DNA of 32,710 nucleotides from a virus. Below, in pieces: positions 1 to 32,710 of the stretch; positions within the stretch are counted from its first letter, which is position 1; each line of letters starts with the position of its first letter. Under the pieces are notes generated by a model. It did not search any database. It was not told the origin of the DNA and worked only from the letters and a program-made list of their open reading frames with translations. The stretch is taken from IMG/VR virus record IMGVR_UViG_3300025917_000047, positions 1-32,710 of that record; one strand, given 5' to 3'. The position numbers and the translations under genes were made by a program.

Positions 1-156
1 TTCAATCTCTTTCAGGCAGGCAACCTCATCGTTGAATGTCATCACCTGCCCGTTCTGGAATACCAAGCAGGAACTCTGCTCGATGAATTCCCTCGGCGAC
101 AGGCCGGCTTTAACCATTGACAGGTCACGCAGGAAGTTTTCTCTGTTTATTTTCAT
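1..156 (-). CDS. Probable DNA polymerase III beta-like sliding clamp, N-terminal fragment
   Basis: Partial gene: the start codon is at 156 and the reading frame stays open through the window edge (52 codons seen). The N-terminus begins MKINRENFLRDL, followed by a GLSPREFIEQSSCLVF segment and a TFNDEVAC segment, the pattern I associate with phage beta-clamp-like (DnaN-like) proteins. A clamp would tether the replicative polymerase. It overlaps the upstream 62-residue gene by 32 bp and is the last visible gene of the modification operon. Too little is present to see the three clamp domains, so the family call is tentative; it may simply be a conserved phage protein. Confidence 0.5.
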   Translation of the reverse strand, partial: MKINRENFLRDLSMVKAGLSPREFIEQSSCLVFQNGQVMTFNDEVACLKEIE

Positions 157-313
157 TCTTCTTTCGTTTCAGGTATGCTTTTAATCGGTCTGTCGCCGAT
201 GTTTGTTTCTGGGAGATCTGGTGGAACGTCAGCATGATGTGAGGTTTACGATCAGGAAGGAGGACTTCGGGAGTGTCCACCAGCCCACCCCCGCCACTGA
301 AGTAGATTCTCAT
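125..313 (-). CDS. Small protein resembling the N-terminal segment of DpdA/TGT-like enzymes
   Basis: 62 residues. It starts MRIYFSGGGG, a short beta strand with a glycine-rich turn, continues with PEVLLPDRKPHIMLTF, and ends in a basic KRKKNENKQRK tail. The phage DpdA-like transglycosylases I know usually open with a strand-plus-glycine segment of this kind, followed by a hydrophobic 'LSYY/LTF' strand before the DSGA motif. The DpdA-like protein encoded upstream at 961-1968 begins almost directly at its DSGA motif and lacks such a segment. This gene could therefore supply the missing piece or be a degenerate relative (inference). It overlaps the upstream gene by an ATGA junction. Confidence 0.7.
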   Translation of the reverse strand: MRIYFSGGGGLVDTPEVLLPDRKPHIMLTFHQISQKQTSATDRLKAYLKRKKNENKQRKLPA

Positions 314-492
314 CGATGGTCGTCCTCCTCCCTAAAGCCGGTTCCAGAGCAAGGTCTGCACCTGGTGTAATGAGGGACATCACACCTACAGGAATTTGAG
401 GGCTCTGTGCAATGAAGACAGACCTCACCATATCCCCTACAGATAGGGCATACGGGTCTCATCTTCTTCTCCTTTGTTAAGGGCTCATCCAT
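310..492 (-). CDS. Small DnaJ-type zinc-finger protein
   Basis: 60 residues with Cys-rich repeats of DnaJ type: CPICRGYG and CLHC, then CRC, and CRPCSGTGF near the C-terminus. The CxxCxGxG spacing predicts binding of one or two zinc ions. There is no J-domain and no other part of DnaJ. It overlaps its neighbours at both ends (TAATG with the upstream gene, ATGA with the downstream gene), so it is translated within the modification operon. A role as a nucleic-acid or protein-binding accessory is possible but not shown. Confidence 0.8.
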   Translation of the reverse strand: MDEPLTKEKKMRPVCPICRGYGEVCLHCTEPSNSCRCDVPHYTRCRPCSGTGFREEDDHR

Positions 493-794
493 TACGGATT
501 CGGAGTGCCAGACGCAGACCAGCCCTGGTCCATTTGGGTGTCAGGTTCCTTCATCCTGGCTCTGTGTTGGAGGGCCCAGTTGGCGAATTGAGCTGCTCTC
601 ATCCTGACGGCCTCACGGTGAGCGGGTTCAACACAGATGGTGGAATAGTGAACCAGGACGGCGTGGGCGTGAATGTCACGCGCCCTGAGGATGAACACGG
701 GCTCGTCATCAGGAATAGCCTCACCACTTTGCCGATTGACTAGGGCCCCATCTGGTATGGAGACACGATATTTGGGTTCTTGATAGGCTTTCAT
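492..794 (-). CDS. Conserved phage hypothetical protein
   Basis: 100 residues. The central segment IPDDEPVFILRARDIHA is of a kind I recognise from many phage hypothetical proteins, but no function is known to me. It has no signal peptide or membrane segment. The C-terminal third is rich in Arg, Asp and Pro. The start codon overlaps the stop of the 57-residue gene upstream (ATGA), and the stop overlaps the zinc-finger gene start, so it is part of the same transcript as dpdA. Confidence 0.75.
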   Translation of the reverse strand: MKAYQEPKYRVSIPDGALVNRQSGEAIPDDEPVFILRARDIHAHAVLVHYSTICVEPAHREAVRMRAAQFANWALQHRARMKEPDTQMDQGWSASGTPNP

Positions 795-964
795 GGTTTA
801 AGAATTCTAGTGGCTTGCTCAGCAGTTCCTTCATCCAAGAGGACATCAGCTTCCTCATTGTCTACAGAAACACCCTCTGGAGTGATGTGAATGGTTCCAC
901 CGCCAAAGTCATCAAGAGCCGTTTGAATTGTTTCAATTGCTCTTTGAATTTGGTTTGCTGTCAT
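791..964 (-). CDS. Small acidic hypothetical protein
   Basis: 57 residues: an N-terminal amphipathic helix (ANQIQRAIETIQTALDDF), a GGGTIHITPEGV strand, and an acidic NEEADVLLDEGTAEQA tail. The start ATG overlaps the dpdA stop (ATGA) and the stop overlaps the next start, so coupling supports a real gene. It closes the interval between dpdA and the 100-residue gene exactly. Function unknown. Confidence 0.75.
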   Translation of the reverse strand: MTANQIQRAIETIQTALDDFGGGTIHITPEGVSVDNEEADVLLDEGTAEQATRILKP

Positions 965-1968
965 AGTCCGAAACCGCGATTGTATTTGACTGATTGCTGT
1001 TCTACAATGCTATTATCTAACGCCCAAGGCCACTTTGGTCGACTGTCCTGTAGATCTATGAGATATCGCAGGTTGGCGGTGCTCCTGGCGCGGTGGTGGG
1101 ACGATACCCCAAATACCTTCACCTCTCCCTCATCGTCCACCGATCCCATCTCTAGTCCGATATGTTTGAGCCATCTCAGCGAAGTCTCTCTAACCTCTTC
1201 GGTGGCGTTGTCGAAGTGCTTCTGCCGCTCCTTCTTCCTGGGTGACCGGAAGGAGAAGTTCACCATCATCGGCGGACAGTCAAACCTGAATCCCTGCCGC
1301 TTGTTCCAGCGTGGGATGTAGAGCCATCCGTAGGCTGAGAGTTTCACCCATGTAGCTGAATCCACCGACCACCAAGGGTAGCGACAAATCAATTCCCATG
1401 ACGTCATTGCGAAGCCGTGCGTCTTGATGATAGGCTTCCTGTCGTTTGATTCAGGGCAGATGTGAGTGAAGAACGTGTCGGCCCATGAGAAGTATTCATG
1501 TCTGCTGACACCCTGCCCTAGCCCACCTACGCCGAGAATGTCATACTTCTCTTCGTTGAGATACCGGTCCACGTAGCCCATCGGCGTTCCAAAGTGAACA
1601 ATGGGAATCGGAACCACTCCGTGCTCATCTTCGAAATACTTCTGGATCTGCCAAGTCAAGTCAGGATTGGAAATTGCGTCCACGTTGGCGAAGAATATCC
1701 CTCTGTTGCTAAATCGTTTGATGAAGCTTGCGTATCGGTCGCAGTATTGACGGAACTCAGATCCCTTGCTGAGATCGAAGTATGAGAAGTCCCCTTGGCT
1801 CCATCTCACCGGAGGCTTGTCCAGCAGATTGTGACCTCTGCGACCCTTGAAATTCGGGTTCTTTGACTGCCGGTCTTCCTTCCCAAGCTTCAGCGTCTCA
1901 AGGTTGTAAATCGTGTGAGCGCCGGAGTCAACGAAGATGGATTCTGAATGGATTTTCTTATCTTCCAT
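961..1968 (-). CDS. dpdA: DpdA-like DNA 7-deazaguanine transglycosylase
   Basis: 335 residues, distantly related to tRNA-guanine transglycosylase. Visible family motifs are DSGAHT (Asp14, matching the DSGGF Asp of TGT), FFANVD (Asp97), the glycine-rich GVGGLGQG loop at 146-153, THGFA (His184) and SVDSATW (Asp203). Phage DpdA enzymes exchange guanine in DNA for a 7-deazaguanine base, blocking many restriction enzymes. The gene sits directly downstream of folE, queE and queD, which make the precursor, so a role in phage DNA modification is strongly supported. The protein begins almost at the DSGA motif and seems to lack the usual N-terminal strand. The start overlaps folE by 11 bp. The exact base inserted cannot be told from sequence. 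Confidence 0.85.
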
Positions 1969-2542
1969 TGGGCCGGGTGAGTTCTACCAGTCGAAAGAAT
2001 TCGGCTCGCGCAGGTCCTTCATCCCTGAACACGCCTCGCATGGCACTGGTGATCATGACAGGTTGATGTTTCTGGACACCGCGACAAGCCATGCAGAGGT
2101 GCTTTGCTTGAATCACCACAGCGACTCCACGCGGCTTGAGATGTTCTTCCATCGCGTCTGCTATCTGGATCGCCATCCTCTCTTGGACTTGAAGCCGGCG
2201 AGCAAAGCAGTCAACCAACCGCGCAAGCTTCGACACACCAACCACCCGAGGATTTGGAAGAGAAGGAAGGTAAGCCACGTGAGCAGCTCCCATGAAAGGC
2301 AGGAGATGATGCTCACAATTTGAACAGAATTCAATCCAAGGAAGGCCGATGATCTCATCGTAGGGACCTACGTAGAAGTCTTTGGTTAGAATCTCTTCAG
2401 GCTTCTGCTTGTATCCTTGTGTCATCTCCATCCACGATTTGAGCACTCTCGATGGGGTCTCTTTTAATCCTTCCCGGTCAGGATTTTCACCAATGAACTT
2501 GAGAAGATTGATGACGATGTCGTGGTCGGACGGTAGAAACAT
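1958..2542 (-). CDS. folE: GTP cyclohydrolase I
   Basis: 194 residues, close to the usual length of type IA enzymes. It converts GTP to 7,8-dihydroneopterin triphosphate, the first step to 7-deazaguanines (and folate). Motifs are [15 protein letters not shown] near residues 19-33, [12 protein letters not shown] at 72-83, [17 protein letters not shown] at 100-116 and HLCMACRGV at 148-156. The zinc ligands Cys76, His79 and Cys150 are all present, so the enzyme should be active. It abuts queE with no gap, and dpdA overlaps its end. The operon context points to supply of the DNA-modification pathway rather than to folate. Confidence 0.95.
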
Positions 2543-3241
2543 TCAATAGCCTTTCCTCAGATCGCCTCCGAGCGGGACTAGCGGTTGGGTTCTGGTATCG
2601 CGAGAATCGACCCGGTAGAGCTTGTGGAGTTGCCAGCCCGCACGAAGGAATCCCCTGCCGTGCTTTGCAGCGTCGGCGATGGCACCGAGGACGACTGGAT
2701 CCTCTCGCTTGCTCCACTCTGGATGAAGCCATATCGGCCGGGTGTCCTTGGGTGTCATCCCTCTCGTGGTGAGCATGTCTAGATAGAGTCTGATGTCGTC
2801 CTTCTCCTCAACGATGATCTTAAATTCACTTGCCACTATCACATTCTCTTTCAACGGTGGTCCCCACTTCTTCGGACTGAGTGTGACCCAATCGAAGTCG
2901 CCTTTGATGGGGAATCCTCCGCTGGTTTCCAAGTGGACTCGGACAGAGGCTAGAGCGTGAAGAGCGTTCACTAGGAACTCTAGGTCATGCACAGCAGGCT
3001 CTCCGCCGGTGACAACGACAATTGGAGCGAAGGAAACCATCACTGCTTTGACGATATCCTCGACTGACATTCGCTGGATCTCTTTCGGCACCCAATTGGG
3101 GTGCCAGGTGCCCGCGCTATCGCACCACGGGCACTGAACGGGGCATCCAAACGTCCTCACGAAGAAAGCTGAGGAGCCCATCCATTGACCCTCTCCCTGA
3201 AACGTGTGAAAGATTTCGTGGATCGGCAGGATTTGGGTCAT
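2543..3241 (-). CDS. queE: 7-carboxy-7-deazaguanine synthase (radical SAM)
   Basis: 232 residues. QueE converts 6-carboxy-5,6,7,8-tetrahydropterin to 7-carboxy-7-deazaguanine. It has the substrate-clamp motif FQGEG (14-18) and the QueE-type short cluster motif C33-x3-C37-x2-C40 (CPVQCPWC) for the 4Fe-4S cluster. TGGEP (78-82) is the SAM-binding motif and HLETSG follows. The start overlaps the queD stop (ATGA) and the stop abuts the folE start. All residues expected for activity are visible. Confidence 0.95.
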   Translation of the reverse strand: MTQILPIHEIFHTFQGEGQWMGSSAFFVRTFGCPVQCPWCDSAGTWHPNWVPKEIQRMSVEDIVKAVMVSFAPIVVVTGGEPAVHDLEFLVNALHALASVRVHLETSGGFPIKGDFDWVTLSPKKWGPPLKENVIVASEFKIIVEEKDDIRLYLDMLTTRGMTPKDTRPIWLHPEWSKREDPVVLGAIADAAKHGRGFLRAGWQLHKLYRVDSRDTRTQPLVPLGGDLRKGY

Positions 3242-3681
3242 TTGCCAAATAGGTAGGTTGCCCGGTTCTTTGAGTCTTCCCAGCAGGTCACTTCGCTCAC
3301 CACCAAACCGCGCTCTTTGGCGCCTGCTGGCTTCCTGATGATATTCTCTACTTCAGCTTGGACAAATCGGGCCAGTCCTTCCATCCCGCAATTGGGAACG
3401 GTGACGATGTCGGCGAGATGTTTCAAACTGAAACAGAGGTCGGTGAGGGTAGGATCGTCTGAGTTGAGCAGCAGGGTATGGTCGAAGGTAGTCTCCAAGA
3501 AATGCTTCACGTTCTCCAGCTTGCCCACGTCAATGACGAACCCACATTCGTCAAGAGTGTCGCAAGCGAAGGTGATGTCGAAGCGCCAGTTGTGACCGTG
3601 AATCAGACGACAATGACCGCTGTGGTTGTGTTGGCGGTGTGCGGCTGGGAGATCCTGATAGGTTTTGGTTACGGTTTGCAC
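3238..3681 (-). CDS. queD: 6-carboxy-5,6,7,8-tetrahydropterin synthase
   Basis: 147 residues, PTPS/QueD family. The enzyme turns dihydroneopterin triphosphate into 6-carboxytetrahydropterin. Visible features are AAH (His15) and HGHNW at 28-32 (His28, His30), which form the zinc site; Cys24, the catalytic cysteine four residues before HGH as in QueD; FDHTLLLN at 66-73; and CWEDSKN with Glu135 for pterin binding. It is the first gene of the modification operon after a strong intergenic hairpin. Its stop overlaps the queE start. Confidence 0.93.
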   Translation of the reverse strand: MQTVTKTYQDLPAAHRQHNHSGHCRLIHGHNWRFDITFACDTLDECGFVIDVGKLENVKHFLETTFDHTLLLNSDDPTLTDLCFSLKHLADIVTVPNCGMEGLARFVQAEVENIIRKPAGAKERGLVVSEVTCWEDSKNRATYLFGK

Positions 3682-3708
3682 AGGTTGTTATCTGCGTCTT
3701 TCGCGTTT

Positions 3709-3738
3709 GAGCCGCGTAGGAATGGTCCTACGCGGCTC
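3709..3738. other. Perfect 13-bp hairpin upstream of queD
   Basis: An exact inverted repeat, GAGCCGCGTAGGA and its complement, separated by a 4-base ATGG loop. It lies in the 107-bp gap between the KPAKAE-repeat gene (3789-4406) and queD (start 3681), both on the minus strand. There is no run of U after the stem in either direction, so it is not a standard intrinsic terminator. It may be an mRNA processing or stability element, an attenuator, or a protein-binding palindrome. Confidence 0.75.
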
Positions 3739-3788
3739 TGCTACAGGTCTAAGCGTCTAATGCGAGAGAACGCGAATCTCGCACGCGA

Positions 3789-4406
3789 TCAGTCCTTGCT
3801 CTTGCTGGTCTTGGCTGCTTTGGCCGACCTCGGCTTGATCCGATACTGGATGAGCCGGCGGCGTTCCAGGATACCCACCTTCTCTTCGGAGGCGTAGTAG
3901 AGGCGACCGCGAGCTTGGTCGAGCGTGACACCTGCCTTCTCGGCGACAGCCTGCTCGGTGACCCAGTCTTCGCTCAGGACCGCATTCACCTTCGCGCTGA
4001 TCGAACCCTTGGTGCAACCGAAGGCATCCTTCTCCACTTTGCCGTTCTCCTTTTTCTCGGCTTTGGGTTTCTTCTCCTTTTCAGCCTTCTCGGCCTTCTC
4101 GGCCTTCGCGGGCTTTTCAGCCTTTTCAGCCTTCGCGGGCTTCTCGGCTTTGGCCGGCTTCTCGGCTTTGGCTGCTTTGGCCGGCTTCTCGGCTTCTCCC
4201 TCATCGGCGACGATTTCGACTTGACCCTTCGCCTCGGCGAGCTTGGCGTAGAGTTCGCTCACCCCTTTTTCGGCGGCAGTTTCGGCTGTGACCTTCTCGG
4301 ATACCACGTTGGCCCGACTTTGCAATTGACTTTCATCCCACCCTTTGGCTTTGCTGAATCCGAGGGCGACGAAGAAAGCAATGGCAGCTGACTTATTCAG
4401 TTTCAT
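3789..4406 (-). CDS. KPAKAE-repeat protein with C-terminal HTH-like domain (nucleoid-type)
   Basis: 205 residues in three parts. The N-terminal segment (1-60) has a GFSKAKGWDESQLQ motif. The middle (about 71-120) is an Ala/Lys/Glu/Pro low-complexity tract of repeated KPAKAE units like histone H1 or AlgP tails. The C-terminal domain (about 127-192) contains DAFGCTKGSISAKVNAV, an AVAEKAGVTLDQARGRLYY helix-turn-helix-like stretch and a RRRLIQYRIK strand. I infer a DNA-binding, nucleoid-associated or regulatory protein. The gene at 28365-28823 has the same plan with a different tail. The leader carries AAAGGT before the ATG. Function not established. Confidence 0.85.
   Translation of the reverse strand: MKLNKSAAIAFFVALGFSKAKGWDESQLQSRANVVSEKVTAETAAEKGVSELYAKLAEAKGQVEIVADEGEAEKPAKAAKAEKPAKAEKPAKAEKAEKPAKAEKAEKAEKEKKPKAEKKENGKVEKDAFGCTKGSISAKVNAVLSEDWVTEQAVAEKAGVTLDQARGRLYYASEEKVGILERRRLIQYRIKPRSAKAAKTSKSKD
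4047..4196 (-). repeat. In-gene tandem repeat encoding KPAKAE units
   Basis: Imperfect tandem 9-18-bp units rich in GCCTTCTCGG and GGCTTCTCGG (plus strand) encode repeated KPAKAE/KAEKAE. Such tracts change length easily by slippage, so the tail length may vary between related phages. Confidence 0.85.
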
Positions 4407-4500
4407 TTACTTTACCTTTCGTTGTTTGTTTTCTTCGCCCCAGTCACAATTAACTGAAGCATCTTGGACTATTATCTGGCCATTTACAAAATGGATTCAG
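4407..4500 (-). promoter_or_regulatory. Leader region of the KPAKAE-repeat gene
   Basis: A 94-bp non-coding gap between the DnaB-like helicase stop and the KPAKAE-repeat gene. It contains the octamer AGATAATA (minus strand, near 4471-4478), which recurs in other leaders. It could act as a -10 element, but I see no convincing -35 box at the right distance. Confidence 0.3.
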
Positions 4501-5898
4501 TCAAAGACTGGAAATAATGCAAGGGCAAGCGATGGAAAGATTTCCAGCACACCAGACGACTTGGTTCTCTGTCCACTTGCCTCTTCTGATGTTGACCCAG
4601 TTCAGACGATAGATCCCCTGCTTCTTTTCATACTCGGTTTGATTGATGCCCACCATGCCGGTGATGTGGTCGTTCTTCCTTCTGTCCTCTGAGAAGTCCC
4701 TCTTCCTGATGAGCCACGAGTCGTAGGCGGTCCGTGCAGACTGGGATCCGGTGACTACGAGGCAGTGAAGGCTTAGAGCGATTCGTCTCAGAACCATCCA
4801 GCTCGCGTTCATCTGGTGACGCAGGTCTTGGTTCTTCGTATGAAGCTCTGGCGCTAAGAGGTCAGCATAGTCAATCACCACTACGTCCGGCACCCACCCT
4901 TTTCTAGAGAAGTGTTTCACATCCCGCTCGATGTCGCTCGCTGAGATGACTCCACCTCCTTTGAGCTTGATCTTCAAACGAGGATTCTCAACCGTGGATG
5001 ATATCGACTTGAGGAATTTCTCCACGCAAGCGATCTTCTGCTTGTTGGTGATTCCTTTCTCATACTCCCTCATCTCACCTCTCACTTTCGGTCGTTTACC
5101 GTCTCCTTTGAGGATCTCTTTTGGGAAGATGAATTTGTCCGGTTCAATTGGGGCTCTGGCTATCCTCGGAACCAGACGGTCGTGGATGTCGTCCTCGGAC
5201 AGATCCCCTAAGACGTAGTAGAGGACCCGGCGCCGCTGCCGCAATGCGCGATAAACCACTTCTTGCAGCCAGTAGGACTTGCCTCTTTTGGATGGGCCTA
5301 CGAAGCAGATGAAACCGTAGCGGACAAATTGATTGTGAAAGAATCTCCCCAAGTCATTTGGAAACGAAACAAGTTCTTCACGGCTCTCCCTCGGCTTGGT
5401 CAGGAATTCCCGTTTGAATGGATTGAGCCAGTCGTCTCCGTTTTGGAGATGGAGGGCTTCGTAGGTGGACACTCGGGTCTCGGCTTCCTCTACATCGCTC
5501 ATTTCAAGAGCCCCGTCGATAGAGTCCCTCAGGCGCTCCATCCTGACTACCCTGAAATAGGTCGATGCGAGCTTGACGGTGAACTCCTCATTGATACCTT
5601 TGGATGACCTGTATTCGTCGCTCAAACCGCTGAGGAAGGAATCGATCAATTCAGCCGCTTCCTTGTCGGCAGAGGACCGAGCAAAGCGGGAGTGATACTC
5701 CTCAATGGCTCGGCCGGGTGCCTTCTGGAATTCCTTCCAGTGCTCGGCGCACCATCCGAAGACTAGATTGGACCATCTGCTCCTGAATGGTTTCTCACTC
5801 TGGAGGCTTCCACAGATCTGTTCCAGCACACCGGAATGGACAATCGATGCGATGAGGATTGTTCTCTCTTCATTGTTCTGGAACTTTTCAGATTTCAC
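4501..5898 (-). CDS. DnaB-like replicative helicase
   Basis: 465 residues. The RecA-type ATPase core is in the second half: Walker A GPSKRGKS at 201-208, Walker B VVVIDYADL at 339-347, and a later TGSQSART segment typical of the DnaB H3/Q-loop region. The N-terminal 150 residues are helical and would form the domain that contacts primase and initiator. Expected role: hexameric 5'-3' unwinding at the phage fork. The start overlaps the stop of the O-like initiator gene (ATGA), the common initiator-helicase pairing. Slightly divergent Walker A (SKRGKS) but all catalytic residues are present. Confidence 0.88.
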   Translation of the reverse strand: MKSEKFQNNEERTILIASIVHSGVLEQICGSLQSEKPFRSRWSNLVFGWCAEHWKEFQKAPGRAIEEYHSRFARSSADKEAAELIDSFLSGLSDEYRSSKGINEEFTVKLASTYFRVVRMERLRDSIDGALEMSDVEEAETRVSTYEALHLQNGDDWLNPFKREFLTKPRESREELVSFPNDLGRFFHNQFVRYGFICFVGPSKRGKSYWLQEVVYRALRQRRRVLYYVLGDLSEDDIHDRLVPRIARAPIEPDKFIFPKEILKGDGKRPKVRGEMREYEKGITNKQKIACVEKFLKSISSTVENPRLKIKLKGGGVISASDIERDVKHFSRKGWVPDVVVIDYADLLAPELHTKNQDLRHQMNASWMVLRRIALSLHCLVVTGSQSARTAYDSWLIRKRDFSEDRRKNDHITGMVGINQTEYEKKQGIYRLNWVNIRRGKWTENQVVWCAGNLSIACPCIISSL

Positions 5899-6662
5899 GC
5901 AAAGGTCCTTGTCCGAGTGACGATGGGACCGTCTTGGTTATTCTCTTCCTCTGGTGGGAGTTGGTCGGAGATTCGTTTGATCCAGGATTCGATTTTGAGG
6001 AACTTCTTACGAAACGATTCGGCACACTCTACTTCTGGAGGGTGGGACTCCGGATCGTGTGGATGAGTGGTGAATATCTTGAGTGCTCTTCTGATACGAG
6101 CTTTGTCACCATCAAGTGATTGGAGAAGGAGGCGGAATTCGTTATACCATTTCTTGCGATTGAATCTTGGACTAATCTTTCTGGAGGATCTGATGTAGTC
6201 CTCCAATCGGTGGGAACACTTCGTTATGAATGGAGTATATTCACCATTGATTTCAAAAAAGCCATTTGTGGAGGGACACTTCCCTCCACTTGTATTCTCT
6301 AGATCTATCGTAGATAGATCGTGACCTACTTTTCTCAGTAGGTGGCTCCTACTTTCTACAGTAGGTGGTGGTTGCCTGCGAAAACGTGAAAAAGTGGTCC
6401 GCAAAAACCGCCTGTGATTCTTCCTATCTTGTTTGATTGTTTTCAGATACTTCCGCTTTTTTAGGGAGTAGATGCTATTGCTCAGATGGCTAAGGGAACA
6501 CCTCATCCTGACTGCTAGAGCCTCATCACTCTTCCAGCACCCCTCGCCGCAATCCAATGAATCGATTTCGGCGAGGAGTGCCGTTTCAAAGAGTGTAAGG
6601 TTTTTGTCTTCCCAAACTTCAATCGGAATCCAGATGCCTTTGACGTCGCGTTCGCTTTTCAT
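5895..6662 (-). CDS. O-like replication initiator with N-terminal winged HTH
   Basis: 255 residues from the ATG at 6662. An upstream TTG at 6755 would add 31 residues with no family character, so I chose 6662, where the usual KGIWIPIEVWED opening begins. Residues 8-80 form a winged-helix domain typical of phage replication initiators (LFETALLAEIDSL, SDEALAVRMRCSLSHLSNSIYSLKKRKYL). Residues about 85-130 are a basic, Pro-rich linker, and the rest is a helical domain likely to recruit the DnaB-like helicase encoded next. The linker-coding DNA holds three evenly spaced palindromes (6302-6368), as the lambda origin lies inside gene O. Confidence 0.8.
   Translation of the reverse strand: MKSERDVKGIWIPIEVWEDKNLTLFETALLAEIDSLDCGEGCWKSDEALAVRMRCSLSHLSNSIYSLKKRKYLKTIKQDRKNHRRFLRTTFSRFRRQPPPTVESRSHLLRKVGHDLSTIDLENTSGGKCPSTNGFFEINGEYTPFITKCSHRLEDYIRSSRKISPRFNRKKWYNEFRLLLQSLDGDKARIRRALKIFTTHPHDPESHPPEVECAESFRKKFLKIESWIKRISDQLPPEEENNQDGPIVTRTRTFA
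6302..6368. repeat. Palindrome array inside the initiator gene; candidate replication origin
   Basis: Three interrupted palindromes with centres about 23 bp apart. The first is GATCTATC-GTA-GATAGATC (6302-6320). The second and third are two 21-bp copies, CCTACTTTTCTCAGTAGGTGG (6325-6345) and CCTACTTTCTACAGTAGGTGG (6348-6368), identical at 18 of 21 positions and each with CCTACT/AGTAGG arms. They lie in DNA coding for initiator residues about 98-121, between its DNA-binding and C-terminal domains. Two-turn phasing and location fit initiator-binding iterons. Origin function is inferred. Confidence 0.6.
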
Positions 6663-6808
6663 AGAAGAGACTGAACCAAAAAATTGGTCGTCATCCTTTG
6701 GTGTAAGAAAAGGCCTAGAGCTGCCCCGCCGCGTGACCGCGCACCAAGAAAACAACGACCAAAATTCTAAATCCGTCTCGCTCTAGTCTTCAGGTTTCTT
6801 AGGCCTGG

Positions 6809-6865
6809 GTGCGCCCTAGAATGGACGCACTGGTATTATCTTACACAGCGACGATTGAATTGCAA
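6809..6865 (-). promoter_or_regulatory. Promoter with overlapping palindromic operator for the initiator-helicase operon
   Basis: Minus-strand TTGCAA (6860-6865) is a possible -35 box. A -10 candidate is TAAGAT (6838-6843, 16-bp spacer); GATAAT (6835-6840) is an alternative at 19 bp. Directly after it lies an inverted repeat, GTGCGCCC...GGACGCAC (6809-6830, 7 of 8 arm bases matching), which would cover the transcription start as a repressor site does. It precedes the initiator gene start by about 150 bp. Confidence 0.45.
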
Positions 6866-6872
6866 GCGCCGC

Positions 6873-7454
6873 TCAATACATCCCTGGATACTCTACGGAG
6901 TCCGCGTCATCTGCGGCTGAGGCTAAGGTCTCTTGGAATTCCTTCACTTCGTCTTCCTGCTCTTGGTCGAGCTTGACACCCTCCGGCATGAAACCCTCAC
7001 CCTCGAGATGCTCGGCAACCTGACGCAATTCATACGCGGCTTGACTGCCTCGGTCGGCCCGGCTGGCGCTGGGCTTGATGAGAGGTTTGATGAACACCCT
7101 CACCTCGGACAGGCAATCCGGCACGTCCTGAATGTTGTCAACCGCAGTCTCGAGTTGGCTGATCGCTTCTTGAAGCTGATCACCTTTGTCGCCGTTCTGA
7201 AAGCTTTCGGGTAGGTTGTCATACCAATCCTGAAGCTCATCGCGCAGCGACTCCAATTCAGACTTCGCGTTCTCGACGGCATCGATGATGAGAGTGGAGA
7301 ATGCTGTTTTCTCGATTCCCCTGTATTCTTCGACCGTCGGAAGGGATTCGACTTCATACCAGCCCTTGCTGACATACTTGAGTCTGGTCCCTAAGACCCT
7401 AAACACGTAGGGCCCGAAGGTCTTCCTGAGTTTGATTCTGCTTACTTTTGTCAT
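6873..7454 (-). CDS. Hypothetical coiled-coil phage protein
   Basis: 193 residues. It has a basic N-terminus (residues 1-30), then long heptad-like helices (VENAKSELESLRDELQDWYDNL, followed by DQLQEAISQLETAVDNI) that predict a coiled coil, and an acidic C-terminus ending VEYPGMY. I have seen this helical pattern in phage hypothetical proteins but know no function. Its start overlaps the upstream zinc-ribbon gene. It is the last gene before the initiator promoter region. Confidence 0.75.
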   Translation of the reverse strand: MTKVSRIKLRKTFGPYVFRVLGTRLKYVSKGWYEVESLPTVEEYRGIEKTAFSTLIIDAVENAKSELESLRDELQDWYDNLPESFQNGDKGDQLQEAISQLETAVDNIQDVPDCLSEVRVFIKPLIKPSASRADRGSQAAYELRQVAEHLEGEGFMPEGVKLDQEQEDEVKEFQETLASAADDADSVEYPGMY

Positions 7455-7717
7455 GTTTCTTTCATTTTTAGTTCCAGTCTAATTCCGCCGCATATTATCT
7501 GATTCACCTTCTTACAGTTCGCGCACTCGGCGGTCTCGTAAAGTGTGTTGGCGTCGACCATCGTGCATCGCGTTCCACAGTAGATGCAGGTGAATTTGAA
7601 GAAGACGCGACACCGGTCGGGGCCACCGTTTGCTGCGATGGTATCATTTGCCAGTGCGATGAGTTTCTCCCGAGTAAGGTCACCAGGTCGTGGTAGGTAG
7701 CTAGGTTGATCGCTCAT
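7451..7717 (-). CDS. Small zinc-ribbon protein
   Basis: 88 residues. Two Cys pairs, CIYCGTRC (around residues 44-51) and CANCKK (around 70-75), form a zinc ribbon. The N-terminus (TREKLIALANDTIAANGG) is helical. It starts on the stop of a 35-residue membrane peptide gene (ATGA) and its end overlaps the coiled-coil gene. Probably a nucleic-acid- or protein-binding accessory; the specific role is unknown. Confidence 0.8.
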   Translation of the reverse strand: MSDQPSYLPRPGDLTREKLIALANDTIAANGGPDRCRVFFKFTCIYCGTRCTMVDANTLYETAECANCKKVNQIICGGIRLELKMKET

Positions 7718-7821
7718 TTGTCATCGTCCTTCTTGATGAATAAACTACCCACGAAGAGGAATATCACAATCAATATCACGCTTCCCAAGAAGCTGAATAC
7801 AACTCGATCTATTTGGTCCAT
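7714..7821 (-). CDS. 35-residue single-pass membrane peptide
   Basis: MDQIDRVVFSFLGSVILIVI begins the product, followed by more hydrophobic residues and a KKDDDK tail: one transmembrane helix with a charged C-terminus. The start lies one base after the stop of the methyltransferase-like gene and the stop overlaps the zinc-ribbon gene (ATGA). This exact fit in the gap supports a real gene. Function unknown. Confidence 0.7.
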   Translation of the reverse strand: MDQIDRVVFSFLGSVILIVIFLFVGSLFIKKDDDK

Positions 7822-7822
7822 A

Positions 7823-8725
7823 TCACATCCAATTCCTTTCAAATCGTTCTGGGTCTTTAAGATCGGCTAAATAGCGGCCCATCTGTGCGTGAGCTTGCGC
7901 GATCGTTAGCTTCTCTCTGCGGAGAAATCGGTACCAGTACCAAACTAAGCCCTGGACTTTCTTGTAGCGATCAAAGCGATCTTCGGGCTCGTCAAGTATG
8001 GTCCGAAACTTGTCCCCTACCGGCATGTCAAGATACATGAGCGACGTTTGACATGCCAGTGCCAGCTGTCCAATCATTTCATCTTCGTTCCAGCACTGGA
8101 TGTTCTCTTGAGGGATCAATCCCTGTGAGAGCTTTCGCAACGGAATGACATACTTCGAGTGAACTGTTTCTCCTGTAGGGCACCAGATGTCGTAGAAGGC
8201 GTGGTCGAATGTCTCCTTCGCGGGAGGATTGCAGATGGTGATTGCACGTTGGGATTCCAGGTATTTGAAGAGATCCATGTTGATGACTTTCGTCTTCTTC
8301 TTCGGCATGAACGGCAGCACCATGTGAATGATGCTCTGACTCTTTTCGACACAGACGATTTCGGTCACGTCTTCGTTGCCTTCCAAGTAGGCGACAGCGA
8401 GCCCGAGCCCAAGACCGCCGACTAGCACCCGCCCGCTCATGCCTGTGAGCTGACGTGAGTGCTGTTCGATCTCTTGTGGCATAGACGTCATCCACGTGCC
8501 CATCCCTTCCTGCTTGAGGGTGTGAATCCCTAGCGGGCGGTCTACTTTGAGAGATACCATCGGCAGTCCCATGAAGAGAGAATTTCTCATCGAGACGACG
8601 GGCAGTGTGGTACCAGGCTTCTTGAAGTCAATCGTGATGCTGCACTTGTGGCTCTTGCGCTCAGGCAGGTAGTAGGGTAGGGAATACTCCTTGCCCTTGA
8701 ATGAGTGTATTGGGAAGACTTTCAT
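7823..8725 (-). CDS. Rossmann-fold SAM-dependent methyltransferase-like protein
   Basis: 300 residues. The N-terminal ~90 residues are beta-rich (GLPMVSLKVDRPLGIHTL). A classic motif I, GRVLVGGLGLGLAVAYLE, follows at about 98-115, and IVCVEKSQSII follows with an acidic residue at the end of beta-2, as in class I methyltransferases and spermidine-synthase-like folds. After motif I, PKKKTKVINMDLFKYLES and HAFYDIWCPTGE continue the fold. The C-terminal third is helical. No DPPY or other DNA-methylase motif is clear (ICNPPA is present but weak), so the substrate is unknown. The next gene starts on its stop. Confidence 0.65.
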   Translation of the reverse strand: MKVFPIHSFKGKEYSLPYYLPERKSHKCSITIDFKKPGTTLPVVSMRNSLFMGLPMVSLKVDRPLGIHTLKQEGMGTWMTSMPQEIEQHSRQLTGMSGRVLVGGLGLGLAVAYLEGNEDVTEIVCVEKSQSIIHMVLPFMPKKKTKVINMDLFKYLESQRAITICNPPAKETFDHAFYDIWCPTGETVHSKYVIPLRKLSQGLIPQENIQCWNEDEMIGQLALACQTSLMYLDMPVGDKFRTILDEPEDRFDRYKKVQGLVWYWYRFLRREKLTIAQAHAQMGRYLADLKDPERFERNWM

Positions 8726-8913
8726 TCGAACTCAATTCGTGGGGCTTGCTCGTTGAATCTCGTCTCCGCGCATTTGACGTCGGCAGCGACGTAGACGAGA
8801 GGATCGACGGATCCCTTGATCCAGATCATCGTGCCGTGGCCGCTGACGTGAACTTGTTCGACCTTCTCGACTGTGATGACTTGCCCGTTGTTGAGTGTGA
8901 CGATTACATTCAT
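8722..8913 (-). CDS. Small beta-rich hypothetical protein
   Basis: 63 residues, predicted mostly beta strand (NVIVTLNNGQVITVEKVEQVHV). It has no cysteines beyond one and no membrane segment. Start and stop overlap the neighbouring genes by four bases each. Function unknown. Confidence 0.75.
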   Translation of the reverse strand: MNVIVTLNNGQVITVEKVEQVHVSGHGTMIWIKGSVDPLVYVAADVKCAETRFNEQAPRIEFE

Positions 8914-9239
8914 GATGTTTTCAGGTTGTTCTCACGTTGCAAGCGACGGCGCCAGTCGCGGTAGGTTGAGTCATCCACCTCGACTGTGAGATTGCTTTCG
9001 GTTCGGTGAATTGTTTTCAGGCTTATTATAGTGGCGTCACTCATACGCTGGAGCCACGTGATTGGGATTGTGATGAGCTTCACTTCTGCCTCCTCGCAAC
9101 CCCTTTGTATGCCTTGACGGGGGGTGCCAATCTCTCCTCCTATTGCCGGGCCCCATCCTCCCAGTTCCTCCCACAGCAGGTCACCTTGTTCAATTTGACC
9201 TTCGGTGATGATTCGATATCCTTTGGGTGGGTTTTTCAT
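8910..9239 (-). CDS. Hypothetical protein with YRIITEGQ N-terminus
   Basis: 109 residues. I chose the ATG at 9239, which overlaps the stop of the immunity-like gene (ATGA); longer readings in this frame only run antiparallel to the two upstream genes. The opening PPKGYRIITEGQIEQGDLLW resembles a short domain common in phage hypothetical proteins. The C-terminal half is basic and helical. Function unknown. Confidence 0.7.
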   Translation of the reverse strand: MKNPPKGYRIITEGQIEQGDLLWEELGGWGPAIGGEIGTPRQGIQRGCEEAEVKLITIPITWLQRMSDATIISLKTIHRTESNLTVEVDDSTYRDWRRRLQRENNLKTS

Positions 9240-9466
9240 ATAATGGGAGGTTTTCGCCTGCATTGTTCTTTCACGTCTGACGAGAGTGACCAAGCTAGGC
9301 ATCCCACCCATGCTAGGAACGTCCAGCCGAGCAGCATGTTGATGACGCAGATCGGGCCCTCTTGCCTGTGGTTGCGACAGTGTGCAATGATAGTTGGAAG
9401 GAGGTAGATCGCTCCACACATCACGAGCACCATCGCAAACATGATTCCAGATGCTACAGGACTCAT
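9236..9466 (-). CDS. Superinfection-immunity-like membrane protein
   Basis: 76 residues with two transmembrane helices (about 6-28 and 40-62). The IYLLPTIIA...H segment and the second-helix pattern INMLLGWTFLAWVGCLAWSL match the family of phage T4 Imm-type superinfection-immunity proteins, which sit in the inner membrane and block DNA entry of related phages. Both ends overlap neighbours by ATGA. The family match is by eye; the exclusion range is unknown. Confidence 0.75.
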   Translation of the reverse strand: MSPVASGIMFAMVLVMCGAIYLLPTIIAHCRNHRQEGPICVINMLLGWTFLAWVGCLAWSLSSDVKEQCRRKPPII

Positions 9467-9690
9467 ATGCCCTCCTCAATAGCACGCTCGATGACAGAGA
9501 TTTCACCTGCTTTGAAGTAAGCCATTTCCTTGCCGGGGTGAGCCTTGAGCAAGTAAGCCTTGCGGCGCATCGGGTGAAGAGCCTTCCCGTGATGGTGAAC
9601 CAACATCCGGCGACACTCATCTGCTTTCATCTCTTTCACAGGGAGCTCGCGGAGGATCCGGTTCTCTCGTCGACCTATTGAATTATTCAT
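9463..9690 (-). CDS. Small basic hypothetical protein
   Basis: 75 residues starting MNNSIGRRENRILREL (start at 9690). Rich in Arg, Lys and His; a central KADECRRMLVHHHGKALHPMRRK segment and a helical C-terminus. It begins just after the GC-rich hairpin that follows the DUF932 gene. The stop overlaps the immunity-like gene start. Function unknown. Confidence 0.7.
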   Translation of the reverse strand: MNNSIGRRENRILRELPVKEMKADECRRMLVHHHGKALHPMRRKAYLLKAHPGKEMAYFKAGEISVIERAIEEGI

Positions 9691-9702
9691 ATTGTTTAGA
9701 AT

Positions 9703-9725
9703 GCGGGCCGGGTTGGCCGGCCCGC
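9703..9725. terminator. GC-rich hairpin after the DUF932 gene
   Basis: Perfect 9-bp stem GCGGGCCGG with a 5-base loop, beginning about 17 bp past the DUF932 stop. No U run follows, so it is a weak or factor-assisted terminator, or an RNA-stability element. Confidence 0.45.
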
Positions 9726-9741
9726 GTTGCATTATGATCTG

Positions 9742-10632
9742 TTAATTCAGCAGCAGATTCAGCGCCTGTCGTCCGAGTGTGTCGGTTTCGAGAACCCCCA
9801 GGAACCGGTTGGTTTCAATGCTGGTGACCTCCGTCGTCCGGTAGGTCCGGTGATGCGTGATGAACTCTGTCACCGCATTGTAGGCGTCCCATCGGGTCGC
9901 TGCCTGATTACCTACGCCGGTCTCGAACAAGCCGAGGATCTTTGTGCGGCGGTTGACTGACATCGTCGCTTCACCGGGGATGAGCTTCTCGACGAATGCT
10001 TTCGCCTCTTCGACCGTCATGCGGGCTTGCGCCAGCTTGGTGAATTCGACGCGGATGGCGTCGACCATCTTGGTGACTTCGCCCTGGAATGTCGCGTGCC
10101 GCGGTTCGGCCCGCTTGCTCATGCCGGACGTGTGAGAGATCCAAAGCTTCGCGTGAATCTCGCGGCTGGTCATCCCGTTCGCGCATTTGAGGCGCTCGAT
10201 GAACAAGCGGCTGCGAACGGGCGTCCCACCGTCCCACCCATCGGTGGAGTAGATGTAGGCCTGCACCGGATCGCCCACTTTGCGCTTGCCGCGGGGGATC
10301 TCGATCTTCTCGCCGATCTGCACGAAGGCGAAAGCCCTCGCCCTCTCTTCGAGGAACCCGGCGCGGACGACCTTCCCGCCCATCGACTCAGCAAGGGCAT
10401 ACTGCCTGTTGATGAAGTCCCTCGGATTGGAGGGCTCGTAGTCCGCGCCCACGACTCCGAGAGGTGCTTTGGTGTCGCTGCGGTAGAGGAGTTTCTTGCC
10501 GGGCATGATGACTCCGCTGTCCCCTCCTGTGATGGTATCGGCGATCGGCTCCCAGTTGAGATCCGCATTCTTGATGGTTTCGTCGAGCGCGGTTGCCTCG
10601 ACCCCTTGCGTTTGTATGATTGTGGTATTCAT
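9742..10632 (-). CDS. DUF932 family phage/plasmid-like protein
   Basis: 296 residues from the ATG at 10632; earlier in-frame codons run through the promoter region. The family shows in LLYRSDTKAPLGVVGADYEPSN, the AESMGGKV/FAFVQIGEKIEIP block and the C-terminal TRWDAYNAVTEFITHH block. DUF932 proteins are common on phages and plasmids; their biochemical role is unsettled. It is the first gene after promoter cassette A and is followed by a GC-rich hairpin, so it may be a single-gene transcript with read-through. Confidence 0.85.
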   Translation of the reverse strand: MNTTIIQTQGVEATALDETIKNADLNWEPIADTITGGDSGVIMPGKKLLYRSDTKAPLGVVGADYEPSNPRDFINRQYALAESMGGKVVRAGFLEERARAFAFVQIGEKIEIPRGKRKVGDPVQAYIYSTDGWDGGTPVRSRLFIERLKCANGMTSREIHAKLWISHTSGMSKRAEPRHATFQGEVTKMVDAIRVEFTKLAQARMTVEEAKAFVEKLIPGEATMSVNRRTKILGLFETGVGNQAATRWDAYNAVTEFITHHRTYRTTEVTSIETNRFLGVLETDTLGRQALNLLLN

Positions 10633-10691
10633 ATCTCGTTCTATTATCTTCCTGACGTTCTTTGCGTCTTTCTGTTTGTTCTTATTACTTG

Positions 10692-10734
10692 TTGCAAACA
10701 TGCAACTGGACTTATATGAGCAAGACTCATGCCG
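10692..10734 (-). promoter_or_regulatory. Promoter cassette A (-24/-12-like element plus TTGCA palindrome)
   Basis: Minus-strand element CGGCATGAGTCTTGCT (10719-10734) has the GG/GC spacing of a sigma-54 promoter. The predicted start is near 10708. The palindrome TTGCATGTTTGCAA (10692-10705) covers about +3 to +16. It lies about 75 bp before the DUF932 start codon. Further TTGCAA half-sites lie upstream at about 10798 and 10816, and GTGGTGAACGA lies at 10772-10782. Confidence 0.6.
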
Positions 10735-10836
10735 AACTCAGAGAGAGCGTAAAGTGTTGATCCGCAATGTAGTGGTGAACGAATTGATTCTTAAACTTGC
10801 AAACCGCATTGTCCTTGCAACGCGGCCGCTTTGCGA

Positions 10837-11085
10837 CTATTCAGGTGACCATTTCTTCTGATAGTCTTTCAGTGCGGTGTCGAACTTCTCTTTGGCTTTG
10901 TCGCGCTTGGCTTCTAGCTCGGCGAGAGCTTCCTTGGCCTCCTTCAGATTGTCGACTCCGAATTCCTCTTCCAGCTGGGCTGTGATAGTCGTGAGAGCAC
11001 CCTTCGCTCGATCGGCTTCAGTCTTCGCGTTCTCTACATCTCGCTTGAGACGCCGATATGTTTCTTCATTTATCACTTCGCTCAT
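10837..11085 (-). CDS. Small coiled-coil protein
   Basis: 82 residues from the ATG at 11085, chosen for its AAGGA ribosome site five bases upstream. An ATG at 11121, overlapping the previous stop, would add 12 residues. The product is almost all helix (YRRLKRDVENAKTEADRAKG, then LKEAKEALAELEAKRDKAKE) with strong heptads, so a two-stranded coiled coil is likely. Function unknown; it is the last gene of its operon, before promoter cassette A. Confidence 0.75.
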   Translation of the reverse strand: MSEVINEETYRRLKRDVENAKTEADRAKGALTTITAQLEEEFGVDNLKEAKEALAELEAKRDKAKEKFDTALKDYQKKWSPE

Positions 11086-11117
11086 ACGTCCTTGTGGTAG
11101 ATCCCAGTTCCCAGGGG

Positions 11118-11231
11118 TCATTTCTTTTTCTTCAGTTTCATCAAATCAACGATCGTGCCTATCACGATGAGGGTCGTGCCTATCACAAAGATCCCTGCGG
11201 GGGATTCTATGAATTCTATCAACTGCTTCAT
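11118..11231 (-). CDS. 37-residue single-pass membrane peptide
   Basis: Starts MKQLIEFIESPAGIFVIGTT, continues through hydrophobic residues (TLIVIGTIVDLM) and ends in a KLKKKK tail. It fills the gap between two genes, with ATGA overlaps at both ends, and has GGAAAG before the start. Topology is probably N-out/C-in by the positive tail. Function unknown. Confidence 0.7.
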   Translation of the reverse strand: MKQLIEFIESPAGIFVIGTTLIVIGTIVDLMKLKKKK

Positions 11232-11377
11232 GGTTTCTTTCCTGTGATATGCTCTATCATTGCTTCAAGTTTGACGATTCTCATCTCCAGCTTCGCCAAT
11301 CCAATCATAACATGACAGCAGAGGATGCCTATGAGGCAGATTCCTACGATGAGAATGCCGGCGAAGATGGGATTCAT
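11228..11377 (-). CDS. 49-residue membrane peptide with helical tail
   Basis: MNPIFAGILIVGICLIGILC forms one transmembrane helix, followed by an amphipathic LEMRIVKLEAMIEHI helix. This layout resembles small phage holin- or spanin-like accessories, but there is no lysis gene nearby, so no role is assigned. The start at 11377 overlaps the upstream stop (ATGA). Confidence 0.65.
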   Translation of the reverse strand: MNPIFAGILIVGICLIGILCCHVMIGLAKLEMRIVKLEAMIEHITGKKP

Positions 11378-11634
11378 GGTATTAGAGGTTTGAAACACTC
11401 GTTGAATTCTTTGTCGGTGAGGACGAAGCAAGTTCCCACGTTGGGTGCCACCACCCAATCGCCTTCATTCGCCTCTATCACCTTCCCATACAGATCTATC
11501 GCAGTCCATCCCTTCTTATCTGAGACTTGGTGAAACTTCCTCGCCACCCAGACAGGGATGGGAGCCGTGTGACTGAACTGCCAAGCAGTCACGTCTTGCT
11601 TGTTTCCGAGGGTGGCACAATGAGTAGGTTTCAT
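11374..11634 (-). CDS. Conserved phage hypothetical protein
   Basis: 86 residues. The C-terminal half (GWTAIDLYGKVIEANEGDWVV then a DKEFNECFKPL ending) follows a pattern seen in many phage proteins, where a 'GDW(I/V)V' strand precedes a 'F...Y/F.P' ending. No function is known to me. Overlaps both neighbours. Confidence 0.75.
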   Translation of the reverse strand: MKPTHCATLGNKQDVTAWQFSHTAPIPVWVARKFHQVSDKKGWTAIDLYGKVIEANEGDWVVAPNVGTCFVLTDKEFNECFKPLIP

Positions 11635-11837
11635 CCGTCATTGTCCATTCTGTGTCTCAGTCTTGCTGCCCTGACATTCTCTTTGGTTGGGCGCTCGGCT
11701 TGGCAGATCGGGCAGACTTTCCATGTCCTGGGAATGACAATTACTTGTGGGATGGTTTGCTCTAAGAAGATAACCCAACCCCCCTTCGGCTGGTCCATCG
11801 GTGAACCCCACTGAATATGTTGACACCAGTTCCTCAT
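11631..11837 (-). CDS. Small protein with CPIC motif
   Basis: 68 residues from the ATG at 11837, which overlaps the upstream stop (ATGA). The core IPRTWKVCPICQAERP has one CxxC pair after a beta strand. Upstream Cys5 and other residues may complete a metal site, but I cannot confirm it. The C-terminus is basic. Function unknown. Confidence 0.7.
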   Translation of the reverse strand: MRNWCQHIQWGSPMDQPKGGWVIFLEQTIPQVIVIPRTWKVCPICQAERPTKENVRAARLRHRMDNDG

Positions 11838-12055
11838 CCCACAGTTCCAACTGAGAAGACTTTGGGCTGACCCACCAACACCCACACTCTCATCGCCGCG
11901 TCCAGGTTGCTGTTGACTTGGACGGTGAGGTCTTCACACTCGATGTAGAAGATCCTCTTCCCTTTGTCCACGAAATCATCGGGTTGGATGTAGGTTTCAC
12001 CATTGTTGGTGACGCAAACATATCCCGCCGGTATTACTTTGGTTGCTCTAGGCAT
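11834..12055 (-). CDS. Small beta-rich hypothetical protein
   Basis: 73 residues. Basic N-terminus (MPRATKVIPAGYV), then a YIQPDDFV segment and an all-beta pattern (RIFYIECEDLTVQVNS). Overlaps the end of the SbcD-like gene by 22 bp. Function unknown. Confidence 0.7.
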   Translation of the reverse strand: MPRATKVIPAGYVCVTNNGETYIQPDDFVDKGKRIFYIECEDLTVQVNSNLDAAMRVWVLVGQPKVFSVGTVG

Positions 12056-12981
12056 GATCGTATGATCTGCTTCACAGCAGGTGTCAGTTCTTCATCTCGC
12101 AGATGGTTTTCAACGGCCTCTCTGAAGTTCAGCCCGTGCTCGCCGAGTCCCTCTAGCCCGTCGATAAACTCTTTCATGTTCAACGGGACTTCTTCACGCC
12201 CGGCAATCTCTTCATGGAAGACATCGGCCGACGTGTCTAGCTTGCGACGCTTCACTGTGCCGTCTGAATAGATGATGCCCACGCTGGGATTGTAACCGAC
12301 TTCGTCAGACTTGCGACGGATGAATCCGCCGACATTGAGCACAGTCGTTCCTGACTTCAACTCGCTCAGGAAGCCCTTGTGATTGTCGCCGAAGATAGCG
12401 ACGTCGTAGCCTTTGAGGGACTTTGCAAACTTGCTGAGATTTGAATCTTCAGGTGCGCCGGGGTAGGAATGGAATTCGGTCCAGCAATAGCGATGGATGA
12501 GAGCTATTTGAGGGAAGTTTGACTCCGTGTAAACCTCATCTACTTTCGGTGGTGATTTGATCTCCCTCCCCCAGCCAAACCCAGAAATGATGAACACCCA
12601 CTTCGTTCCTCTATTCGGAGAATATTCTTCGTTGATGTCCACGATCTTGCCCACTTGCTTGAGCACACCATAACCACTGCGATGGATCTGATCTACACGA
12701 TGATTTGGAAGATCGTGCTGGCCTGGCACACAGATCATTCCATCCGGCAAGTGTTTGAGAGCGAAGTTGATGAGCTCTGGTGGCGCGTTCCATCGATCAA
12801 AAACATCCCCGGCACACAAAACGGGAACGCGAAGCTCATCGGCCATCTTCTTCACCTGATCGAGGTAGCCCGCTTGCACTGCCATCCAGTCCTTGTCGGC
12901 CCGGCAAGCAGGCTGCAAGAGCGAGAGGTGAAGGTCGGAGATGGCTATTGCGATGGGAGTGGCTGATGGCACAGCGGACAT
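12034..12981 (-). CDS. SbcD/Mre11-like metallophosphoesterase
   Basis: 315 residues from the ATG at 12981, preceded by AAGGAAAGG; a longer in-frame reading runs antisense to nothing recognisable. Metal-site motifs in order: SDLHL, GDVFDRW, GQHD (in place of the usual GNHD), ALIHRY and GDNHKGF. The fold is that of Mre11/SbcD nucleases, which resect DNA ends with an SbcC/Rad50 partner. Such a partner is encoded directly upstream and overlaps by 37 bp. The likely role is phage recombination or host-DNA processing. The Asn-to-Gln change in GQHD is unusual but tolerated in the superfamily. Confidence 0.85.
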   Translation of the reverse strand: MSAVPSATPIAIAISDLHLSLLQPACRADKDWMAVQAGYLDQVKKMADELRVPVLCAGDVFDRWNAPPELINFALKHLPDGMICVPGQHDLPNHRVDQIHRSGYGVLKQVGKIVDINEEYSPNRGTKWVFIISGFGWGREIKSPPKVDEVYTESNFPQIALIHRYCWTEFHSYPGAPEDSNLSKFAKSLKGYDVAIFGDNHKGFLSELKSGTTVLNVGGFIRRKSDEVGYNPSVGIIYSDGTVKRRKLDTSADVFHEEIAGREEVPLNMKEFIDGLEGLGEHGLNFREAVENHLRDEELTPAVKQIIRSCLEQPK

Positions 12982-13991
12982 TCCTTTCCTTTGACTTCTT
13001 TGTGAAACTTGTTCTCGGCGAGCCGAAGCTTCTCTTTCCAACTTGACTCGGCATTGTGAGCATCAACGAGACGGATATAGATGAAGCGCAGGTTGGTGAC
13101 TTTCGCATTCGCAGTCTGCCACTCATCGTAAGCAGTCGTGACAGAATCGAAGGGAGGTGGGGCTTTCACCTTCTGCAAGGCTTGAATGTCCTTGATAAGA
13201 TCTCTCAGAGAGTCAGCCGAGTTGTCGAATGCAATAGCATCACTCCCCAACCTGACGACTTCCTTCCCTTCCTCGTGCTTCTCTTCAAACTCGGTGATGC
13301 GGGTCTTCACTTCTCTCACTCTGGTGATGAGACTGCTGAGCCTGGTGAATCGTTCCTCAGCAGTAGTCAGGATCTCGAGATCGAGCTTGAGGTATTGAAA
13401 GTCGTCAATCCTACCCTCCATCGGCTTGAGCTTCTCATACTCTTCTTTCGCTTCGGTGAGACGCTCGTTGGTGAGGTCGATTCTCTCTTGAGACCTTCTC
13501 ACTTCTGATGCTATGTTGCCGAGCACATCGTCGATGACGCTGAGGTCGATGACTGAATTGAGACGACGAGATACCTCGCCGGCCGTCTCGTTGAACCAGA
13601 AGGGACTGTCATGCTGTGCTTGGAAATTGATTTCGTTGAGATGGAGGACATCGCGAATCTGCTTCGGCACGCCGGAACCAAAGGCTTTGAATTCCTCGCC
13701 GTCTAACTCGTAGGTGTTGACGCTTCCGCCCGTTCCTCTGACTCGTTTGATAGACCACTGACCTGGGTTCCCTTCCTCTTCGACTGTCAGCTTGATGACT
13801 GTCTTCTTCTCGCCTTCTTTGATGAAAGCTTCACCTGCGATGTCATTCAAGCACAGCCACCGTAGGGCCCGAAGCACTGAAGACTTCCCCACATCGGTCG
13901 GTCCTTTGATCGTCGTGATGCGAGGATCAAGCTCTATGACGAGCTCGTCATGCGCCTGGAAATTCACCAGTTTGATGGAGACGATTCTCAC
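12945..13991 (-). CDS. SbcC/Rad50-like ATPase, N-terminal half with zinc hook only
   Basis: 348 residues, GTG start at 13991 overlapping the previous stop (GTGA). The N-terminal ATPase lobe has Walker A GPTDVGKS at 30-37 and a Q-loop-like INFQAQHDSPF segment. A coiled coil follows (about 160-310), and the protein ends just after a zinc-hook CPLC (Cys338, Cys341). The second coiled coil and the C-terminal lobe with the ABC signature and Walker B are absent here. I see no other gene in this window that encodes them. It may act as a hook-dimerised half molecule with the SbcD-like protein. Confidence 0.8.
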   Translation of the reverse strand: MRIVSIKLVNFQAHDELVIELDPRITTIKGPTDVGKSSVLRALRWLCLNDIAGEAFIKEGEKKTVIKLTVEEEGNPGQWSIKRVRGTGGSVNTYELDGEEFKAFGSGVPKQIRDVLHLNEINFQAQHDSPFWFNETAGEVSRRLNSVIDLSVIDDVLGNIASEVRRSQERIDLTNERLTEAKEEYEKLKPMEGRIDDFQYLKLDLEILTTAEERFTRLSSLITRVREVKTRITEFEEKHEEGKEVVRLGSDAIAFDNSADSLRDLIKDIQALQKVKAPPPFDSVTTAYDEWQTANAKVTNLRFIYIRLVDAHNAESSWKEKLRLAENKFHKEVKGKECPLCHQPLPSQ

Positions 13992-14137
13992 GAGTTATTA
14001 TCTTTCTGACGCTTTACAAAGTCCTGCATGAGCTTCAAGATGACAGATTTCATTGTCTTGCCTCGCCGGGCGCAAGCGGCTTTGAATGAGCTCTTCACCC
14101 CTTCTGGAAGACCTTGAACTAGGAGGACATCCTTCAC
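13988..14137 (-). CDS. Small ribbon-helix-helix-like protein
   Basis: 49 residues with a GTG start (14137-14135) overlapping the SNF2 stop (GTGA), and a stop that overlaps the SbcC-like GTG. The sequence has a short strand (DVLLVQGLPEGV) then two helices (SSFKAACARRG and TMKSVILKLMQDFV), the plan of Arc/MetJ repressors. It may be a DNA-binding regulator acting as a dimer; the target is unknown. Confidence 0.7.
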   Translation of the reverse strand: MKDVLLVQGLPEGVKSSFKAACARRGKTMKSVILKLMQDFVKRQKDNNS

Positions 14138-15492
14138 GCGGCCATCCTTTCAATCAACTCGTCGAACATATTCAACTGACCGGTGTATTTCTTGCCGTCT
14201 AAGATCGCGTCGAGAATCTTCGTCTTCTTCTTAAGGATGGTGACTTGCTTCTCCTCGATGGTGTCCAAGGCCATCAGGTAATGGATCATGACCTTCTTCT
14301 TCTGTCCAATGCGATGAATGCGATCTTCTCCCTGAAGCAAGTCTCCTGGTGTCCATGGAAGGTCCAGTGCCGCCGCGTTGGATGCCGCTGTGAGTGTGAT
14401 ACCTACCCCTGCCGCTCGCCAGTTGCCGAGAAGCAAATCGACTCTTCGGTTGGATTGAAAGCATCTACGAGTCTCCTCTCGTTTCCTTCCAGTCACCCGA
14501 CCGTCGATGATGACGGCGCGATTGCCGAACTTCTGTTTCAAATGATCTATGACGAACGTCCAGCACGTCAACGCAACGAGTTTCTCGCCGGGATGGGATT
14601 CATAGAACTCTTCAATCCAACGCTCGGTCCACACCAGCTTCAACCTTGCTGCGAGTCGTATCAGGTAGCCCATCTTCGCTAGTGCTTCGGCTCGCTTGGC
14701 TCGCACCGCTCTCTGTGGACTGATTCGTCTGAGCCAGAGCAGGAAGTCGTTCTCGGCTTGGTCATACTCTTCATAAGACTTGAGCTTGAAGGGGACCATG
14801 CATCGTGTTTTATTGGGCAGTTCTGCTAGGACATCCTTTTTCAAGCGTCGAATCATGCAAGATCGACGCAAGATCGCGTGGAGCTCTGGCATCCTTACTG
14901 CACCATCGTAGAGCCAGCCCCACCTCGTCCATCTCGGCTTGCAATAGCGCCAAGCATACTCTTCTCTGGAAGGGAACAAATCAGGTTTGATTGCTTTCAG
15001 GATCGTCCACAATTCGATCGGCCGATTGGTGAGGGGAGTGCCGCTGAGGCCCAGCACTGAAGAGGCCTTCTTCGCCAGCTTCAGCGCGGCTTTGGTTCGC
15101 ATGGCACTGGGGTTCTTGATGTAGTGGCACTCATCCAAGATCACGCACTGCGGTTTGGCTTTCATCAAGGACGGCAACCAAGAGCGAAGAATGTCGTAGT
15201 TGACGATGATGATCTCTTCAGGGATGAGTTGGGTTCGCTCACCTCTGTGATGCCCTTCAAGGACTTCGGTTCTCATGCCGAAGTGAAGAGCAGCCTCACT
15301 CTGCCAGACATATTTCACACTCGCCGGCGTGACGATGACGACAGGTCTCCTCTTAGGGATCTTCTTCACCCAGTAGAGTGCCTGGATCGTCTTGCCCAGG
15401 CCCATTTCATCCGCCAGCAGAGTGCGACCTTTGAAGTGGTAGATCTGCTGGACCCCTTCTATCTGAAACGGTCTAAGTTTTGTCTCTTTCAA
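14134..15492 (-). CDS. SNF2-family DNA helicase/translocase
   Basis: 452 residues with all SNF2 motifs. Motif I is DEMGLGKT (28-35); then VIVTPASV; motif II is DECH (120-123); motif III is LGLSGTP; motif V is AAGVGITLTAASN; motif VI is GEDRIHRIGQ. It is a compact single-subunit form without extra domains, as in many phages. It should be an ATP-driven dsDNA translocase, with probable roles in recombination, replication restart or remodelling. A QLNMFDELI tail near the C-terminus resembles a clamp-binding peptide (QLxxF form), which fits a clamp gene in this genome. Confidence 0.92.
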   Translation of the reverse strand: MKETKLRPFQIEGVQQIYHFKGRTLLADEMGLGKTIQALYWVKKIPKRRPVVIVTPASVKYVWQSEAALHFGMRTEVLEGHHRGERTQLIPEEIIIVNYDILRSWLPSLMKAKPQCVILDECHYIKNPSAMRTKAALKLAKKASSVLGLSGTPLTNRPIELWTILKAIKPDLFPSREEYAWRYCKPRWTRWGWLYDGAVRMPELHAILRRSCMIRRLKKDVLAELPNKTRCMVPFKLKSYEEYDQAENDFLLWLRRISPQRAVRAKRAEALAKMGYLIRLAARLKLVWTERWIEEFYESHPGEKLVALTCWTFVIDHLKQKFGNRAVIIDGRVTGRKREETRRCFQSNRRVDLLLGNWRAAGVGITLTAASNAAALDLPWTPGDLLQGEDRIHRIGQKKKVMIHYLMALDTIEEKQVTILKKKTKILDAILDGKKYTGQLNMFDELIERMAA

Positions 15493-15495
15493 TTG

Positions 15496-16032
15496 TCATG
15501 CCCAGGCTGCTTGGAATTTCTCGCAAATCTCTTTGTGGGCCTTGTCGACCCTTTCCTTGGGCTTGCCACCACGCACCAGGATCTCCTTCACTTTGTAAAG
15601 GAACTGACGCGGCGTCATCTTCGAGCCTATCAGCTCGCCTGGTGTCTCGAGCAAGAGCCCGATGATCTCCTTCGCGTCCTCGGACAAGTCATCAATCATG
15701 TCCAGCGTTGGGCTTCGCTCTGGAGCCGCTTCACCGAAGATCTCCTCCTTCACTTCGATGAAGGTGAGCGGATCCGTTGTCCGCTTGGTAATGAGAGTCT
15801 TCAAGTGGCACCATACCCAGGTGTAGGCCCAAGACGAAAACTTCGTTTCTCGGGCAGGGTTGTAATCGTAGCAGGCGCGGACGAAGGCATAGTAAGCCTC
15901 TCGCTTAGCCTCTTCGAAGTCGATTGGGTAGGTGTTTGTGAATTTCCAAGCAAGGTTGTAAAGCATCTTTTCCACCTTGGGAAATTCCTCTTCTGGATTG
16001 ACGGCAGGCATGTGGTTCATATGGTTTTGCAT
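15496..16032 (-). CDS. Sigma-factor region-2-like protein
   Basis: 178 residues from the ATG at 16032. Residues about 20-75 (LYNLAWKF, then YPIDFEEAKREAYYAFVRACYDYNP and KFSSWAYTWVWCHL) match the region 2 core of sigma-70 proteins, which binds the RNA polymerase beta-prime coiled coil and the -10 element. A conserved-looking DLSEDAKEIIGLLLETPGEL helix follows. I see no region 4 in the C-terminal half. A separate region-4-like protein lies at 30333-30578. Its own promoter (TTGCAA...TATACT) lies directly upstream, with almost no leader. It may redirect the host polymerase to phage promoters (inference). Confidence 0.7.
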   Translation of the reverse strand: MQNHMNHMPAVNPEEEFPKVEKMLYNLAWKFTNTYPIDFEEAKREAYYAFVRACYDYNPARETKFSSWAYTWVWCHLKTLITKRTTDPLTFIEVKEEIFGEAAPERSPTLDMIDDLSEDAKEIIGLLLETPGELIGSKMTPRQFLYKVKEILVRGGKPKERVDKAHKEICEKFQAAWA

Positions 16033-16041
16033 GACAGATCG

Positions 16042-16069
16042 AGTATAGTGTGGGCCACTAGGTTTGCAA
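16042..16069 (-). promoter_or_regulatory. Sigma-70-type promoter for the sigma-like gene
   Basis: Minus strand: -35 TTGCAA (16064-16069), 16-bp spacer, -10 TATACT (16042-16047). The start would fall about at the ATG at 16032, giving a leaderless or very short leader mRNA. Confidence 0.6.
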
Positions 16070-16078
16070 GTGTTTCTT

Positions 16079-16651
16079 TTAAGCGAGACGGAAGACGTTC
16101 CACCCGTATTGCCTACCGTGTCGGAAGCTGATACCCGCTGCGGTGAGTCGTTTCTTGATCTCTTCGGCAAGGATGTCGTCGAGGTTGTGAGCCTTGGTTC
16201 CCCACTCCTTATGGAGTTTGATGTATTCATCCTTGCCTGCATCATCTTTGGGGAAGTTGATGCGTTTTGGTGCTTTACCGGCAAGGACGTCCTGACGCGC
16301 TTCGACCATCACGTAGGAGGGACTCATCTCAACCTTCTCTCCAAAGCTGATTGACGATCCTTCGTAGACGTGAACCGACGGGCTGTCTTTGAATAATGCC
16401 TGCGCTTGAGCGACGATCTTCGCTCTCTTCTCTGGCCCGGTCTCAGCTGTGGTTCCTGTTTCGAGGAGTTCGTAGTTCAGCTCTACTTTGACAAGCCGGA
16501 GATACCTGAATTCCTTCTTGGCTTTTTCGTAGGCGACTTTGGCATCTTGAAGGTTGGGATATCCCAGCATACCAAGCCGATACCAGGTGGTCTTGTCTCC
16601 ACTGTGGTGAACCTCGAATCTCTTCTTAGTCCATGTTTTCTCTTCTTTCAT
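16079..16651 (-). CDS. Hypothetical phage protein
   Basis: 190 residues. AAGGA precedes the ATG by about 9 bases. The N-terminal 60 residues alternate strands and helix (RFEVHHSGDKTTWYRLG, then a DAKVAYEKAKKEFRYLRLVK segment typical of phage 'measured-data' domains of unknown role). The middle is helical, and the C-terminus is basic and aromatic (HGRQYGWNVFRLA). No catalytic motif recognised. Last gene of the operon driven by promoter cassette B. Confidence 0.75.
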   Translation of the reverse strand: MKEEKTWTKKRFEVHHSGDKTTWYRLGMLGYPNLQDAKVAYEKAKKEFRYLRLVKVELNYELLETGTTAETGPEKRAKIVAQAQALFKDSPSVHVYEGSSISFGEKVEMSPSYVMVEARQDVLAGKAPKRINFPKDDAGKDEYIKLHKEWGTKAHNLDDILAEEIKKRLTAAGISFRHGRQYGWNVFRLA

Positions 16652-16928
16652 CGTTTTTCCTTTTGGTTCTTCCGCAGAGTATTTGAATCATTCCCACTAC
16701 ACGTCGAGGCCTCTGTGGGCTCGCCTTCAACGTAAATTCTTTGTGACCTTTCATCAACACAATCGTCTCGGTGATGATATATTCTTTCATCCCATTTGAT
16801 CCGAGCGGGCGATCCGGCTCGGTGATCTCTCTCGTGCCGAGCATCGCTCCCGTCACCGCGTCCATCAGGTCTTCCCTAAATCCTAAGACCTCGAACGGGC
16901 AGTCGTCCGGGTTGAAGAAAGGGTTCAT
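16626..16928 (-). CDS. Hypothetical protein
   Basis: 100 residues. A FREDLMDAVTGAMLGTRE segment followed by a beta-rich KEYIITETIVLMKGHKEFTL part and a basic tail with CGRTKRKNDERR. Overlaps both neighbours (26 bp at the downstream end). Function unknown. Confidence 0.7.
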   Translation of the reverse strand: MNPFFNPDDCPFEVLGFREDLMDAVTGAMLGTREITEPDRPLGSNGMKEYIITETIVLMKGHKEFTLKASPQRPRRVVGMIQILCGRTKRKNDERRENMD

Positions 16929-17146
16929 CTATATTCCTTTCCTTCCAACCACGGCAGGCTTTGAAGCCAAGCACTCAGTTGGTGACCATCCTCAATTCCA
17001 CGACGGCGAGGATTCCAAGATCCGGTGAGCTTGTAACCGAGGGTTTTTTGACAGAAGGCTGAATGGGTTCGGTAAAGAGCCCCCTTCACCTTCACTACGC
17101 ACTCGTAGGAACCGTATAGCTTCCAAATTCGTTCTCCTGTTTTCAT
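16925..17146 (-). CDS. Hypothetical basic protein
   Basis: 73 residues from the ATG at 17146 (ATGA overlap with the upstream stop). Strongly basic, with aromatic residues (RIWKLYGSYECVVKVKGALY, then GYKLTGSWNPRRRG). No known motif. Function unknown. Confidence 0.65.
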   Translation of the reverse strand: MKTGERIWKLYGSYECVVKVKGALYRTHSAFCQKTLGYKLTGSWNPRRRGIEDGHQLSAWLQSLPWLEGKEYR

Positions 17147-17370
17147 CGAGTGATGTGGCCGCTGCGGATGGCTCCGGCGATGGGCCCCTTCCACCGTGTT
17201 GTTTTGACGAACGCCAACCCTCGTGTGTCTTCATCAACGTCATTTTCTTTCAGCCACATGGAAACCGCATTGTATTCTTGCTTGCGAGCTTCTGCTAGGC
17301 TGCGGGCTGTGACGTCGAACTGGACTGTCGTGTAACCCACCGCGTGGACGGTGATTGTGTAGATGTTCAT
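17143..17370 (-). CDS. Small hypothetical protein
   Basis: 75 residues from the ATG at 17370, overlapping the previous stop (ATGA). An N-terminal beta hairpin (NIYTITVHAVGYTTVQFDV) leads into an ARSLAEARKQEYNAVSMWL helix, a strand-strand-helix pattern seen in small phage proteins. Function unknown. Confidence 0.7.
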   Translation of the reverse strand: MNIYTITVHAVGYTTVQFDVTARSLAEARKQEYNAVSMWLKENDVDEDTRGLAFVKTTRWKGPIAGAIRSGHITR

Positions 17371-17807
17371 ACCTTCTTCGTCCTTCCCTTGATCGGTTTT
17401 TCCTTCCTGAACTGTTTCGTGCAAGGGTGGAAGATGCCGACCTTCTCGGCGAGCTTGACGATTTCCTTCTCCAGGAGGTCGGTGCAATGAGCGCAATACC
17501 CGTTTCGCTTGCGCCACTTCCACAGCCGGTAGAGTGCGTCGAACTTCGCTTGTCGCTCTTGGCACTCGAGCCCCTTGAAGCATCCCTCTACGACGCTGCT
17601 TCGTGGGTAGTAGATTTGGGTGTAGCCGCGAGCGTGCATCTCGGCGAAGGCTTCGTCGCTGTTCTTGAACTCTTTCCCGTAAATTTCACCTTCGTAGTGC
17701 TTTCCGTTGATGACTCTGAACGGACCGGCGACAGCTTTGGTTCCGTCGCTTGTGGTTCCGGCGCACCAGTCCTTCCAGGTGCAAGTGGTTTGTCGATTCT
17801 TTGGCAT
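17367..17807 (-). CDS. Cys-rich hypothetical protein
   Basis: 146 residues, first gene after promoter cassette B. Cysteines at CTWKDWC near the N-terminus, CFKGLEC in the middle and CAHC near residue 107 suggest a metal site. The rest is basic and helical (FDALYRLWKWRKRNG). The leader holds AAACGAC about 16 bases before the start and no clear Shine-Dalgarno. Function unknown. Confidence 0.7.
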   Translation of the reverse strand: MPKNRQTTCTWKDWCAGTTSDGTKAVAGPFRVINGKHYEGEIYGKEFKNSDEAFAEMHARGYTQIYYPRSSVVEGCFKGLECQERQAKFDALYRLWKWRKRNGYCAHCTDLLEKEIVKLAEKVGIFHPCTKQFRKEKPIKGRTKKV

Positions 17808-17834
17808 ATCTTTTCTTTTCTATGTCGTTTTGTT

Positions 17835-17876
17835 TTGCATGTTTGCAACTGACTTTTATGAGCAAGATTCATGCCG
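17835..17876 (-). promoter_or_regulatory. Promoter cassette B (-24/-12-like element plus TTGCA palindrome)
   Basis: CGGCATGAATCTTGCT on the minus strand (17861-17876); predicted start near 17850. Palindrome TTGCAAACATGCAA at 17835-17848, about +2 to +15. It drives five genes down to 16079. Confidence 0.6.
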
Positions 17877-18088
17877 ATTTCATTCAGCGTAAGAAGCATT
17901 GAGAGTCAATGAGTGTCGCTCACCGTCTCGTTTGCAGATATAATAATGCAACGTGGACGCATTGCAAAGTGTAGCACATGAAGATAATAGTCTTGGAGAT
18001 GACGGGTCTCGGTATCACACCTGTCATCCTCCGGGTTGGGCCCGGGAAGGGGTTTTGCATAACTTGACCTTCCCGGGCCTATTCCTTT
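17877..18088 (+). promoter_or_regulatory. Intergenic control region upstream of the primase
   Basis: 212 bp between divergent genes. It contains TTGCA...TGCAA half-sites near 17935-17955, and TTGCAA (near 17965) followed by AGATAATAG as a possible plus-strand promoter. A perfect 12-bp hairpin, GGCCCGGGAAGG with a 17-base loop (18039-18050 and 18068-18079), ends 9 bases before the primase ATG. No Shine-Dalgarno is visible between hairpin and ATG. Confidence 0.55.
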
Positions 18089-18958
18089 ATGACAATTGAA
18101 GAGATTCTAGACGACTTAGGCATCAGCCATCTCAAATCTGGTCATCATCATGCGAGACCTGGTTGGTTACAGATCCAGCGATGTCCCTTCTGCTTGAGCA
18201 CGAATTACCACCTAGGTTGGAATCTCCAGACGAAGTGGTGTAATTGCTGGCGCTGCGGAGGTCACTCGGCTTGGCAGACCTTAGAGGCCTTGGGCATTCC
18301 ACGTCAGATTGCGTTCTCTCTACTTGCACAGTATAAGCACGCAGGACCAGCAATCAAACGCGAGAGAACGCGAATCTCAACGCAGGAACCTGCCGGGATC
18401 GTGCCGATCGGCGGTCCGCACAAGAGATATTTGCGTTCTCGTGGGTTGGATCCTGAAGAGATCTCTCAGGTGTGGGGAGTAAGAGGAATCGCGCTCGCAG
18501 CGAAACTATCTTGGAGACTTTTCATCCCTATCACCTATCGTGGGGTTCTTGTCAGCTGGACGACTCGGGCGATAGGTAATCGTGTCTCGTTGAGATACAT
18601 CTCGGCTCCCGCAGAGATGGCACAGAATCCAAAAGATTTCATCTACGGCCTAGACTACTGCACTCACACCATCGTCGTCGTAGAGGGCCCGGTTGATGTC
18701 TGGAAGATAGGGCCGGGAGCGGGAGCTCTTTTAGGGACTACCTTCACCACGGCGCAGGTAAAGCAGCTCGCTCAGATCCCTCGGAGATTCATCTGCTTCG
18801 ACTCATCGAAGGAAGCACAAAGCAAGGCACGCGAGCTGTGTGAACAACTCGCGTGCTTCCCAGGAGAAACGACTAACCTGGTTATCTCTGCGAAGGATCC
18901 TGGTGAGGCTTCTGAGGCTGAACTGAAGGAGATTCGGCACGTTGCATGCCTCGTCTGA
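18089..18958 (+). CDS. DNA primase (zinc-binding plus TOPRIM)
   Basis: 289 residues. The N-terminal zinc ribbon has CPFC (Cys32, Cys35) and CNCWRC (Cys51-56). The TOPRIM core has VVVEGPVDVW (Glu199, Asp203) and FICFDSS (Asp238), which bind metal for primer synthesis. It is short for a DnaG primase and has no helicase domain, which fits the separate DnaB-like helicase at 4501-5898. It is a lone plus-strand gene between minus-strand operons. Its 3' end overlaps, tail to tail, the gene at 18882-19184. The start is close to a strong hairpin without a visible ribosome site. Confidence 0.88.
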   Translation: MTIEEILDDLGISHLKSGHHHARPGWLQIQRCPFCLSTNYHLGWNLQTKWCNCWRCGGHSAWQTLEALGIPRQIAFSLLAQYKHAGPAIKRERTRISTQEPAGIVPIGGPHKRYLRSRGLDPEEISQVWGVRGIALAAKLSWRLFIPITYRGVLVSWTTRAIGNRVSLRYISAPAEMAQNPKDFIYGLDYCTHTIVVVEGPVDVWKIGPGAGALLGTTFTTAQVKQLAQIPRRFICFDSSKEAQSKARELCEQLACFPGETTNLVISAKDPGEASEAELKEIRHVACLV

Positions 18959-19184
18959 AGAAATCTTTCTCTTGGATGATCTGAACGGGCGGCACAGGTT
19001 CGTTCTCGCGCGGTAGAGAATGGATGACGATAGACTGTGGCAGCCCCTCCAAGTGGTAGGCTGTGTCTTGTCTCGCGGAGAATTCTTTCCCGTCTTTGGC
19101 GACAATGGCCTCTACCACACCTTCCCACTTGACGAATTCATACTCGTGAAACTCTAGCGTGTCGAAGAATTGTTTCGATGTCAT
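18882..19184 (-). CDS. Hypothetical protein, convergent with the primase
   Basis: 100 residues. Starts MTSKQFFDTLEFHEYEFVKW on an ATGA overlap with the upstream gene, with beta-rich VVEAIVAKDGKEFSARQD next. The last ~25 residues are encoded antisense to the primase 3' end (77-bp overlap) and are Gln/Pro/Ser-rich, which suggests a read-through extension rather than a folded domain. Function unknown. Confidence 0.65.
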   Translation of the reverse strand: MTSKQFFDTLEFHEYEFVKWEGVVEAIVAKDGKEFSARQDTAYHLEGLPQSIVIHSLPRENEPVPPVQIIQEKDFFRRGMQRAESPSVQPQKPHQDPSQR

Positions 19185-19561
19185 AAGTCCTTTTCTATCT
19201 CTGCGTAGTAGGCCTCTTCATTGCCTTCCTCGATGAATTGATTGAGGTTTTCAAGGAGGATGGAGCGCAAAGCCCAGCCTAGGGAGGCATAGGTATCTCC
19301 AATTCTCTTCTCGTCCATGCTTGGGGGTTCATCGCGGTTGCCTGGGTATTGGACCCAAAGGAATGCTTCGAACCATTTCTCTCCCTTGTCTTCGACGACG
19401 TAGAATGTCTCGATCAGTTTCCCTTCCTTGTCCAGCGGGCCGATGTCCCACCAGGTGTGGAGTTCATTTGACTCTTTCTCGTTCTTCCTCACCTTGAACG
19501 AGCCGAGCTTGTGGTGCTCTGAGAGCCTCTCAAACAGAGCAATTTCAGTTTCTTGTTTCAT
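19181..19561 (-). CDS. Hypothetical protein
   Basis: 126 residues from the ATG at 19561 (ATGA overlap). Helical start (EIALFERLSEHHKLGSF), a middle LHTWWDIGPLDKEGKLIETF beta hairpin, and an acidic helical end (LENLNQFIEEGNEEAYYAEI). No motif recognised. Third gene in the operon led by promoter cassette C. Confidence 0.7.
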   Translation of the reverse strand: MKQETEIALFERLSEHHKLGSFKVRKNEKESNELHTWWDIGPLDKEGKLIETFYVVEDKGEKWFEAFLWVQYPGNRDEPPSMDEKRIGDTYASLGWALRSILLENLNQFIEEGNEEAYYAEIEKDL

Positions 19562-20319
19562 GATTTCACCTGCTTGAGGTTGATCTTTTTCCCTTCTTGG
19601 TGCCCGTAGCTCACAGCCTCCCAACTCATCTGCACCCTGCGAGCTTTCTTTTCCTTTCCTTCTTCTTTCTTCTTCGCCTCCAACTCCTCGCGCTTCTTTA
19701 TAGCTGGGAACATCTCGTGCATCGCAGCCTGGACAACCTCTTCTTTCTTCCTGACTACCATTGCGAGGGTCTGCTGCTCTTCGGGTTTGAACTTTTCCCT
19801 TTCTCGCCTGTTCGCTTCGATGATGCCCCAATGGATTCCGCGGTAGCATCCGTTGGTATGGGCGGCGCAGTATGTTAGCGTGCCAGCCGATACGGCGCGT
19901 GACAGCGTAGCAGGGAACACCTTCTCAAGGAAAGGATAAATCGCGCAAGCAATGGCAACGTCTAATGCTTCGCCGATGATGTGAATCGCACTGATGACCT
20001 TCCCGCCGTTGTAGTCACTGCATTCTGAGATGATAACCTTCACCTCGAAGACTTCTTGGAGAACGGCGAAGACCCAGTAGTGGTAGGGTTGCTTGTATTT
20101 CGATCGTGTCTTCAGTGTTGAGTTCTTCTCAACTTGGATCCCACCTTCTACCTTGGTGTCCGGGTTCAGGTTCACCGAGGCGAGGTCGATGCTGTGACGC
20201 ATTGCCATCTCTCGCGCTTTGGCCATCGCGGCCTCAACCTCACCAGGCTGTGCGGCCCGGTCGGTCGCCAGCCTGAGAATCTTTGTCAGCTTCTCTATGA
20301 TTTCGTCAGATACTTTCAT
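19558..20319 (-). CDS. DUF2786-containing phage protein
   Basis: 253 residues from the ATG at 20319. The first ~50 residues match the DUF2786 pattern (EKLTKILRLATDRAAQPGEV then AMAKAREMAMRHSIDL). A central domain contains YHYWVFAVLQEVFEVKVII and HIIGEALDVAIACAIYPFLE, and the C-terminus is a Lys/Glu-rich helix. DUF2786 proteins are common in phages and bacteria and have no settled function. The leader contains AGATAATA, AAAGGA and AAACGAC before the start. Confidence 0.8.
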   Translation of the reverse strand: MKVSDEIIEKLTKILRLATDRAAQPGEVEAAMAKAREMAMRHSIDLASVNLNPDTKVEGGIQVEKNSTLKTRSKYKQPYHYWVFAVLQEVFEVKVIISECSDYNGGKVISAIHIIGEALDVAIACAIYPFLEKVFPATLSRAVSAGTLTYCAAHTNGCYRGIHWGIIEANRREREKFKPEEQQTLAMVVRKKEEVVQAAMHEMFPAIKKREELEAKKKEEGKEKKARRVQMSWEAVSYGHQEGKKINLKQVKS

Positions 20320-20342
20320 TGTCGTTTTCCTTTCTGTATTAT

Positions 20343-20816
20343 CTACCAACGGACTCTCAATCCGGCCTTTCTCAGGAGTCTGTCTTTCAGCTTGTTGGCT
20401 TGGGCCCGGTAGGCGCAAGCCGCGCTGATGTTCTCGAAGCCCATTCGCTTCACGATTCGCCTCATGGCTTTGCGTCCATCCCATTGGTTGACACAAATCA
20501 CGTGGTAGGCTTTCTTCAGGAGTGGGAAGGCCTCTCTCACCTTCGCATCGATCTTCGCTCGCTTGTCACGGTTCCGTATCCACTCCTCCTGCTGCCGCTT
20601 GAGTGTTGCAGGTGAGGGAGTGTGAGTGATTCCATACTTCTCTTCGATCTGCTGCTTGATGCGAGTCATGTGACAGCGGGCGTCAGTCACCGTATATCCT
20701 GAGTAACCATCAGGACCTTGGAATGGATGATCGTCTCCTCCGGCCCAGCCTCTCACGTATCGCCGGTCTCGGGCGATCTTGGCGAGAGTCTTCTGGTCTT
20801 CGTAATCCATTTTCAT
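20343..20816 (-). CDS. Hypothetical basic helical protein
   Basis: 157 residues from the ATG at 20816 (ATGA overlap). Rich in Arg and Lys. A GGDDHPFQGPDGYSGYTVTD segment is followed by long basic helices. Only two or three cysteines and no metal motif. It could bind nucleic acid, but that is a composition-based guess. Confidence 0.7.
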   Translation of the reverse strand: MKMDYEDQKTLAKIARDRRYVRGWAGGDDHPFQGPDGYSGYTVTDARCHMTRIKQQIEEKYGITHTPSPATLKRQQEEWIRNRDKRAKIDAKVREAFPLLKKAYHVICVNQWDGRKAMRRIVKRMGFENISAACAYRAQANKLKDRLLRKAGLRVRW

Positions 20817-21424
20817 GTGACTTTGTAGACGGGTTTGAGCAGCCGCAGCCAACCGTTCAAGTGCCAGCGTAGCATGTAGGATTGAGCTTCCTTCTTCGCA
20901 ATCATCGTGGCGTTATGTGCCACGTTTGTGGATGTGGGCCGGTCCTCATTGTTGAGTAGGGCATCTGTTAGTCTCTCGGCAATCTCGGACAAGATATCTA
21001 CCAGTCTCAAGCTAGGCTGGATGTTTTGACCTTCTTGACCTTCTTCGCTGAGCAGGTAGAGAATGCTGTCAAGGATTTCTCGCTTGCAGGCATTTATCAT
21101 GTCTTTCTCGGCCCACTCGAAGTAGTTGGCGGGGCGTGCCATGAACTCGACTTGACGTTCAATCAATTCTTCGTGCAGACCGAACCAGGTCCTGCCGATG
21201 TCTCTCATGACGTATTGGATTTTCGAGGCTTCTTCACCTTCTTCGGTCAAGGGCCAGTTGGAGAGGATTCTCGCCTTCTCCATCAATTCGCTCACTTCCT
21301 TCACGCATCTCTCTCTTCGTTCGAGTTTGCGCTGGGCCTCTGCTGCGGCGCGTTCCTTGGCGCGGGCTTGAGCATTGGCATTTTCAGTTGCCTGCTCTTG
21401 CGGTGTTAATTTTCGTCGTCTCAT
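20813..21424 (-). CDS. Hypothetical helical protein, first gene after cassette C
   Basis: 203 residues from the ATG at 21424. The N-terminus is basic and Ala/Gln/Arg-rich (QEQATENANAQARAKERAAA), predicted as one long helix. The rest is helical with acidic stretches. No family recognised. The leader carries AAACGACA immediately before the start and lies 43 bases from the predicted transcript start. Confidence 0.7.
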   Translation of the reverse strand: MRRRKLTPQEQATENANAQARAKERAAAEAQRKLERRERCVKEVSELMEKARILSNWPLTEEGEEASKIQYVMRDIGRTWFGLHEELIERQVEFMARPANYFEWAEKDMINACKREILDSILYLLSEEGQEGQNIQPSLRLVDILSEIAERLTDALLNNEDRPTSTNVAHNATMIAKKEAQSYMLRWHLNGWLRLLKPVYKVT

Positions 21425-21449
21425 TTGTCGTTTCTTTCTGTTTTTCGCC

Positions 21450-21493
21450 TTGCATAATTGCAAAGCTAGTTTGTATGAGCAAGATTCATGCCG
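21450..21493 (-). promoter_or_regulatory. Promoter cassette C (-24/-12-like element plus TTGCA palindrome)
   Basis: CGGCATGAATCTTGCT (minus strand, 21478-21493); predicted start near 21467; palindrome TTGCAATTATGCAA at 21450-21463. Upstream, 21500-21580 holds several more TTGC/GCAA half-sites, including TTGCGGTTTTGCAA. Drives the 18.9-21.4 kb operon. Confidence 0.6.
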
Positions 21494-21580
21494 AACGTGT
21501 TTTATTGCGGTTTTGCAAATGAATTCATTGGTGGTGTTTGCAACCGCAATGTTTTGCACTGCGGTTGCAAAACAGGTTGA

Positions 21581-21820
21581 CTACTTCACAAGGTCTCGGC
21601 AGAAGTTGATCTCGTCCACCACCCCCTGCTCGCTGTCACTCTCCATTGCATTGCAATTAAGCCATTGCCTTGCCTCTTTGAGGTCCTTGCAGGTTCCACC
21701 GAGGTTTGACGCGCTGATCATCGCCAGCTCTGCATAGCGAGGATCTGTTGCGGCACGGTGGAACAAGTCACCAATTGATGTGACTTTTGGTATGAGCACT
21801 TTCTTCGTCTTGGTCTTCAT
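21581..21820 (-). CDS. Hypothetical small protein
   Basis: 79 residues. Lys-rich N-terminus (MKTKTKKVLIPKV), then helices (SIGDLFHRAATDPRYAELAM, KDLKEARQWLNCN). Last gene of the operon from cassette D. Function unknown. Confidence 0.7.
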   Translation of the reverse strand: MKTKTKKVLIPKVTSIGDLFHRAATDPRYAELAMISASNLGGTCKDLKEARQWLNCNAMESDSEQGVVDEINFCRDLVK

Positions 21821-21857
21821 GTCTTTCTTGGTTTGTTACAGGCTAATCCCTGCCTAC

Positions 21858-21893
21858 TGCGGCGCCGGAAACGACAAAGGAACCAGCGCCGCA
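21858..21893. other. GC-rich intergenic hairpin
   Basis: TGCGGCGC (21858-21865) pairs with GCGCCGCA (21886-21893) across a 20-base loop, with extra pairing just outside. It lies in the 84-bp gap between two minus-strand genes. Without a U run it may slow or process the transcript rather than end it. Confidence 0.5.
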
Positions 21894-21904
21894 GGCGGCA
21901 TCGA

Positions 21905-22204
21905 TTAGGATACCGCTTTGTTGGTGGAGTCGAACCTCTCCACCAAAATCTCAGATACCTCAAATTCAACTCCCCAGTGTGACTGGTTGGCAGTGCTCGC
22001 ACCACCCCTGAACGCCGTCCACCTCTCCCAAGTGTTGAGGATGTTAGCCGCCGGAATCTGTCGTTTGATTTCCTCGGCGAACTTGTCCGCCGTGCCGCCG
22101 TTTGTGTAAAAGAATCCGCGGCGTGCTACGTAGTTTCCCGCCTTGTTCTTGCCTAGTGTGTCTACCACACCATCTAGTGCCTCTCTGATTTGTTTCGTTG
22201 TCAT
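21905..22204 (-). CDS. Hypothetical protein
   Basis: 99 residues. An AAGGA site lies upstream of the start. Helical opening (KQIREALDGVVDTLG), then VARRGFFYTNGGTADKFAEE, in which a Phe/Tyr pair precedes a helix, and a beta-rich WGVEFEVSEILVERF end. No motif recognised. Confidence 0.7.
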   Translation of the reverse strand: MTTKQIREALDGVVDTLGKNKAGNYVARRGFFYTNGGTADKFAEEIKRQIPAANILNTWERWTAFRGGASTANQSHWGVEFEVSEILVERFDSTNKAVS

Positions 22205-22212
22205 TTTTGTCC

Positions 22213-22407
22213 TTACTTGGTTCGTTTCTCCAAATGTTTAATCGCTTTCCTCAGTGCCAACGTGCATTCACCAAATGCCTGTCCGTCTTGCGGATCAACA
22301 GCCTCGCCGGCGGCTTCGGAGGTGACATCTATCACCGCTTTGAGAACTTCCTCAATTTCATCGGCGGACATCGTTAGAATCTTTTCAATTATCTCTTGTG
22401 TTGTCAT
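22213..22407 (-). CDS. Small protein of an internal three-member family (EEV/L-K/R-A type)
   Basis: 64 residues, helical throughout. The segment SADEIEEVLKAVIDVTSEA lines up with DADQFEELVRALAGFSG (22410-22706) and DAQQFEELVRAMSAQCRE (25462-25662), so the three look like diverged copies. All end in a basic KRT/RMGN/RSGN tail. Function unknown. Confidence 0.7.
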   Translation of the reverse strand: MTTQEIIEKILTMSADEIEEVLKAVIDVTSEAAGEAVDPQDGQAFGECTLALRKAIKHLEKRTK

Positions 22408-22409
22408 AT

Positions 22410-22706
22410 CTAGTTTCCCATCCTGCCACGTAGTGCTGTGGCTGCTTTGAAGAGGTGCGTGGCTGCTTGGGCATAGGCGTCATCACCGCAGTCGGTAGCA
22501 TATAAGCCGCTAAATCCTGCTAAAGCCCTCACCAATTCTTCAAATTGATCCGCGTCAGCTCCCAGTATCAGGTCCGCTGCGCGGTTTGCAAAGTCGTCAT
22601 TGAATTTGATGCACCCACTGTCCTGTGCGGGGATCGCTTCCAGCGCCGGTTTGTCTTCGGGCCGGCAGCATTTCATCCTCTCGATGATTTCGTTTATCTT
22701 TGTCAT
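22410..22706 (-). CDS. Small protein of the EELVRA family
   Basis: 98 residues from the ATG at 22706. N-terminal KINEIIERMKCCRPEDKP, a middle CIKFNDDFANRAADLILGAD, then the shared QFEELVRAL helix and a DDAYAQAATHLFKAATALRG helix with a GRMGN tail. Longest member of the three-copy family. Function unknown. Confidence 0.7.
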   Translation of the reverse strand: MTKINEIIERMKCCRPEDKPALEAIPAQDSGCIKFNDDFANRAADLILGADADQFEELVRALAGFSGLYATDCGDDAYAQAATHLFKAATALRGRMGN

Positions 22707-22710
22707 ATTC

Positions 22711-22884
22711 TTAGCCAGATTTTTCACACAGTTTCTCCAAGTAGTCGACAATCTCAAGCAGTTTGAGATTCCGGATCTTTTGTGCGTGCGATGGTGTGTC
22801 CTTGCTCGTCAGCCCGGCGGCCCGCTTGGCGGTGCGCTCGATTTGTTCGAGCAGGTCGAGAGCCTTTTGGTATTCTTCGTTCAT
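22711..22884 (-). CDS. Small helical protein
   Basis: 57 residues: EEYQKALDLLEQIERTAKRA and KLLEIVDYLEKLCEK helices joined by a LTSKDTPSHAQ linker. It overlaps the upstream gene by ATGA. Function unknown. Confidence 0.7.
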   Translation of the reverse strand: MNEEYQKALDLLEQIERTAKRAAGLTSKDTPSHAQKIRNLKLLEIVDYLEKLCEKSG

Positions 22885-23084
22885 ACGAACTTCCTCAGTT
22901 TGATGTCCTGTCCCCAGTTGAGACCCGTTCCACAATTGGCATATTGGTCGAGCCAGTGGTTGACGCTTGCCTCGGATTTGAACACGAGTGCTTCACTTTC
23001 GTTACGAGTGAATATCACCGCATCCTTAAGGACGTCATACTCCTTGACGAAGTGATCCTTACCTACTTTGATGATGATTTTCAT
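22881..23084 (-). CDS. Small protein, first gene after cassette D
   Basis: 67 residues, alternating strands and one helix (KIIIKVGKDHFVKEYDVL, then ALVFKSEASVNHWLDQYAN). The leader is only ~27 bases, with AAAACGACAAAC just before the start and no Shine-Dalgarno. Function unknown. Confidence 0.7.
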   Translation of the reverse strand: MKIIIKVGKDHFVKEYDVLKDAVIFTRNESEALVFKSEASVNHWLDQYANCGTGLNWGQDIKLRKFV

Positions 23085-23094
23085 GTTTGTCGTT

Positions 23095-23137
23095 TTGCAT
23101 TATTGCAACTGATATTAAATAAGCAGGTTGTGTGCCG
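23095..23137 (-). promoter_or_regulatory. Promoter cassette D, diverged copy
   Basis: CGGCACACAACCTGCT (minus strand, 23122-23137). The spacer differs from the other copies but both end blocks are kept, and GGCAC is closer to the sigma-54 consensus. Palindrome TTGCAATAATGCAA at 23095-23108. Drives 21.6-23.1 kb. Confidence 0.6.
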
Positions 23138-23145
23138 AATCTGAG

Positions 23146-23331
23146 TCAGTTCACGCTCCCGTCTGGCGAAATCTCGCGATACTCTGTCGTGAACTTGTTC
23201 GGCTTTCGTTTCATAACCATGCACCCCAGTTCGGGGTTTTCTTCTTGCGCGGAGATCCAATTCGAGAATCGGAATCCTTCCTTTTTGAGTTTCTTCTCGG
23301 CTTCAATTTGCTGTGCTGTTATGTTATACAT
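23146..23331 (-). CDS. Small hypothetical protein
   Basis: 61 residues: AEKKLKKEGFRFSNWISAQE helix then beta strands (ELGCMVMKRKPNKFTTEYRE). Last gene of the long operon from cassette E. Function unknown. Confidence 0.7.
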   Translation of the reverse strand: MYNITAQQIEAEKKLKKEGFRFSNWISAQEENPELGCMVMKRKPNKFTTEYREISPDGSVN

Positions 23332-23337
23332 AATCTA

Positions 23338-23526
23338 TTAGGCGAATGGTTCTCCCAACCAAGGGAATCGCGAGGTGAAGTCTTGCCAATTCAAACTGTA
23401 ACCTGCGGCCCAGTTGGCGATGGCATCAACCTTCTCTTTGTCTGTCATGTAAGGGAGAAGCACGCCGGTTTGAATGGCGAGTTTTGTCAGTTGACGAGTG
23501 CTCAATTTGCGTAGGTTTGTCTTCAT
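23338..23526 (-). CDS. Small hypothetical protein
   Basis: 62 residues from the ATG at 23526 (ATGA overlap). N-terminal KLSTRQLTKLAIQTGVLLPY looks like a helix-turn-helix-like or SAP-like segment, then a DKEKVDAIANWAAG helix and an aromatic tail. Function unknown. Confidence 0.65.
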   Translation of the reverse strand: MKTNLRKLSTRQLTKLAIQTGVLLPYMTDKEKVDAIANWAAGYSLNWQDFTSRFPWLGEPFA

Positions 23527-23615
23527 AAGATGATGAGTGCTAGCCACAGCAGGCTGAATAGGATTAGTCCTGCTTTGGCGAGTTGATAGGAGTCGATGTT
23601 GATAAGATGATTCAT
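23523..23615 (-). CDS. 30-residue membrane peptide
   Basis: MNHLINIDSYQLAKAGLILF opens the product; the rest is a hydrophobic LLWLALIIL tail: one transmembrane helix at the C-terminus. Both ends overlap neighbours by ATGA, which argues for translation. Function unknown. Confidence 0.55.
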   Translation of the reverse strand: MNHLINIDSYQLAKAGLILFSLLWLALIIL

Positions 23616-23989
23616 GTGAAAAACCACGCTCCAATTTCTTTGTCGTTCGTGTCTACCGTCTTCACCTCGCGCAAGCTGGGCTTCTCGTCGGTCGCCTTGT
23701 AGCATTTCCCTGTCGCCCAAACGACAGCATCAAATATCCACAAGCTACCTCGACAGCTAACGGCGAACTGAGCGACTTCGACTCCGTCAACGTAGAGCAC
23801 ACAGAACTCTTCGTGTTGAGTGCAGTCGACCACTACGCCGGTTTTTGGCAGTTCATCTTCACCGTCGTAGTCTATCACCTCAGTTCCTTCAGGAATGCCA
23901 CAGAGGCGATAAACCTCAGCCTGCTGCTTGGCAATCTCGTTGTCGCGGCTGTCCATTGCGTCCCAAAACTCTTTGTCAGTGTCGCTCAT
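23612..23989 (-). CDS. Hypothetical protein
   Basis: 125 residues. Helical start (EFWDAMDSRDNEIAKQQAEV), then beta-rich TGVVVDCTQHEEFCVLYVDG and a C-terminal WIFDAVVWATGKC block. Three or four cysteines without CxxC pairs. Function unknown. Confidence 0.7.
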   Translation of the reverse strand: MSDTDKEFWDAMDSRDNEIAKQQAEVYRLCGIPEGTEVIDYDGEDELPKTGVVVDCTQHEEFCVLYVDGVEVAQFAVSCRGSLWIFDAVVWATGKCYKATDEKPSLREVKTVDTNDKEIGAWFFT

Positions 23990-24477
23990 ATGCTGCCTCC
24001 AATCTCTTCTAAGATTTCTCTCACCTTTTCGATTAGTTCGAGATGGTTGCTGAAAGCCTGCTCTTCGGCGGTTTTCTCCGCTTGGGATAGGATTTCTTTG
24101 ACCTCGTCGCTGGCATGTCCGTTATTAGCTAGCCATCTCGCGTTCTCTCTCTGTTTCTCTCGCGTTTTCTCTACTTCCTTAAGGGCATTTCCAAGATGGT
24201 GCTCTAGGATGCGAGAGATGCTGTCCTCGTAGCGGTCGATTTCTGCTTTCGCAGCCTTGACGCGCTGGTCCACAGCGTATCTCGGCTCAACCATGATGGC
24301 GTAGGATGTCCCGTGGTGTCCTCGGCTGAGAGGATCGGGAGGAATTGAGACGATGATCGCCTTGTATCCTGCCTTGCGGTATTCCTCAAGTTTCGGCTTT
24401 AGCGTCTCACGTTCATACCCCCAGGCGAAGTGCCCAGTGTGTTCGTAGCCTCGCCGTGCTGCGGTATTCTTGTTCAT
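23986..24477 (-). CDS. Hypothetical helical protein
   Basis: 163 residues. N-terminal domain with GYKAIIVSIPPDPLSRGHHG and a YAIMVEPRYAVD strand. The rest is a long acidic-basic helix (DRYEDSISRILEHHLGNALK onward), probably a coiled coil. Function unknown. Confidence 0.7.
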   Translation of the reverse strand: MNKNTAARRGYEHTGHFAWGYERETLKPKLEEYRKAGYKAIIVSIPPDPLSRGHHGTSYAIMVEPRYAVDQRVKAAKAEIDRYEDSISRILEHHLGNALKEVEKTREKQRENARWLANNGHASDEVKEILSQAEKTAEEQAFSNHLELIEKVREILEEIGGSI

Positions 24478-24803
24478 TCGACTTCCTCTTCTCCTTCGTC
24501 AATCGTTTCCATCTCGATTTTCACCTCACCGTTGACAGTGAGTTTGCTGATGCTGTCGCAACCGTCACCATTCCTCTCCTCGATCTCTTTCAAGATAAGT
24601 TCGGGCGTCCAAGGAACTCCCTCTTCATAGTCGTCGTCAAGTCCGTAGAAATGTTTCTCGCAGACTCGTGTCAGGACCTTCACCAAGTCAGTTCCTTTGT
24701 AGGTGCGTTTGAACCTGACCCCGTCACCAAATCGTTCGTAGGAGTGTCCTTCAACTACGACGACGTGCTGGTAGGGTTTGCCGCTAAGTTTGATTGTTTT
24801 CAT
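24474..24803 (-). CDS. Hypothetical acidic protein
   Basis: 109 residues. Beta-rich N-terminus (KPYQHVVVVEGHSYERFGDG), a helical middle, and an acidic EMETIDEGEEEVE tail. Function unknown. Confidence 0.7.
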   Translation of the reverse strand: MKTIKLSGKPYQHVVVVEGHSYERFGDGVRFKRTYKGTDLVKVLTRVCEKHFYGLDDDYEEGVPWTPELILKEIEERNGDGCDSISKLTVNGEVKIEMETIDEGEEEVE

Positions 24804-24808
24804 ATTGC

Positions 24809-25000
24809 TTACTTGCTGACTGCGACGGTAAAACCTTTCAGTCCTGTGGTGATGGGAGCACCACCTACGACGTCGAGAAAATGTTGACTTTCCTCGACTG
24901 TGTCAAATCGGTAGAGCCGGACGTTGCCGAATTCCTTCGTCCATTCGGTGCCGATGTAGTGCTTCCGTCTCAACTTCTTCGCCTCTTGTTTCAGTTTCAT
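24809..25000 (-). CDS. Small hypothetical protein
   Basis: 63 residues from the ATG at 25000 (ATGA overlap). Basic start (KLKQEAKKLRRKHY), then VRLYRFDTVEESQHFLDVVG, a strand-helix pattern. Function unknown. Confidence 0.7.
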   Translation of the reverse strand: MKLKQEAKKLRRKHYIGTEWTKEFGNVRLYRFDTVEESQHFLDVVGGAPITTGLKGFTVAVSK

Positions 25001-25218
25001 GTTTTTGGGTAGTAGTCTGTTGAATACATGATGAGCCAAATACCGTTGCCCTTGTGAAGAGCCTTGAATATGGTAGCGCCATCAAGTGGGTTTGTCGCGA
25101 CTGTGGTTTGTGCGTCTCGGTTTTCGGTGACGACACCCCCAGCCTTCTTTACTTCTCGGCTGGCACGCACAACATCGTCGCGCTTGCCAATCCTACCAAA
25201 CAGTTTTGAGTCTTTCAT
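24997..25218 (-). CDS. Small hypothetical protein
   Basis: 73 residues from the ATG at 25218, which has AAGGA seven bases upstream. Basic N-terminus (KLFGRIGKRDDVVRASREV) then beta strands ending IWLIMYSTDYYPKT. Function unknown. Confidence 0.7.
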   Translation of the reverse strand: MKDSKLFGRIGKRDDVVRASREVKKAGGVVTENRDAQTTVATNPLDGATIFKALHKGNGIWLIMYSTDYYPKT

Positions 25219-25219
25219 A

Positions 25220-25453
25220 TCATTCCTTATCAATTATGTTCACGTCGTCCCGGCACAGGTTCCACCACTTTCCAATCAATTCATTTACCTTTACCGTGGT
25301 GTCTTCCTCGAACTCAGCGATGTCTTCGTAACCCATGCTCTGCACTAGCAGGAGCATGTCTTCAATCGTCGTCACCTTCACATTGCCGTCATCGTCTTCT
25401 TGCAATGTTGGGATTTCGATGTCTTCGTCGTGTTTTGCGCTATATGTCTTCAT
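25220..25453 (-). CDS. Small acidic protein
   Basis: 77 residues from the ATG at 25453 with AAGGA upstream. Acidic throughout (HDEDIEIPTLQEDDDGN, then GYEDIAEFEEDTT). Acidic DNA-mimic functions are known in phages, but nothing specific supports one here. Function unknown. Confidence 0.7.
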   Translation of the reverse strand: MKTYSAKHDEDIEIPTLQEDDDGNVKVTTIEDMLLLVQSMGYEDIAEFEEDTTVKVNELIGKWWNLCRDDVNIIDKE

Positions 25454-25461
25454 AGATTTCC

Positions 25462-25662
25462 TTAGTTTCCACTGCGCCTGCTCAGCCAATATGCCGTGTC
25501 TGCAAGCCCGTCTGCAGCCTTGCGCCACGCACCGCTGTCGTTGCCGTCACCTTCCATGTGCTCGGCTGTCTCTCTACACTGTGCGGACATTGCACGCACC
25601 AGCTCTTCAAATTGCTGTGCATCCAACTCTCGCACAATCTCGACTAGGTCTTGAAGTTCCAT
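25462..25662 (-). CDS. Small protein of the EELVRA family
   Basis: 66 residues from the ATG at 25662. MELQDLVEIVRELDAQQFEE opens it, with LVRAMSAQCRETAEHME next, and it ends in a SRRSGN tail. Third copy of the family seen at 22213 and 22410. Function unknown. Confidence 0.7.
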   Translation of the reverse strand: MELQDLVEIVRELDAQQFEELVRAMSAQCRETAEHMEGDGNDSGAWRKAADGLADTAYWLSRRSGN

Positions 25663-25663
25663 A

Positions 25664-26041
25664 TCAGTGTGCGTTCTCCTTCCATGACGGCTTTTTGTTA
25701 CCCCACGCGCTCCAGTAGATTTTGGATGTGAATTTGAATTCACCTTTGCCAAATTCAGCAAAGTAAAGTTCACCAACAACCTCAGTCACCCGTCCCTTCA
25801 TCCGGTGGCCGGATTCAAACGTGACGTGGACTTTGTCACCAACCTTAAGGATTGGCGCTTTATCTTCGGCTGGAGTAATTGTGAATTCACCAGCAGGCAC
25901 TGAAGTGACGATTTCGATAAGTTCACCACCGTCGCCTCTGACTTCTTTGCACCACTTGGCGTGGGCGCGGACTGCCTTTTCACTTTTGAAAGGGCCGACG
26001 TAGGCGTTGACTAAGTCTTGGAAATGTCCAAATAATTTCAT
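25664..26041 (-). CDS. Hypothetical protein with SH3-like barrel
   Basis: 125 residues. The N-terminal half is helical (FQDLVNAYVGPFKSEKAVRA). The C-terminal half reads like a small beta barrel (LKVGDKVHVTFESGHRMKG, then VTEVVGELYFAEFG and FKFTSKIYWS), as in KOW/SH3-type folds. Function unknown. Confidence 0.7.
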   Translation of the reverse strand: MKLFGHFQDLVNAYVGPFKSEKAVRAHAKWCKEVRGDGGELIEIVTSVPAGEFTITPAEDKAPILKVGDKVHVTFESGHRMKGRVTEVVGELYFAEFGKGEFKFTSKIYWSAWGNKKPSWKENAH

Positions 26042-26046
26042 ATGTC

Positions 26047-26253
26047 TTATTTGAGTTTGCCGACGGTGCGGTTGATGGTGGCGCAGCGGCCGATGGCATT
26101 GTTGACATAGAAGTCTAAACAGACTATGTCGTGTTCGAGGGGGCTCTTGTTAAGCACAACGGAGGTGCTCCATTGCACTGCGGCAAGCGCCTCGCGGGCC
26201 TGCACTAGCAAAGCCTGCACCTTGCTGAGTTTGTCGTTTTGTTCTGTTTTCAT
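26047..26253 (-). CDS. Small protein, first gene after cassette E
   Basis: 68 residues from the ATG at 26253. Helical (KLSKVQALLVQAREALAAV), with two cysteines. The start is directly preceded by AAAACGACAAA. First of about twelve genes in this operon. Function unknown. Confidence 0.7.
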   Translation of the reverse strand: MKTEQNDKLSKVQALLVQAREALAAVQWSTSVVLNKSPLEHDIVCLDFYVNNAIGRCATINRTVGKLK

Positions 26254-26282
26254 TTTGTCGTTTTGTTTATTCTCTGCTTCGT

Positions 26283-26326
26283 TTGCACCGTTGCAAACTT
26301 GCTTTGTATGAGCAAGATTCATGCCG
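26283..26326 (-). promoter_or_regulatory. Promoter cassette E (-24/-12-like element plus TTGCA palindrome)
   Basis: CGGCATGAATCTTGCT on the minus strand (26311-26326); predicted start near 26300; palindrome TTGCAACGGTGCAA at 26283-26296. Upstream are a degraded palindrome near 26335, GTGGTGAACGA at 26373-26383 (shared with cassette A), a TCACC-N9-GGTGA inverted repeat, and a partial CGGCAT element at 26377-26392. Confidence 0.6.
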
Positions 26327-26481
26327 ATTTTGATTTTGCAAATATGCTAAGGGATTTTGCTCACCGTGATTCGTGGTGAACGATTTATGCCGAATTGCAA
26401 TGCAAATTGTATGCGATTGCTTTGCGAATGAAATCACTACTTGCACACTGCTGAAAGACATCTTACTGTGAAAAACGACTT

Positions 26482-27252
26482 ATGAAAGCGAATAAGAAGA
26501 TTAACCTCAAATTCCTTCTCACACTGTATGATTGTCTCCTGAGAGGCATGAAATTGGGCGCCTTGTCTGCCACGCTAGACGTGCCCCAAGACACTTTGAA
26601 TTGGTGGAGAAAGAACCGTGAAGACGTGAAGACGGTGTATGAAGTGGCTGAGGCGAGAAAACAGAGAGTGGCAGACTTCAATGAATTCATGTTAGGGAAA
26701 TTGAGCAAGCCTGCAAGGAAGATGTGGAACCGGGTGGAGTGGTATTTAGAGGCTGATGAAAATGAGGTGCCGGACGTGATGAATGGAGACCTCGCGAATG
26801 AATTGAGGCAAGAGATATTCCTCCACGCGATGTTGTCAACCAATTGGAACACAAGCAAATCTGCACGTTTGGCTGGGGTGACACGAGACACAGTTGAACG
26901 TTGGAAGGAACAGGTGAATTTTAAGATGGCAATGAAGGAATTGCAAGAGGCGAAGAAAGATTATTTTGAGACGGCATTGATGAGATTGGTAGATGAGGGT
27001 TATCCAGGGGCGATAGTATTCGCAAACCGAACACAGAATGCCGACAGGGGATACAACGAGAAGATGCAAGTGGAACATACGGGGACGATTCACCATGCGG
27101 CATTGAATTTAGATGACCTCGAGCTTGACTTCGAAACCAGAAGGAAGATATTGGACGCGGTTCGAAGAAAACGAGAGCTCGAGCCGAAAAGATTGACAAG
27201 TGGTGAGGTGACAGATGCTGAAATTGTAGAGGAGAAAAAAGAAGAAGGATAG
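26482..27252 (+). CDS. Terminase small subunit-like protein
   Basis: 256 residues. Two helix-turn-helix-like segments (LGALSATLDVPQDTLNWWRK near 25-50 and SKSARLAGVTRDTVERWKEQ near 120-140). A C-terminal block AIVFANRTQNADRGYNEKMQ then VEHTGTI is, to my eye, typical of phage small terminase/DNA-packaging proteins, where 'NADRGY.EK...HTGTI' precedes an acidic tail. Expected role: recognising the packaging site and passing DNA to the large subunit. No large subunit follows. The leader contains AAAACGAC just before the ATG. Alternative: a generic DNA-binding regulator. Confidence 0.65.
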   Translation: MKANKKINLKFLLTLYDCLLRGMKLGALSATLDVPQDTLNWWRKNREDVKTVYEVAEARKQRVADFNEFMLGKLSKPARKMWNRVEWYLEADENEVPDVMNGDLANELRQEIFLHAMLSTNWNTSKSARLAGVTRDTVERWKEQVNFKMAMKELQEAKKDYFETALMRLVDEGYPGAIVFANRTQNADRGYNEKMQVEHTGTIHHAALNLDDLELDFETRRKILDAVRRKRELEPKRLTSGEVTDAEIVEEKKEEG

Positions 27253-27468
27253 GCAAATGGAGATGCTAAAGTGAAAAATAAAGCTGGACACAAAGAAGAA
27301 ACCCCGATAAGACCCGAATAACGAAATCACCTAATCTACCCGAATCTGCTAATCTCTGCTTGCTCGCCGTCCCCGCAGTCTTTCCCATGTTCTTCACCTT
27401 ATCACCATCCACAGAAAATCCCACCTCGCGATGGGTGGGATATCCTTTCTTTATTAGGTATTGGTTGT
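27253..27468. other. Non-coding gap with terminator
   Basis: 216 bp between convergent genes. I see no supported gene. It holds the terminator hairpin at 27418-27441, and A/T-rich sequence elsewhere. Confidence 0.6.
27418..27441. terminator. Bidirectional intrinsic terminator
   Basis: ATCCCACC (27418-27425) pairs with GGTGGGAT (27434-27441) across an 8-base loop. On the plus strand TATCCTTTCTTTATT follows; on the minus strand ATTTTC follows. It sits between the ends of the TerS-like gene and the minus-strand operon. Confidence 0.7.
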
Positions 27469-27801
27469 TTAGTCGTTCCAGATGATTATCTTCGTTCCAC
27501 GTGCTCTAGGCACCCGCTTCAATGCCTGTTTAGTCGGCACCAAAGTCCATGACTCCAGTTCACCGTCAACAGCTCGTTCTTGTTCAATTACCACGTAGTC
27601 AACTTCCTCACCAGTGCGTGCTGAAACGAGCGTCATTCCCTCGTCGCAAGCGTCTGGATACACCTGGTGGAACACGAGACTCCTCGCTTTCGTCTTGCGA
27701 GAGGGGTCGCTTTCGTCGGCATTTCCCTCTAGCGTAGACATCTCCTGGAAGAAGGTTTTGGTGCCCTTGTCGTAGGCGAATAGTTTGGTTGTCGCTCTCA
27801 T
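27469..27801 (-). CDS. Hypothetical protein
   Basis: 110 residues from the ATG at 27801 (ATGA overlap). Beta-rich (TLVSARTGEEVDYVVIEQE, then SWTLVPTKQALKRVPRARG) with a KIIIWND end. Function unknown. Last gene of the operon before the terminator. Confidence 0.7.
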   Translation of the reverse strand: MRATTKLFAYDKGTKTFFQEMSTLEGNADESDPSRKTKARSLVFHQVYPDACDEGMTLVSARTGEEVDYVVIEQERAVDGELESWTLVPTKQALKRVPRARGTKIIIWND

Positions 27802-27992
27802 TTGACGAACTCCTTTTGGAGCTTGCCCAGCTCGTCGCATTGGCGAAAGCCCTGGCAGAACAGCGTGGTGAAGGTGTCTTGGCACAGCGCCTTGTCCATC
27901 TTCTCGCCGTATATGCTCGCGTTGGCTTTGGTGATCGAGTTGTGGTATTTCACCAGCAACTTCGCCAGTTGGATGATTTCTTCAGGTGTCAT
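27798..27992 (-). CDS. Small helical protein
   Basis: 64 residues from the ATG at 27992, preceded by AAACGACAAA. Helical (TPEEIIQLAKLLVKYHNSIT, then TTLFCQGFRQCDELGKLQKE). Function unknown. Confidence 0.7.
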   Translation of the reverse strand: MTPEEIIQLAKLLVKYHNSITKANASIYGEKMDKALCQDTFTTLFCQGFRQCDELGKLQKEFVK

Positions 27993-28018
27993 TTTGTCGT
28001 TTTGTTTTGGGTTGAGGG

Positions 28019-28294
28019 TTAAGCGGTGAAATCGTTGCAAATCCCTGCCACAGCGTCTTCTAGCATTTCCGCGAGCTCGATCCACTCAGGGCCGTTGACG
28101 GGATCTGAGCCGGAAATGTAGCGGAGGCATTCCGCGTAGAGCACACATTCTTGTTTGTTGGCGACCTCGAGCAGGTAGAGGTCTTCACCTACATTCATGT
28201 AGGACAGCGCCGTCGTTTTGTAGAGGTTGCAGTCGAGGGCGAGGCGGACTGCCTCCAGCTGCCACTTTTTGCAGGATATGAGTATTTTTGTCAT
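28019..28294 (-). CDS. Hypothetical protein
   Basis: 91 residues. Opens TKILISCKKWQLEAVRLALD, a strand-helix unit, then YLLEVANKQECVLYAECLRY, with six cysteines spread along it. AAACGACAAA precedes the start. Function unknown. Confidence 0.7.
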   Translation of the reverse strand: MTKILISCKKWQLEAVRLALDCNLYKTTALSYMNVGEDLYLLEVANKQECVLYAECLRYISGSDPVNGPEWIELAEMLEDAVAGICNDFTA

Positions 28295-28325
28295 TTTGTC
28301 GTTTTGGTTTGATGTTTACCGCCTA

Positions 28326-28352
28326 CGGCGCTTGCGGGTTAGGCAAGCGCCG
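28326..28352. terminator. GC-rich hairpin between minus-strand genes
   Basis: CGGCGCTTGC and its exact complement with a 7-base GGGTTAG loop (10-bp stem), about 13 bp past the stop of the 28365 gene. No U run; possible weak terminator or processing site. Confidence 0.5.
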
Positions 28353-28364
28353 GCGGCGAGAAAC

Positions 28365-28823
28365 TTAGTTGTTGACGGCGAGCAAGGCGTTGGCGGCGAA
28401 GTAGCGGAATTGCTTTTTGCCGTTTACCGTTTCCTGCGTGCGGGTAGCGCCTTTGTTGTGCGCAACCATCCAGCAGAGCTGCGAGCTTACTAAGGATTTG
28501 GATTCCCCAGTGGCAGCGGCGACTTCCGCGATTGTTGCGCCGGTTGCGCCGGCGTTAATTACGGCGACGTTAATGTTGGACATGCGTGTTCCCAAACGCC
28601 CTCCAAACGCGTCGCGCTTGCTGCTTACTGCGGGTGTAGCCGGCGCGGGTGCGGGTGCTTCCGGCGCGGCAGCAGGCACTTCCTCCTGCAACTGTGCGAC
28701 AGCGGCGGCTTGCTCCGAGTCGGACAGCGGCGCTTGGGGCGCTTGGTCGAGGACAGCGGCAGGAGCGGCGTCGAGGACAGCGGGGGTGACGGGGTTCGAG
28801 TTTTTGTTTTTGTTTTTCTTCAT
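28365..28823 (-). CDS. Ala/Pro-rich protein with C-terminal winged-helix-like domain
   Basis: 152 residues. A Lys/Asn-rich start (KKNKNKNSNP), then an Ala/Pro/Glu low-complexity tract to about residue 67, then a domain with KRDAFGGRLGTRMSNINVAV, a TIAEVAAATGESKSLVSSQL helix-turn-helix-like stretch and a GKKQFRYFAAN strand. The domain lines up with the C-terminal domain of the 3789-4406 protein (DAFG, internal HTH-like helix, closing RR/KK-x-Y/F strand), so the two share one plan. Probable DNA-binding protein. Codon use is unusually GCG/CGC-rich here. Confidence 0.8.
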   Translation of the reverse strand: MKKNKNKNSNPVTPAVLDAAPAAVLDQAPQAPLSDSEQAAAVAQLQEEVPAAAPEAPAPAPATPAVSSKRDAFGGRLGTRMSNINVAVINAGATGATIAEVAAATGESKSLVSSQLCWMVAHNKGATRTQETVNGKKQFRYFAANALLAVNN

Positions 28824-28860
28824 ATACTGTTTTTGTGTTTTTGTCGTTTTTGTTTTTGCA

Positions 28861-28920
28861 GCGTTAGTGCTGCGTTGCGTGCATTGCGCTTGCGTGCAAC
28901 ACGCAACGCAAAACTAATGC
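28861..28920. repeat. Long stem-loop over the end of the 28914 gene
   Basis: TGCGTTGCGTG (28871-28881) pairs exactly with CACGCAACGCA (28900-28910). After a 2x2 internal loop, GCGTTAGT (28861-28868) pairs with ACTAATGC (28913-28920), with one non-Watson-Crick position. The TAG stop of the upstream gene lies in the outer stem. The 18-base loop also contains GCG/TTGC words. Confidence 0.65.
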
Positions 28921-29138
28921 ACAATAGCAACTACCTCCGCGCCGCGTGTGTAATAGCTAAACGCGCTGCGTCCGCGTTGCGCTTGCGTGTAGCGCGTATG
29001 TGTGTATCCTAACTTGCGTAAAAAACGCGCTGTTTTGCGCGCCTCCTGTGTGCTGTTTACGCTTATGTAGCGCGTTGCGTTTTGTGTGTGCATAGTAGTG
29101 TTTTTGTTACTGTGTTTTTGTTTTTGCATTTCCGACAT
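28914..29138 (-). CDS. Small basic protein, first gene after element F
   Basis: 74 residues from the ATG at 29138; another ATG at 29129 is possible. Begins MSEMQKQKHSNKNTTMHTQN and continues with basic, Tyr-rich KTARFLRKLGYTHTRYTQ. The predicted transcript start for element F lies at about 29141, so a leaderless start is possible. Coding DNA is full of CGCAACGC-type words. Function unknown. Confidence 0.6.
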   Translation of the reverse strand: MSEMQKQKHSNKNTTMHTQNATRYISVNSTQEARKTARFLRKLGYTHTRYTQAQRGRSAFSYYTRGAEVVAIVH

Positions 29139-29151
29139 ACGCTTAACATAT

Positions 29152-29167
29152 AGCAGGCTACATGCCG
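29152..29167 (-). promoter_or_regulatory. -24/-12-like element F
   Basis: CGGCATGTAGCCTGCT on the minus strand. Same end blocks and spacing as cassettes A-E but without the palindrome just downstream; a palindrome copy lies upstream instead. Confidence 0.5.
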
Positions 29168-29183
29168 GAAGCTTAATTTATTC

Positions 29184-29204
29184 ACCTGTTGCATAACAAC
29201 AGGT
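29184..29204. repeat. Inverted repeat ACCTGTTG-N5-CAACAGGT
   Basis: Perfect 8-bp arms around CATAA, beginning 17 bp upstream of element F. Could be a regulator-binding site or a small hairpin. Confidence 0.65.
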
Positions 29205-29221
29205 TACACACACAAACGCGT

Positions 29222-29235
29222 TTGCATTTGTGCAA
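29222..29235. promoter_or_regulatory. TTGCA palindrome, sixth copy
   Basis: TTGCATTTGTGCAA, a perfect TTGCA-N4-TGCAA like those in cassettes A-E, here upstream of element F. Confidence 0.6.
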
Positions 29236-29243
29236 AACGCCTT

Positions 29244-29271
29244 TTGCACTGTGCTTGCACTGTGCTTGCAA
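29244..29271. repeat. 11-bp tandem repeats of TTGCACTGTGC
   Basis: Two exact copies of TTGCACTGTGC (29244-29254, 29255-29265) then TTGCAA. The TTGCA half-site thus recurs three times, one helical turn apart. Confidence 0.75.
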
Positions 29272-29333
29272 CGCACCCGGCGTCCTTCTCACGCCTCCGC
29301 GCCTTCCCGCGCAGCGTGGCCATGCCCTCTAGA

Positions 29334-29409
29334 TGACGGTCGTCAAAATTCATTTCTATCTTCTCAATCGGTTCATTCATGGTGTCAAGGTGACGGTCGT
29401 CAAAATTCA
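29334..29409. repeat. Pair of 19-bp direct repeats
   Basis: TGACGGTCGTCAAAATTCA occurs at 29334-29352 and 29391-29409, exactly 57 bp apart. The core TGACG-GT-CGTCA is itself a palindrome. They lie 120-190 bp before the plus-strand operon. Confidence 0.8.
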
Positions 29410-29527
29410 ATTTCTCAGGTGATTTCTCTCAATTAAAGAATTCTCTCTCTTACAGATCATCATTGTTCGTATTCTCAGATTTTTCTCTCAATTCCCAATT
29501 TTTTCATCATCAGATAATAGAGTCATA

Positions 29528-29899
29528 ATGGCAGCACCGTCTAGAAAGATCAAGTATCAGAGCACAGCCGACAGACTGGCCGCAGCCGCACTTATCGCTA
29601 CAGGGCTGGGCAGCAATTCAACGTGGCCACCGCAACAGCCCCACATCGCTTACAACACCCGCACGGCGGAAGAATGGCGCGAATTAGACCGTCAGCGAGA
29701 AGCAAAACGGGCACAGCGCAAGGCGCGTAGAGCCGCACGCTTAAAGCTACGCCGCAAAGTCCGTCGCCTGCTACGCACACGCTATAAGAACTCCATCGCG
29801 CCTTGCACAGCAGTCGCGAAAGAGCTGCGGGTTGAACTCAACGCGGCGAACGTGGCAGAGTGCGACCACTTAATTGCCGTGATGAACCTGTCGCCATGA
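29528..29899 (+). CDS. Small Arg-rich hypothetical protein
   Basis: 123 residues. The middle is a very basic helix (EAKRAQRKARRAARLKLRRK onward), likely to bind nucleic acid. The N-terminus is Ala-rich and the C-terminus acidic-neutral (VELNAANVAECDHLIAVMN). First gene of the plus-strand operon; the stop overlaps the next start (ATGA). Function unknown. Confidence 0.75.
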   Translation: MAAPSRKIKYQSTADRLAAAALIATGLGSNSTWPPQQPHIAYNTRTAEEWRELDRQREAKRAQRKARRAARLKLRRKVRRLLRTRYKNSIAPCTAVAKELRVELNAANVAECDHLIAVMNLSP

Positions 29900-30336
29900 A
29901 GCAGGCCACCCTCAATTTGGAGCCGCCGTGGGTGGTGGCGGCACGCACGCTGTCGTGGGACGAGAAGACGCTGGAAGGCATGTCCGTGTCCGCCGTCGAG
30001 CAGGTTGTCAAAGAAGCCTGCGAAGCCCACGCCGCCGCACTCGCGCAGGAGCGGGACCGTGCCGTCGCCCTACTTGACCGCATCAAAGAAACCGCTATGG
30101 CCTCGTGGCAATCGACGTGCATTCACCACAATGACAAGGAGCGCGAACTGACCAGCGGCGAGTGCCCGGTGTGTATGCGAGCTACCGTCGCCCGCCTCAC
30201 CGCCGAGCGGGACAGGCTGCGTGCGGCACTGGAAGTCGCCCGCGATTATTTAGCGACGAACAAGCGCGAGTCGAACCGCACGCTGCTCGCCCAGATCGAC
30301 GCCGCCCTTGCGCCGACGCAGAAGGAGGAGGCGTGA
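29896..30336 (+). CDS. Hypothetical helical protein with CPVC motif
   Basis: 146 residues from the ATG at 29896. N-terminal NLEPPWVVAARTLSWDEKTL, then a long helix with EACEAHAAALAQERDRAVAL. A CIHHN...CPVC segment near residues 85-105 could bind a metal, and a second helix (TAERDRLRAALEVARDYLAT) follows. Coiled-coil character overall. Function unknown. The end overlaps the next gene by GTGA, with GGAGGAG close by. Confidence 0.75.
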   Translation: MKQATLNLEPPWVVAARTLSWDEKTLEGMSVSAVEQVVKEACEAHAAALAQERDRAVALLDRIKETAMASWQSTCIHHNDKERELTSGECPVCMRATVARLTAERDRLRAALEVARDYLATNKRESNRTLLAQIDAALAPTQKEEA

Positions 30337-30578
30337 GTAGCAAAATGAAACGATTCTACGACTACCCATCGAATCGGAGGTATCGCGCGAAGAGGAGGCA
30401 GCGATACAAACTCCAGCCGGGTGAGGTAAGAGCGAGTAATTTCAAAGGACCGCTTGGGATCAACGCAATCAGGACCATGGCAGAGGTAGCGAAAGAGATG
30501 GGAATTCACAAGTCGCGCGTTCACCAGTTGGAAAGAATGGCTTTGTGGAAGATACGAAGGTTAGGAATACGAATATGA
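30333..30578 (+). CDS. Sigma-70 region-4-like HTH protein
   Basis: 81 residues from the GTG at 30333 (ATG at 30345 also possible; AGGAGG lies just before). Basic N-terminus, then TMAEVAKEMGIHKSRVHQLE and RMALWKIRRLG. This matches the helix-turn-helix of sigma region 4.2 ('T.eEvak.lGvsr.RV.QiE..AL.KLR'), which recognises -35 DNA. There is no region 2. It may pair with the region-2-like protein at 15496-16032 or act alone as a regulator (inference). Confidence 0.75.
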   Translation: MSSKMKRFYDYPSNRRYRAKRRQRYKLQPGEVRASNFKGPLGINAIRTMAEVAKEMGIHKSRVHQLERMALWKIRRLGIRI

Positions 30579-30976
30579 ACAACGATACGATCAAGATACA
30601 ACCACACGATACGACGAACATCGCCATCAGGAAGGTATGCAATGGGATCTCCGACATGCTCGTCGCCAAGAACCAGAGCTACGGCGACTCAGCGATTCAC
30701 CCCATACGAATCTTCTCTAAGGCCGATTCGATCGAGGCCATCAAGGTGAGGATCGATGACAAGCTCAGCCGGTTGATGAGAGGGAACGGTGAGGACTTCC
30801 ACGAAGATACTATTGATGATCTGCTGGGGTATCTCGTCCTCTTGAAGATTGCTCGCGAGAGAGCGAGGATGGAGGCGGTTGCGAAGGGTTTCAACGAAAC
30901 TGCGGCGGTCGCTGATGAGCCGAAGGCTGTGACTCCCACGAACGTTTCTCATACGATACATCATCACGACATTTAG
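30575..30976 (+). CDS. DUF1599-like (nucleotide modification-associated) helical protein
   Basis: 133 residues from the ATG at 30575 (ATGA overlap). The core KNQSYGDSAIHPIRIFSKAD, then IKVRIDDKLSRLMRGNGE, ending with DTIDDLLGYLVLLKIARE, matches the DUF1599/nucleotide-modification-associated domain pattern ('K...YG...P...F', 'R..DK..RL', 'D...DL.gY..l'), an all-helical family found near DNA-modification genes and related in shape to MazG-type proteins. This fits the deazaguanine operon in the same genome. Exact substrate unknown. Confidence 0.75.
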   Translation: MNNDTIKIQPHDTTNIAIRKVCNGISDMLVAKNQSYGDSAIHPIRIFSKADSIEAIKVRIDDKLSRLMRGNGEDFHEDTIDDLLGYLVLLKIARERARMEAVAKGFNETAAVADEPKAVTPTNVSHTIHHHDI

Positions 30977-31012
30977 GTTGCGTCCGTCTTCATAGTCCAG
31001 TAGAGTTCTTCC

Positions 31013-32506
31013 ATGACTGCGAAGAGTTCACCTGTGACTCGGTTCGGTCCGCATGTTACGAACGCCCTCGTTCAAAACCTCATTATGGAGCGGCAGCTCT
31101 GGCTCCGGCGGCAAATTGATCCTCGCCGCGACATCGACGCCGAATGTGGGCATCCCATCGAGATACAGATCGAGGACTACATGCTGGCCTTCCATCGCCA
31201 TGATCTAGCCACACGAGTGGTTAGCGTGTTTCCTGAAGAGAGCTGGGCCGAAAGCCCTCAGATCTTCGAGAATGAAGATCAGGAAGAAACTGATTTTGAG
31301 AAGGCTTGGGTAGATTTGGAAAAGGAATTCAGGCTCCTCTCCATTCTGCTCAGGGCTGACATCCTGAGCGGCATTGGTAAGTATGGGATCATCTTGATGG
31401 GGCTCGACGACGGAGCCAAGCTAGACGCGCCCGTGCCGGGTGTTAAAGATGATGGGGAAGGGACGGCAGGGAACAAACATCAGCTTCTTTACCTGAGGGT
31501 CTTCGATGAGTCTGTGGTGAAGATTGAGTCGATGGAAACGAACACGTCTAGTCCGCGGTATGGAATGCCCAAGACCTACGAGGTGACTTTTGATAGTGTC
31601 GAAGGCTCCACGGTGAACCAGAAGCAGATGGTCCACTGGTCGCGGGTTCTTCATATAGCGGACAACCGGACGACATCAGAAATCTTCGGCAGGCCGAGAA
31701 TGGAGAAGGTCTTCAACCGTCTGCTGGATGTTCAAAAGATTGGCGGTGGCAGCGGAGAGATGTTTTGGAAGGGTGGCTTTCCGGGATTGTCTCTTGAGTC
31801 ACTTCCAGCCGCGGGTGAGGATGTTGAATTTGATGAGGAAGCGACCAAAGAGCAGATTGAGGCTTACATGAACGGCCTCCAACGATACATCGCCACGGTA
31901 GGGATGAGTGCTAAATCCCTCAACGTGCAGGTGGCTGATCCGGGGCCCCATTTGGAGGTTCAGATTCGCCTTATCGCGATGTCGCTGGGAATCCCTTGGA
32001 GAATCTTAGTTGGAAGCGAAGCGGCTCAGCTCGCTTCCGAACAGGACCAGAGGGCGTGGAACCGCCGTGTAAATCGCCGTCGCGAGGGATACATCACTCC
32101 CTTCCTCATCACCCCTTTCATTGAACGGCTCGTCGCCTACGGGACCTTGCCCGAGCCTGAGAACATCATCGTGCATTGGCCGGACCTGAACAGTCCTGGT
32201 GACAGGGACAAGGCCGAAGTCGCCGAGCGAAGAACGAACGCTCTCATGAAATACGTCATGGGCGGAGTGGACGCTTTGGTTCCACCATTCCTTTTCCTCA
32301 CCTTGGTGCTGGGATATACAGACGCCGAAGCCCAGTCCATCATTGACGAGATGGGAGATGATCTCATGGACATTCAGTCCACGGCTGCTGGAGCCAAAGC
32401 AGCCGCAGAAGCCGCTGCCGCTGGTGCAGCGAAGGGCAGCAATCCTATGGGAGTAGGGACAGGTCGCACGCCCGGCAAGAAGCAGCCTGCGTCGACTGCA
32501 AACTGA
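31013..32506 (+). CDS. Phage portal protein (DUF1073-type)
   Basis: 497 residues. Long family blocks are visible: DLATRVVSVFPEESWAESPQ near residues 63-82, ADILSGIGKYGIILMGLDDG near 119-138, a central VHWSRVLHIADNRTTSEIFG, and IRLIAMSLGIPWRILVGSEA near 322-341 followed by the Trp/Arg-rich DQRAWNRRVNRRREGYITPF. The portal forms the dodecameric ring through which DNA enters and leaves the capsid. Its end is an Ala/Gly-rich tail. The stop overlaps the head-morphogenesis start (TGATG). No terminase large subunit precedes it in this window. Confidence 0.9.
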   Translation: MTAKSSPVTRFGPHVTNALVQNLIMERQLWLRRQIDPRRDIDAECGHPIEIQIEDYMLAFHRHDLATRVVSVFPEESWAESPQIFENEDQEETDFEKAWVDLEKEFRLLSILLRADILSGIGKYGIILMGLDDGAKLDAPVPGVKDDGEGTAGNKHQLLYLRVFDESVVKIESMETNTSSPRYGMPKTYEVTFDSVEGSTVNQKQMVHWSRVLHIADNRTTSEIFGRPRMEKVFNRLLDVQKIGGGSGEMFWKGGFPGLSLESLPAAGEDVEFDEEATKEQIEAYMNGLQRYIATVGMSAKSLNVQVADPGPHLEVQIRLIAMSLGIPWRILVGSEAAQLASEQDQRAWNRRVNRRREGYITPFLITPFIERLVAYGTLPEPENIIVHWPDLNSPGDRDKAEVAERRTNALMKYVMGGVDALVPPFLFLTLVLGYTDAEAQSIIDEMGDDLMDIQSTAAGAKAAAEAAAAGAAKGSNPMGVGTGRTPGKKQPASTAN

Positions 32507-32710
32507 TGGCTCTTGCCTTACATCTACTGCGGGCCGATCCCACCCGCACCACCACTCTCACGAAACGGTTTATTGCGGACCTGAGAAGGCGGTTCAGGGC
32601 TCTTAGCGATGTGGTGGTTGACTTCTTCGTTGAGACAGATGCGCTCGGGTTGAAGGAGAGGGCTAAACTGATCTTCATGGCCCAGCCGCGGGAGTTTGAA
32701 TTCCGGACTG
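32506..32710 (+). CDS. Head morphogenesis protein, N-terminal fragment
   Basis: Partial gene cut by the window end (68 codons seen). The N-terminus LLRADPTRTTTLTKRFIADL then RRRFRALSDVVVD has the 'DPTRTTTLrrrFvadl.rRFr.L' pattern of Mu gpF-like minor capsid/head-morphogenesis proteins. These sit next to the portal and help early head assembly. It overlaps the portal stop by one base. Confidence 0.8.
   Translation, partial: MALALHLLRADPTRTTTLTKRFIADLRRRFRALSDVVVDFFVETDALGLKERAKLIFMAQPREFEFRT

Follow-up and report, generated by a model that had tools for sequence, protein, structure and literature searches.

Bacterial RNA polymerase carrying sigma-54 is unable to start transcription without an ATP-driven activator; activators such as LuxO and NtrC open its closed complexes, and its enhancers normally lie about 80–150 bp upstream. 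Sigma-54 also needs one fixed spacing between its promoter blocks, whereas sigma-70 spacers vary. Early phage promoters are usually served by the host's main sigma factor, and in the T4 sigma cascade gp55 acts with gp33 at the late promoter TATAAATA. The published sigma-54 consensus is TGGCAC-N5-7-TTGCT (PMC12316311), and the LuxO-binding sequence TTGCAW3TGCAA is found at −89 to −119 of the qrr genes (PMC11443567, PMC10162802). The P7 protein of phage Xp10 is reported to inhibit the sigma-54 polymerase (PMC5053324). We found no phage with sigma-54-dependent early transcription in the open-access literature, where absence is no proof.

The 32,710-nucleotide stretch analysed here (the window) is a fragment of an uncultivated caudovirus, a soil phage. 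It encodes a portal, a terminase-like small subunit, a primase, a DnaB-like helicase, an SbcC-like exonuclease and a SNF2 helicase, together with GTP cyclohydrolase, radical-SAM, PTPS and queuine-transferase-like genes; this combination is known from 7-deazaguanine DNA modification. An earlier note had described six minus-strand copies of CGGCAY-N5-YTGCT in this DNA, each upstream of an operon, with conserved end blocks, free middle bases and GG and GC at the −24/−12 distance of sigma-54 promoters. Our results favour, with a probability of roughly 0.6, a model in which these sites are sigma-54-type, enhancer-dependent early promoters that feed a phage-sigma cascade.

The six sites are all present where they had been reported, and they are the only matches in the window (Table 1). 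Dinucleotide shuffles gave a mean of 0.02 matches and a maximum of 1, and the pattern read backwards gave zero. The gap between CGGCAY and TGCT is N6 only, with every other gap from 0 to 12 empty. Allowing 2 mismatches yielded 37 matches against 30 expected, nothing above chance, so the window holds six sites and no more. We placed the predicted +1 where sigma-54 polymerase would begin, 11 nt beyond the −12 C. A same-strand, ATG-started ORF of at least 50 codons follows 6/6 sites at a distance of 4–77 nt (ORF starts at +4, +48, +28, +44, +44, and +8 or +77). One correction to the earlier description is that core promoter 3 lies within the 3′ end of the preceding gene, not in an open intergenic gap.

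Table 1. Positions of the promoter-related features in the window.
Feature	Position	Strand	Remarks
Core promoter 1, CGGCATGTAGCCTGCT	29152..29167	-	Head of small-gene early region; predicted +1 29141, ATG +4
Core promoter 2, CGGCATGAATCTTGCT	26311..26326	-	Predicted +1 26300
Core promoter 3, CGGCACACAACCTGCT	23122..23137	-	Predicted +1 23111; without upstream boxes
Core promoter 4, CGGCATGAATCTTGCT	21478..21493	-	Predicted +1 21467
Core promoter 5, CGGCATGAATCTTGCT	17861..17876	-	Predicted +1 17850; operon includes phage sigma gene
Core promoter 6, CGGCATGAGTCTTGCT	10719..10734	-	Predicted +1 10708; ahead of DUF932 gene
Promoter 1 boxes	29222..29271		About −130 to −81; full dyad TTGCA-N4-TGCAA at 29222
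Promoter 2 TTGCA boxes	26395..26405		About −105 to −95
Promoter 4 boxes	21538..21570		About −103 to −71; inside long dyad
Promoter 5 boxes	17932..17967		About −117 to −82; positions same in G001
Promoter 6 boxes	10797..10820		About −112 to −89; G001 positions near-identical
Promoter 2 TTGC-N6-GCAA dyad	26283..26296	-	7-bp 5′-terminal RNA hairpin
Promoter 3 TTGC-N6-GCAA dyad	23095..23108	-	5-bp hairpin
Promoter 4 TTGC-N6-GCAA dyad	21450..21463	-	Extended 8-bp hairpin, z −3.9
Promoter 5 TTGC-N6-GCAA dyad	17835..17848	-	5-bp hairpin
Promoter 6 TTGC-N6-GCAA dyad	10692..10705	-	6-bp hairpin
Phage sigma, sigma-70 region 2 only (PF04542)	15496..16146	-	Downstream of promoter 5
76-aa protein, sigma-70 region 4 (PF04545)	30348..30578	+	Possible second half of split sigma
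AGATAATA copy	10642..10649	-	Before DUF932 gene, which also has promoter 6
AGATAATA copy	17982	+	
AGATAATA copy	29512	+	
AGATAATA copy	20337	-	
AGATAATA copy	13996	-	
AGATAATA copy	7493	-	
AGATAATA copy	6834	-	
AGATAATA copy	4470	-	
AGATAATA copy	1011	-	

Related phages, represented by contigs from other samples, extend the family. Close relatives of the window phage contribute 12 more sites with the same fixed spacing: two in G001, whose sigma protein is 74% identical to that of the window (G001:24404 and G001:18185, the orthologs of core promoters 5 and 6), and five each in L099 and L103, both of which carry an ortholog of core promoter 1. Two further pattern matches in L099 (8726 + and 8747 −), which face each other in a dyad-rich stretch, were excluded from this count, and matches in L077 were rejected as promoters because they form a tandem repeat. 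A sister phage, G007 (67 kb; portal 61% identical), adds three sites, CGGCATGRGCTGTGCT. Across the resulting 21 sites from five phages or fragments, CGGCA at −26 to −22 and TGCT at −14 to −11 are invariant, −27 is occupied by either T or C, and the bases in between vary. GG (−25, −24) and GC (−13, −12) recur at one spacing in 21/21 sites, so the block structure and the −24/−12 distance described for six sites hold for the enlarged set. The fixed spacing, the invariant GG and GC and the conservation in relatives, together with the upstream boxes and downstream hairpins described below, give good support to the view that the CGGCAY sites are promoters of a single family whose two blocks, set at the sigma-54 distance, are read by a protein. 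Positions −10 to −4 are also partly conserved (A-9, A-4), which is more than sigma-54 would predict. G016 has a tentative related site, CAGCACGCAACCTGCT, immediately ahead of its sigma gene; it reads CAGCAC, with AG replacing the −24 GG. The family is absent from G012, G017 and G020, and a de novo dyad search in the other relatives revealed no comparable family besides AGATAATA, discussed below, and a different early element in G012.

Against the published consensus, the six window sites match 10 or 9 of the 12 specified positions, with C at −26 in all of them where the consensus has T. They rank top in the window in a scan with this a-priori consensus, but 20 stretches scored at least 13 both in the window and in the reversed control, so the ranking is weak by itself.

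The sites are accompanied by upstream elements. At the 13 window-group sites that are intergenic, we counted 37 TTGCA/TGCAA boxes between −125 and −70, compared with a mean of 1.3 and a maximum of 6 in shuffles, and none between −27 and 0. Sigma-54 enhancers are normally found in just this region. In the non-coding DNA of the window, 21 boxes fall in the 710 nt near sites versus 7 in the 3,885 nt elsewhere, and promoters embedded in genes mostly lack them. Both arms of the long dyad at promoter 4 co-vary in L099 and L103. G007 carries a dyad, GTGTATA-N5-TATACAC, instead of TTGCA boxes, centred at about −96; only two full copies occur in its 67 kb, both at core promoters. The same core with a diverged dyad would fit a conserved sigma factor and a faster-evolving activator, and we regard the boxes as putative binding sites of a sigma-54 activator. 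These conserved flanks, like the downstream hairpins described below, had escaped the earlier note.

An alternative that we consider unlikely is that the sites serve the host primary sigma as promoters of an extended −10-like kind (TGCT-CATA, with the −10 at TGCTCATA), helped by an activator at the TTGCA boxes, the −24/−12 likeness being due to chance. This sigma is the usual reader of early phage promoters, and the site-1-type TGCTATACT of L099 and L103 comes near an extended −10. However, −11 in the extended −10 register is not conserved whereas the GC-rich blocks are, CGGCA lies at the wrong distance for a −35 element, and −75 to −125 is a long way upstream for the boxes of an ordinary activator.

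The proposed cascade turns on the phage's own sigma factor, which gave profile matches to RpoS and RpoD structures. Its gene lies downstream of site 17861, and the genes between the two share their strand; the same order, a CGGCAY site and then sigma, is found in G001, G007 and probably G016. A second promoter-like family, AGATAATA, occurs mostly a few bases ahead of start codons, with 9 copies in the window (control, 2), 13 in G007 (1), 16 in G012 (5), 14 in G017 (2) and 6 in G001 (1). It is missing from the 20.4–29 kb small-gene stretch that is home to 4/6 CGGCAY sites. Among the phages gone through in full, those bearing the sigma carry AGATAATA, with G016 having the version AGATAACA; G020 has neither sigma nor AGATAATA. 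From this co-occurrence, the phage sigma appears better matched to AGATAATA than to the CGGCAY sites. Because AGATAATA tracks the sigma and a CGGCAY site stands upstream of the sigma gene, we propose an early-to-later cascade in which the CGGCAY promoters would be expressed early and the AGATAATA promoters later.

It is quite improbable, in our view, that the phage sigma together with the region 4 protein instead reads the CGGCAY and YTGCT-CATA blocks themselves, even though genes for the two halves of a sigma-70-type factor are present and A-9 and A-4 are partly conserved after the core. With a centre-to-centre distance of about 12 bp, the blocks sit too near each other to be read as −35/−10 elements, and, being GC-rich and separated by 5–6 bp, they show neither a 16–18 bp spacing nor an AT-rich −10-only element. 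G012 and G017 have the same sigma and AGATAATA without the CGGCAY family, and it is AGATAATA or its G016 version that accompanies the sigma and disappears with it in G020. Moreover, the CGGCAY site ahead of the sigma gene would have to function while no phage sigma had yet been made.

A further feature is a clear dyad just past the predicted start in 14/18 window-group sites. When RNA was folded from the predicted +1, 5/6 window leaders opened with a 5–8 bp hairpin followed by an A-rich unstructured leader. Where a hairpin is present its main stem starts between +2 and +5, and this agreement between hairpin position and predicted RNA end lends indirect support to the inferred start points. Site-1 orthologs have no downstream hairpin; their ATG is at about +4 and a full TTGCA-N4-TGCAA dyad lies upstream. 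The downstream dyad may act as an RNA hairpin, given where its stems begin, or as a DNA operator, given that the same dyad occurs upstream as boxes.

Another explanation is that the sites are operators for a phage regulator beside promoters of another type, the block from CGGCA to GCAA forming one regulatory array. TTGCA-N4-TGCAA dyads both upstream and just past the start would suit such an array. It is nevertheless very unlikely: the CGGCAY/YTGCT blocks lack dyad symmetry and always point to a gene, no other promoter-like element is common to the sites, and the hairpin starts follow the predicted +1. Promoters of a virion-injected, single-subunit phage RNA polymerase are scarcely credible. 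The stretch TGCTCACTAAA in the sites of two relatives may recall T3/T7-type cores, and near-identity and strand bias are frequent in such promoters, but the middle five bases vary freely, ACTAA shifts by 1–2 bases relative to TGCT, and 35 related contigs gave no match to a T7-type polymerase (PF00940), although the control genomes were equally blank.

In the sigma-54 model, host RpoN polymerase would bind CGGCAY-N5-YTGCT as a closed complex, which an activator on the TTGCA/TGCAA boxes about 75–125 bp upstream would open. Transcripts would begin about 11 nt beyond the −12 C, in most cases with an A, and the short 5′-terminal hairpin with which most leaders open would probably protect the RNA. 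Promoter 5 would yield the phage sigma, which would then read the AGATAATA promoters before replication, modification and structural genes. The sigma-54 interpretation put forward in the earlier note is partly supported, and by considerably more than the likeness of a motif: the promoter family has its fixed spacing and invariant GG/GC, the relatives, the enhancer-like boxes and the hairpins behind it, while host RpoN is a putative reader. Weighing against RpoN are the AG of the G016 site, the invariant C at −26, the conserved bases between −10 and −4, the poor separation from background by the a-priori consensus, the scarcity of boxes at gene-internal promoters and the matter of the activator: we recognised no enhancer-binding activator (bEBP) in the sister contigs or in those proteins of the window that we tested. 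The activator may therefore be a host protein, be encoded in unseen parts of the genome, or be of another kind. Most PF00158 (AAA+) matches in relatives extend over no more than the model's first third, and we rejected these matches as activators, the four that were translated in full being DnaX-like clamp loaders. Proteins of the early region (20–29 kb) tested against Pfam gave no convincing family.

Sequence searches gave few hints of the host. Comparison with genome contigs returned just two distant MAG contigs, from different phyla, and in tblastn comparisons with phage isolates the sigma had no match, the only hits being remote ones for primase and exonuclease. AGGA/GGAG precedes 22% of window starts versus 13% at random, a weak use of ribosome-binding sites, and so this signal does not name the host.

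Since the sigma-54 polymerase needs an activator, dependence on it would, if the model is true, make the onset of infection conditional on a signal in the host, for instance nitrogen, stress or cell density. It would also mean that uncultivated soil phages run a two-step cascade, in which a phage sigma acting at promoters of its own takes over from the sigma-54-type early ones. The broader proposition, that a soil-phage lineage runs its early transcription through host sigma-54 and phage-borne enhancers and then through a split sigma reading AGATAATA, so that infection starts only with the activator on, is more tentative, and we would put it at slightly less than an even chance. Promoters of this kind are already known; what would be new is a phage that builds its early programme on them, enhancers included.

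In summary, the sites resemble bacterial sigma-54 promoters in the GG/GC at −24/−12, the fixed spacing and the TGGCAC-N5-TTGCT-like bases, and the LuxO-activated qrr promoters of Vibrio in having boxes around −90 to −120 with a TTGCA...TGCAA sequence. They differ in being phage-borne, in the C at −26, in having mostly half-boxes and in the extra dyad or hairpin at the RNA start; the full dyads have an N4 spacer as against W3 in LuxO sites, and LuxO itself is not claimed. P7 of Xp10 is likewise a phage link to sigma-54, the major variant form of host RNA polymerase, but P7 is reported to be an inhibitor, whereas the phage described here would use the sigma-54 polymerase. The resemblance to T4 lies in domain layout, a small region-2-only sigma and a separate region-4 protein as in gp55/gp33, in an 8-bp −10-like element (AGATAATA) with no visible −35, as in the T4 late promoter, and in a clamp-loader gene, here in relatives. 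Unlike in T4, AGATAATA lies nearly at the start codon, and the cascade would be fed from sigma-54-like early promoters rather than from host sigma-70 ones.

A second promoter-like family, AGATAATA, is present on both strands of the window and is retained in sister phages; its occurrence goes with that of the phage sigma gene. Start codons mostly follow these window copies by only 3–15 nt, which implies that the transcripts have very short leaders or are leaderless. Shine-Dalgarno motifs are scarce at gene starts in the window, several early genes having, for example, AAAACGACAAATG there; the window has eight copies of a leader motif, AAACGACAAA, and the two related contigs L099 and L103 have five to six.

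In relatives, AGATAATA also occurs in an extended, duplicated form. The middle part of this element in L155, a stretch of a relative's DNA, closely matches the sigma-54 consensus, and its copy at 9269 has AGATAATT in place of AGATAATA. Sister phage G012 carries a different repeated element between 12.8 and 20.4 kb (L132-L133), AGCTAAAGTAT followed by CCCTAAGGGC...GACGATAA, with about 9–10 copies ahead of small genes; this is apparently another early control element. In sister phage G007, the segment 4102-4294, which holds the promoter at 4279 together with the beginning of the next gene, has a near-identical second copy at 50692.

Promoter-like elements and genes in the window and its relatives
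Feature	Position	Strand
AGATAATA, window	17982, 29512	+
AGATAATA, window	20337, 13996, 10642, 7493, 6834, 4470, 1011	-
AGATAATA then TGGYATYGAGCTTGCTATTAGGGGAGTATG or near variants, duplicated	L155:9269, 12238	+
AGATAATA then TGGYATYGAGCTTGCTATTAGGGGAGTATG or near variants, duplicated	G012:14888 and 17478	-
Sigma-70 region 2 protein	15496-16146	-
Sigma-70 region 4 protein	30348-30578	+
Queuine-transferase-like, GTP cyclohydrolase I, radical SAM and PTPS genes, consecutive	961-3681	-

The consecutive row of queuine-transferase-like to PTPS genes probably serves 7-deazaguanine modification of the phage DNA. Finally, sigma-70 region 2 and region 4 each have a small protein to themselves in the window, encoded on opposite strands; it looks as though the phage sigma were split between them, an arrangement that can be compared with gp55 and gp33 of T4.
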